Part shown: piece by piece, positions 1-64,000 of the stretch | Position numbering within the stretch: the first letter of the stretch is position 1 | Layout of the letters: each line of letters begins with the position of its first letter | From: Auriscalpium vulgare | Taxonomy: Eukaryota; Basidiomycota; Agaricomycetes; Russulales; Auriscalpiaceae | DNA length: 64,000 bases | Assembly: GCA_019915015.1 (NCBI GenBank) | Contig: JAHBBC010000012.1 | Coordinates: 1,426,001 to 1,490,000, forward strand | Direction: 5' to 3' | Translations under genes and position numbers: made by a program | The notes under the pieces: model-generated | What the model was told of the DNA's origin: nothing | What the model saw: the letters and a program-made list of their open reading frames with translations, nothing else | Databases searched by the model: none

Positions 1-1800
1 AACTTGGAGATTCTTGCTCAATATTTCCTTGAAACAACGACCCTTGCCGACGAAATCTCTTCGTCTCTTCGCCACACCGCCCTCCAGAACCTGTCGGGCT
101 GCGACGCCCAAGCGACCTCCCACCCACAACAAGTCAGCGGCTCCGTGAAGCCCTTTTTCAAAACTTTTCCTTCCCCAAATGGCGACGTTGATGACGCGGT
201 CTCGCCATCGGCGTACCCATGGTTGATGAAGAATTTACACAACCCTTATCCATCCCTCAGGGAGAAGGACGAGATGGCGCAATTGACGGGGCTTCCTGTT
301 GCGTCCGTGGATGCGTGGTTTCGCTCAGTCAGGCATCACATTGGATGGACGTCGCTGTGCCAAACCCATTTCGCAGGATCCCCCTCTGCCACCATCTACG
401 CGGCTCGCCTTGCCTACTTGGATGATGGAGTGGGGTTGTCGGCCGATGTTGTCTTCGACTTCAACATCGTGAAGGTACATGCAGAGACCTTGTACGTCGG
501 TATAGGCCCCGACTCGGATGCTTGTGGCGCCGATGTGGCGGGCGTATATGCCACGGATACGAACCCCTCCCCTCCCCTTCTTGACCAGCACGCGACCCCT
601 CTGGATGTTGACAATGATAACGTGGAAGAGGAAGATACAACGCCTCCCCCACCTATCGCCGGTACGAAAAGGCGTGCGACAGAGGACCCAGCAACCGCTT
701 CAAGTATTGACTCGAGATTGTCAAAACGTACAAGGTACGCACCAGCAGATCGTGTATTCTGCCTCCGCTCAACGTCTTTTAGACTTAGTCCTGCTCCATC
801 TTCGTCCGTTACTTCATCGCCCTGGTCGCCGTCCAACTCTACCTCATTTCAATTCATTGATCCCTGTGCCACCGTCTCGTCAACCTTCTCCCCGGCAATA
901 CCTGCCTTGGCAGATATGCAACTCTCTGCAACGACCATTGATGCCAGTGCAGGTGCTTTCGCGTCTGCGTCACTGGTTTCGGACGTCTCTATTCGTCCAA
1001 CAGAGGCAGCCCAATACAGTCCGACTGTGTTAGGAAAGCGCGCCGCGTCTGATTCGGATCCAGGTCGCCAGGCGAAACGCGTGCATATCCTTCATGGCGT
1101 CGACGAATCCCCCTATCCCTCGTTGCCCATGCCAACGAGCTCTCTGCTAGCTAGTCCTGGCTATCGACCCTCTGCTCCCCTTCCGGATCCAAACCCCGAC
1201 CCCGCGCACGCAACTTTCCTTGCTTTGGACCGCACATCTGGCTACGAGGGTGCGAGCTCATCCCTTTCCGAATTCGCATTCGTGGACAATATTGTGCGCA
1301 CCGAGGATGCCCCACCTGGTACGCTGTTACGCGCTATCCCCGCGTCATTCAAGCTCATCTCTGCTTCAGAGGCGACTAGTCCACACGATACAGCGGTCGG
1401 CGACCCATTGTCACCACTCTCCACCGATCTAGCAGATGAAACAGGACTACGCTCGTTGGACGACTTGTTCCAACTTTCTCCAGACGAATCATTCTTCCCG
1501 CCATATAACGACTTTGTGACCTCGACGGAGGAGATTGATTGGTCTTCCTTTGATGAGTTGATACGCTCTACGTCTCTTTCCTCGGGGTCATCATCACCAT
1601 CACTCTCTGCCTCCAGTGTGGCATCGCCTCTCAGTGACTCACCTTCGCCTTTTGGCGATCCATCCTCTTTCGATTTGTTACTCCGTGAAGAGGGCTCTTG
1701 TGCTCACGACGAACTTACATCCTCCCTCCCTCTCGACGTTGGCGTCTGTGACGCAGAACAGTTTAACCTATGGGCTTCAATTTTTGACACTTTAGCATAA
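1..1800 (+). CDS. HD1-class homeodomain mating-type transcription factor (5' truncated)
   Basis: This is the C-terminal part of a mating-type A (HD1) homeodomain protein. Such proteins pair with an HD2 partner from a compatible mate and switch on dikaryon development. The frame is open from the first base, and its first in-frame ATG lies inside the homeodomain, so the true start is left of the window. About 598 residues are visible. The homeodomain spans roughly bases 190-355: helix 1 is followed by the TALE-like motif HNPYPS, and the recognition helix reads WFRSVRHHIGW. That ending with IGW is typical of HD1 proteins. The Asn expected after WFx is Ser (codon 325-327). Downstream are two basic clusters likely to act as nuclear signals (KRRATED...SKRTR near 667-735 and GKRAAS...RQAKR near 1033-1080) and a long Ser/Pro/acidic C-terminus of activation-domain type. 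No intron is needed in the visible part. The HD2 partner is not in the window. The HD1 call is firm; allele and species are unknown. Confidence 0.87.
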   Translation, partial: NLEILAQYFLETTTLADEISSSLRHTALQNLSGCDAQATSHPQQVSGSVKPFFKTFPSPNGDVDDAVSPSAYPWLMKNLHNPYPSLREKDEMAQLTGLPVASVDAWFRSVRHHIGWTSLCQTHFAGSPSATIYAARLAYLDDGVGLSADVVFDFNIVKVHAETLYVGIGPDSDACGADVAGVYATDTNPSPPLLDQHATPLDVDNDNVEEEDTTPPPPIAGTKRRATEDPATASSIDSRLSKRTRYAPADRVFCLRSTSFRLSPAPSSSVTSSPWSPSNSTSFQFIDPCATVSSTFSPAIPALADMQLSATTIDASAGAFASASLVSDVSIRPTEAAQYSPTVLGKRAASDSDPGRQAKRVHILHGVDESPYPSLPMPTSSLLASPGYRPSAPLPDPNPDPAHATFLALDRTSGYEGASSSLSEFAFVDNIVRTEDAPPGTLLRAIPASFKLISASEATSPHDTAVGDPLSPLSTDLADETGLRSLDDLFQLSPDESFFPPYNDFVTSTEEIDWSSFDELIRSTSLSSGSSSPSLSASSVASPLSDSPSPFGDPSSFDLLLREEGSCAHDELTSSLPLDVGVCDAEQFNLWASIFDTLA

Positions 1801-2662
1801 CTCAAATCACCTATGGCTCGATATCGCTCGCTGTATATGTTTTTTCCCTCCCCTTATCTCTCTCTATATCTCTCTCTCTCCCTCTGTATTTTTCTATCTC
1901 TCTCTCCGTCTGTATTTTCTCTATGCTTATTTGATATGTACCTCGACATGCGTCTCATGTGCCATGTATTGTTACTTCTCTCTCTCTTCTACCAATGCCA
2001 CTTCTGCTCGGTCGCCCTCGTTTCACGCTTGCACGCTTGAAACATGGCTCCATCGAAGGGTTCGGTGCACGTCACGAAGCCGGGGTCAGCCGCATGGCAG
2101 TATGCGGTCGGTGAAGCGCGCCACGAGATCTGACGTCTGCTTTCCTCCATCCAGACCAGATCCAGACACAACGTTATGAGTCGAGTGTCCCGCAACAGAT
2201 GAGGCGACCGTGCCCGGGCGGCAAGTCGATGTGGTTGCGCCAACCTCAGCGCCTACTTATTCGCGACCGTAAGAAGGAGTCTCTAGCCATTTAGGTCACT
2301 GGCCCACTCTTAAGACAACAACTTTCGAGATGACTTTCCGAGTGGTAGTGTCGTCCTCCTCCGAATGCTGCGGCTTCTAACGTTCAGTCTGCGTGTCACA
2401 TTGTCAATATTTGGGAAAACGTGTGAACGTAGAGGTTCCAAGCTCAAGGTACCAGTTGTATGTTCTTCGGACAACAAGTGAGATTCCTTGCCCCCCACAT
2501 TTTCACTCACAGGAGCGGTGCGTATCTGGCCTCGGACCACAGCCCGACTTAAGCCCTATTCATCTATTCCCTGCCTCCTCGTCGACATTGGAGTTCGTGC
2601 TTGCGCTGGGGTTCCACAGGGGCTCTCTCTCGCCATCCTCCATAGATGCACCCCCCCAGTTC
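1801..2662. other. Intergenic, HD1 3' flank
   Basis: This stretch follows the HD1 stop codon. It starts with a pyrimidine-rich tract (about 1845-1920) likely to lie in the 3' UTR or just beyond. I see no convincing gene in the rest, and short open frames here show no domain. Confidence 0.5.
1845..1920 (+). repeat. CT-rich microsatellite
   Basis: An imperfect (CT)n / TCTC tract lies about 45 bases after the HD1 stop. It is simple sequence with no coding signal. Confidence 0.7.
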
Positions 2663-2959
2663 CTAGTCTCCTGCCAACTCTTGAAAAAGCGCTTTGTTTG
2701 GCTCCATGCGGAGGGAGGCTTGGGGCGGCCTCTGCTGGCGGCGGCGGCGGCGGCTCTTTTTTTCGCACCACGTCTCTATTGCAATGTACAACCGAATGGT
2801 GGCGAACACGAAGAGGACGAAGGCCACGGCCCAGAGGAAGGACACCCCAGCAATTGCGAATGCGGTAAGGATCTCGTCATCATCTGCGTCGGTGGTGATG
2901 ATGGGCAAGGGCAGAGGGGTGGCAGACTGAACTGCGCTGGTAGTTGGGATGAGAGACAA
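2663..2959 (-). CDS. Hypothetical small single-pass membrane protein
   Basis: This is a 98-residue open frame. It has a short Ser/Thr-rich N-terminus, an acidic DADDDE stretch, one hydrophobic segment of about 25 residues (starting ILTAFAIAGV and rich in Val/Phe/Leu) and then a strongly basic run KKSRRRRRQQR. The order fits a type I or III single-pass membrane protein with a cytoplasmic basic tail. The basic run is encoded by a GCC/GGC-rich microsatellite near 2738-2760, so composition alone could produce it. No family is recognised and no intron is apparent. It could be a chance frame. It sits between HD1 and transporter A and is absent from the other inter-transporter gaps. Confidence 0.35.
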   Translation of the reverse strand: MSLIPTTSAVQSATPLPLPIITTDADDDEILTAFAIAGVSFLWAVAFVLFVFATIRLYIAIETWCEKKSRRRRRQQRPPQASLRMEPNKALFQELAGD

Positions 2960-3221
2960 TATAGTGATGGGATATGATTGATGGTTCTCAGACGATGCGA
3001 GTGGCGGCGGGATGTAGACTCCTAACCAGGACTGGCAGAACTGGGTTCGAATTGACAGGAGTCACAAGTCACTCTGAGTCTCACCTCTCCGTTGGCGACC
3101 TTGCGCGGAAGACAGTCGTTCACGGCATTCATAGTATAGATCATGTGTATGAGTACACTATCGATGTAGCAGATCCTACCAAATCCTTTGTGGATCTACA
3201 AATATATTAGAGCACGTTAGA

Positions 3222-6200
3222 TCAACTTGACTGGCCGACCAATGTAACATCTCTAGCGTGTTCGTGGCTAGCAGCCATAGCATAGAGAACCTCCTTGTCG
3301 CCGCTCTCGTCAACAAGCGAACGCAAGCGCCCATCGTCGATCTTCAGGAGTTCGCTGGGCCTGCCGAATTCTACGATACGTCCCGCATCCAAGACCATCT
3401 ATTCATCAAACATGAGCGCGCAGTCTTATCAGCAGTGGTTAGGAAGGTGCGCACAATTTTATCAGCATCCATGATTGTCTGCAGACGATGCGCGATGGTG
3501 ATGAGCGTGACGTCGCCCTTGAGCTCGTTGCGCAGAGACGACTGGATGATCGTGTCCGTCTCGTAGTCAATGGCAGAAGTCGCTAACCACAAACGTTATC
3601 AAGTTATGTCCCATATTGTAGTGACGGGTGCATTCACTAACCTTCATCGAGGATGAGCAGCTTGCTCCCGCGCACGATAGCCCGAGCCAAGGCGAGGATC
3701 TGGCGCTGACCAACGGACAGGTTGCCGCCGCCGCTGGCAATCGCGCTGTCGAGCGTGACACGGCTTTCGTCGTCTTCGGCTTGGAGCGAGAAAAGTCCAG
3801 CCGCGCGAAGGGCCGAGTTCAGCGTGGCATCGTCGTACTGATCGAACGGATCGAGATTCTCCCGCAGAGTGCCACTGAGCAGCTCAGGCTGGAGGCGCAG
3901 GTCAGCGTTAAAGATGGTAATTGAGCTAGTGCGATGTCGACTAACCATCTGCGGGATGATGGTGATGCTCGAACGCAAAGCCTCGAGGTTGACGGAGGAA
4001 GTCGGAAGGCCATCGTAATACACCGTGCCTTCCGTAAAGATACAGCGTAGGAGCGCTAGGGTAAGAGAGCTTTTGCCACTTCCTGTGCGACCAACTTCAA
4101 AAACAAAATGAGTGCGGAAGGCAGAAATGTCCGCCACGTGACGTACCAACGCCGACACGTTCGCCCGACTGGATGTGGAAGCTCACGTCGTGGAGAACTT
4201 TGGGACCGTCCTGCGCATTGGTTCGATCATAGAGCTATTGCACGGGTGTGCAGGTGCGTACCTCCGAATAACGCGCAGAGAGCTTCTCGACTCGAAGATC
4301 ACCGCTCGCCGGCCAGTACGCCGGAGGCACCCCATCCTTAGTTGACTTGGGCTCTTGCTCGATCTTGATGTACGCAAGAATACGTTCCAAGCTATAGAAC
4401 CCATCAGCGGTACCCTTTGACGTGGTTCAATGAGTCGTACCTGTTGCCCTGAATCTCAAATTCATTGAGGATCCGGACCCACCAGAGAATCATGCCGCTG
4501 AAGCCGACTATACAAAGACGTTAGCATGACAATGGCGCTGAGTAGCAGAAGGTACGCACCGGCCATAGTGAGAGAGAAGCCGGTATTGGACGGCAAGGCG
4601 GTCGAGCCCTTCGGTCCGTAGATCAACCACGCCCCAAGGGCAGAAGCAAAGACGCCGCCGAGAGTGTCAATGCGGAGACTGACCCATCTGTTCAGGTTGT
4701 AGAACGTGCGCGCGGACCTAGTATAGCGGTCGATGCGTTTGTATGATTCCTCACGGAAGGCAGCCTGTGCCCCGTAGGCACGAATGGAAGCTGCAGTACA
4801 CGCATTCGGGCATCAGACAACGCGCAAGCAATATGAGAGGATCTGCGCACTGAGTCCGGCGATAGCAGCACCGAAGTGGCCGAGAACGGGCGCTTTGGCG
4901 TTGCTCATTTCGCGCTTGACAGCGATCTGAGCCCGCATGTAGATCTGGCCGCACCAGCCTCCAAGCGCGAAGACAAGGACACCGGGGATAAGGAATACGG
5001 GGGTGACCACGACCACGGCGCCCAGCTTGATCAACATGGATATTGACATTGCCATGACCCCAGACAGAGTGTTAGCGACAGGTCCGTCCACTGCGCGGAA
5101 GTGCATCAGTAATAGCAACAGCGTTCGGTTTTTTGGAGGACATACGAGCGCGAATATCTTGTGTGCAGCGAGCGATGACTCGAGACGTCGGTGTAGTATC
5201 AAGCCAACGGAGTGTGGTGCCCAGAACGGACTGCATGAGGCGGCGATGTATGCTCTTCGATGCCCTCAATGAGCCAAATACGTAGACAACGTCCGAGATA
5301 TTGTACGCCGTGATGGCGATACCAGAGAACATACAAAAGACCGCTAGATAGCTGTGCACAACTGGTGAGCATACGCCGCGCAGGGGTTTGGCAACATAGC
5401 TTACTAGGCGATGTTGACTTCGGACGGGTCCGAGACAAGATCATACTGTTCAGCCCAGTATCCCATCCACCAAGTCTGGAGGGAATTAGATGCATCGTAT
5501 AGAATCATACCGCCGAGGAAGAGGATCCAGAAAAGTGTGACGTGCGAGCCGCCCAGGGCCTTAACGAACAGTTTCACTGTGAAGAAATTTGCCCCGTTAG
5601 CCATCACCGCTCCCGTCATGCATGTCGTTGGCCGCACATGATTCCCAGCTGACATGGCCCTCCGCGACTTCCTCAGCAAGAATGAGCTTGCCGTCCGCCT
5701 GCTTGGCTTTTTCATCGGGAGATTCAGCGTCGATCTCCTTGTCGTCGGCCTGAATTTCTTGGAGCTCCTCTTGGAGTTCCTCCTGCAGGATCTCGTCCTC
5801 CGCAAGGGCCTCGGATACAGAGCCGCGGCTGGCGATTGTGCCATCCAGGCTCAAGGCTACGACGTACTCCGCGATAGGGCTTGCCATCGCAACGTTGTGC
5901 GTCTGATATGCATATGAAGACACGGAATAGTGGTCCCAGCAGACGACATGCGTCACTTACCACAAGGAGAATAGTTCTTCCCCGGATGAGATCGCCTTTG
6001 AAGCACTTGTCAACAACCCACCGAGCAGTGTGCACGTCCAGGGCGGCGAGCACCTTCAAGCAATTAAGTCTCAGTACCGACGAGTGAAAACTCCCGAACG
6101 ACTGACATCGTCGAGAAGAATGATCTCAGCAGGCGAGTAGATGGCACGCGCCAGCGTAACACGAGCCTGGATGCACATTACTATGGGCAGATAATAGCAC

Positions 6201-9200
6201 CAGGCATTCATGGACGCGTACCTTTTGGCCGCCACTGAAGAAAAGGGAACATTCAGTGGCCCGCGCAAGTTGCTAGATAGATCTCAATCGTACCTCAAGG
6301 TGAGACCCTTCTCTCCAACCTCCGTCTTGTCACCAGCCTCGAAGAGACTTAGGTCACGTTTGAGACCGCACTGGTGCAAAACTATAGAGTTGTTCAGCAG
6401 GCAGAGGGCCAAATACCATGCATCACCGACCTTTCTCATAGCGGGCCTCATCGTAAGGCGCTCCGAACAGAATGTTGTCCTGCAGTGCTCTGTAAGTGAA
6501 AAATCTCCGGTGTCGGCGCTACGGCTTACCCTGATCGTCTCATTTTGAACCCATGATTCCTGGGCCGCATACGCCACACCGCCCTTCCTGGGAAGGTGGT
6601 ACCATGATCCTGGTCCGAGCGGAACGAAGTGCATCTCCCCTGTTCCACCGTCAAAACGAAGTCGCAGAGACACGCCAGGCATACATACCAAGCAGCGCCA
6701 TCAACAAGGACGTCTTCCCGGAGCCTGTGGGCCCGATGATCAGATTGATCGCGCCGCGCTTGAACTGCAGCTGGTCGTCGATGCGCAGCTTGAACTTTCG
6801 GCTAGACGGAGTAGCCGTGCCGTCAATGGCATCCTCGATCGACCAGGTGAAGCTCGCTTTTTCGAAGCCAATCACATCCTCGTCGAAACGCGAGGCGTCA
6901 GAGAGCAAGGCACGGGCAGCTTCTTCCTCGGGACCGGCAAACTCGTCGAGAAGCTCGGCCTGCACATACTATCAGTAATAAGCACTCGCTGCCTGGTGTC
7001 TATGATGCCGACCTCGTGCAAGAACTCGCCCACGCGATCAAGAGAGACTTTGGCTGCGTGGATTACTTAGGACGCGGAAGGATAACACCAGCAAAGGCCA
7101 CCGACCTTGAATTAACCTGGAACTTTCATAGAAGATCATGTAAAGCTGGCCGCTCATCATATCAAAGACTATGTACCAGTTATAAGCCGACGTTCGCGCG
7201 CAAACACAGACAACGGAAGACGTACTGGCCATGGAGGAGAAGACGGTGGAAGCTACGAGGGATTTCGTTAATTGAGACCGACGATTCTATGCACATATTT
7301 ACGCTTCATTTTTTCCTTCATGATGCCAGTCTAGTCGCAAGTGAGCGTGTGTCAGCGTCCCTCAGTCCGAGTCTTGCATAAACAGAATCATCGACTCACA
7401 TAAACCGTAAAGGTCGCAATCATCTGCATGGACCGCTCGTCAACACACAGCGCAGGGGCAAAGACTGGGATACTTACGACGAATATCGGAATGACATTAC
7501 TGTACAATCATAGTCAGCAAGTGCTGAAAGACAAAATATAACGGCGTAACATACTTCAAGTTGCCGTTCACGAGGTTGAGAAGCTGGCGTTTCCTGATGA
7601 ACTTCAGCTCCACGTCCCGCTTCTCAGCGAGCTTTTCGTCGATCTTGGGCTCCCAACCAAACAGCTTGACCATACGGAGGACGCCCATGGTCTCAGTGAC
7701 CGTTTGCACGCGAGCATCAGTCTGGAATTTTCTTAAACGCAGTGCTCAAGCCCGACAGTGCCAACCCAGACGCACCTTATTCATGGCCTCTTTCTGAACA
7801 GTTTGCATCATCTTGGCGATATATCCAGGGACTGGGAACAGGATAACCATCACGGCCATGCCAACGAATGCACTTCATGGATCATTAGATGTATGGTTTC
7901 TCCTCCCAGCGACCCAACGAAAAACTTACCTCCAGCCCAGGATCGCGTACAAGAACCAGATGCAGAGCGAGATCTGCAATGGCATGTACAGGACTGGGGA
8001 CGTATTAGCTAATTCATCGTGGTTGCATTGCTGTTACCAACTCAAGAATAGGAAATTACGGCCGTCCGTAATGTTGTTCAAATCCGTCGACGCCAAATTA
8101 TTGATTTTGCCGACCAAATTGCTCTCCTTCTTGTTGGCCCCTGGTTCCGGAGTCTTGGCCTCGGAATCTTTCGCCCTTTCCTTGCCCTTGGCAGTCGACG
8201 AATGTGTGCTTGGAGTGCTAGCGCGAACCGTCTCGTCGCTACTCCCGTTCGAGCCCTCAACAGGGTGTTCGGGTTCGACTGTGGTTTCTGATCCCAGCTC
8301 CGGAGAGCTGGTCGCGCTCCGGCTGTCTGGGGTGCTCGCTGTGCTCGCCTCGCTCTTGGCCGTCTCAGCCTTCATACGGATGCGCAGCGCATGTTCGAAG
8401 ACGAGCTGCGTGACGATGCCTTCAATGCGGACGAGCATGCCAGTCTGAGTCCGTCCACGTGAGAACGAGAAGAGGGGCGTGGATCTACTGTCCTCACCCC
8501 GATGAAGATGTACCACTGCCAGGCAAGCGATCCAACCAACGGTCCGAGAAGCAGGCAGGAAATCCAAACCCATGGGCGCACCACGGCGCCTTCGCCATGG
8601 GTCTCAAGATAGCTGGGAACCAAGTGAGAACTAGCCGGCTTGAATAAGCTGCGGGACTCACGCAAGCAGACGATTTATACCAACAGGGCCGAAAAAACCG
8701 GTGAGAACCTGTGACATCAGCTCAGAATGGATTATCAAAGTGACGTAGATCAGGTTAACACACCTTTACGCAGAGTAGGAAGGAAAGCGCGATATATTCG
8801 CGCGCTGAGTTTCGTCAGCTAAGTTCACCATCCTGATATCTGCGGGCTTACAGAACACCTTCATGAAGCTGAAGAACAGATGCCGTCTAGGACTTCCCGA
8901 GAAGACGTCCAAGTGCTGCACACCGGCGTTATTATTGATGAGATCTCTCAATTTTAGTGGGCGCTCACCTTAAAACTTCTTTGCACAAGATTCTTCGCAT
9001 GATCATAGTCTGCGATTGGCGGTAGTTGGTCGTGCGAAAGGTGGGGCACACGGTTGGCTAGAAAAATGATGGGGTCCAGGAAGGTGTAGAGCGCCAACGA
9101 GAGTATGGGGGCCGTTTGCTCTGCATTCGGTACAGGGGAGGGTTCCTATATTATGAGTTAGTTGTTGTATTAGCCGCCAAGAATCCCATCATACCTTGGG

Positions 9201-9982
9201 GTCAAGAGGGATATATTTCCGAGGAATAGTGAGCGGGATCAGGATGGACGCGATGCCGAGCATAGAGATCCTCGCCCAAAGCAAGGGACCCTCGTGCTGA
9301 TCGAGTGGGGCAAGGGTGAAAGTCGCCAACGGCCACAGATCCCGGTATGCGTACACCGCAAACGCAGAAAGCAGGACGATGGTGAGGTGCCATGCAGCCG
9401 TCGTGGCGCGTTTGTACGCTGCAGCCACAGACAACAATGCCAAGAAGAAGGCATAGAGCTGAAAAGGGCAATACGATCAAACCCACGAGCGCGAAGTAGG
9501 TTGCATCAGACTGACATATGTGATTGCTAGGATGAGATCGATCCATTCGCGTTCGGTGTAGCCATCTTTTGCGCGCTCGAAGCTGGCGACCTGGAGCCCG
9601 AGGAGGGTGACGACAGAAAGGAGTCGCAGAGAGTTGAGAATAAAGATAGTGTTGCCCCCAGACGTCTTGATATGTGCCTTGACCTCAGACACGAACCCCG
9701 TCCTCGTTGCGTTGGCGTCGGACTCGTCGAGCTCTTCATTCAGGCAGACCGCGAGTGGTCCATGGGAGAACAGAAGCCCAATCGCCCATACCAGAGCGGA
9801 GACGGCTGCCACGTACGCAGGTATCACAAAAGGGTGCAGCCAGATGCTGCGTACGTTAGCTGAGGGTGAACACGCGTCAAAATAGCATGGCAGAAGACGT
9901 ACCCGTCACTCTGGCGGATGCTGTAGAGCGCTGTGGAGAAGGCAGAACGCCCCGCGTCCAAGACGACTTGAGTGTCGTCCAT
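3222..9982 (-). CDS. ABCC (MRP-type) full-length ABC transporter, copy A
   Basis: This is a many-exon gene for a full-length ABCC transporter, a family that exports organic anions, conjugates or drugs across the plasma or vacuolar membrane. The start is ATG at 9982 (MDDTQVVL) and the stop is TGA at 3222-3224. Order along the protein: an N-terminal TMD0 of about five helices (9980-9190); TMD1 (9100-7400) with a Ser/Thr/acidic and Lys-rich insert before [11 protein letters not shown]1 with Walker A GPTGSGKT (about 6711-6745), signature SGGQ split by an intron (near 6225) and Walker B ILLDDV; a linker with [13 protein letters not shown]2 (5650-4500); NBD2 with Walker [10 protein letters not shown] (4068-4092), signature LSVGQRQ (about 3698-3718), Walker B LLILDE and H-loop IAHR. 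All catalytic motifs are present. The intron after exon 1 appears to use an acceptor shifted 3' because an in-frame TAA follows the ancestral one. Substrate is unknown. It is the proximal member of a three-gene array. Confidence 0.88.
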
Positions 9983-10497
9983 GGTTGAAGTTGAACCCTG
10001 ACGACAAAAAATTCGTTGTGGGAGCTCAGCGCTCAGACTCATGATTGCGCCGGTGCCGAAGCCTGTACCTGGAATTTGTTTCACTAACCGTGTCGTGAGC
10101 ATATTCAATCGCCTTCCGGACTTCTTCATCAGTCTGATAAAGCTTGAACGTTTGAATGCCTAGCGCAGTGAGCCGGCGAGTTCGACGAGGACCGTCACTC
10201 TGCCGTCACTACTGGGACTGACAGGCCGGCGCTTGCATCATGTGATCGCGTCCGAGTCAGCCTTGGCAGTGGCGCCTCCGGGCCGAGTCCTCCCCCAACT
10301 CTTGTCCAATGCTCAGGGAGTCCGTCCTGCGTCCGCCGGTCTTGCCCTCGCCGTACTCTAGGCTCGTGCGTCCCCCGTATCGTCCCATACACCATGGCAA
10401 ATCATGACCCACGCCCCGGGTCGTCCTGCGGCGTTCAGACCTCACTCCGATCCTGGCATTGCCAGTGAAGGCGGCCGATGGACACCCTCCCGACCAG
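9983..10497. promoter_or_regulatory. Upstream region of transporter A
   Basis: This 5' flank of copy A begins with sequence shared with the flank of copy B (the stretch containing GGTGCCGAAGCCTGTACCTG near 10055), so the proximal promoter was duplicated with the genes. Beyond about 10,150 the two flanks diverge. No TATA element is clear. Confidence 0.4.
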
Positions 10498-10800
10498 CTG
10501 GCGTTGACGCCAGCATGCTCCTCTACAAATGAGTGTCAAGGCCGCCATTGACGAGCTCCTGGGGCAGAGTTCGAGGGCCTTTCAGGCCGAACTTGCTCCG
10601 GAGAACTGGTCCCATGTCCGTACGTACCGTACCCTGTGTGCAGCTGTGTCTCTGCCTGCATATGTCCAATGTCAACAGGTCTGGTCGGGATCTTTGTTGC
10701 CACCAGATGCAAAGGGGGTTTTGCGTCAAGGGTTCAGCGCCGTAAAGGCAAAAGGTATTCGAAGCATAGATCATGTACGAGTACTAGCCATTGATCTAAC
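10480..10800 (+). pseudogene. Duplicated 5' gene fragment between transporters A and B
   Basis: An ATG at 10529 opens a frame starting MSVKAAIDELLGQ, followed after about 30 codons by a GTACGT donor-like site. The same sequence recurs at 18,116. The frame then runs without break into the 3' UTR and reverse strand of the transporter, which is not credible as a single protein. I read it as the first exon and upstream region of an unrelated gene captured in the repeat unit. The parent gene is not recognised. A perfect 7-2-7 inverted repeat (CTGGCGT-TG-ACGCCAG, 10498-10513) lies just upstream. Confidence 0.4.
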
Positions 10801-10854
10801 AGATCCTACCACATCCTGTATAGATTATCTACAAATATATCAGAGCACATCAGA

Positions 10855-13800
10855 TCAACTCGACTCTCCGACCAATGTAACATCTCTAGCGTGTTCGTGG
10901 CTGGCAGCCATAGCATAGAGAACCTCCTTGTCGCCGCTCTCGTCAACAAGCGAACGCAAGCGCCCATCGTCGATCTTCAGGAGGTCGCTGGGCCTGCCGA
11001 ATTCTACGATGCGTCCCGCATCCAAGACCATCTATTCGTCAAACGTGAGCGAGCAGTCTTATCGGTAGTGGTCAGGAAAGTGCGCACAATTTTATCAGCA
11101 TCCATGATTGTCTGCAGACGATGCGCGATGGTGATCAGCGTGACGTCGCCCTTGAGCTCGTTGCGCAGAGACGATTGGATGATCGTGTCTGTCTCGTAGT
11201 CAATGGCAGAAGTCGCTATACCACGAAAGACGTTAGCTATGCCCACATCGCTACTGACACGGAGACTAACCTTCGTCGAGGATGAGCAGCTTGCTGCCCC
11301 GCACGATAGCCCGGGCCAAGGCTAGGATCTGGCGCTGACCAACCGAGAGATTGCCACCGCCGCTGGAGATAGCACTATCGAGCGTGACGCGGCTGTCGTC
11401 GTCTTCGGCTTGGAGCGAGAAAAGTCCAGCTGCGCGAAGGGACGAGTTGAGCGTGGCATCGTCGTACTGATCGAATGGATCGAGATTCTCGCGCAGCGTG
11501 CCACTGAGCAGCTCAGGCTAGATGCGCACGTCAGCGTCGAGAAATGGCAATTGAGTTGGTGACTAACCATCTGCGGGATAATGGTGATGTTCGAACGCAA
11601 AGCCTCGAGATTGATGGAGGAAGTCGGAATGCCGTCATAGTAGACCAATCCGTCCGTGAAGATACAGCGCAAGAGCGACAGCGTAAGAGAGCTCTTTCCA
11701 CTCCCAGTGCGACCAACTTGAAAGGAAATGAGTCGGCGAGACTAAATGTGCGCCACGTGACTTACCAACGCCGACACGTTCGCCCGACTGGATGTGGAAG
11801 CTCACGTCGTGGAGAACTTTGGGACCGTCCTGCACATTGGCTCAATCATAGAGCCACTTCCACGGGGTGTGCAGCGGCGTACCTCCGAATAACGCGCAGA
11901 GAGCTTCTCGACTCGGAGGTCACCGCTCGCTGGCCAGTACGCCGGAGGCACCCCATCCTTAGTCGACTTGGGCTCCTGCTCGATGTTGATATACGCAAGA
12001 ATGCGTTCCAAGCTAGAGAGACCGATGAGCGCTACCCTTTCTCGTGTTTCAATGGATAGTACCTGTTGCCCTGAACCTCAAATTCATTGAGCATCCGGAC
12101 CCACAAGAGAATCCAGCTGCTAAACTCGACTAGACAAAGAGGTTAGCAAGCCGATGCCGCTGAGCAGCAGAAGGTACGCACCGGCCATCGTGAGAGAGAA
12201 GCCGATATTGGACGGCAGGGCGGTCGAGCGCTTCGGTCCGTAGACCAACCACGCCCCAAGGGCAGAAGCAAAGACGCCGCCAAGAATGTCAATGCGGAGA
12301 CTGACCCATCTATTCAGATCGTAGAACGTGCGCGCGGCCCTGGTGTAGCGATCGATACGCTTGTATGACTCCACACGGAAGGCAGCCTGTGCACCGTAGG
12401 CACGGATCGAAGCTGCACGCATGCACGCGTCAGGCAATGCGTCAGCATCAGGGCAGGACTGAACGTACTGAGTCCGGCAATGGCAGCACCAAAGTGGCCG
12501 AGAACTGGCGCACGGGCGTTGCTCATCTCGCGCTTGACAGCGAGCTGAGCGCGCATGTAGATCTGGCCGCACCAACCTCCCAGCGCGAAGACAAGGACAC
12601 CGGGAATAATGAATACGGGGGTGAGCACGACCACGGCGCCCAGCCTGATCAAAATGGCCACTGAGACGTCAGCGACCCCAGACAGGGCGTCAGCGACAGG
12701 GCCGTCCACTGTGCGGAAGTTTATCAGTAATGGCAATAGCGTTCGGATTTTCGGAGGACATACGAGCGCGGATATCTTGCGTGCAGCGAGCAATGACTCG
12801 GGACGTCGGGGTAGTATCTAGCCAGCGGAGGGTGGTGCCCAGCACGGACTGTACGAGGCGGCGATGTATGCTCTCGGACGCCCTCAACGTGCCAAATACG
12901 TAGACAGCGCCGTCGATGGAATTCGCCACGATGCTTATAACCGACAACAGGCAGAAAATTGCGAGATAACTTGGCCAAATTAGTTAGCATACGCCGTGCT
13001 CCTGAAATGATAAAATAGCCTACTAGGCGATGTTGACTTCGGATGGGTACGGGACAACATCATATTGCTCAGCCCAGTATCCCATCCACCAAGTCTGAGT
13101 GGACAGAGCCACATCGTATAGGATCATACCGCCAAGAAAGAGGACCCAGAACAATATGACGTGAGAGCCGCCCAGGGCCTTGAAGAACAGTTTCACTGTG
13201 ATCGTTAGCCACTACTGTCCCACTCATGCATGGTGTTGCCCGCACATGAATCCCAGCTGACATGGCCCTCCGCAACTTCCTCAGCAAGAATAAGCTTGCC
13301 GTCCGCCTGCTTGGCTTTCTCATCGAGAGGTTCAGCGTCGATCTCCTTGTCGGCCTGCATCTCTTGTAGCTCCTCTTGTTGCTCCTCCTGCAGGATGTCG
13401 TCCTTCGAGAGGGCCTCGGAAACGGAGCCACGGCTGGCGATGGTGCCATCAAGGCCCAAGGACACGACGTACTCCGCGATCGGGCTTGCCATCGCAACGT
13501 TATGCGTCTCAACATGCAAGTGAAGAGCGGTACCAGCAGAAAACATGCTTCACTTACCACAAGGAGAACAGTCCTTCCGTGGATGAGATCGCCTTTGAAG
13601 CACTTGTCAACAACCCACCGAGCAGTGTGCACGTCCAGGGCGGCGAGCACCTTCAAGCAATTAAGTCTCAGTACCGACGAGTGAAAACTCCCGAACGACT
13701 GACATCGTCGAGAAGAATGATCTCAGCAGGCGAGTAGATGGCGCGCGCCAGAGTAACACGAGCCTGCAGATGAATGGCCATGGGCATCGATAACAACCGC

Positions 13801-16800
13801 CAATTCGTGACTGCATACCTTCTGGCCGCCACTGAAGAAGAGGGAATATTCAGTGGCGCACCACGCAAGTTGCTAGACATATCTCAATCATACCTCAAGG
13901 TGAGACCATTTTCTCCAACCTCCGTCTTGTCACCAGCCTCGAAGAGGCTCAAGTCACGCTTGAGTCCGCACTGGTGCACAACTGTAGTGCGTTTAAGCAG
14001 ACTGCTGGCAAAGCCACATTTCTTCACCAACCTTTCTCATAGCGAGCCTCATCGTAAGGCACTCCGAACAGAATGTTGTCCTGTAGTGCCGCGTAAGTAC
14101 GAAATTTCCGATGGCTGCGCCACGGCGCCTACCCTGATCGTCTCATTCTGAACCCACGACTCCTGTGCAGCATACGCCACACCGCCCTTCCTGGGAAGGT
14201 GGTACCGTGATCCTGGTCCGAGCGGAACGAAGTGCATCTCTCCTGTTTCACCGTCAACACGAAAGTTGCAGAGACACGCCGGGCATACATACCAAGTAGC
14301 GCCATCAACAAAGAAGTCTTCCCGGAGCCTGTGGGTCCGATGATCAAATTGATCGCGCCGCGCCTGAATTGCAGCTGGTTATCGATGCGGAGCGTGAACT
14401 TGCGGCTAGAGAGAGTAGCGGTGCTGTCACTGGCATCCTCCGTCGACCAGGTGAAGCTCGCGCCTTCGAAGCCGATAACGTCCTCGTCGAAACGGGGTGC
14501 GTCAGGGAGCGTGGCGCGAACAGCGTCTTCCTCGGGACAGGCAAACTCGTCCAAAAGCTCGGCCTGCACACACCATCAGTAATAAGCACTCGCTGCCTCG
14601 TATTAACGGTGCCGACCTCGTGCAAGAACTCGCCCAAGCGATCGAGAGAGACCTTGGCTGTGCGGACTAGTTAGGAAGCGAGAGGACAGTACCAGCAAAA
14701 GCCACCTGCCTTGAATGAACATCGGAATCTCGGAGAAGGTCATGTAAAGTTGCTCCCTCATCATATCAAAGACTATGAACGATTCGGAGTAATGAGCCGA
14801 CTTAAGTGCCCACAGGCAGAGGACTGCGGACGCACCGGCCATGGACGAAAAAACGGTGGAAGCTACGAGAAATTTTGTTAATTGAGACCGATTTAGTTCT
14901 CAGCACATATTTACGCTTCATTTTCTGTTTCATGATGCCAGTCTAGTCGCATGTAAGCGCCGTTCAGTCTTGCGTAGACATAATCATGGCTCACATAAAT
15001 TGTGAAGGTCGTGATCATCTGCGTGGAACACTCATCAACACACAGCGCAGGACAAAGCCCGAGACTGGGTCACTTACGACGAAGATGGGAATTATATTGC
15101 TGTCCAATAATTAGTAAGCAACCATGCGAAGATGAGATACGACGGGATAACATGCTTCAAGTTGGTGTTGATGAGGTTGAGGAGCTGGCGCTTCTTGACG
15201 AATTTCAGCTCCAAGTCCCGCTTCTCAGCGACCTTGTCGTCGATCTTGGGCTCCCAGCCAAACAGCTTGATCATACGTAGGACACCCATGGTCTCAGTGA
15301 CCGTTTGCACGCGAGCATCAATCTGAAATCTTCTTAGACTCCTTGCTCGAGCTCGACAATGCCAGCTAAAGACGTACCCTTTTCATTGTCTCTTGCTGAA
15401 CAGTTTGCATCATCTTAGCGACATACCCAGGAAGCGGGAACAGGACCACCATCACGGCCATGCCAACGAATGCACTTCATAGACCATCAGATGGGTTCTC
15501 TTCCCAGAGACCCACCAACAGACTTACCTCCAGCCCAGGACCGCGTATAAAAACCAGATGCAGAGTGCGAGCTGGAATGGCATGTACACGACTGTGAGGA
15601 CGTGTCAGCTAATTCATTGTGATTGGCATTTTGTTCTGAACTCAAGAGAAGGAAATTTTGACGGGCGCCCGTAATGTTGCCCAAATCTGTGGACACTAAA
15701 TTATTAATTTTGCCGACCAAATTGCTCTCCTTTTTGTTGGCCCCAGGTTCCGGAGTCTTGGCCTCGCGAGCTTCCGCCTTTCCTTTGCCCTTCGCAGTCG
15801 ACGAGTGTGTGGTTGGAGTGCTAGCGCGTACAGTCTCGTTGCTCGAACCCTCCACAGTATGGTGTCCGGGTTCGGCTGTGTTGTCTGATTGCAGCTCGGG
15901 AGAAGTGGTCACGCTCCGGTTATCTAGGGTGTTCACTGTGCTCGTCCCGCTCTTGGCCGTCTCAGCCTTCATACGGATGCGCAGCGCATGCTCGAAGACG
16001 AGTTGCGTGATGATGCCTTCAACGCGGACGTAGATACCAGTCTGAGTCCGCCCACATGAGAGCCAGAAGATGGGCGTGTCTGCTGTACTCACACCAATGA
16101 AGATGTACCACTGCATGGCGAGTGTTCCAACCAAAGGCCCAAGCAACAGGCAGGAGATCCAGACCCATGGGCGCACCACGGCACCTTCGCCATGGGTCTC
16201 GAGATAGCTGCAACCCAAGTTAGAGCTAGCAGGGTCGAATAAGCTGCGGAACTCACGCAAGCAGACGATTTATACCAACAGGACCAAAAAACCCGGTGAT
16301 AACCTGTAACATCAGCTTAAAATGGATGATACAAGTGACGTATATCAGGTTGGCACCCACCTTCAAGATGAGGAGGAAGGTAAGGGCGATATACTCGCGC
16401 GCTGAGTCTCGTCAGCTGCGTTCACCATCCTGATATTCGTGGGCTCACAGAACACCTTCATGAAGCCGAAGAACAGATGCCGTTTGGGACTTCCCGAGAA
16501 GACGTCCAAATGCTGCGCACTAGCATTAGAGATGATATCTATCAATTGAACAAAGTTGGCGCCCACCTTGAAACTTCTTTGCACGAGATTCTTCACATGG
16601 TCATAGTCTGCGATAGGGGGTAGTTGGTCTTGCGAAAGGTGGGACACACGACTCGCTAGAAATATGATAGGGTCCAGGAAGATATAAAGCGCCATTGATA
16701 GTATAGGAGCCGTTTGCTCTGGATTCGGTACAAGGGACGGATTCTTAATTCCGATGTTAGTTGATCCGTTAGACACCAAAAATCTCATCATACCTTGGGG

Positions 16801-17608
16801 TCAAGAGGGATATATTTCCGAGGAGTAGTGAGCGGTATCAGGATCGACGAGATGCCAAGTGCAGCGATCTTAGCCCAGAGCAAGGGACCCTCGCGCTTGT
16901 CGAGTGGGGTAAGGGTGAAAGTCGCCAAAGGCCACAGATCCCGGTACGCGTACACCGCGAACGCAGAAAGCAAGACGATGGTGAGGTGCCGCGCAGCGGT
17001 TCTAGAAACTTTGTACGCTGCAGCGACAGACAACCATGTCAAGAAGGACGCATAGAGCTGAAGAGGGCAAGCCGATCAGATCAGGTGTGAGTGCGAAGGC
17101 GCTGTATCAAATTCACATATGTAATTGCTAGGATGAGACCGATCCATTCGCGTTCGGTGTAGCCATCTTTTGCGCGCTCGAAGCTGGCGAATTGGAGCCC
17201 GAGGAGGGTGACGACAGAAACCAGTCGCAGAGATTTGAGAATAACGATAGTGTTGCCGCCCAAATTTTTGATATGCGCCTTGACCTCAGACACGATCCCC
17301 GTCCTCGTCGCATCACCGTCGGACTCGTCGAGCTCCTCATTGAGCTCCTCATTGGGGGTATAAATGTGGGCCGCGACTCGGAGTGGTCCATGAGAGTACA
17401 GAAGCCCAATCACCCCCGCCAGAGCGGAGGCGGCTGCCACATATGCAGGGATCAGAAAAGGGTGCAGCCAGATGCTGCGGCAGCTGAGGGTGAACTGACG
17501 CGTCAAAATAGCATGGCAGAAGACGTACGCGGTACTCATGCGAACGTTTTCGAGCGCTGTGAAGAAGACAGAGAGCCCCGCGTTCAAGACGACTTGAGTG
17601 TAGCCCAT
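10855..17608 (-). CDS. ABCC (MRP-type) full-length ABC transporter, copy B
   Basis: This is the second transporter of the array, with the same architecture and intron positions as copy A. The start is ATG at 17608 (MGYTQVVL) and the stop is TGA at 10855-10857. NBD1 Walker A lies near 14,318-14,345. NBD2 Walker A is near 11,688-11,712 and signature LSVGQRQ near 11,332-11,352; both halves keep ATPase motifs. The inter-domain linker differs slightly ([11 protein letters not shown], one Asp shorter). The TMD0-TMD1 loop carries a duplicated acidic ELNEELDE. One conserved intron (near 15,150) uses a GC rather than GT donor. The gene is a mosaic: its 3' end and downstream DNA match copy C almost exactly, while the NBD1 Walker B exon and adjoining intron match copy A exactly. 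No inactivating change was seen. Confidence 0.88.
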
Positions 17609-18447
17609 AGCTATATCATCTATCACGGCCAACTCGTCCTGATGTTGAATGTGGAGCCTGAGAGAGCCTGAGAGACCTGGCCGCGGCGCCAGACGCGTGG
17701 CACGCGGTGCCGAAGCCTGTACCTGGAAATTATGTGAGCAGGCAGTCGCCTTCCGCACTTCTTTATTGGTTGCAATGGTCTTGCAGAGGCTTCAGCTTCA
17801 GCCTAAGCTTGCAGGCCTAGCGTGCGCGGCGGCCGCCACGGGCGTGAGACCTGTGGCATACGGGCCGGGCTCCCGTTACATCATGTGATCACGTCCGTCC
17901 TGCGAGTGTCTCCGAATTTGGCTTCTCCGAGTCCTCCAACTTGTCCCCGTACAGGTTCTTCGCGATCGTGCGTCCCCCTTGTCATCTCATACATGTCAAA
18001 CAATGACCCACGTCGGTTGATCTCCGGTAATACTCATCTTCACTCTGATCCCAAGGCGACTGATGGACACACCCTCCCGACCAGCTGGCGTTGACGCCAG
18101 CATGCTCCTCTACAAATGAGTGTCAAGGCCGCCATTGACGAGCTCCTGGGGCAGAGTTCGAGGGGTTTTCATAACGAACTTGCTCCGGAGAACTGGTCCC
18201 ATGTCCGTACGTACCGTACCCTGTGTGCAGCTGTGTCTCTGCCTGCATATATCCAATGTCAACAGGTCTGGACAGGTCTGGTCGGGATCTTCGTTGCCAC
18301 CAGATGCAAAGGGGGTTTTGCGTCAAGGGTCCAGCGCCGTAAAGGCAAAAGGTATTCGAAGCATAGATCATGTACGAGTACTAGCCATCGATCAGATCCT
18401 ACCACATCCTGTATAGATTATCTACAAATATATCAGAGCACATCAGA
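17609..18447. other. Inter-transporter spacer B-C
   Basis: The left part is the 3' flank of copy C and the right part is the promoter flank of copy B. It contains the second copy of the captured gene fragment, listed separately. Nothing else is recognised. Confidence 0.4.
18070..18400 (+). pseudogene. Duplicated 5' gene fragment between transporters B and C
   Basis: This is the second copy of the MSVKAAIDELLGQ fragment (ATG at 18116), with the same upstream inverted repeat (18085-18100). It differs from the first copy by a few substitutions and a small insertion near 18,270. Position and orientation relative to the neighbouring transporter are the same, so it was duplicated as part of the 7.6 kb unit. 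Confidence 0.4.
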
Positions 18448-21400
18448 TCAACTCGACTCTCCGACCGATGTAACATCTCTAGCGTGTTCGTGGCTGGCAG
18501 CCATAGCATAGAGAACCTCCTTGTCGCCGCTCTCGTCAACAAGCGAACGCAAGCGCCCATCGTCGATCTTCAGGAGTTCGCTGGGCCTGCCGAACTCTAC
18601 GATGCGTCCCGCATCCAAGACCATCTATTCGTCAAACGTGAGCGAGCAGTCTTATCGGTAGTGGTCAGGAAAGTGCGCACAATTTTATCAGCATCCATGA
18701 TTGTCTGCAGACGATGCGCGATGGTGATGAGCGTGACGTCGCCCTTGAGCTCGTTGCGCAGAGACGATTGGATGATCGTGTCTGTCTCGTAGTCAATGGC
18801 AGAAGTCGCTATACCACGAAAGACGTTAGCTATGCCCACATCGCTACTGACACGGAGACTAACCTTCGTCGAGGATGAGCAGCTTGCTACCCCGCACGAT
18901 AGCCCGGGCCAAGGCTAGGATCTGGCGCTGACCAACCGAGAGATTGCCACCGCCGCTGGAGATCGCACTATCGAGCGTGACGCGGCTGTCGTCGTCTTCG
19001 GCTTGGAGTGAGAAAAGTCCAGCTGCGCGAAGGGACGAGTTGAGCGTGGCATCGTCGTACTGATCGAATGGATCGAGATTCTCGCGCAGAGTGCCACTGA
19101 GCAGCTCAGGCTAGATGCGCAGGTCAGCGTCGAGAAATGGCAATTGAGCTGGTGACTAACCATCTGCGGGATAATGGTGATGTTCGAACGCAAAGCCTCG
19201 AGATTGATGGAGGAAGTCGGAATGCCGTCGTAGTAGACCGTTCCGTCCGTGAAGATACAGCGCAAGAGCGACAGCGTAAGAGAGCTCTTTCCACTCCCAG
19301 TGCGACCAACTTGAAAGGAAATGAGTCGGCGAGACTAAATGTGCGCCACGTGACTTACCAACGCCGACACGTTCGCCCGACTGGATGTGGAAGCTCACGT
19401 CGTGGAGAACCTTGGGACCGTCCTGTACATCGGTTTAGTCACGGTCGAATTGGAGGCGAATGAAGCTGCGTACCTCCGAATAACGCGCAGAGAGCTTCTC
19501 GACACGAAGGTCACCGCTCGCCGGCCAGTACGCCGGAGGCACGCCATCCTTGGTCGACTTGGGCTCCTGTTCAATCTTGATGTACGCAAGGATACGCTCC
19601 AAGCTAAAGAAATCGATCAGCGCTGCCCTTCCCCGTATGCTGATGAGTCACACCTGTTGCCCTGGATCTCAAAGTCGTTGAGAATCCGAACCCACCAGAG
19701 GATCATGCCGCTGAACCCGACTAAACAGACGTCAGCACGCGAGTAGAGCGCAGCAACAGTATATACGCACCAGCCATCGTGAGAGAGAAGCCGGTATTGG
19801 ACGGCAGGGCGGTCGAGCCCTGCGGTCCGTAGATCAACCACGCCCCAAGGGCAGAGGCAAACACACCGCCGAGAATATCAATGCGGAGACTGATCCACCT
19901 GTTCAGATTGTAGAACGTGCGCGCGGCCCTGGTGTAGCGATCGATACGCTTATACGACTCCGTCCGGAAGGGGACCTGTGCACCGTAGGCACGGATAGAA
20001 GCTGCAGGCATACACGCGTCAGACCACGCGTCAGGATCATAGCAGGCCAGACGTACTGAGTCCGGCGATAGCAGCCCCAAAGTGGCCGAGAACGGGGGCA
20101 CGGGCGTTGCTCATCTCGCGCTTCACGGCGATCTGGGCCCGCATGTAGATCTGGCCGCACCAACCTCCCAGGGCGAAGACGAGCACGCCGGGCACGAGGA
20201 ATACGGGCGTGAGCACGACCACGGCACCTAGCTTGATCAACATGGTCGCTGAGATTTCCACAACCCAAGCGAAGTTGTTGGCCACGGGGCCATCCACTAT
20301 ACAAAAGTTTATCAGTAATAGCGACGATGTTGGAGTTCGGAGAACGTACGAGCGCGGATATCTTGCGTGCAGCGCGCAATGACTCGGGAGGTCGGGGTAG
20401 TATCGAGCCAGCGGAGGGTGGTGCCAAGAACAGACTGGACGAGGCGGCGATGAATAGTCTTCGACGCCCTCAAGGTGCCAAATACGTAGACACCATTCCC
20501 GATAGTATACACTGTGATGCCGATACCGGAGAGCAGGCAGAAGATTGCGAGATAGCTGGGTACAATGGTAAGCATCCAGCGCTCCCCATGGATTGGTGAG
20601 ATAACTCACTAGGCGATGTTGACTTCCGAAGGGTCCGAAACAAGGTCGTACTGCTCAGCCCAGTATCCCATCCACCAAGTCTGGATGGACATAGCCGCAT
20701 CGCATAGGATCATACCGCCGAGGAAGAGGACCCAGAACAGTGTGACGTGCGAGCCGCCAAGGGCCTTGAAGAACAACTTCACTGTGAGGAAATGAGCCCC
20801 GTCAGTCACTCGCGCAAGTCATGAACGGTGTCGCCCACATGAGTCCCAGCTGACATGACCCTCCGCGACTTCCTCAGCGAGGATTAGCTTGCCATCCGCC
20901 TGCTTGGCTTTCTCATCTGGCGATTCAGCATCGATCTCCTTGTCGTCGGCCTGGATCTCTTGGAGTTCTTCTTGGAGCTCCTCCTGCAAGATGTCGTCCT
21001 TCGCGATAGCCTCGGACACAGAGCCACGGCTGGCGATGGTGCCATCCAGGCCCAAGGACACGACGTACTCCGCGATTGGGCTCGCCATTGCGACGTTGTG
21101 AGTCTGTCATGCATGTCAGAAAGGGTGCAGGCGACAGGACAGCACGCTTCGCTTACCACAAGGAGTATGGTCCTCCCACGGATGAGATCACCTTTGAAGC
21201 ACTTGTCGACGATCCACCGAGCAGTGTGAACGTCCAGGGCAGCCAGTACCTTCACACAGTCGACAAGTTAGTGCCAGCGAGTGAGCCCTGCTGAAGACTT
21301 ACGTCGTCGAGAAGAATGATCTCAGCAGACGAGTAGATGGCGCGCGCCAGAGTAACACGAGCCTGTAGATATGGCTATGGGCATAACGATAACCCCCGCC

Positions 21401-24400
21401 AATTCGTGTCTGCGTACCTTCTGACCGCCACTGAGAGGAAAGGAACAGTCAGTGGCGTGCCCTACGCAGTGCCTGATGAATTTCAACTGTACCTCAATGT
21501 GAGACCCTTTTCTCCAACCTCCGTCTTGTCACCAGCCTCGAAGAGGCTAAAGTCACGCTTCAGTCCGCACTGATGCACAACTAGACAACGGTTCAGCAGA
21601 CTGGTTGCAAAGCCCTAATTCATCACCGACCTTTCTCATAGCGAGCCTCATCGTAAGGCGCTCCGAAAATGATGTTGTCCTGTAATGCTGCGTAAGTACC
21701 GAATTTCCGAAGGCTGCGTCACGGCTTACCCTGATCGTCTCGTTTTGAACCCACGACTCCTGTGCAGCATACGCCACACCGCCCTTCCTGGGAAGGTTGT
21801 ACCAAGATCCTGGTCCGAGCGGAACGAAGTGCATCTCCCCTGCTCTACCGTCAGCGGGAGGATTGAAGAAGAAACACGAGGCATACACACCAAGCAGCGC
21901 CATCAACAAGGAAGTCTTCCCGGAGCCTGTAGGCCCGATAATGAGATTGATCGCGCCGCGCTTGAACTGCAGCTGGTCATCGATGCGGAGCGTGAACTTG
22001 CGGCTGGAGGGAGTCGCGGCGCCGTCACTGGCATCCTCGGTCGACCAGGTGAAGCTCGCATTCTCAAAGCCGATCACGTCCTCGTCGAATCGCGAGGCGT
22101 CGGTGAGCATGGCGCGAGCAGCTTCTTCCTCGGGACCGGCAAACTCGTCGAGAAGCTCGGTCTGCGCACACGTTCAGCAATAAGCACTCGCTGCCTCGCA
22201 ATAACGATGCCCACCTTGTGCAGGAACTCGTCCACACGATCAAGAGAGACCTTGGCTGTGTGGACTAGTCAGAACGCGGGAAGCGTATTGCCCGAAGGAG
22301 CCACTGACCTTGGATGAACATCGGGATCATGTAAAAGATACTGTGAAGCTGGTCCCTCAGAATATCAAAGACTACAGGCGGATTCTCAGTCAAAGCGGGT
22401 GCCAAAGACAACGGCGAACGTACCGGCCATGGAGGAGAAAACGGTTGAAGCTACAGGGATTTCATCAATTATAACCGAGTCAATGGATCCATGAAATGAT
22501 ATTTACGCTTCATGGTCTCTTTCATGACGCCAGTCTAGTCGCACGTCAGCGTCCCTCAGTCTTGCACGAGCAGAATAATGAACTCACATAAACTGTGAAG
22601 GTCGCGATCATCTGGATGGACCGCTCATCAACAAACAGAGCAGTGGCAAAGCTTGGCGGTACTTACGACAAAGACGGGAATGACGTAGCTGTATAATTAT
22701 AGTCAACAACCACTCGAAGACGAGATCCGACGGCATGACATACTTCAAGTTGCCGTTCACGAGGTTAAGAAGCTGACGCTTTTTGATGAACTTCAGCTCC
22801 ACGTCCCGCTTCTCAGCGACCTTGTCGTCGATCTTGGGCTCCCAGCCAAACAACTTGATCATACGGAGGACACCCATGGTCTCAGTGACCGTTTGCACGC
22901 GAGCATCGGTCTGTAGTCCTTTTAAGATCCCTGCTCAAGAGTGATACTGCCAGCCCAGACGCACCTTTTTCATCGTCTCCTTCTGAACGGTCTGAATCAC
23001 CTTGGCGACATATCCAGGGACTGGGAACAGGACAACCATCACTGCCATGCCGACGAATGCACTAGGTAGATCATTAGATGATTTCTCCTCCCCGCGACAT
23101 ACGAACTCACCTCCAGCCCAGGATCGTGTACAAGAACCAGATGCAGAGCGCGAGCTGGAATGGCATGTACAGAACTGTGATGACACGTCAGCTGATGCAT
23201 AGTGACTGCCATGATGATGCGAACTTAGGAAGAGGAAATCACGGCCGTCCGTGATGTTGCTCAAATCCGTGGACACCAAGTTGTTGATTTTGCCGACCAA
23301 GTTGCTCTCCTTCTTCTCCTCAGGTTCCGGAGTTTTGGTCTCGGGCTCCTTCGCCTTGCCCTTGCCCTTGGCAGTCGACGAGTGCACGCTTGGGGTGCTA
23401 GCGCGCACGGTCTCATCGCCACTCCCATTCGAGCCCTCCTCGACAGGATGTCCGGGTTCGACTGCGGATTCTGATTCTAGGTCAGGAGAACTGGCCTCGC
23501 TCCGGTTGTCCGGGGTATTGACTGTGCTCGTCCCGCTCTTGGCCGTCTCAGCCTTCATACGGATGCGCAGCGCATGCTCGAAGACAAGTTGCGTGATAAT
23601 GCCTTCAACGCGGACGAGGATGCCAGTCTGAGTAGTCCGTGCATGTGAGAACCAGAAGAACGCGTGGGTTTGCCGTACTCACGGCAATAAAGATGTACCA
23701 CTGCATGGCGAGCGTCCCTACCAAAGGCCCAAACAACAGGCAGGAGATCCACACCCAGGGGCGCACCACGGCACCCTCGCCATGGGTCTCGAGATAGCTA
23801 AAAACTAAATGAGAGATGATCTTTCCCATTGAGAGCTATGGAGCTCACGCAAGCAGACGATTAATCCCAACAGGGCCGAAAAACCCGGTGAGAACCTGAA
23901 ACCTCAGCTCAGAAACGGATTCGAATAGCGGCATATCCGGTTAACACCCACCTTCAAGCTGATAAGGAACGTAAGGGCGATATACTCGCGCGCTGAGTCT
24001 CGTCAGCTGGGTTCACCATCCTGATATCTGCGCGCTTACTGAACACCTTCATGAAACCGAAGAATAGATGCCGGTTCGGACTTCCCGAGAAGACGTCCAA
24101 GTGCTGCGCACCGGCGTTAGAGATGATCAATCGGACATAAATGGGCGCTCACCTTGAAGCTTCTTTGCACAAGATTCTTCGCATGGTCGTAGTCTGCGAT
24201 AGGGGGTAGTTGGTCATGTGAAAGGTGGGGCACACGGTTCGCTAGGAAGACGATGGGGTCCAAGAAGGTATAAAGCGCCAACGAGAGTATTGGGGCTGTT
24301 TGCTCAGGATTGGGTTCAGGGGAAGGGTCCTATATTCCGACATTAGTTCTTGGGCGAGTGAACAGAGATCCCATCATACCTTAGGGTCATGAGGGATATA

Positions 24401-25249
24401 TTTCCGAGGAATAGTGAGCGGGATCACGATCGACGCGATGCCGAGCACAGCTATCCTCGCCCAAAGCAAGGGACCCTCACGCTTGTCGAGTGGGGATAGG
24501 GTGAACGTCGCCAAGGGCCACAGATCCCGGTACGTGTAAACCGCAAACGCAGACAGCAAGACGACGGTCAGGTGCCGTGCAGCCGTTGCGGCGCGCTTGT
24601 ACGCTGCAGCGACAGATAACAATGCCAAGAAGGACGCGTAGAGCTGATCAGGGGAATACGATCAGAGCCGTGAGCGCGAATAAAGTTGTGTCAGACTCAC
24701 ATATGTGATCGCGAGGATGAGATCAATCCATTCGCGTTTTGTGAAGCCCTCTTTTGCGTGCTTGGGATGCTTGTGCTTCTTGCCCCAGTGCTTGCTCAGT
24801 GTGCTCACCCCCGTGCGACGCTCCTCATCCTGGACGAAGCTGGCGACCTGGAGCCCGAGGAGGGCGAGGACGGACAGCAGTCGCAGAAACTTGAAAACGA
24901 AGATGGTGTTGCCCCCCAACTTCTGGATATGTGCCTTGACCTCGGACACAAAGCCCGTCCTCGTTGCGTTGGCGTCCGACTCATCGAGCTCTTCTGCGGG
25001 GGTGGAAAAGCGCGCCACGAGCTTTTTGAGTGGTCCAAAGGAGAACAGAAGCCCAATGACCCATATCAGAGCGGAGGCGGCTGCCACATACGCAGGGATC
25101 ACAAAAGGATGGAGCCAGATGCTGCGGTAGAGGTGAGAGCGTGTCGAATTAGCAGTGAAGAAGGCGTACGCGTTGCTCTTGCGAACGTTATAGAGCGCTG
25201 TGGAGAAGACAGAATGCCCTGCGTTCAAGACGACCTGTGCGTCGTCCAT
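18448..25249 (-). CDS. ABCC (MRP-type) full-length ABC transporter, copy C
   Basis: This is the third and most distal array member. The start is ATG at 25249 (MDDAQVVL) and the stop is TGA at 18448-18450. Domain order is TMD0-TMD1-NBD1-TMD2-NBD2. NBD1 Walker A lies near 21,925-21,950 and NBD2 Walker A near 19,282-19,306; LSVGQRQ is near 18,925-18,945. Two features set it apart. The intron after exon 1 seems lost or unspliced: the frame reads straight through at 25,130-25,180. The loop before the fourth TMD0 helix carries about 25 extra residues rich in Lys and His ([10 protein letters not shown], about 24,755-24,835) that A, B and D lack. The GT donor of the short-exon intron near 22,740 is intact. 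It appears functional. Confidence 0.88.
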
Positions 25250-26047
25250 GACTGTAGTGCTGTCTCTATGCACTGGAAGTCTGCGATGTGCGGGGAAAGG
25301 AGAAAGACTGGCTTGGGTCGGCTGTGGACGTCCTGGTCAAAAGGCAAGAGGAAGAGTCAAGAGGACCGCATGGCTCGCGCGCCTCCGGATCCGTCGCCCA
25401 TCAATTTCTCATGTATGTGCCATCTCAGATCTATAGATCCGGCATCCTATCCAGCCTAGCCCTGCCACGGCCCTGGAAGATCGGTCGTCTGGTCGCCGCG
25501 TCACATTCGAGAGCACACTCGTCGTCGCAGCCTGCAGTACCACTGGGCTGCAAGTTTGAACATATGTATGTACTACGCACAGACGAAATCTCTCTCCTCA
25601 ACCCTTCCCGTCCATCCCCGCCGTCAAACTTCCATGTTCATTTTGTTGAATTATGTACTTGTGTAGCCATTAGGCACAAGGGGTGGCCTCGAGGCGTCGA
25701 CATGTCCAGATGTTGAGCATGGCCATTCAGTTTCCACTGTCTTATGCTGAGTAAGTCTAGGAAAGACGATGCTCTTCAACATGGGCAACAAGCTGTTAGA
25801 AAGAAATAAATAAAAAAAATAGAGAGAAAAAAAACCTATTACGATCGAGGATATAAATCTCGCCGACTCCCGAGTGCCTTGACGGCCAAGCTCTCACGCC
25901 ACAGGCGCGACTACGACGCGACGCGCGCGATAGTTCAACGGACTTGCCGTATCATGGCGCGTGCGCACTGATGCGCAGTCCCAGAGCATGTGGAGCTGTG
26001 CCTGAGGATATATACAGGGACGACGGTAGAAGACAGCCTTCATCAGC
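25250..26047. other. Intergenic, transporter C promoter side and RSC9 3' flank
   Basis: This holds the upstream region of copy C and the downstream region of the RSC9-like gene. An A-rich tract lies at about 25,799-25,838. No gene is seen; open frames here are short and lack domains. Confidence 0.5.
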
Positions 26048-28119
26048 CTACATCACGGCCTGTATCATTTCCGTTATCCAGTCATTCAGAGTCTCCTCTC
26101 GGAGCCGAACACCCTCCAACAGTCTCCGCACCCCCACAAACGCCTTCTTCCCCCGTCTTCCCCCCTCTAACTCCAGCTCAGAAGCAGAAACCTCCAATTC
26201 CATCTCCTCGTGGCCCTCCTCATCTTCCACGACGCCAGGGAACCCGAAGTGGTCCGCATCCACGCGCGGCGCAGCCTCCACTGCTGCGAACGACGTGCGG
26301 AACAGTATCCGGATGCAGAGCAACGCCGTGAGCGAGCTCGACGGCGTGTCTATGATGGGTTTGCGGACCGTCACGCTCGTATATCGTGGCGGTGGTAGTG
26401 GTCGTGTCGTCGGATCAGGCGTGGGGTGCGGGTATGCCGCGTGCGGGAGTGTGATGGTGTCGCTCTGGATGGGGTGCTTGGGGGCGGGCTGCGCGCTCGG
26501 AAGATGCGTCAGGACATGAGCGCGGAGATTGGCTTTCGCGAGGGCGCCGTGGCCACACGTCGACCACAAGCACTCCGACTCCTGCTCGTCAATGGAGTTG
26601 ATGTGCACAAGGACGTGATCGTACAGCTCCCCGGCAGAGCTAAATGGCGGCGTCTCGCACTGTGAGCGGTTCCACTGGCATTTGAAGCGCTCGCTCGGAG
26701 AATTTTCTTTCCGCCTGTCCACACCGCGTACCACGAACCTCTGCGGGTTACCCGGGAGAACCATCGCTTGCGCTTGGGGGAAGACGACGTTGACGTTTTT
26801 GATTACGTCTGATGCGACCAGCAGATGGTACTGTTCTTGGAACGGGACGAAGATATCCTTGTAGAGGTTCCAGAAATCAACCTGCGTCATCTCGCCCTCT
26901 GGATGCCCGACAAACATGAGTCTCATCCTGTGTGAGGCGCATACAAGTTAGCATTCAGTCTTAAATAATTGATATTTGATTACCATTCGAAGCATCGCTG
27001 TGGTTCTGGCATAGAAATTATGCCGTTCAGCTCCTCTTCAGTGAGTTCGTGATCCCTAGTGGCAGAGGCAACAGCAGGAGCAGTAGCCACGGGTCCGCAG
27101 ATCTCGGTTTCAACGTTTTCTTCGAGCTGTTCGGAGATAATCTGACTGGCGAGGAGTTTAAGCGTGCTCGGCATGTCGCGGTGCAGCAAGAACGCCTTGG
27201 CCATGGTCGGATGTGAGAGGTGCGCATATAGGTAGTTGAGACACGCGTCCACCAGTGAGCGGTCGGACAGGAGAGGAAGGTAGCGGAGGGACGCGGCGAG
27301 AGCGGGGGAGTCCGAACTTAGATGAGACGCGACTGCGTGGTTGGTAAAGAGGAGATTGAGACATGTGAGGGAAGAGATGATGAGCGAGCGATTGGAGGTG
27401 CCGACCAACTCTAGCAAGGGTGCGAGTGGACTGGATGTAGGCGGTGCAGAGCGCGAGGGGAGAATGAACGTCGGCGCGACATGCTGGAACAAGTCGGTGG
27501 CATGAAGCAAGAATTCCGAGTTGTCGTCCGTGGTGGGCTTGACGGCGTGCAGCGCAGAAAGAATCAACGGCACGGTTTTCTTGTGGCTCACCAACGCGTC
27601 CGCATTGGCCTCGTTGACTGCCGCGTTCCGCATGACGAACATGGCCTCCAGCGCATGCCGCCGCATACGCGTCTCTGCGGGCGAAATGGAGAAGAGGGCA
27701 GTGAGATCAGCCGCGGGTCTCCCGCTCTGGGCGATGTACCATTCCGGCCACTCGAAAAGCGCGTCGGTCAGGCCGGGGATGGTGCGCAAGAAGAACTGGT
27801 CGTTGTTGCAGAGACGGCAGAGGCGGTCGAGTGCCCACGCGATCTCGGAGTGGATGCCTGAGCGCAGGGAGAGCAGCATGCGGTTGTTGGACGCGGGCTC
27901 CGTGTACCAGCCTTCCAACACGCGTCAAGATTTAGTTACGCGTCATAATGCCGAATGGATGGTACACGCACGCTCATAATCGTCTGTGACATTGGGTCGG
28001 GGGGCGGGGGCGGGCGTGTGGGCGACGGCGCCGGGGTAGGCGGGCGCGGCGACGGTCGGTGGGCGGTAGAACATGCTTGCGGTGGTGCTGCCGCTCTTGC
28101 TCGAAAAGGTCGTGAGCAT
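26048..28119 (-). CDS. RSC9: RSC9-like subunit of an RSC/SWI-SNF-type chromatin remodeller
   Basis: This is a nuclear protein resembling the fungal RSC9/ARID2 family, a DNA-contacting subunit of ATP-dependent nucleosome remodellers. Three exons join cleanly: 28119-27972, 27911-26984 and 26927-26048. The introns (60 and 56 bp) give ...DYERWYTEP... and ...CFEWMRLMF.... The middle exon is an all-helical, armadillo-like region. The last exon contains zinc-finger-like Cys/His sets (CQW...C...H...H and CLWSTCG...H...H) and ends in a charged helix. The start chosen (MLTTFSSKSG) is the first ATG in the joined frame. The family often has an ARID domain further N-terminal and none is visible, so an upstream exon may be missing. 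It is divergent from the next gene with about 200 bp between starts, which suggests a shared promoter. Confidence 0.75.
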
Positions 28120-28318
28120 TTTGAGTGGGCGTGGTCGAATGCAGCAACTCGGTCCCACCGGGGCGAATGGAGAAAGTCTTGCTGAAGAGAGCGCAGCGCC
28201 CCATTCTCGGCGCGTCGCCTCGCGATTCGCGTCACTCCGTCCTCTCCTCTGCCTTTCATTCAGGACAAACTTCGCACCTTGCAAGGTCCTTCAACTTGGC
28301 TGGCCTCGTCCCAACGCC

Positions 28319-30918
28319 ATGCATGGGCGCAGGGATTCTATCACTTATGTGTCCAAGTTCGTCACCCTCTCCTCCAAGCTCCTCCAGGCAAGTAGCTCTT
28401 CACTTCGAACTTCAGCTGCTTACCTCCCAAGCAGGGACTCACCCCTACCCAAATTAACCCAAAGGAAAGCTCCGATGCCTTTTGGCGAGAATATCTATCA
28501 CTGGACGTAGACCGCGCCTACATCACCGAACAGCTCAATGCTATCTCGAAGGAGGACTTCCTCGGGCATCTGAAGGTCAGAGTCACTTTCTCGGCATGCG
28601 AATAATGTCCGTCTTATACACGCATGTGTGCAGTAGCCGCTTCTGGTTGCCCTATTCTTGACATGTTTGAAGCACATGCGGGAGGCGCCGTACGACGATG
28701 TCAGGAAGGCACATGCGGTCGAGATCATGACCGTGCTCGCTCGGAGTCTACTCAGGAAGAGTGATCTGGCTGGGTGGGAGGTTATGGAGATGTTCGCTGG
28801 AGAAGTCAATAAGAGTGACAAGTTCTTCATGGTGAGTTAATATTTCTAGCGTCGTGCGCTAGCACTCATAGGCTGCGGAAGGACTTCTCGGCCACCGTGG
28901 ATGACTTGCTCGGTGATGAGAAGGCACCAGGTATGTCTCAAGTCAAAATGAGGCGGTCAGGCGTTCACCTTCTTCCTGCTTCCAGCTGGTCTACGCCATG
29001 ACGTGCTGCAGCTGGTGATCATCTTCATGTGCGGAATCAACCAACTCAGTCCCGGCGCATACTTTCTTCGCAGAGATATGTTCCCTGCTATCGTGTCTGT
29101 GCGTTCTTCATTTCGGGTATCCACGCATCCACCTTACCTGCGTCGTAGTTCACCAAAGGTCCTGAGACCGGAAGGTTTGCCTTCGAGGCGCTGCTGCTGC
29201 TTGGCCTCCTTGCCAATTTCCACAAGTCTGACGCCGCGAAACTCAACCCGTATCTCCAGCGGATAAGTGAGACCACCGACGCTGACTTCCTGCACAAGAT
29301 ATGCTGGGCAGCCAATTTTGCATCCGCGGCTGCAGTCAAGTATGCTCGAGTATGTCTTGGCCGCCATGCTAAGCTGAAACGGTTGATTACTAGAGCATAC
29401 CAGGACATATCCGACGACTCGCCTCCGACTATGGCGTCGACCTTTGGGTCCTTCTTGACGTCGCTTCGTCCTGACAGAGCGCTTGCCTCAACACAGGTTG
29501 ACCCTCCTAGGGAGCTCTTCAAGAACCAGTACGTTTATGCTGTTTTTGGCAAACGATCCTCCGCTCACGTCTCTTTTTTTATCTCAACGCGTAGGCCTAT
29601 TGAAGCTTGCATCGTCCTGCTCCCTGTATTCGAATTCCTCACAAGAAACCCCACTTTCGTCGCCGTTCTCTCACAAGGCATCTCAAACGATGCCGACAAA
29701 ACGCCCGCAAATATGACACCTCTAGCGCTTACCCTTACATCATTATCGTCCTACTTATTGACCCATGCTACGTCTTCGTCCTCAGCCCGAGCGATTTCCT
29801 ATGCTACCTTATCCATGAACATCCTCCTCGCCGCTGTCGAGAAGCAAGAGTTTTTGCGCGCTTTATGCGAATCAACCCCATATGATATCAGATTGTGTCG
29901 ACAGGTGCGTTAACGTGCATATGCCATGTGGTATAACGCTCTCATTTTCTGTATAAGAGACTGCCAACTCTCCCTTTGGTTCCACCTCCACGCCCGCCTA
30001 TGTGCGCGCTTCTGGATACCTCTGTCCTATGGCTACGACACAACTTACACAAACGCTTAGAGGTCCACCTCTATCTGTAAGGTGCTGCAGCTCCATATCC
30101 TCCAAATATTGACCACGTCACCGCGCAGCACGTGCATCCGTCTTTTGCACCGTGTCATATGGTCTCTGCAAAATGAACACATTCGCCTAGGTATGTGTTT
30201 CGAGAGCTTAAATTCGCGACGTTTTACTCACCATTTCTAGAGTATGGATGGCTACAGCTCTGGAAGGCTGTCATTGGTGTTCTTGATTTTTTGGCAAACA
30301 AGTTGGAGAACCTCGATACAACTGGCGGAGTGGAAACGCTTCTGCAAGAGGTGGGTCGATGCAAGTCTCTACCAACTAGCCAGACTAATGCTTCTCAAGA
30401 CCATTGTGCTTTTAGATCTAGTCTGCACAAAAGCTGATGCTTTCCTTCCGTCGCCGCATGCAGTCCACGAGTTGATCGTGAGTTGCGTAGTCTCCGTGTT
30501 CAGACCATCAACTTAGTCAACACAGTACGAGCTCGTCCGATCTGCGCCCACACTTCGCAAGCAGCCACTCATCCTCCAATCTGTCGCATTGCAAAGGACA
30601 ACTGGCAATCCGTCTTCTGTCGAGAGCCAAGCGAGCCAGGCGCTCTCCCGGCTTCTCACTACAAATGACTACTACGAAGACAAGCTTGGCAATGCGCAAG
30701 CTCGCAGCGCCAACAAGGCCATCAGCATCGTAGCGAGGGATATTGAGCAGGACGGTATTCACGGTGTGCGGGACGCGGCTATTGAGACGCCAGCGTACGT
30801 GTCTTTCTTACCTCCCGTTGTCGGATGCTGACACAAAGTGCTCGACAGATTGCACTCCGAGGGTGTGATCATCTTCCTGCGTCATGTATATACAGACGGC
30901 ATGGCGCTCATGCCGTGA
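28319..30918 (+). CDS. ARMH3/C10orf76-like armadillo-helical protein
   Basis: This is a multi-exon gene for a homologue of the conserved ARMH3 (C10orf76) family, cytosolic and Golgi-associated helical-repeat proteins. Evidence is the N-terminal pattern KFVTLSSKLLQ...FWREYLSLDVDR, the central LQLVIIFMCGINQLSPG and FALLLLGLLANFH-type helices, and the C-terminal stretch ending EGVIIFLRHVYTDG before TGA at 30916-30918. The first intron appears to be GC-AG: exon ...CTCCAG, then GCAAGT, with acceptor AAGCAG near 28,433; this keeps the frame, whereas a GT reading hits a stop. The join near 28,830-28,872 does not phase cleanly with its strong GTGAGT donor. Either a weaker donor is used or there is a one-base error or mutation. 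The ATG at 28319 is the best in-frame start but is not certain. Confidence 0.7.
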
Positions 30919-31902
30919 CATTATGTATATTGTACTGTTTGTACCCTGACGAGTCGTTGGTAAGTCTATTTTGACACAGCGCTGATGTGTAAGTTGCGTT
31001 GGGCATTGCTGGGGCAAGCGGGCACAGCTTTACTCTGCCCGGGAGCTCCAATCGGGGATCTCAGGGTTGACTTGCATTGGCCCCCTGCATCTCTTACATG
31101 GAGCACAAAATCAATATTCACGATGAGCTAAAACACGCAAGCTGCTCACCTCGTCGACACTGAGGCTGTCGTGAGTGCGGGCTCAGGGAGTTGCGGAGAC
31201 GTCTGTGGGGATGGGCATGGAATCCTGTCTGCTGGGAAACACTAGAAACATTGTGTTGGGACCGGAGACGCAACGCTTCCACTGAGCACAGGTTCGGACG
31301 CGAATAACGATGCTAAGGAAACGCGTCGACCAATCAGATGTCTCGGGCATCTCGGGGCGCCCGACCTACATCCGCGGAAATTCTTGAGTCAGGGCCACTC
31401 AGTCTTTGCGGACGACAGAGAATATAAAATCAAAATTGACTGCGAACGGGAGACTCGAGAGGCAGTGGGGGGCATGGCGTCTCGCGAGACCGAGAAGAAT
31501 AGAGTCAACGTGAGGTTTCTGTGCTGACATTTCAGGAGGCCGGCTACATTGTGCTTGTCGGAGGGTACGTCAACAAAGGCATCGCGTGGCAAGTGCGGGA
31601 AACCGTGGCGGAGTCTCCGGCAGACATCCGGAGCTATTAATGATAGTGAGTCAAAGGATAGGCCGCTGGAACTCTGAGGAAGGTCGCGATCGGCGTCTTG
31701 AAGACTCAGCCTGATACGTCTCTACTACCACCCCTGCCGTCTATGCCCTTCATATATACCCTTATATGCCTCACAGTCGCTAGGCCTTAGGAAGGCCAGA
31801 CGCATATGCCCATTCATGAGATACTGACAGGGCGGTGTCCTTCGCGCTCTCTTGTACATATCTATTTTACTCAGATACCACATCGTATTCGAAACCTCGG
31901 TG
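30919..31902. other. Intergenic gap
   Basis: About 1 kb lies between the ARMH3-like stop and the F-box-like gene. I found no convincing gene here. Confidence 0.4.
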
Positions 31903-33023
31903 TCACCATATCCAATCAACATATTGTGGTCGCTGCAATGTTATCAGAACACGTCGCCGTGTACATCTCCTTAGAAACTCACCGGATAGGCCTCGCGATC
32001 CACATACTCAATGAATTCCGCACCGCGTGCGGTGCACACCTGTTCTAGTGTTCGCCGTATAAAGGGATGGGAGCAGCGCGTCACCGATACGACTCGCAAA
32101 TTGGGCAGCGCGCTCTCCGACAGCGAAGCGCCAAGGTCTTTAAGAGACTGGGCCATTCCGGGCGCCGGAGATCCGTTGTCTGCGTGGAATCCAAAATGAC
32201 GCAGGGTGCGCGGGAGTGTGACGGAGGGCGGGGGCAGTCTCATGAGGATGAGTGTTTCGAGAGCCGTGAGCCGCTCGAGTGTGAAGCTGGAGGGCACTAC
32301 CCACGTCGTAAGGGCACGCAGGTTACTGGCAACGGCGTGCTCGACACTTGTCATGTTCTCCGAGAAGAAAAGGTAGTAGAGGTCGAGCTCCTCGAGAAAA
32401 ATCCCCTCGGGGAGTTTGCCGACATCGATGGTGTTCCCGCTCTTTACGGAGAGCAGCCTTGAGGTCGGAGGCGGCGCGAGCCCGCCGCCTAGCTCCATCA
32501 CGACGTGGCGCACGCTAGGCAGCACCTGGAGCATCGTGTGCACCGCGTCGCGCGCTATGGACGCCGAAAAGACGAGCACAGACGGGCGCAGGTCGAGTGC
32601 ACGCAAACCTTGAAGGTTCGGCACCGAGGTGCCAACAATGCTGAGCAGCGCGATGTCAGGGCAGCAGCGGAGGAGCGGGAGCACGAGGGTGTCGTCCAAA
32701 TTGCCGGGGAGGTGGTTGAATTGGACGTAATTGAATTGAGTGCCAATTGTGAAGGATCGCACGTACGTGCCGAGATGGGGGCGGGACGCGAATGCGCGGA
32801 GCAGCAGCGGGGCAACGCGCCGAAACCATGGGCTGTCGCCGTCGCCCATGCTATGGCGGGCAATGCGGCGAAAAAGGAGGCGCTGCGAGGGGGCGACCCA
32901 GTCCTTGCATACCAGCGCGCACGCGGAGAGCGTGGGGTAGTCGACGTCGTGAGTCTGCGAGATAATGTAGACGTATTGAATGATGCGCGCGTGGATGTCG
33001 AAGGGGAGCGGCGGTGGAGGCAT
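31903..33023 (-). CDS. F-box-like protein, tandem copy 1
   Basis: This is a basidiomycete F-box-like protein of about 350 residues. The N-terminus has the F-box pattern: LPFDIHARIIQYVY, then CALVCKDWVAPSQRLLFRRI. A leucine-rich C-terminal region follows, of the kind that selects substrates for SCF ubiquitin ligases. The start is ATG at 33023 (MPPPPLPFDI). Without splicing the frame ends at TAA 31971-31973. A GTGAGT donor sits six bases before that stop and a GCAG acceptor follows; splicing would give ...AYPRPQYVDWIW and stop at 31903-31905. The paralogue encodes the same tail, so the spliced form is favoured. A 5'-UTR intron (GTTAGT...TTCAG) probably separates the ATG from the TATA element upstream. 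Substrate is unknown. Confidence 0.72.
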
Positions 33024-33173
33024 GATGCCTCGCGGATCGCTGAAGAGGTCAGAGTTAACATTCTCTCATCACTGACAATATGTGGACTAACCTCGTTTGA
33101 CGGGATGTCAATGATAGAGGGATTGCAAGCAACAAGGCTTAAGGCGCCTGCATTGTCGCCCGGCCCTGCAACG

Positions 33174-33181
33174 CTATTTAT
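33174..33181 (-). promoter_or_regulatory. TATA box of F-box-like copy 1
   Basis: The minus-strand sequence ATAAATAG lies about 150 bp upstream of the ATG. It is conserved at the same spacing in the paralogue, as is the stretch between it and the ATG. Confidence 0.5.
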
Positions 33182-34469
33182 GAGCTCACGGAAGCCGATG
33201 CATGACATCGCACGGCGATGTGGGAAATAACCTGAAGGGACTGCGCATAAGTGAGCGCTTTGCCAAGATTTTCTGCATGTAGTACATCACGGCGTCGTCC
33301 TCTGCCGGCCGGCGTTCACTGATTCGAAACAATGGAGACAAACGACGATGGCATTGAAGACGATGCACAGGATGCGGGGTCGACAGGAGCTCGATATTCA
33401 GGCCGCAACTGGGTGCAGCAGACGTATCGAGATAGCGTAGCCAGTGTATGGACACACTGCATCAACAGAGTGGCAGCTCGAGAAGTTTTTGATACCGTTT
33501 GAGACCTACGGGATGCATTAGCAAATCTTGCGACGCTTATGCAAATACGATACGACGTACCTATACCGCTCGCCCAACATTCATTGTCGGCACACGTCCT
33601 CTGCACCAACTCCGCCCTCCATCCGACGCCGAGAGCGCACAACGCGTCGAGTGAGCCTTGTCACGCCCGTGAGACATTCGGCGTCGCATATGATCCTTGC
33701 TTGGAGAGGCTATGGGAAAGGGTTATACGGTCCACAGAATGCCAGGACTTCCTGCCACGATAGACGATGAGGTGCAGCGGGAAGCCTGAGCTCGGAGGAT
33801 GCCGGACACGCGTCGCGCGGCGTTCCAGGCTTCCGTAGCTGACCTTAGTACTTACCCATGCCTGTCGACGGAAGAGGAGAGCCAACCAGTTTTGCAGAAC
33901 AGACTCGAGCATTGTGACTCTAGGAGAGGATGCAGAGAAACTGGAGGATGTGCGCTGGGGAGCCTGGCGTCTTGCGAAGCCAGAGTCAACTGTGCTGACC
34001 TATCAAACTGCTGGTGAGGCCGGCCACTGTGGGTTTGGGCGTAGTTGATTCAGTAATTGCGCTTACAACAGTACAATGATAGCATAGCACATGGTGTGCG
34101 GGAAACGTTCTCCGAAGGACATGGAGATCTTCGGCTAGGCCGGAGTTCCGAGTCTCTACCGCCATCCTTGCCGTCTGGATTCAAGATAGCTCGCAAATTA
34201 AAGGTTTCTCCTAGTCTCCGTGGCTGACCATAATACACAGAAGACAGTCGTTCTGTTCTCCCCCATCATGAATATGCTAGATATATTAAATATGCTCTTG
34301 TCTGTGTACCTTTGCTTATGCCTGTACCTCTCCATTCAGAGCTGCCACTGAGAATGCGGCTCATCATACTTACCATTGGCTAGTCAGGATCGTGCGCGAT
34401 CCCGCACCGGAGCAAGCTTACAGCCCCTGGTAATGGGACGCGTCGCGAATTCGAAACCTCTTAAACGTC
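33182..34469. other. Intergenic, upstream part of duplicated F-box unit
   Basis: The first 650 bp or so are matched 2.57 kb further on, above the second F-box-like gene. One example is the stretch around 33,660-33,810. No gene is recognised, and short open frames are not conserved between the two copies. Confidence 0.45.
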
Positions 34470-35576
34470 TCACCATATCCAATCAACATATCGTGGTCGC
34501 TGTAATGTTATCAGAACACGTCGCCGGTGCACTCCGCAGAAACGCACCGGATAGGCCGCGCGATCCACATACTCCACGAATTCCGCCCCGCGTGCGGTGC
34601 TCACCGCCTCTAGTGCTCGTCGTATAGAGGGGTGGGAGCGGCGCGTCACCGATACGACGCGTAGAGTGGGCAGAGCGCTCTCCGACAGCGAAGCGCCAAG
34701 GTCCTTGAGAGACTGGGCCATTCCGGGCGACGGGAATCCATTGTCTGCGTGGAACCCAAAATGACGCAGGGTGCGCGGGAGTGTGACGGAGGGCGAGGGC
34801 AGTCGTATGAGGATGAGGGTTTCGAGAGCCGTGAGCCGCTCGAGTGTGAAGCTGGAGGGCACGATCCAGGTTGTAAGGGCGCGCAGGTTACTGGCAACGG
34901 CGTGCTCGACACTTGTCATGTTCTCCGAGAAGGACAAGTAGTGGAGGTCGAGATCCTCAAAAAAAATCCCTTCGGGGAGTCTGCCGACATCTATGGTGTT
35001 CCCGCTCTTTACGGAGAGCAGCCGTGAGGTCGGAGGCGGCGCGAGCCCGCCGCCGAGCTCCATCACCACGTGGCGCACGCTGGGCAGCGCCTCGAGCGCG
35101 GCGTGCACCACATCGCCCGCTATGAGCGAGGCGGAAAAGACGAGCACGGAAGGGCGCAGGCCGAGTGCACGCAGGTCTTGTAGGTTCTGCACCGAGTTGC
35201 CGACAATGCGGAGAAGAGCGATGTGAGGGCAGCAGCGGAGGAGCGGGAGCGCGAGGGTGTCGTTTATGTCGTCGGCAATGGGGCTAAATTGAGTGTCAAT
35301 TGTGAGGAACCGCACGTAAGTGCCGAGGTGTGGGCGGGACGCGAATGCCCGGAGCAGCAGCGGGGCAACGCGCCGAAACCATGGGCTGTCGCCGTCGCCC
35401 ATGCTATGGCGGATAATGCGGCGAAAAAGGAGGCGCTGCGAGGGGGCGACCCAGTCCTTGCATACCAGCGCGCACGCGGAGAGCGTGGGGTAGTCGATGT
35501 CGTGGGTCTGCGAGATAATGTAGACGTATTGGATGATGCATGCGTGGATGTCGAAGGGGAGCGGCGGGGGAGGCAT
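34470..35576 (-). CDS. F-box-like protein, tandem copy 2
   Basis: This is the paralogue of the preceding F-box-like gene, 368 residues if read without splicing. The start is ATG at 35576 and the stop TGA at 34470-34472. The F-box (CALVCKDWVAPSQRLLF) and most of the Leu-rich part match copy 1. The differences cluster after the F-box, where copy 2 lacks a few residues (HLPGN region), and in the first leucine-rich stretch. The C-terminal intron of copy 1 exists here as GTGCGT...TTACAG but is an open multiple of three. Both spliced and read-through forms therefore end in YVDWIW. It likely serves as a substrate adaptor of an SCF complex. Confidence 0.72.
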   Translation of the reverse strand: MPPPPLPFDIHACIIQYVYIISQTHDIDYPTLSACALVCKDWVAPSQRLLFRRIIRHSMGDGDSPWFRRVAPLLLRAFASRPHLGTYVRFLTIDTQFSPIADDINDTLALPLLRCCPHIALLRIVGNSVQNLQDLRALGLRPSVLVFSASLIAGDVVHAALEALPSVRHVVMELGGGLAPPPTSRLLSVKSGNTIDVGRLPEGIFFEDLDLHYLSFSENMTSVEHAVASNLRALTTWIVPSSFTLERLTALETLILIRLPSPSVTLPRTLRHFGFHADNGFPSPGMAQSLKDLGASLSESALPTLRVVSVTRRSHPSIRRALEAVSTARGAEFVEYVDRAAYPVRFCGVHRRRVLITLQRPRYVDWIW

Positions 35577-35726
35577 AATGCCTCGCGGATCGCTGAAGAG
35601 GTCAGAGTTAACATTCTCTCATCACTGACAATATGTGGACTAACCTCGTTTGACGGGATGTCAATGAAAGAGGGATTGCAAGCAACAAGGCTGAAGGCGC
35701 CTGCATTGTCGCCCGGCCCTGCAACG

Positions 35727-35734
35727 CTATTTAT
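35727..35734 (-). promoter_or_regulatory. TATA box of F-box-like copy 2
   Basis: The minus-strand sequence ATAAATAG lies about 151 bp above the ATG, at the same spacing and in the same sequence context as in copy 1. Confidence 0.5.
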
Positions 35735-36390
35735 GAGCTCACGGAAGCGATGCATGACATCGCACGGCGATGTGGGAAACACCAGAACATGTACATCAGT
35801 GATCACGGCGCGTCGTCCTCTGGGGCCCGTGCCGAGCGCTGAGACGTATGAGGGTTTGAATCAGAGTCAGCGTGCCTACGGCACATGCCGGACGGCGTTC
35901 TCTGATTCGAAATAAAGGAGTCAAATTTCAAACGGTAATGGCATTGACGACAGTAAACAGGATACGGGGTCGACAGGTGCTCGATATGCAGGCCGCATTG
36001 CTGCCGCAACTGGGTTGAGCAGACGTATCGAGATAGCGTACGTAGCCAGTGTATGGACACTGCACCAACAGAGCGACGGCTTGGGATTTGAGACCTTTTG
36101 AGACCTGCGGTATGCATTAGCAACCGCGATGCCCACGCAAATACGACACGACGTACCGTTATCGTTCGCCCAACATTCAATCTCGCCACCCGTCCTCTCC
36201 GCCCTCCATCCGACGCCGAACGCGTCGTGTGGGCCCCTGTCACGCCCGTGGGACATCCGGCGTGCATATAATCTTTGTTTGGAGAGGGAAACTAAGGGAA
36301 GGGTTATGCAGAGGATCATGATGGACGATGAGGTGTAGCGGGAAGGGAAGGGCGCCGCCGGAGGATGCCGGACGCGCGTCGGCGTTCTAG

Positions 36391-36937
36391 GACGCGGGAC
36401 ACAGCACTGACACAGCTTCCTTTCGCCTTGTCTCGTGCAATCTCTCTGCACTGTTCAATTCAGTTTGCCACAATCGAACGCCGACGAACCCTTGAGTGTA
36501 TCTAAGTTTGTTGGTATCGGATATGACATTGACACAAGGTGTACAAGGTTAGCAATGCGATAGAGACGTACTGCTGGCGGCCTCCTCTGAAGAACTAGAG
36601 ACAACCAGAAGGGAAGTATTCGTCGTAACCTCACGCTGCTACTAGCTTGTGATTATTTTAAAATTTCACAAGGCGAGCGGACGCTGCTCCGAGCCAGAGG
36701 ATGCTGAGGTGCCGAAAAAGTTTTTACGTGCGACGGGACAGTGGCTCGGGAATACCGTTAGGCGCAGGGCGCGAGGCGGACGATAAGGAGGGCGATCTAC
36801 TCGGTGAATGGCTCGGTGAACGCGACGGTATCACAATGAGCAGCCTGCCTCCGTTTCGCTACTTTTTGACTGTGGGCCCCTCTCTCCACCCGCGCCGACG
36901 TGCCCCTCGTTGGTGAGCCGCTCCTCGCCTCCAGTTG
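36391..36937. other. Intergenic, glycine dehydrogenase upstream region
   Basis: This is the upstream region of the P-protein gene, beginning at the edge of the F-box duplication. No TATA element or other gene is evident. Confidence 0.4.
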
Positions 36938-39900
36938 ATGCCGCCTCTTCGTTTTCCGTCCGCGTCGCCCGCCGGACGCCTCGTACTCCAACATGGCCCA
37001 CCGCGTTACGTGCGCACCCCGTTCGTCGTAGCGCAGCGCGGGCTCGCGACGGCCAAGCCGCCCTCGTCGCTGTTCGCGCCGCTCGACACATTTCCCGACC
37101 GACACATTGGCCCTGACAATGCGGAGGCTGCGTATATGCTGTCGAAGCTGGGGTACGACTCTATGGACGCGTTCGTGGACCAGGCTGTGCCGCCGAAAGT
37201 CAGAGTCGCGTCGAACGCCATCACGGATGAGGAGATCAAGCCGTTGAGCGAGGACGAACTTTTACATCGGGCGAAGGATTTGGGTCGCGCTAACAAGCCG
37301 TTCAAGAGTTACATCGGGATGGGATATCATAATGCGGTGGTTCCTCCGGTCATTTTGCGGAATGTGAGTGATTGCTTCGCCCAACCCCGATAGCGCGCTC
37401 ATGGAGATCACACAAGGTCATGGAAAATCCCGCTTGGTACACGCAATATACGCCCTACCAAGCCGAGATTGCCCAGGGTGCGTAGTTGGTCTGGCTTGCG
37501 TTTGGCGCGTATTGACATTGGCTTGTGATCCCTAGGGCGCTTGGAATCTCTGGTGAATTTCCAGACGATGATCATGTCTTTGACGGCCATGGACATCGCA
37601 AACTCGTCGCTCCTGGACGAGGCGACGGCTGCAGCGGAAGGCATGGTCATGGCCTTCGCCTCTACTGCCCAGAAAAAGAAGACCTTCTTCGTCGACGATG
37701 GCGTACTCCCGCAGACGCTCGCTGTCCTGCGCACGCGCGCGAAGGGATTCGGTATCCGTCTGGTCATTGGCGACGCCTCCTCCGCTTTGAGCGACGAGGC
37801 ACTGCGGTCCGATTTGTGCGGAGTGCTTCTGCAATATCCCGATGTCAATGGCCAGATCAGTGACTTCGCTGAGCTAGCCAAGTCCGTGCATTCCGCCGGT
37901 GCTCTCGTGGTGGTGGCTACCGACCTGCTCGCGCTCACTATGCTGAAGCCTCCGGGTGAATGGGGAGCGGACATCGTCCTTGGGAACTCAGCACGGTTTG
38001 GCGTTCCTGCAGGCTATGGCGGACCCCATGGTGCTTTCTTTGCGGTGACTGAGAAGCTGAAGAGGAAAATGCCTGGTCGGCTCATTGGGCGGAGTCGGGA
38101 CGTTACTGGCAAACCTGCGTATCGCTTGGCGCTCCAGAGTGAGTGCATATTGTGATCCACCTCAGCACGACCACTGATGCGTATCTCAAGCTCGCGAGCA
38201 GCACATTCGCCGCGAGAAGGCCACGAGCAACATTTGCACGAGTCAGGCCCTGCTTGCGAATATGGCCGCCATGTATACGGTGTATCACGGCCCGAACGGT
38301 CTCAAGCGCATCGCAACCAAGGTCCACGGTCTCACCCAACTTCTCAAGACGATCGTCGAGGGCTACGGCTTCAAGGTGACAAATGGCCAGTTCTTCGATA
38401 CGCTTACTTTGGACGTCACTGGCGCTGTGTCTTCTGCTGACGCGCTTCACGCATCTGCCGTGGCATCTGGGGTCAACCTGCGCATCGTGGACGACAAGCA
38501 CGTCGGAGTTACTCTCGATGAAAGTGTTGGCCCGGTCGACTTCTTGCGCCTCGCAAACGTATTTTCGTCGGCTGTCAAGGCACCCGCAGTGACTCTCGAC
38601 AATGCGCCTGTCTCGCACCTCACGCCAGGTGTGTCGGAGGGTCTGACCCGGACCTCGGATTTCCTCCACCATCCTGTCTTCAACCGGCACCATTCGGAAA
38701 CGGAAATGCTCCGCTACATCCATCATCTTCAGTCGAAAGACTTGTCTCTCGTGCACTCCATGACGCCGCTCGGCAGCTGCACGATGAAGCTCAACAGCAC
38801 AAGCAGCATGATCCCGCTAACGTGGCCTGAGTTCGGTTCGGTACATCCTTTCGCCCCCGCCGACCAGGTCAAAGGTTACGCGGAGATTATCGCGGTAAGC
38901 TCAGCAGCCGCATGACAAACCAATATTGCTTTGCTCACTTCGCCTTCTAGGAACTGGAATCCGACCTCAACAAGATCACCGGATTTCATGCATGCTCTCT
39001 GCAACCGAATTCGGGTGCGGCTGGGGAATACGCTGGTCTCAGTGTCATCCGCGCGTATCACGAGTCTCGGGGAGAACAGCATCGCGATGTTTGCTTGATT
39101 CCGCTCAGCGCTCATGGCACGAACCCTGCTGTAAGTGTGTTGGTCCATCTGATGCAGCTCCTTGGACTCATTTTGCATGTAGTCGGCTGTTATGGCAGGC
39201 TTGAAGGTTGTCCCGGTGAAGAGCTTGCAAGACGGTAGCCTTGACCTCGCAGATCTGAAGGAAAAGGCAGAGAAGCACAAAGACCGCCTTGCTTCATTCA
39301 TGGTTCGTGCAATTACGCGTGCCTATCGTTGTTTTTGGAATCTCATATAAAGACAGATCACGTACCCCTCGACGTTTGGTGTCTTCGAAGACGGTATCTC
39401 AGATGCATGCAAAATCATCCACGATAACGGCGGCCAAGTCTACATGGACGGCGCTAACCTCAACGCTCAAATCAGCCTGACCAATCCTGCGATCTGTGGA
39501 GCCGACGTGTGCCATATGAACCTCCACAAGACTTTTGCTATGTACGTCCTTCATCTGTCCCATGAAGGTCGTGTGTGCTGACATATTTACCTAGTCCGCA
39601 CGGCGGAGGCGGGCCTGGCATGGGGTATGTGCCTTAGTGATCTCTATTCAGTCAGTCTTACTGACACGCACCTCAGCCCTATCTGTGTCGCTGAGCATCT
39701 CGCCCCCTTCCTTCCTACGCACCCCGTCGTTGCCACGGGCGGTGAGAAGGGTATCGATGCCGTCGCGGCAGCACCTTGGGGAAGCGCTTCCATCCTCCTC
39801 ATCTCTTGGGCGTATATCAAGATGCTCGGCGGTCAAGGACTTGCGGATTCGTCGAAGATCGCGCTGCTCAGCGCCAACTACATGGCGCATCGGCTTTCCG

Positions 39901-40626
39901 GCCACTACAGCCTGCGGTACAACAATGCCAATGGTCGCGTCGCGCACGAACTGCTGATCGACTTTGCGGAGTTCGACAAGAGCGCGGGCTTGAAGGTCAC
40001 GGATTTCGCGAAGCGTCTTCAAGTGAGCCATCTGCAATTTTTGTCTTATTTATTCTTATTGGATGCTGTCTAGGATTATGGCTTCCACCCTCCAACTGTG
40101 TCTTGGCCCATTTCAACGTGCATGCTGATCGAGCCCACGGAATCAGAATCTCTGGAGGAAGTCGACAGGTTCTGCGACGCCATGATCAAAATCCGCGAGG
40201 AAGCCGATGAGATCATTGCTGGCAAGCAGCCTCGGGATAACAATGTCCTCAAAAACGCCCCACACCCCATGGCTGCAATCGCTCTGTCCGAGGAAGAGTG
40301 GAAACGGTCAGTCATGAATAAATCACTGTCGACCACGTTCTTCCATGCTCAATGTCCTGTTCAGCCCATACTCGCGCCAAAAGGCAGCATACCCTGCGCC
40401 ATGGCTTCACGAAAAGAAGTTCTGGCCAACTGTCTCTCGCGTTGACGATGGTATGCTTAGTTCTTCGTGCTCACGTGGGCTTGACTGACTGAATGCTCCC
40501 CTGCAGCCTACGGTGACCTGAACCTAATTGTAAGCATCGCCGATAAATCTCCGCTCGGCATGAGCTCACTTCTTTCCACAGTGCGACTGCCCTTCAGTGG
40601 AGGAGACCGCCCATGATTACGCCTAA
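36938..40626 (+). CDS. GCV2: Glycine dehydrogenase (decarboxylating), glycine cleavage P-protein
   Basis: This is the P-protein of the mitochondrial glycine cleavage system. It decarboxylates glycine with pyridoxal phosphate and passes the aminomethyl group to the lipoyl H-protein. The start is ATG 36938, opening an Arg/Ser-rich mitochondrial presequence, followed by [10 protein letters not shown], the usual N-terminal landmark. Later landmarks are [44 protein letters not shown] and [12 protein letters not shown]. The PLP site is HMNLHKTF, with Lys at about 39,530, then [10 protein letters not shown]. The C-terminus is [13 protein letters not shown] with TAA at 40624-40626. About ten short introns interrupt it. 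Length and motif order match the complete family. The gene is a frequent neighbour of the mating-type A locus in mushrooms. Confidence 0.95.
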
Positions 40627-41093
40627 TGAGACGAGACGGACCATAGACATTCAACATTACGCCAGGGCTACTCCTCTAGACGGGCTCGCCCAGCCTGACC
40701 GCATTGTTCAACCAACCAGGCATCACTAATTCATCGCACTTACCGGACGTTCTTGGGACACCTCATCATATTTGCTTTCTATCATACTGCTGCATGTTCT
40801 CTTGTCTGCCTACCTCATTGCTCAACCAAGTAGGCAACCAACTCTTGTACTCAGCTTCTCGTTTAGGGTATTCGTGAATTCTACTGTGTACAGTGCAGCG
40901 CAGCTTCATCTCCGCCGCCGATGCTGTTATGTTAACAGCGGCCGAGTTACGACTAGAATCGGAACGATGGGTCCCGGTAAGATCAGCGGAACTATTGTAA
41001 CGTGTCTGCGGGATTGGTAAGATATATGATTTGATACATTTTTGTACAACAGCATTATCACTCGTACAGTCTAGTCCACATTGTGTCGCGAAA
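40627..41093. other. Convergent 3' intergenic region
   Basis: This lies between the stop codons of the glycine dehydrogenase and MARVEL-like genes. No gene is seen. Confidence 0.5.
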
Positions 41094-42173
41094 CTACGCA
41101 TAATTCGAAGGCACCTGTTGCACCCTCGGCTGGCCCCTCGATCCCGGCTGGATGACGATATTATGCCCTGGCATCTGCTGCACGACGTTCGAACCATACG
41201 ACTCGGACGCAGGCATCCCGTGCGGGTGCCGCGTGTAGCGGTCGGACGGCTCGTACGCCCCAGGGAAGCCCGGCGCCTGTTCAAACCAGGGCAGCTCGTT
41301 GATGTCCTCGCGCCAGATTTCGGGGCGCCCGAAGACGACGCCACGGTTGGCCAAGTGGATGGTGATGAAGAAGCAAAAGAGCACTGTTACGAGGGAACGA
41401 TGTAAGACAAATGGGACTGGGTATGAACAGAGGGAGGACGTACGTATAATGAATGCTGCCCATGAGAAGGCTTCAATTACTTTGATGAGGTCGCAGTAAG
41501 ATCGTGACGAGACTGGAGAAAGCGACGTCAGACATGTTGGGATAGGAGAAGTGGATTGGTAGACGTACTCGAGCCCTTTATCGTCGGCGTACGTTGACCG
41601 GCTAAGGCGTCACATTGGGTGGAGCCTATCATATCTCTGTAGTTGCCTATGAGCTGTTGGATCTGACACAAAAGAGGACAGGCGTACGATGTCCAAGCTG
41701 CGAGGGCTGAACAGTGCATTAGCACGTGGAAAGAATAAACCGGAGAACAAACTCACTCAGCCAAAGGATATCTGTTATGAAGAGAAAGAACACTTCCCCG
41801 CGAGGGGTCCCATTAATATGCCTACAAGTTGCCTGGTCATTCACCTGCGAGTTCTGAGACAGATCGACAACGTACATGATGATGACTATGAAAATTGTCC
41901 ACGAAGGTGGTATCAGCGACATAATCGTGTAGTCATCTAGGGTAGGCGTTGGTCCAACAAAGGTCACGGCGGGTGCAGAGCAGGTACGCACGGTGGTATC
42001 GGGGCAAGAACACGCTTGCAAGGTATGCTGATATCCCAAGCACAGTGGCTGCCATCAGCACAATGGCGACTAGGAAAATTCAAGTCCGTTCCGGTCAGAG
42101 CGCGTGTGCGGAGGACGGAACGGGAAGACGTACTGTGAGTGTAATTTCTCATGTCCCTGAAGAGCAAAGTCAT
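41094..42173 (-). CDS. Four-helix MARVEL-like membrane protein
   Basis: This small integral membrane protein was rebuilt from about six exons: ATG at 42173 (MTLLFRDMRN) and stop TAG at 41094-41096. Phase-consistent joins give four hydrophobic helices: AIVLMAATVLGISAYLASV, a segment with PPSWTIFIVIIM, EVFFLFITDILWLTLAAW and VIEAFSWAAFIILFCFF. A proline- and glutamine-rich cytoplasmic tail follows (GRPEIWREDI to the C-terminus). Helix order, the polar residue after helix 2 and the WL pair in helix 3 resemble fungal MARVEL-domain proteins of the plasma membrane. One intron (GTACGT...TTGTAG, about 54 bp) is an open multiple of three, so retention would insert 18 residues. Function is unknown. Confidence 0.65.
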
Positions 42174-42270
42174 CTTGATCTCGGTAGCACTAAGGTATGA
42201 TAATCAAGGTGGGCGTCGGGTCGTGAAGATCGTCAGAAGGCGGACGGAGGGTGCAGAGTGGGGCAACGTT

Positions 42271-42280
42271 TGCTTATAAG
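42271..42280 (-). promoter_or_regulatory. Putative TATA box of the MARVEL-like gene
   Basis: CTTATAAGCA on the minus strand lies about 100 bp above the ATG at 42173. It rests on motif and spacing only. Confidence 0.35.
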
Positions 42281-42803
42281 AGCGCGAGCTCCTTGATACC
42301 GCATGTTTCTATCGACCGCGAATTTCGTCATAGGCGACCTGAGGAACGAAGATGCGAGTCGCAGGCGAACGGTGGAGGCATCGCATGACGCCGCTCCAAA
42401 CTTCCAGGCACCGGCCAGCGTCGGCAGTTCGGGACCGGACTGCTGTACTGGAGTACTTGCAGTCCCTGTGTCAAGCTTCCACTCCAGTCAGACGCGAACT
42501 CGAGCCTGAGGTTGCGCGCGTCGGTGAGCGCAGGACAAACGGTCTTGGAGATCTCAACACCAGGGCGCTGCCGACCGACACAACCAACTGCAGTAGACTG
42601 AGAGTCAACATTAAGGAATGGATCGTAGACAAAACTACACTTTTGTGTCATCCACACCGTCACACCCATCGGCAAGAGCGGCGAAGACGCCGACCGGCCA
42701 GCGTCTTGCCTCCTCCCATGATCCGTAGCCGCTCTGACTTCTCGTACACCATGGGGCCCATCCGATCACCATAGCCATAAAGCGCCCGTGTTAAAGAGAG
42801 GGC
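42281..42803. other. Intergenic between the MARVEL-like gene and SEC61 gamma
   Basis: This lies upstream of the MARVEL-like gene and downstream of SEC61 gamma. Open frames on both strands here have no recognisable domain. Confidence 0.4.
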
Positions 42804-43231
42804 CTATGCACCTCCGCTGCAGGATAATCAGGAGCTGGAGACTCGGCGGAGTGGAAGAGAAAGACGTACACAAGGATATTGTTACTGCGAAGGCGAGCAT
42901 TAAGTAATGCACACATGCAGAGCAGACACGTCACTTACATGGGGATGTGAATCAGCTTGACGAAATAACCAATGAAACCCATGACAGCGAAGCCAATGGC
43001 GACCGCCTTGCAGAGACCGGCGAATTCTGGCGACAGTCTCAGCTCACGACAAAACGGAGTTCAAAGGTTGAGTACCTTTCTGTGATGGTTTTGTGCACCG
43101 GACGAGGAACTGGGTTTGTGGGGACCGATGTAAGCAGCGCAGGTCGGGAACAGCAAGCAGTGACATACCTGGTTTCCGTCACGGATGTAGTTCTTGGGGA
43201 TCTCCAAAACCTCCTGGAGTTTGTCGGACAT
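42804..43231 (-). CDS. SSS1: SEC61 gamma subunit of the ER translocon
   Basis: This is the small tail-anchored subunit of the Sec61 protein-conducting channel in the ER membrane. Five exons join in phase: 43231-43169, 43109-43076, 43026-42939, 42884-42870 and 42816-42804. Together they make 213 bases, or 70 residues plus TAG. The protein runs [16 protein letters not shown]..., then [13 protein letters not shown], a single membrane helix ([20 protein letters not shown]) and the conserved end INNILVGGA. Length and ends match the family exactly. The last two coding exons are only 15 and 13 bases, so gene finders stopping at the in-frame TAA at 42935 would lose the conserved tail. It is divergent from the PPR gene with 286 bp between starts. 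Confidence 0.95.
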
Positions 43232-43517
43232 GGCGCGCGGTAAAAGAAAGAGTGTAGACGGGGTGACGGTGGGCTGCTGTTGGTGATGTGTAAAGTGTTG
43301 ACGTGGAGAGCAGGTCAGGTCACGACGTCTGCACAAGCTTTCCCACGGCCTCGACAGCGCGACGCGTGCCAAAAGTCAGTCAGCTCGGTCGACACCTATC
43401 TATCCACAACTTTCTGCGGCAGGAGTGCACAGACGTGAGGGATTAATCGTCCGGTGAGCTCACCAAATTGTTTTTCCGGGTCGTCCCTAATTTCAACCCT
43501 CAAGCCCTCGCGCCCGC

Positions 43518-45770
43518 ATGAGGACGTTCGGAAGGTTCAAGCACATCCCCCGGCGGCGCACACAACCCACTCTCTCTGTCCTCCATTCTTGGAAATGGGC
43601 TCAGGAAACCCCTGACGTCCTGCCTCTGAGCTCCGGCCAGGTCTCGGACCGCGCTAAGCACTTCCAGCAGCAAATCTGGGACTCCAGCATCACTGGGGTG
43701 TCCATTGGCCTGCGCGCATCCTATCTGTCCTTATCCAATGCCGCCACCAATGGACGCTGGATGGAGATCGAGCAAGATGAGCAGAAGTTGCTCACTCGGT
43801 TGGACTTCCACGACGCGCTTTACAATCTGGCGTCCTCTGGGGAATCTGTCGACATGCTCTTCATTGAGCAGATCATGTCCGACATGCAGCGCGTTTTCGG
43901 ACTCCCTGTCACACTCGAGACGCACACCTCGATCATCCGCGGCCTACTGAGAGGCAAGGACACGGGGGCCATCAGACGGTGGATCGTCGCGATGGAGAAA
44001 ATGCAGGGAAGTATCCGACCCTCTTTGGACCAGTGGCATATACTTTTCGAGCATTGCGTGTCGCATCGCACTATCGCGGATATGTGGGCTGCTCTCCGCT
44101 ATTTGAGAGCCTCTGGTTGTCTCCCTTCCAATGCGACATACAAGCTCTTGGTTCGCAGACTCTTTAGGGAGCCACCCTCCGAACATCTCCCTTGGGCCTT
44201 GCGCATCATCCAGCAGACTATTCTTGCCCGCTCGCCTTTCGATGACGCCTTATTGACCATGATGGTAGAAGGATTCACGAGCCAGGGACGGCATCAAGAC
44301 GCGGCGGACGTGGAGAGCGCATACCGGAATCGCACACTCAGGACCAAATCCGCCATCTGGAGGGTCGATCGAGAGTGGAACAAGCAGATCAAGGAGGCTT
44401 TTCAACACGAGGGCAAGGTCGCTGCCCTGCAGCTTTATGAGTCTCTCCGAAGTCGAGGTCTTCAGGCGTCGGACACCACCCTCCTCGCTCTCCTCAGCCA
44501 CTCCGACAGAATTGAGGATCTCATTTCGGTCGAGGAACATATGGGCATCCGAGCTGGGCCATATGTGTGGTTGGCCTTGATCAACAACGCCGCGACGGCC
44601 CGGAAGCCCTGGGTGGCCCTGACGTTGTACGACGAAGCCAAGGCGGCGGGGATCGACGTGACTTTACTGGCGGAGCCAGTCGTGCGAACCCTGTGCACGA
44701 ACTCTATCCGCGCCCCGGACGAGGCGACTGTCGACCGCGCTCTGCAAATTTACCGCGACTTCTACGCAGGAGAGATTCCAAAGCACTGGGCCACGAAAAC
44801 GACCACCCACGTCTCCCTCTATCAGACTCTCCTTCGGACCCTAGCCTCAAACCGGAACCGCGACAAGTACTTCCCCGTGATCATAGAGCTGCTGGCAGAT
44901 ATGCGGGAGCGCAAGGTCCTTCAGGACGCCACGATGACCGCGTCGACAGCCGTCCTGCTCTTGCGCGGCTCTGCCAGTGTCCAGGAAGCCCAGCGAATAT
45001 ACGCTGCGATCCGCAGTCACGACCACGCGCCCCTCGATGGACCAGGCTATCTCGCCGTGCTCGCGGCCCTCAGCGAGCAACTAGCAGACGAAATCACCCC
45101 TCTCCTACACGAGTACTTCCGCATCGCGAGGCACATGCGGGAAGCAGGGCATCCCATGTCGCCAGACGTGTACACACACATCTTCCGGCAGATCACGAGG
45201 CTCGCCATTCACACCCCCTCATCTGCACCCGACTACATCCCGCGCCTGCAGCAATTGCTCACGACCCTGCGCCATGCGCACCACCTCCTCACGATCGACG
45301 CTTCCGTGACGCCGGACACGCCGTGCTGGAACCACCTCATCGAGGCGTACCAGCGATCCGGCAGCTTCAAGGACGCGACGCGCGTGTGGGACTCGCTGTA
45401 TCTGTCAGGCAGGGTGGACAGCAGCAGCTTCAACGTCATCTTCGCCGCGTGCGCGCGGGCTGGCGCGGTGCATGCTGCCAAGGAAGTGCACCGGAAGCTC
45501 CGCGCGGACGGGTATCAGCTCACGCAGGAGAACTGGCACACCTGGCTGCAGTGCCTGTGCCATCTGGGCGAGCTGGACGAGGCCACGCGGCAGCTCTGCG
45601 TCGAGATGCCATCCGGGCGGGACAACGTCCGGCCTGACGTGAACAGCGCGCGGATCGTGATCGGTTCTACTCAGAAACAGCAGACGGTCGAGGAGATGCG
45701 GAAACGCATCCAGCGCTACCTCCCCGCCCTGTGGGACCGACTCCCACCCGAACTCGCTGGTACTGACTAG
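43518..45770 (+). CDS. Pentatricopeptide-repeat protein, probably mitochondrial
   Basis: This is a single-exon frame of 750 residues, in contrast to the intron-rich neighbours. The N-terminus is basic and lacks acidic residues at first (MRTFGRFKHIPRRR), as in mitochondrial presequences. The body is helical throughout, with about 35-residue pairs of helices. The clearest PPR units are near the C-terminus, around residues 600-690: SSFNVIFAACARAG...AKEVHRKLRADG, then NWHTWLQCLCHLGELDEA. Others are around TLYDEAKAAGID. PPR proteins bind organellar RNA for processing or translation, and the target here is unknown. It converges on COG1, with stops only 76 bp apart. Confidence 0.8.
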   Translation: MRTFGRFKHIPRRRTQPTLSVLHSWKWAQETPDVLPLSSGQVSDRAKHFQQQIWDSSITGVSIGLRASYLSLSNAATNGRWMEIEQDEQKLLTRLDFHDALYNLASSGESVDMLFIEQIMSDMQRVFGLPVTLETHTSIIRGLLRGKDTGAIRRWIVAMEKMQGSIRPSLDQWHILFEHCVSHRTIADMWAALRYLRASGCLPSNATYKLLVRRLFREPPSEHLPWALRIIQQTILARSPFDDALLTMMVEGFTSQGRHQDAADVESAYRNRTLRTKSAIWRVDREWNKQIKEAFQHEGKVAALQLYESLRSRGLQASDTTLLALLSHSDRIEDLISVEEHMGIRAGPYVWLALINNAATARKPWVALTLYDEAKAAGIDVTLLAEPVVRTLCTNSIRAPDEATVDRALQIYRDFYAGEIPKHWATKTTTHVSLYQTLLRTLASNRNRDKYFPVIIELLADMRERKVLQDATMTASTAVLLLRGSASVQEAQRIYAAIRSHDHAPLDGPGYLAVLAALSEQLADEITPLLHEYFRIARHMREAGHPMSPDVYTHIFRQITRLAIHTPSSAPDYIPRLQQLLTTLRHAHHLLTIDASVTPDTPCWNHLIEAYQRSGSFKDATRVWDSLYLSGRVDSSSFNVIFAACARAGAVHAAKEVHRKLRADGYQLTQENWHTWLQCLCHLGELDEATRQLCVEMPSGRDNVRPDVNSARIVIGSTQKQQTVEEMRKRIQRYLPALWDRLPPELAGTD

Positions 45771-45846
45771 TGCCCGTCAGCGCGCCACACTACATCCTGT
45801 CAAATCGAGCGAGAAGGACGCGGAAATAGTATGCATTCGCAATAAG

Positions 45847-48800
45847 CTATCGAATGGATGTGCTCCCCACCAAAAGCAGCCCGAAACGCGGCCCCGGCTT
45901 CACCAGCTCCATCGCGGGCTGAACTTGGGAGTCTATAACCGGAGCCCCCAAATGGAGAAGGCCTTCCGGACGAGCATCCTTCTTTTCTGGCAGCGATGTT
46001 GGTGGGGTGGGAGGTAGGATGGGCGCAAGTAGGACCTGCGTGCGGGTGAGGAACGCGGAGACACCGCTGTGGTCGGGGGAGTGCTTTGCGGAGCCGTTGG
46101 TCTGCGGCTTTGTGCATAGATTAGACAACGAAGACGTTGATTGTGGGGTATTGATCTCACCTCCTGCCCGAATTGAGCAGCTGTGGCCTTCAGGCGCGAG
46201 CTGAATTTTGACCACTCGGGACCCCAAAGACCCGCGAGTTCATGCAAAAGCTTTACATCCCAAAGGAGAGCAGCCCGTTGTCGCTCACTGTCAACGGTGG
46301 TATCATCAAGCTCGTCCAGCAATGAACTTATGAAGTCTCGTAAAACCAGCTCGGCAAGGCTCCGCGGACGTATTCGAGTAGAAGTTGCCACAGATTGCAC
46401 GGAATTTGACACCGCCAACAGAGCCTCCATCAAGGACGACGATGGGTGCGCTGGAGCAGGACCATCTACTCCGAACATGGGTGAGAATGCTTGGCAAATG
46501 AGATCGCTGATGCTTACCATGGGTGCCACTTCCCAAAGTAATGTCTATTTGAATTTCTCGATAGCGATCCACAATGGAAGCGATGGTGAGCTTCCTCCAT
46601 CGTTCCATACCCAGCTCATACAGTTCATGTAGTTTTTCATGAACACCTGTATTCAAGGAGCAGTCAGTTGGAGCCTGTGGAGTGCAAACACAGATACCAA
46701 CGGTTGCCAGAATCGGTACCGAGCTGCAAGTCAGACACGAATTGCGAAGACGACATCTCATCCGCTACTCGGCTGAGGTACGCCAGCACGTGGACGTCTG
46801 TTGCTGAGTCTCGGATGAGCAGGGCCAGGAAGTGACTGCAATGAGAACATACCAGATTCGCCGGTGACCGACGTTATGCTAGAGGAAATTGAATTGAGTA
46901 GGAAGGTGACCGATCGCTCAGCGCACGGCCTGTAGGTCGCCTTCAAGTGGCCTGTCAATTCGCTGCACAGATGTCAGGAGAGGAAAGTGGGTAAAAAGGA
47001 AGGACACGTACGTGTTGTCTTCCTCGCTGTGATCTACCGCCTGGACATCTCTATGCAATGCAGCTGCACGAGTTTCCACGGACTTCATGACCTTCTCAAG
47101 AAGCGGTGTGCGTCCGGAGACTTGTCGATGCAGCGCAGCCTTGTACTTCCGGAATGACGAGACCATGCTAGCGGACCCTTGACTTGCGTCGAAGGCCGAA
47201 GGGGTCGGTGGGGCCTGGAATAAGTGCTTCGCCGGCGACACCTCTACATGCACATTTAGCGTAGCTGTCGCGAGTCAAAGTGGCAGGAAACGCACCCGAC
47301 AGCGAGTTGTTTGCGCCCTCTCGAAGGGCAGACACAGCTGACCCCAACTCCGACTGGAAAACCGTCTCCATATCGCTGAACGCAGACCTCCAGATCTGCG
47401 TAGCTTGCTTGTGGACCAAAACGTCCAACGCTGACGTCAGATGTGCACGCTCATTCTCCTCAAATCGGCCGTCCCCCGTCACCCACTCTGTCACCCAGCC
47501 CCGAATCGTCCATACGTCCTTCAGCGCCTTCAAGTCAGAGAACCATGCCTCGGCAGCAGCCTGCAGATCCTGGACTGCCTTTTGGAACCAATCCTGGAGG
47601 CGATGCGAGAGCTGGTCCGGAGGTATTGATGACGTGGATGACGTGAGGTCGATGTAGGGCTTGTAGGAGCGTACGGTCGGAGGGAGAAGGACAAAGTGCG
47701 AAGCCGACGGCAAGCTGGTGAGAAGATGTTGCGTTGACATGTGAAGCTCTGGAGGCAATGAAGGTTCGGGGTCGGAGTCTGATTGGATGTGCTGCAGACA
47801 GTGTCGCATGAGGGATGGTCGTGCAGAGCTGCCATCGTGAAATATTTCACGAGCAGCACCCACTGTCAAAGCGATGACATCAAGCACGCCCTCAAAAGTC
47901 TCTCGAAGTTCACGAAGCACCGTCTTCCTGGTCTTCGTTCCTGCGTTTCCGTTCAGGAGTTGTGAGGACTGACCATTCTGCGTGGCTTTTGGACTTCGCG
48001 ATAGTGACGACTGAAGGCTTCTTGTTCTTTGTGCGAGGAAGGTGGATAGAGTATCGGACAGAGGGCGAGACTCGAGGAGGTGGAGGGTCAACAGAACAGA
48101 GCAGATGTCCTACAGCAAAGCCATCAGCGACATGGCAGTGACGTTAACACCCCGACATACCGGAACTGTGCTATTAAACTCTCGGAGGGACAGAGTAGCC
48201 TTGTAGGTGATCTGGGTGCGAAACTGTGCAACAGCATCCCACTGACGCTGCACAAGAGGGAACTGCTCCTGTACAGACGCGTCAGTAGCGCAATATAGGA
48301 GACGCTCGTAAGGCTTACCACAACATCGATCCCATGAGCCTTCCAATTATCATCGTCTTCGGAGTCTTCACGAAGTAGTGCTCGGTGTATTACGCGGGCC
48401 AGCAGATATAACCAGCCCGCATGTAAGTACTTCTTCTTTTCCAGGAGTCGCCATAAGTGTTCCGGGGTATCCAGCAGTAGCTTCATATGTGCGGCCAAGG
48501 ACTGAAGCACTTGTAGGTGTGTGTCTATGATCATAATATGTTATGCGCGCAGAGGTAACGAACTGGGAATAAGACGCACCATCCTTCCCACTCAACTGAC
48601 TGCGCCGTATTAGTTGCGGAGCCTCTTCCGCACTAGGAATAGAAGTCTTCATGTCTTCTAGCGCGTCCAAAACATTCTGGGAAGATTGCGCAATGGAGAT
48701 TATAGAGGTTGACGCCTGGAGGAGATCCCGGTAACGTTCCCTACGCTTTCGTATTACAGTTCCAGCATGTCTTTAGAATGCCAAGTGAAGCTACGCACCC

Positions 48801-49157
48801 AACCATGAGCCGCAGCTCCTCCTGCTTAGCATCTGCATCGGCTCTACAGGCGTCGCAACGCGTCAGAGAGAAAGTGCAAGACCAATTGGGAGTGAGGACG
48901 TACATCAGACGGTTATGCACGGTCCTGACCTCCGCCACGGTAAACTTGGTGAACAGCTCGTCCGGGTCAACGCTATCTCCAGAGGGCCCAGGTTTTGATA
49001 TTGCCGAGAGAGAGACGGTTCGATGTGGCCATGGCGAAGTAGGTGTCTTGAACGTCTGGAGTGGGGAGGTCGATATAGATGGGGACTTGGCATGGTGTGG
49101 CAGCGTGGACGTTGATGCAGCGGAAGAGACAGAGACGACCGACGGTCTACGGGCCAT
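45847..49157 (-). CDS. COG1: COG1, conserved oligomeric Golgi complex subunit 1
   Basis: COG1 is a lobe A subunit of the COG vesicle-tethering complex that recycles Golgi enzymes. The start is ATG 49157 (MARRPSVVSVSS), the stop TAG at 45847-45849, with many introns. Landmarks: DPDELFTKFTVAEVR, then an ERYRDLLQAS-type coiled region, LAAHMKLLLDTPEHLWRLLE, KKYLHAGWLYLLARV, EQFPLVQRQWDAVAQFR, a long helical middle with DWFQKAVQDLQAAAEAW, and the C-terminal signature PRFGLLLVG. These occur in the order of the family. Exon boundaries in the middle (46.6-48.3 kb) were not all resolved. Confidence 0.85.
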
Positions 49158-49488
49158 GGTGGATGATTGGGGTCATGCAGCCAGGTTGTGGTACTGCGAG
49201 GCGAGGGGTAGCAGCTGTTTGCTGGCTAGAGTTCAACTGAGTTGCACGCGCACTCAGCTGCTTGAACGGAAAGCCTTCAATTGCCGCTATACCCGACTTC
49301 CTTTTTTGGTGCCATTTTATGATTTCGGGAGTGAATCGCCGACGAGCAAAGTCAAGACAGAGGAGCTGCGATGGCCACAGCGCACAAGACGTTTAATTAT
49401 CGATGACATTTGAGACACCGGCATGTATGTAGATGTGGAGAATAGTTCAACATGAATCGAGCAAGCGACCAGGCGTTATGTAGCAACA

Positions 49489-50799
49489 TCACACCTTCCC
49501 CAAATCCCCTTCGTCGGTCTCCTCGGGTGTGGCGAGTGTCGTCGGTACAACAGGCACATCAGCTTTGGGAGCCGCTGCCGCAGGAGGTTGGCGCGGTCCC
49601 GTAGGATTTGGTGGTGTGCTTGGTGGCGGCGCTACAGAGTTTGCCAGCCTTTGGTCCAGGGCCTTCAAAGCCATAGCCCTGCAGACGCGTTGTCGATACC
49701 ATGTCCACGACGTTGCGAGTGAGAAGACGTACCTTCGCCTTTCAGCTTCAGCACGAGTGCCCCCGGGCGTCTGCGAATAGTTCGCTTCCAAGTCTGATCC
49801 ACCTGTGGGGATGAGATGGAATTGCGTCGCGTATGTGTGCGCCGTATTCGCGAGCAGCGTTATCGGAGTGCTAGGTGACCATGAGGAGTTGGAGCAAGTG
49901 TAAACCATAAAAACGTACTGGATGAAGGGAGGGAACCAGCGGATGAAAGCGAAAGTCTCGCTGCGGTCGCCATACGTAGGACCGCCAGTCAGCGCGTCCC
50001 CGACATTCTTTTTGTAAAAGCGGAGCCATATCCACGAGAAGAGCCAGCCGAACTGGATGACGATGTAGGGGCACTGGAAGCCGATGATGCACATGACAGT
50101 CGAAAAGGTGACGTAGGCCATTGGCAATGTCTGTCGAGAGCGAGATAAACCGGTAGGAACACACATGGAATCAAAGAGATAAGAACCTTGACGCGGGCTC
50201 TAAGGACACCGAACAGTTGTACCTGGTGCTCCGGAATGAGTTGAGTGAACGCCACGAGGATACCGATCTGCAGCGCCATTTGTCCATGGTAGTGCATGCC
50301 ATACCTTGAACGCGAGGTCAGACCAGGAAGCCTTGCAGAACGGACTGGACGTACAGGAATAGGTCGGCATTTTTCAGCACGAAGAACTCTATCCAGTTCA
50401 AGGCCAGCGCGATGACGTTCGAGATGGTGATGGTCACGAAGATGAACTTGAGAGTCTCCATAGATCCCCAAAGCCTCTCCAAGTATTTGAGCGATGCAGG
50501 CACGAGGAGGAGGGTGACAATAAGCTGCACGTGGGTTAGTATGTTGATCACTTCGACACGGACTGCTCGCGACGCACCTCGATTATGCTGGTCTCTACAA
50601 ATGCGGAGGTGAAGAGCGTCCATGGATAGAAGAGGCTCGACCCGGGTATAAGCGTGAGGTAGGGTAGAGCGATGCCGTTTTCGCTCTGCCACTGGCAGTA
50701 AAGGTAGAAGAGCGAGAAAACGACAGTCGCCGCTGTGAAGTAACGCGTTACAGGTGGTATTGAGGCGACCACCTGTAAGGGGGACGAGAGAATGGCCAT
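49489..50799 (-). CDS. TMEM115-like Golgi membrane protein (DUF1751, rhomboid-like)
   Basis: This multi-pass protein of the TMEM115 family has a rhomboid-like fold without the protease dyad, and is Golgi-located in its characterised members. The start is ATG 50799 (MAILSSPLQVV) and the stop TGA 49489-49491. Landmarks: PPVTRYFTAATVVFSLFYLY, the family-typical loop SSLFYPWTLFTSAFVE, LERLWGSMETLKFIFVT, MHYHGQMALQIGILVAFTQLIPEH and FQCPYIVIQFGWLFSWIWLRFYK. A hydrophilic tail with GDRSETFAFIRWFPP ends in a Pro- and acid-rich segment. About five introns. It is divergent from the FAM32A-like gene, with 219 bp between starts. Confidence 0.85.
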
Positions 50800-51018
50800 G
50801 GCAAGGAGTGGTCGTTAAGGACGTTGGGATGTCGGGAGCGTGGAGGGCACGCCGTAGGGTGACAGACGCGACCACGGACAAGGAGACGGTCGAGCAGCTG
50901 CGGGCGTCGACTCGGCAGAAGCGTGAGGCCAAGCCTCCTGCCACATTAGGCAATGCTTCCCTGGGCCGGACCCCGTGGCACGCGTTGTCTGCCAACAGCC
51001 ATCTGCTCGTCCGCGACG

Positions 51019-51559
51019 ATGTCAGACTACGACTTTCGCCCAGGTGGCTCCCTCAAGATCAAGGGGGGTGTGGCCGACGGTGGTATCAAGAAGTAGGTAC
51101 TCTATCGGCGTTCAAATTCCACGCAATACTCACCATACTGTAGGAAGAAGAAATCCAAGTCAAAGGGGGACAAGGAGCCCAGCCGCGAGGTCGTCGCGGA
51201 CAAGTCGCTCTCACCAGTACCCGATTCTCCATCTGGGAGCGGCAGGGAGTCCCCGGCTGCTGCGGCGAGTGGCAGCAGCCAGGACCGCAAGACTGCAGCT
51301 GAGAAGCGCTTCCAGCAGGTGCAACGGAAGAGAGTGCGTAACAATTCCGTCGCCGTTCGGTTTGTCCTCATATCCGTCCCTTTGCAGTTGGCAGACAAGG
51401 TGAAGAAGCTGGCGAACAAGACGCATAAGGATCGCGTCCACGAGTTCAATGAGCACCTTGAGTCTCTCAGCGAGCACCATGACATCCCCAAGGTAAGGCA
51501 GCGTTGTTTACGTGCAGAACCACAGCTAATCATTACACTCACAGGTTGGCCCAGGATAA
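51019..51559 (+). CDS. FAM32A-like nuclear protein (DUF1754)
   Basis: This is a small basic protein of the FAM32A family, associated with the spliceosome in its animal members. The start is ATG 51019 (MSDYDFRPGGSLKIKG). A lysine run (KKKKKSKSKG) follows after the first intron, then a Ser-rich spacer. The conserved C-terminal block is KTHKDRVHEFNEHLESLSEH, followed by HDIPKV. The last intron leaves VGPG and TAA at 51557-51559. Three introns; length is as expected. Confidence 0.88.
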
Positions 51560-51899
51560 GACAGGCTCTGTGCCCCAGGGTGCCGCGTATCCTGGACTTC
51601 TATCAGTTTCCATCTATTCCCCCGAGCCTTGCAGTTACTTCACTTTCACCGGGCGTGCACTTCGTCGACGAGAGACGTATTGTTTTTTTTTGTGCAAGGA
51701 GCACGTAGCAACGTAGGATCTATAGGCCAGCTTGTTCTGACGGGTGCCTGGGGTACTATTGTAATCTATTTGTCCCACCCCAATTCCACCGCCTGAAATA
51801 GGTGACGAGATGTAGCCTCGGCGCGTAAACCCGCGTTCGCTTCTTCGCTCCGTCCATCAGCCTCTGCGGCCCCTGCCTCGCTCTTTCCTCACCACAGTC

Positions 51900-54042
51900 A
51901 TGCAGGCGCCGCCTTTCGAGTCCGCCGCTGACAAAAAGAGCCACATATGTCCTCCATCTAATGCGACGCACCCTAGAGATCGCTGGGAGTCGCTGTTCGT
52001 GTACTCATTCATGTGCAAGTATACACGACTACCAGGGAAGGTAGAGGGTTTGGACTCGCCAATGGAGTACGTGGCACGCTCCATGCGGCCCTCGCGTGTA
52101 CTAACCTCGTTCACCTCCCGCAGTTTCGAGGACGCACTCCTCACACATGAGCCGGGGCATGTCATGACGCAGATCCTCACGCGTTTCGTGCTCAACTTGA
52201 GGCCGCAAGCGCGTAATGTGAGGTGAGCAGCTTTCAGGTGTCCTTGATTTCGCGCCGGGACAGTGAGGTAACCAGGTGCGCCCCGTAGCTCTGATCAAAT
52301 ATCGAGCACGGTCGTCGCTGTTCTCGGGGACTGCTTCAAGACTTCGGAGAGATCCGTGTTCTGGGACGAGGATCTGAGGGCGAACGTGGATCCATTTCAG
52401 GGGTTAGACGGTGGATTCTTTGCTGCAAGTTGGGACCTCAAGGTACGCGTCTTGCCGGTACACTGACCTTCACGTATGCTCATTACCCGTTGCACTCGTT
52501 TAGCTCCGTGTTCTGCGACAGTTAGTGGAGATGCAGCTCAGTCACAGCACTGAGATCAAGACACTCATTGATCGCGCCTGGGGAGTCTCTCACAATAAGC
52601 ACAAGAAAAAGGAGGTCGGCGATGAGCCCATCGTGGACCCCACCGACCCGCATAGTCGGGAAAGCCTCCAGTTCTCCCCTTTGGGTCAGGACATCTTGAA
52701 AAAACGCTACTGGGTTGTCGATGGTCCGTGCGCTCATTCCTCACTATTTGTCTATATTTGCGTTGATCCTGACGTCCCCCGTGCTCTACTTTATTTCCGA
52801 CAACACGGCGTCTGCCGCACTCGTATCTTATCGCAAATGTCCACTCTCAACTGCACTGCTCGAACCATAGACTCACCGCGTGTGTATCTGTCGACAAATC
52901 CTTGGAAGATCACCGCTACATTCAAAGCTGTCTCGTCTTCACGGGAAGAATATATGGCGCTGGTCGAGAAGTTGAAGGAGTCGGCTCCTCCGCCTCCGAA
53001 ATCTGGCGTCAAAAAGGTCAAGCCCGAAATTGCCCACATCAAACTTCTCGCTACGCTTGAGAGTCGGATAGAAGACATCGACAGAGAATTAGCGGTGAGT
53101 TTATCTCATTTTTCGAACCTCTGGGAACGTGTGTAATCAGATTATCTTTGGACTCGCTCGTGCTTCATTTATGACCACTCCTGTACTCACGCACCTCTCA
53201 TAGCGGATTCAAAAGGCACGCAAAAAGATTCACCAGCGCCACCTGGCGATGGCACAAGCAGAGATTAGACAGACCCGGACGAGACGCCAGACACGTCGAC
53301 CGGACTATGTCTATTACGACGGCGCCGATAGCGAGGTACGTGCAGCTGTGTTTCCACGGTCCTCAGGGTGGATGCCTTATAACGCTCTTAGAACGAAAAG
53401 GACGACGAGTATCACGATCAGGAAGACGATACAGGCTACTTGGATGAGGAAGTGGACTTTGTGAACACGCGGTCGGATTCTGCCTCTGGGTCGACGGATC
53501 GACGGGCGGCAGCGGAGAATGGTCGCCGCCGCTCTACCAGAACAGCAGTTGTCAATGGCAACAACAAGCGTGCGGCAGCCGAAGAGCCCTGGACTCAGTG
53601 GCGAGGGGAGCGGCGATCACGGCGGCTAGGTGCACCGCCAGAAACACAGCTGGATGAGCCGCTGGATGAGCCGCTGGACGAGCCGCTGGACGAACCGCCT
53701 CCGAAGCGCGCACGCACAGAGGATAGCGCAAGCGTCATTTCTGGGTTTGACGGTGCGAGCGTCGATATGCCGGAGGAGAAGGTGCTGCCCGTGAGGAGTT
53801 TGGGAGCCGCCGCGGTTAAAGCCACCGAAGTCGCCATGGAACAGGTGGCAGGGCGCAAGAAGAGCAAATTCTGGTATTATGCCGTCGAGCCTATCCCAGC
53901 ACCTCTGGAGGTGGGGGGCGACACCAAACTTCCCCCTCCCCGTGCTGCAGGTCCCGCGGGAAGCGATGTTACCTCTATCGATTCTGCCAGGGCGCCTGCT
54001 CTAGAGGGCAGCTTATCACCTGCGCCGAGCATGGAGTCGTGA
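51900..54042 (+). CDS. RSF1/CECR2-like (DDT-WHIM type) nuclear protein
   Basis: This gene of about seven exons runs from ATG 51900 (MQAPPFESAADKK) to TGA 54040-54042. The N-terminal helical block (WESLFVYSFMCKYTRLPG, then FEDALLTHEPGHVMTQILTR) resembles a DDT-type domain. It is followed by LRVLRQLVEMQLSHSTEIK and LQFSPLGQDILKKRYWVVD, which match the order of the RSF1/CECR2 family, partners of ISWI remodellers. Next come a charged region with RRQTRRPDYVYYD, an acidic stretch and a low-complexity tail. In place of a PHD finger or bromodomain, the C-terminus is disordered with LDEP repeats and KRART. The family assignment is by pattern and moderate. Confidence 0.6.
53649..53699 (+). repeat. Coding 12-bp minisatellite (LDEP)n
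   Basis: Four tandem 12-base units encode LDEP four times inside the RSF1-like gene. The last unit diverges at one codon position. Confidence 0.8.
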
Positions 54043-54488
54043 TTTCAGCACCTTGGATCTCTTTTCCTCACTTTCTTTACTCCTTAGATTGATCACTCTT
54101 CATTTGGCATTTTCTTGAGCTATTGCATCTCTCACACATATCGCATCAGTTGCCTACTTATTTGATTTCTGCATTTTTCAATGGCATTCTACTTATCTGC
54201 AGTCAAAGTGTCACCTATGTAGTGTGGATCAAGAGCGGAAGCGACTTGAGTGAACTCAGCGAAGCGCTCTGCTGATGGGCAGGCCAGGCAGGTCCAGAGG
54301 AGTCGAGCTCTGGTCGAGCTGGTCGCTCACCCGGGGGCGAATTTCCCTGCAACAGATATCGGCGCGTTGAGCGTGTCAGAGCGTTGGGGATCCGAGAAAG
54401 GAAATCGATGCTTGGAAGTCGAAATTAGTGACTGCTCATGAGCTGATGCGTGTTCGCTCTCTTACTCCCCACCCTCATCTCCGACTTC
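54043..54488. other. Intergenic, MIP upstream region
   Basis: T-rich 3' flank of the preceding gene followed by the MIP promoter region. No gene or clear TATA box is seen. Confidence 0.5.
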
Positions 54489-56952
54489 ATGCTCGCGCGC
54501 AATGCGAGGTCCACTCTCTCCAGCACAGCTCGCAGTGTGTCCAGATGTCGCCGCTATGTCTCCAAGCCCCGACTCTTGGCCACGGCAGCTACAGCGACCC
54601 GCCCATCCCCCACCTCTGCTGAAACCGCCGACCTCGTGTCCTTCTTCGACTACCCTGCGACGCGACATTCAATCTCCTCGTCTGGTCTATTTGGCCAGCC
54701 ATCCCTGACAACGCCCTCCTCGTTCCATGACTTGACCCACGCGACTATTATGCACGCACACCTCCTTACAGAGCGTATCGTCCGGGCACGGCATAACCGG
54801 GACGAGCTCCTGAAGGTTGTGAAAAACCTGGACCGGCTGAGCGACATGCTCTGCTCTGTCATTGACCTTGCGGAGCTGGTCCGGAACTCCCATCCTGACG
54901 GAGATTGGGTGGATGCCGCTAACGAAGCATATGAGCAATTATGTGAATATATGAATGTATTAAACACCCACGTCGGACTTTACGAGGTGCGTATTCTCAT
55001 TTCGCACCCTGTGCTATTCACTGACGTATTTTGTCCCGTACAGGTCCTTAGAGATGTATTATCCGACCCATCCATCACGAGCACACTCAGCCGGGAAGCG
55101 CACCAGACTGCGCTCATATTTTGGAGAGACTTTGAAAAGTCCGGCATCAACCTACCCCCTCATCAACGAGACCGCTTTGTATCCCTATCCTCCGAGATCC
55201 TTGTCCTCGGCCGTCATTTCCTCTCGGAAGCCAACAACCCCAAACCTCCCGCCGTCATCAAGCCAGCCGAACTCCGAGGCCTCAAGGATGAGGGTCTAGG
55301 CACGCGACTGAAGCTGCAATCTCGGTTTACAGGACGTGACCTGCAAATATACCCTGGTTCCCATCAAGCGCAGATGATCATGCGCTCTGCGCCTGAGGAA
55401 GAGCCTCGCCGGAAGGTCTACATGGCTGCCAACTCGAGCACCCCCGAACAAATAGAGGTGCTCGAGGCACTTCTTCGTGCCCGTGGACAGCTGGCTTCCT
55501 TAGTTGGCTCTCCGAGCTTCGCCCACATGGCGTTAGGCGACAAGATGGCAAAATCTCCCGGTGAGCACGCGCGTGCGACCTCACCTTTGTCGCTCGACCT
55601 GACGCCCTATACAGAAAACGTGAATCAATTCCTGGAGACCTTGATGGACCACACTCGTCCTCACGCGCTGAAAGCGCTCAGTGCGTTAAGCGCACGAAAG
55701 CAGGCCCACATCGGCTCTCCGACTCTTCCGGTCATCCAAGCATGGGACAGAGACTTCTATTGCCCACCAGACCCTCCCGCTCCGCCGATACCCCTCCCTC
55801 CTTTGACTGTCGGCACATGCTTCAGAGCGCTGTCGCGCCTATTCGAACACATGTACGGAATCTCACTCCGTGCAGCTGATGTCCAACCGGGAGAAGTCTG
55901 GCATCCGGACGTACGCAAATTGGAAGTTGTCGACGAGGACGATGGGCTGGTGGGTTGGATCTACACGGACTTGTTCGCGCGACGCCACAAAGCGAGCGGG
56001 GCAGCACATTACACGGTGCGATGTTCCCGGCGCACAGACGACGACGACGAGGCGAACGATCTCCAGGTGGAAACCGAGGAAGGACAGAAGCTTCTCAAGA
56101 TATCCCGGAATTTTGCGTCAGCTACTCGACGTCGAACAGGGAATGGGGAGGCACAGCTCCCCGTTGTTGTGCTTCTTACGGATTTCACCCGGGCTCCCAT
56201 GTCGCCAAACGGTCCACCTGTTCTCCAGTGGTCCGAGGTGACAACTCTCTTTCATGAGATGGGACACGCTATGCACTGTGCGTTGTACGTTGCCTCCGTC
56301 GAACGCCCTTCAACTGACAATGTACTTGACAGCTATGATAGGACGAACGGACTACCAGAACGTCTCTGGCACACGCTGCGCGACTGACTTCGTCGAACTG
56401 CCGTCCATCCTCATGGAGCACTTCCTTACATCGCCGACCGTCCTAGCCCTGTTCGGGTCTGGAGACAAGACTTCACCCCAAGTTGGCAATCACCATGAAG
56501 ACCCGTGTCGGAACATCGACACATACGGTCAGATCCTCATGGCGGCTTTGGATCAGACTTACCACTCAACGGCTGCCATGGATTCTGACTTTGACTCGAC
56601 ATCCACACTTTCGCGATTGTCGTCATCTAGGGGGCTCATCCCCTACGCTGATGGAACATCGTGGCAAACACAATTTGGCCATCTCTTTGGTTATGGCGCA
56701 ACCTATTATTCTTATCTCTTCGATCGTGCTATCGCCTCGCGTGTCTGGAAGTCATCGTTCGCGCAGGATCCTCTGCGTAGAAATGCAGGGGAGAGGTTCA
56801 AGCACGAGGTCCTGCGACACGGAGGCGGCGAGGATCCTTGGGGGATGCTAGGGTCCCTCCTGGGTATTTCGGACCTTGGCAGAGGGGACAAAGAAGCCAT
56901 GCGGGAAGTTGGCCGATGGCGAATAGAAGATGTGTCCACTGAACGACACTAG
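54489..56952 (+). CDS. OCT1: Mitochondrial intermediate peptidase (MIP)
   Basis: MIP is an M3-family zinc metallopeptidase that removes an octapeptide from imported mitochondrial precursors. It is the classical neighbour of mushroom HD mating genes. The first ATG in frame after the upstream stop region is at 54489 ([12 protein letters not shown]), giving an Arg/Ser-rich presequence. Introns: one after VGLYE (near 54,985-55,044), one within the zinc-site region. The zinc motif is FHEMGHAMH; a GTGCGT donor directly after it splices to [20 protein letters not shown] (near 56,277-56,333). Downstream are the family features [12 protein letters not shown] and [17 protein letters not shown] lies at 56950-56952. 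About 790 residues, the usual length, and apparently intact. Confidence 0.95.
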
Positions 56953-57089
56953 GTAGCGACGCGAACAAATCTTATTGTGATTTACACCCTCGACATACAA
57001 GGGGGTGCATGTCATTTTGGCCAGTCTCGGAAGATCCGGATGCTCTTATAGACCGCGAAAAATGACATGGCTGATGTCCGATCTGAGGG

Positions 57090-57356
57090 CAGACACCGAC
57101 TTCGTCGTGACTCGACGTCCAGGCTGTCCGGGTTCACCGCATCGAGAGGAAGTCGGAGTCGTTCTTTTCGAAACACAGATCAGCCATCTCTTTGACTACA
57201 GCGCGACATACTACTCCTACCTGTTTGACCGGGCAGGACCCCAAGGTCTGGCGCACGATATTTGTCCAGGAACCTCTTGACAGGGCAGTAGGCAACAAGT
57301 TCAAGTTGACTATTCTGCGGCATGGCGGGGGCAAGGATCCTTGGGAGATGTTATAA
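57090..57356 (+). pseudogene. Frameshifted relic of the MIP 3' end
   Basis: This is a degenerate partial copy of the end of the neighbouring MIP gene. In one frame it reads [20 protein letters not shown], matching [21 protein letters not shown]. After a net two-base deletion near 57,237-57,245 the match continues in another frame: KVW, then FVQEPLDRAVG and ILRHGGGKDPWEML, ending at TAA. The 5' edge is weakly matched (the TDFV codons near 57,098). No zinc motif is present. It cannot encode an active peptidase. Its place directly before the inverted transporter suggests a duplication or rearrangement scar. Confidence 0.8.
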
Positions 57357-57946
57357 GCATCGTTATTGGACAACCCAGAACTCACATGGGGAGATAGAAG
57401 TGGGGAGATGGCGGATAGACTAGGGAGTGTCGTATCCAGGGCGTCAATATTGCAAAGAGGATATATGTCTGACTCTGCACGACACGGATATAGCGCGGAG
57501 CAGTACTGGAGATCGATCGTTGCAGCATACAGAAACGAGAGGATGTGGTCGAGAACCCATACCGACTCTCGCCTCTGTGCGCCATCCCGAGGCCTGTCGC
57601 ACTTGGTTCTGGTCAGTCACTAGTGTCGCACTTCATATACTAGGTAACGCACGTCCAAGACCTGGTATGACGGCTCCACAGGTGCAGAAATATGCATACT
57701 GGGGCATACGGGGCCAGACCGGTTTTTCACTGGGGCTCAGCTTCAGCACGCAGTATGTAGACCCAACCAACGATGAAGAAGGCCGGAAGGCGTTTGCATG
57801 GACGTTGCGGGCTATGGCTCACGAGAGTACTAAGATAACCTCCAGGTACGGTGTCTCGGCACCGCAATCTCCGAGTCCCTTGTAGATCTCGCGCCCAGGT
57901 CTCTCCGCTTTCATCCTGAGCACGCGTTGGCGGGGAACCAGCTACT
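57357..57946. other. Intergenic, transporter D upstream region
   Basis: About 590 bp lie between the MIP relic and the ATG of transporter D. A frame at 57,663-57,885 (MTAPQVQKYAYWGIRG...) has a protein-like composition but no family I can name, and may be a gene remnant. The proximal part should hold the transporter promoter. Confidence 0.35.
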
Positions 57947-60900
57947 ATGGACGATACTCAAGTCGTCTTAAACGCGGGGCATTCTGCCTTCTCCACAGCG
58001 CTCCACTACGTTCGCCAGAGCAACGCGTAAGTTTTCTGTTCCGTGTCCTGCTATTTTAGACGCGTGTTCACCGTTAGCTACCGCAGCATCTGGCTCCACC
58101 CTTTTGTGATCCCTGCGTATGTGGCAGCTGCCTCCGCCCTGGCATGGGTGATTGGGCTTCTAGTCTCCCATGGACCACTCGCGGCCCGTTTGTCCACCCC
58201 CAATGAGGAGTCCGACGAGTCCGACGCGAGGGCGGGGTTGGTGTCTGAGGTCAAGGCGCATATCGAGAAGTTAGGCGGCAAGACTATCTTCGTTTTCAAG
58301 TTTCTGCGACTGCTGTCTGTCGTCGCCCTCCTGGGGCTCCAGGTTGCCAGCTCTGAGCACGCAAAAGATGGCTACTCTAAACGCGAATGGATTGATCTCA
58401 TCCTAACAATCACATACGTGAGTCTGATACAACCTCATTCCCGCTCACGACTCTAATCGTACTGCCCTGTTCAGCTCTACGCGTCCTTCTTGGCGTTGTT
58501 GTCGGTCGCTTCAGCGTACAAGCGCGCCACAACGGCTGCACGGCACCTCACCATCGTCTTGCTTTCTGCGTTTGCGGTGTACGCATACCGGGATCTGTGG
58601 CCCTTGGCGACTTTCACCCTTGCCCCACTCGATCAGCACGAGGGTCCCTTGCTTTGGGCGAGGATCGCCGTGCTCGGCATCGCGTCCATCCTGATCCCAC
58701 TCACTATTCCTCGGAAATATATCCCTCATGACCCCAAGGTATGATGGGATTTCTGTTGACTAATGCAACAACTAACGTCAACATATAGGAACCGTCCCCT
58801 GTACCGAATGCAGAGCAAACGGCCCCCATACTTTCGATGGCGCTCTACACCTTCCTGGACCCCATCATCTTCCTAGCGAATCGTGTGCCCCACCTTTCGC
58901 ACGACCAACTACCACCTATCGCAGACTATGATCATGCGAAGAATCTTGTGCAAAGAAGTTTCAAGGTGAGTGCCCAACTATGTTCAATTGATACATATCA
59001 TTATCGTCGCCTGTGCGCAGCACTTGGATGTCTTCTCAGGAAGTCCCAAGCGGCATCTGTTCTTCGGCTTCATGAAGGTGTTCTGTAAGCGCGCACATAT
59101 CAGGATGGTGAATCTCACTGACGAGACGCAGCGCGCGAGTATATCGCCCTTACCTTCCTTATCAGCTTGAAGGTGGGTGTCGGGTGTCAACCTCTATTAG
59201 AATCCATTTTGAGCTGATGTCGCAGGCTGTCACCGGATTTTTTGGCCCTCTTGGGATCAATCGTCTGCTTGCGTGCGTGCCGCAGTTTAATTGACGCGCT
59301 TAGTTCTGACTGATTACAGCTATCTCGAGACCCATGGCGAAGGTGCCGTGGTACGCCCATGGGTCTGGATCTCCTGCCTGTTGCTCGGGCCTTTGGTTGG
59401 AACGGTCACCCTGCAGTGGTACATCTTCATTGGGGTGGGTACAGCAGATCCATACCCCTCTTCTACTTCTCACGTGCACGGACTCAGACTGGCATCCTCG
59501 TCCGCGTTGAAGGCATCATCACGCAACTCGTCTTCGAGCATGCGCTGCGCATCCGCATGAAGGCAGAGACGGCCAATGGCGGGACGAGCACAGTGAGCAC
59601 CCCGGATGACCGGAGCATGACCAGTTCTCCCGAGCTAGAATCAGAAAACACAGCCGAACCAGGACACCCAATTGAGGAGGGCTCGAACGGCAGCAGCGAT
59701 GAAACCGTGCACGCTAGCACTCCAAGCACTCACACTTCGACTGCCAAAGGCAAGGGAATAGCGAGAGACTCCGAGGCGAAGACTCCGGAACCAGGGGCCA
59801 ACAAAAAGGAGAGCAATTTGGTCGGCAAAATCAATAATTTGGTGTCCACGGATTTGAATAACATCACGGACGGCCGTAATTTCCTCTTCTTGAGTTGGTA
59901 ACAGCATGCCAATCATGACGAATCCACCTGACGCGTCCTCACAGTTCTGTACATGCCGCTCCAGCTCGCGCTCTGCATCTGGTTCTTGTACGCTATTTTG
60001 GGCTGGAGGTAAGGTTGTTGGTGGGTCGCTGCGAGGAGAAATCATCTAATGACCCATAAAGTGCATTCGTCGGCATGGCAGTGATGATCGCTCTGTTCCC
60101 GCTCCCTGGATATGTTTCCAAGGTGATTCAGACAGTTCAAAAAGAGACAATGAAAAAGGTGCGTCTGCGCTGGCACTGTCGGGCTTGAGCACTCCGTTGA
60201 AGAAAATTCCAGACCGATGCTCGCGTGCAAGCAGTCACTGAGACCATGGGTGTCCTCCGTATGATCAAGCTATTTGGCTGGGAGCCCAAGATCGACGACA
60301 AGGTCGCTGAGAAGCGAGACTTGGAACTGAAGTTCATTAAGAAGCGCCAGCTTCTCAATCTCCTCAACGGCGACTTGAAGCATGTTATGCCCTCGTATTT
60401 CGTCTTTCAACGGTTTCTGACTGTGATTGCACAGTTATGTCATTCCCATCTTCGTCGTAAGTGATCCAGCCTTTGCTATCGCGCTGTCTGTTAATAAGTG
60501 GTCCTTGCAGATGATCGCGACCTTCACAGTTTATGTGAGTCCATGACTTTGCGTATGTCAAATTGAGGGACGCTAACATCCGACTAGACTGGCATCATGA
60601 AACAGAGCATGAAGCGTAGATAATTTTTTACCGCCTTATCAAATCAGTCTCAATTGACGAAATTCCCCGTAGCTTCAACCGTCTTCTCCTCTATGGCTGG
60701 TGCGTCCGCCGTTGTCGCTGTCTTTGAGTACCTACGTCGGCTCAGACTTAGTTCGCAGTCTTTGATCTCATGAGGGACCAGCTTCACGGTATTTTCTACA
60801 TGATTCCGACGCTCATTCAGGGTGAGTGGATTTTGCCGGCGCTAGTCTTTCCGCATCTTAACTAGTCCACGCAGCCAAGGTTTCTCTTGATCGTGTGGAC

Positions 60901-63900
60901 GAATTCTTGCACGAGGTTGGCATTTACACGAGGTATCGAGTGTTGATTACTGATAGTGTCTGTAGACCGAGCTTCTCGACGAGTTTGCCGGTCCCAAGGA
61001 AGACAGTGCTCGCGCCCTGCTCACTGACGCTTCGCGTTTTGACGAGGACGTGATCGGCTTCGAGAATGCAAGCTTCACGTGGTCGACCGAGGACGCCAGT
61101 GACGGCGCCGCTACTCCCTCTAGCCGCAAGTTCACGCTCCGCATCGATGACCAGCTGCAGTTCAAGCGCGGTGCGATCAATCTGATCATTGGGCCCACAG
61201 GCTCAGGGAAGACTTCCTTATTGATGGCACTGCTTGGTATGTATGCCTAGCGTGTCTCTGAAATTTTGTTTTGACGGTGAAACAGGGGAGATGCACTTCG
61301 TTCCCCTCGGACCAGGATCGTGGTACCATCTTCCCAGGAAGGGCGGTGTGGCGTATGCGGCCCAGGAGTCGTGGGTTCAGAATGAGACGATCAGGGTAAG
61401 CCGTAGTCACGCCGACACCGGAGATTTCTACTTACAGAGCACTGCAGGACAACATTCTGTTCGGAGCGCCTTACGATGAGGTTCGCTATGAGAAAGGTTG
61501 GTGATGAATTGTGGCGTCTGCCACTCACCCGCTGAAGAGCTTCATAAGTTGTACACCAGTGTGGTCTCAAGCGTGACCTGAGCCTTTTCGAGGCTGGTGA
61601 CAAGACGGAGGTTGGAGAAAAGGGTCTCACCTTAAGGTTCGATTTGGAGCCTATCTAGCGATGGCGTGTCACTGAATGTTCCCCTCCTTTCAGTGGCGGT
61701 CAGAAGGTACGCGCTCACGAATGGCCGGTGTTATCGTCTTCTCATAGCCATCTGCCTACAGGCTCGTGTTACACTGGCGCGCGCCATTTACTCGTCTGCT
61801 GAGATCATTCTTCTCGACGATGTAAGTCCTTCGGCAGGTCGCTTTCGCCGGCACTGACCATTCCACTGCGTGAAGGTGCTGGCGGCCCTGGACGTCCACA
61901 CTGCTCGGTGGATCGTTGACAAGTGCTTCCAAGGTGATCTGATCCGCGGGAGGACTGTCATCCTTGTGGTAAGCGAAGCGTGCTGTCCGATCACTGGCAC
62001 GCTTCCTGACATGCATCTAGACGCACAACGTCGCAATGGCGAGCCCGATCGCGGAATACGTGGTGTCCTTGGGCCTGGATGGCACCATTGCCAGCCGTGG
62101 CTCTATATCCGAGGCCCTTGCGAAGGACGAGATCCTCCAGGAGGAGCTCCAAGAGGAGCTCCAAGAAATTCAGGCCGACGACAAGGAGATCGACGCTGAA
62201 TCTCTCGATGAGAAAGCCAAGCAAGCGGACGGCAAGCTCGTTCTTGCTGAGGAAGTCGCGGAGGGCCATGTCAGCTGGGACTCATGTGCGGGCAACTCCA
62301 TGCTTGACTGGGGCGGTAGCGGCTAACGGGGCATATCTCTTCACAGTGAAACTGTTTTTCAAGGCCCTGGGCGGCTCGCACGTCGCACTATTCTGGATTG
62401 TCTTTCTCGGCGGTATGATCCTATGCGATGGAGCTATGTCTGCCCAGACTTGGTGGATGGGATACTGGGCCGAACAGTACGATCTTGTCACGGACCCGTC
62501 CGAAGTCAACATCGCCTAGTAAGCTATCCTACCATTCCAGCAGCGGCGGATATGCTGACCAATTATGACAAGCTATCTTGCTATCTTCTGCCTGCTCTGC
62601 GCTATCGGCATCACGGTGTATACGATTGGGACCGCTGTCTACGTATTTGGCGCATTGAGGGCGTTGAAGAGCATACATCGCCGCCTCATGCAGTCAGTTC
62701 TGGGTACCACCCTGCGCTGGCTTGATACCACCCCGACGTCCCGAGTCATTGCTCGCTGCACGCAAGATATCCGCGCTCGTATGTCCTCACAATTCCAAAC
62801 GCTATTGCTATCACTCACAAAGTTCCGCACAGTCGACGGCCCTGTCGCTGACGCCCTGTGCGGGGTCGTGGAAATCTCATTGGCCATGATGATCAAGCTG
62901 GGCGCCGTGGTCTTGCTCACCCCCGTATTCCTTATACCCGGCGTCCTTGCCTTCGCGCTTGGAGGCTGGTGCGGCCAGATCTACATGCGGGCTCAGATCG
63001 CCGTCAAGCGCGAGCAGAGCAACGCCCGTGCGCCCGTTCTCGGCCACTTTGGTGCTGCTATCGCCGGACTCAGTACGCCAATCCTTCCATGATGCTTGCG
63101 CGTTGTCTGATGCTCGTACGGCTGCAGCTTCCATCCGTGCCTACGGTGCACAGGCTGCCTTCCGCCAGGAGTCATACAAGCGTATCGATCGCTACACCAG
63201 GGCTGCGCGCATGTTCTGGAACTTGAACAGATGGGTCAGTCTCCGCATTGACATTCTCGGCGGCGTCTTTGCTTCTGCCCTTGGGGCGTGGTTGATCTAT
63301 GGACCGGAGGGCTCGACCGCCCTTCCGTCCAATACTGGCTTCTCCCTCAATATGGCCGGTGCGTGCCTTCTTTCGCACCGCGCCATTCGCGTGCTGACGT
63401 CTGTGTATAGTCGGCTTCAGCGGCATGATTCTCTGGTGGGTCCGGATGCTCAATAACTTTGAGGTTCAGGGCAACAGGTACGACTCACTGAAACACGTGA
63501 ATGGGTAGCGCTCATTGCTTTATTTAGTTTGGAACGCATTCTTGCGTACATGAAGATCGAGCAGGAGCCCAAGTCGACTACGGATGGGGTGCCTCCGGCG
63601 TACTGGCCGGCGAGCGGTGACCTTCGCGTCGAGAAGCTCTCTGCGCGCTATTCCGAGGTATGCAGCTACCTTCACGTGGAACTGGGCCCTCACTAAATTA
63701 CAAGACAGGACGGGCCCAAGGTTCTCCACGACGTGAGCTTTCACATTCAGTCCGGTGAGCGCGTCGGCGTTGGTACGTCACGTGGTGCACATTTCCCGCC
63801 TTTCGCCCTAATTTTTTCGAAGTTGGTCGCACCGGAAGTGGGAAAAGCACTCTTACCCTGTCGCTCCTGCGCGGTATCTTCACGGAAGGAACGGTGTACT

Positions 63901-64000
63901 ACGATGGCATCCCGACTTCCTCCGTCAACCTCGAGGCTTTGCGATCGAGCATCACCATCATCCCGCAGATGGTTAGTCGACATCGCGCTAGCTCAATGAC
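57947..64000 (+). CDS. ABCC (MRP-type) ABC transporter, copy D, inverted and 3' truncated by the window
   Basis: This is the fourth member of the transporter family, opposite in orientation to A-C and about 33 kb from the array. The start is ATG 57947 ([11 protein letters not shown]); exon 1 is 57947-58026 and exon 2 58078-58417. TMD0 helices occupy 58,080-58,740. TMD1 follows with the Ser/Thr/Lys-rich insert and LVGKINNL (about 59,815). NBD1 has Walker A GPTGSGKT (about 61,190-61,215), signature SGGQ near 61,690 and Walker B ILLDDV. Next are the [10 protein letters not shown] linker, TMD2 (62,340-63,450) and NBD2 Walker A GRTGSGKS near 63,830. The window ends just after the Q-loop (IIPQM). 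The short-exon intron uses a GC donor at 60380-60381, as in copy B. No disabling change was seen. Confidence 0.88.

Follow-up and report, generated by a model that had tools for sequence, protein, structure and literature searches.

In this MAT-A (mating-type A) region, the gene for mitochondrial intermediate peptidase (MIP) starts 52.7 kb from the end of the homeodomain gene HD1, and we put the probability at roughly 0.55 that MIP was displaced by an expansion of ABCC transporter genes followed by one old inversion, the present layout being a relic and not a switch. The window, the whole stretch of 64,000 nucleotides under analysis, corresponds to C12:1426001-1490000 (contig 12), in an assembly that was scanned over 51.6 Mb and 96 contigs. 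It had been predicted from the letters alone that HD1 sits at the left edge with MIP at 54.5 kb, about 52 kb away, and that the block between is bracketed by ABCC copies on opposite strands (A-C minus, D plus); both the distance between gene ends and the coordinates and strands of the four copies bear this out.

Gene models were generated with a purpose-written codon-and-splice gene finder run over C12:1356001-1560000 (Table 1). The finder does not check for stops in intron-split codons, and to this we attribute the one stop present in the MIP model and the one in the 28.3-30.9 kb model. Eleven gene models lie between HD1 and MIP. While the bracketing by ABCC copies holds, the interval is not made of transporters only: besides copies A-C it contains two unnamed genes, a weakly F-box-like pair, the glycine cleavage P-protein gene (GCVP, also GLYDH), a PPR-repeat gene, a DUF1751 gene and another unnamed gene, and these other genes make up half of it.

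Table 1. Features of the window and its left flank, with positions in the window and on contig 12 (C12)
Feature	Window	C12	Strand	Basis or remark
I/LWEQ protein, left of window		1376706-1380618		Domain match
RPB2, left of window		1401194-1405200		Domain match
ABC1-kinase-like gene, left of window		1405540-1409210		Domain match
Possible GLGEN, left of window		1409675-1413430		Weak glycosyltransferase-8 exon match (PF01501), 13.3 bits, below cut-off 24.3
HD1, mating-type homeodomain gene	1-1800	1425809-1427797	+	663-codon ORF; PF05920 and PF12731 (Mating_N)
ABCC copy A	3124-9982		-	Model and DNA similarity; pairs with A. vulgare P0123
Exchange (gene conversion) tract, B side	10538-11827		.	88-100% per 100 columns to C side
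ABCC copy B	10855-17608		-	Model and DNA similarity
Exchange (gene conversion) tract, C side	18125-19420		.	Partner of 10538-11827
ABCC copy C	18381-25249		-	Model and DNA similarity; outside the A-B-D group in the tree
Gene model	26048-28119		-	No Pfam match in exons searched
Gene model, one stop inside	28319-30918		+	No Pfam match in two stretches searched
Weakly F-box-like gene, tandem pair member 1	31903-33023		-	PF12937 14.7 bits, below cut-off 24.3
Tandem pair member 2	34336-35576		-	About 83% DNA identity to member 1; no Pfam match of its own
GCVP/GLYDH, glycine cleavage P-protein	36938-40679		+	PF02347
PPR-repeat protein	43518-45770		+	Gene model and domain match
DUF1751 membrane protein	49489-50799		-	Weak exon match, 21.6 bits against cut-off 22
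Gene model, family not clear	51019-54042		+	Gene model
MIP, mitochondrial intermediate peptidase	Model 54489-57356; ORF 54447-56387		+	PF01432, 182 bits
ABCC copy D	57947-64000, cut by window end (gene ends at about 64.7 kb)	1483944-1490718	+	Pairs with A. vulgare P0122

The region is the MAT-A (HD) locus of an Auriscalpium-like fungus of the Russulales. The start of the HD1 ORF lies 192 bases outside the left edge of the window, and the ORF reaches position 1800 with its stop codon. Against cut-offs of 24 and 21.4 bits, its product scores 40.7 bits for PF05920 (Homeobox_KN) and 21.7 bits for Mating_N; the sole protein match at E <= 0.001 comes from Auriscalpium vulgare, with 77% identity over 100%. 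Helix 3 of homeodomains usually carries an Asn in a WFxN-type motif. Here the helix reads WFRSVRHHIGW, and WFRSVMRDIGW in A. vulgare, with the Asn absent from both. No adjoining HD2 was found: minus-strand ORFs in C12:1423502-1425687 had no Pfam match, WFxN-type motif or coding support. HD2 could be degenerate or, by analogy with Hericium, may lie farther away. Tandem homeodomain genes are present at C12:1509922-1512502, about 27 kb right of MIP, and also on contig C66; they read WFQNKRQ and WFQNRRQ, and we take them not to be MAT HD2; it is a guess that this pair equals the gene called HD2 in Hericium.

MIP lies on the same strand as HD1, and its product is most similar to A. vulgare MIP (93% identity over 93% of the query), followed by that of Artomyces pyxidatus at 72%. 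In Volvariella, the genes named as flanking MAT-A include GLYDH and GLGEN (PMC4938666). Among such flanks, GLYDH/GCVP and MIP are clear in our region and GLGEN is a weak match only; HD1 together with GLYDH and the possible GLGEN identifies the setting as MAT-A. The placement of MIP immediately beside HD1, a usual MAT-A trait that is not strictly defining, is absent. Partial copies of the GCVP start and the part upstream of it occur left of the window, between the possible GLGEN and HD1, at C12:1418904-1419633 (81% to window 36726-37513) and C12:1422856-1423046 (73% to window 36389-36565), both in direct orientation. Elsewhere in the assembly, a cluster of STE3 receptor genes at C30:227361-284291 has equal-scoring copies at C76:19403-39621, and the two are likely the two MAT-B haplotypes; STE3 matches fell on C30, C76, C79 and C1, with none on C12 among the 40 matches listed.

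Pairwise DNA identity among ABCC copies A-D is 82-85%, far above chance. Their models are stop-free throughout, each with short missing or extra pieces in the alignment that we regard as gene-finder errors, and the models of A and D overrun the gene; from their sequences, all four look like intact transporters. A Pfam scan covering the C-terminal 953 residues of model C gave two PF00005 (ABC_tran) stretches and one PF00664 (ABC_membrane) stretch, and the A. vulgare relatives P0122 and P0123 each have two of both. The 60 solved relatives listed for P0122 are of subfamily C, with ABCC2 first and MRP1, YCF1, SUR, CFTR and others following. As judged from the scanned end of C and the A. vulgare counterparts, the family belongs to the ABCC (multidrug-resistance-associated) subfamily. 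Beyond these four, a fifth relative maps to C33:277093-283912, and C14 carries a more distant one.

The copies can be paired with individual A. vulgare proteins. In a quick tree of 32 proteins, SH-aLRT support was 100 for each of three pairings: D and P0122, A and P0123, and the copy on C33 and P0124. D plus P0122 was sister to a group of B and A plus P0123, with support 99 for the whole, and C fell outside. The contigs bearing P0122 and the A. vulgare MIP both measure 79,071 bp and those bearing P0123 and the A. vulgare HD1 both measure 398,997 bp, and from equal size we take each pair to be one contig. No counterpart of C was present among the A. vulgare matches listed. At the 184 diagnostic columns where P0122 and P0123 differ, D has the P0122 state at 137, the P0123 state at 24 (many of these near its N-terminus) and neither at 7, while A has the P0123 state at 146, the P0122 state at 12 and neither at 5, the rest being gaps in both cases. 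Across 12 alignment windows of 150 columns, D is nearer to P0122 than to A, B or C in 12/12, and A is nearer to P0123 than to D in 12/12. A crossover of D with either A or C since the species split would be expected to disrupt this pattern, and none that swapped their ends is seen; short exchanges may have occurred and would be compatible with the data.

The longest exact runs shared by the copies are 169 bp for B-C, 162 for A-B, 98 for A-C, 80 for A-D, 65 for C-D and 59 for B-D. In a control with 200 shuffles for each of the six pairs, medians were 38-44 bp and the longest runs 66-80 bp; the A-D run of 80 bp exceeds its own shuffle maximum of 70, and the B-D and C-D runs are within theirs. 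The longest A-D run and the longest A-C run share one location, towards the 3′ side of the gene. Between D and the inverted copies A-C, no exact run longer than 80 bp was found. The clearest recent exchange instead joins the direct neighbours B and C. Along some 1.3 kb, twelve of thirteen 100-column steps are 94-100% identical and the remaining one is at 88%; towards the gene the tract ends sharply, and identity drops to 68-89%.

ABCC genes also accompany MIP elsewhere. We counted by hand the 34 species named in both of the best-120 listings (for MIP and for ABCC), taking equal size to mean the same contig; Collybia nuda, whose MIP row gave no contig, was left out, and the rows for Trametes versicolor and Dichomitus squalens may come from different strains. 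An ABCC gene lies on the presumed MIP contig in 7/34 species (A. vulgare, Artomyces, Lactarius indigo, Plicaturopsis, Punctularia, Wolfiporia and Somion) and not in the other 27. Among the matches listed, Artomyces has at least four ABCC genes on that contig and at least four on another, and L. indigo at least two. With the exception of A. vulgare and Artomyces, the shared contigs (5/7) exceed 3 Mb, so that in these linkage is shown at the level of the chromosome only.

A past inversion is the simplest account of the observed ABCC orientations. In a first step, the ABCC family, which is linked to the MIP contig in some other species, would have expanded between HD1 and MIP; in a second, a single inversion with breakpoints on the MIP side of C and beyond D would have carried the MIP-D segment to the far end, either after or during the expansion of the array. 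We infer these breakpoints, the event and its order from observed gene content, strands, paralogy and A. vulgare grouping. When the segment that begins near 25.3 kb and closes with D is reversed in silico, A-B-C-D become co-oriented and MIP falls on the minus strand, 30.8 kb from HD1 behind the array. In Agaricus bisporus, mip1 is downstream of HD1 on the opposite strand (PMC8305134), and the reversal would give a MIP facing HD1 as there, yet 31 kb off. That residual separation counts against an inversion, as the array must explain the remaining 31 kb. The comparison with A. vulgare is no proof of it, since the D-MIP and A-HD1 adjacencies hold both before and after such an event. Hericium rajendrae, also of the Russulales (PMC10608310), counts on both sides: the consecutive numbers of HD1 (g5598) and mip (g5599) speak for the account, and the gene called HD2, at g5621, speaks against it, as that region is rearranged as well. 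The A-D run above its shuffles, the 24/184 columns of D with the P0123 state, the missing C counterpart among listed A. vulgare matches and the 27/34 species whose MIP and ABCC contigs differ in size weigh against the inversion. Finally, the spacer after C (25249-26048) has no similarity to the flanks of D or to the ABCC spacers, and thus no footprint of a breakpoint was found.

A possible but less probable alternative does without an inversion: MIP kept its strand, and insertion or transposition brought ABCC copies and further genes into the stretch that separates it from HD1. Serpula S7.9 provides a precedent, with 18 kb including a gypsy element between mip and HD1 (PMC3564976); the ABCC genes on presumed MIP contigs in 7/34 species make an expansion around MIP plausible, and the GCVP relic at C12:1418904-1419633 indicates that pieces are copied here. 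Moreover, the inversion account also requires an inserted array, and the reversed MIP would still be 30.8 kb away. Insertion alone, however, leaves unexplained why D is opposite to A-C and, if the Agaricus orientation is ancestral, why MIP is on the strand of HD1, and half of the interval consists of ordinary genes, including GCVP, a known MAT-A neighbour.

For the orientation of the block, the smaller contigs of the assembly are uninformative. A second MAT-A haplotype was not found in the assembly: HD1 DNA (window 1-3000) and MIP ORF DNA gave one full match each, and the other 12 matches of the HD1 search were short or weak. When C66 (70,000 of its 72,985 bases) was compared with C12:1356001-1560000, it matched only from 1497618 on, at 98-99.8%; of C78 (43,961 bases), the 4,000 bases read match C12 rightwards of 1497576 and in 1536312-1538218, and 84 bases are shared with 1495163-1495246. 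Together the two match C12:1497576-1551719 at 98-99.8%, and their left sides differ from C12 from nearly the same point. Both are likely pieces of the second haplotype; they provide no test of the orientation of the MIP-D block. On its left side C66 is 99% identical, over 5254-10000, to C31:457734-462460. Its stretches 15841-22706 and 28083-33414 are repeated elements, probably mobile and young; near-identical copies of parts of them were scored at 31 and 37 further places.

The original prediction went further and proposed that crossovers between D and A-C flip the block repeatedly, so that both orientations segregate and MAT-A linkage varies. Several observations are in keeping with this: the copies are longer than 6.8 kb, inverted and about 33 kb apart, the family does exchange sequence (the B-C tract), the A-D run beats the longest of its 200 shuffles, and C66 and C78, similar to C12 right of 1497.6 kb, have no MIP match. 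A pair of inverted repeats remains inverted after a crossover between its members; the orientation of D is therefore neither a product nor a sign of such a flip. Repeats of an inversion switch would be near-identical or mosaic, and those found here are 82-85% identical, share no run longer than 80 bp in any inverted pair and keep D and A faithful to their A. vulgare counterparts in 12/12 windows. The recent exchange is between B and C, HD1 and MIP DNA each have a single full match, and C66 and C78 carry repeated elements near 1497.6 kb that C12 lacks there. Recurrent flipping is therefore not supported, and we consider it improbable. Just as little weight is given to the idea that an ABCC family linked to MIP since early Agaricomycetes seeded repeated MAT-A rearrangement in Auriscalpiaceae, with an unassembled second haplotype in which the MIP-D block would be reversed, suppressing recombination around a lone HD1 without a neighbouring HD2.

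A misjoin of C12 between C and D at the repeated ABCC copies is very improbable: C66 and C78 are haplotig-like, and the assembly has many repeated elements that are nearly identical to one another, but the ABCC copies differ by 15-18% and reads separate them easily, GCVP lies inside the block, and A. vulgare independently has ABCC genes on its presumed HD1 and MIP contigs with matching grouping.

The proposed displacement of MIP by ABCC expansion and one old inversion can be set beside known systems, and the case joins a known class of MAT-A loci with a displaced MIP. In Flammulina velutipes matA, MIP likewise lies 73 kb from an HD1/HD2 pair, with inversion of two 70-kb fragments inferred (PMC3140503); there, another HD2 has stayed beside MIP, in an HD locus divided into two parts, whereas our region gave a single HD1 and no HD gene adjoining MIP. 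MIP is similarly displaced from the HD genes in Lentinula edodes and Serpula lacrymans, by at least 47 kb and 20 kb, respectively (PMC8686365, PMC3564976), although the cause in Serpula S7.9 is the insert described above and the interval here holds genes and an ABCC array. The 140-kb MAT inversion of A. bisporus var. burnettii also has a breakpoint beside the HD genes and takes mip1 with it (PMC8305134), but in that system the HD genes and mip1 move together and orientation differs between both nuclei of a single strain; in the present region, MIP appears to have moved relative to HD1, and only one orientation is seen. The matA of H. rajendrae resembles ours in having glgen, HD1 and mip within one region and differs in that the gene number of mip directly follows that of HD1, with no mention of an ABCC array in the sections of that report on the locus (PMC10608310). 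In the literature searched on Auriscalpium mating type and Russulales MAT synteny, we found no prior report of such a layout.

The few mushrooms whose MIP, the usual MAT-A marker, lies away from the HD genes gain with this locus an example from the Russulales. An old inversion can be told from an active one by how the bracketing copies group with their sister-species counterparts and by where recent exchange tracts lie, not by the orientation of the repeats. For the Auriscalpiaceae, mating-type markers based on MIP may mislead.
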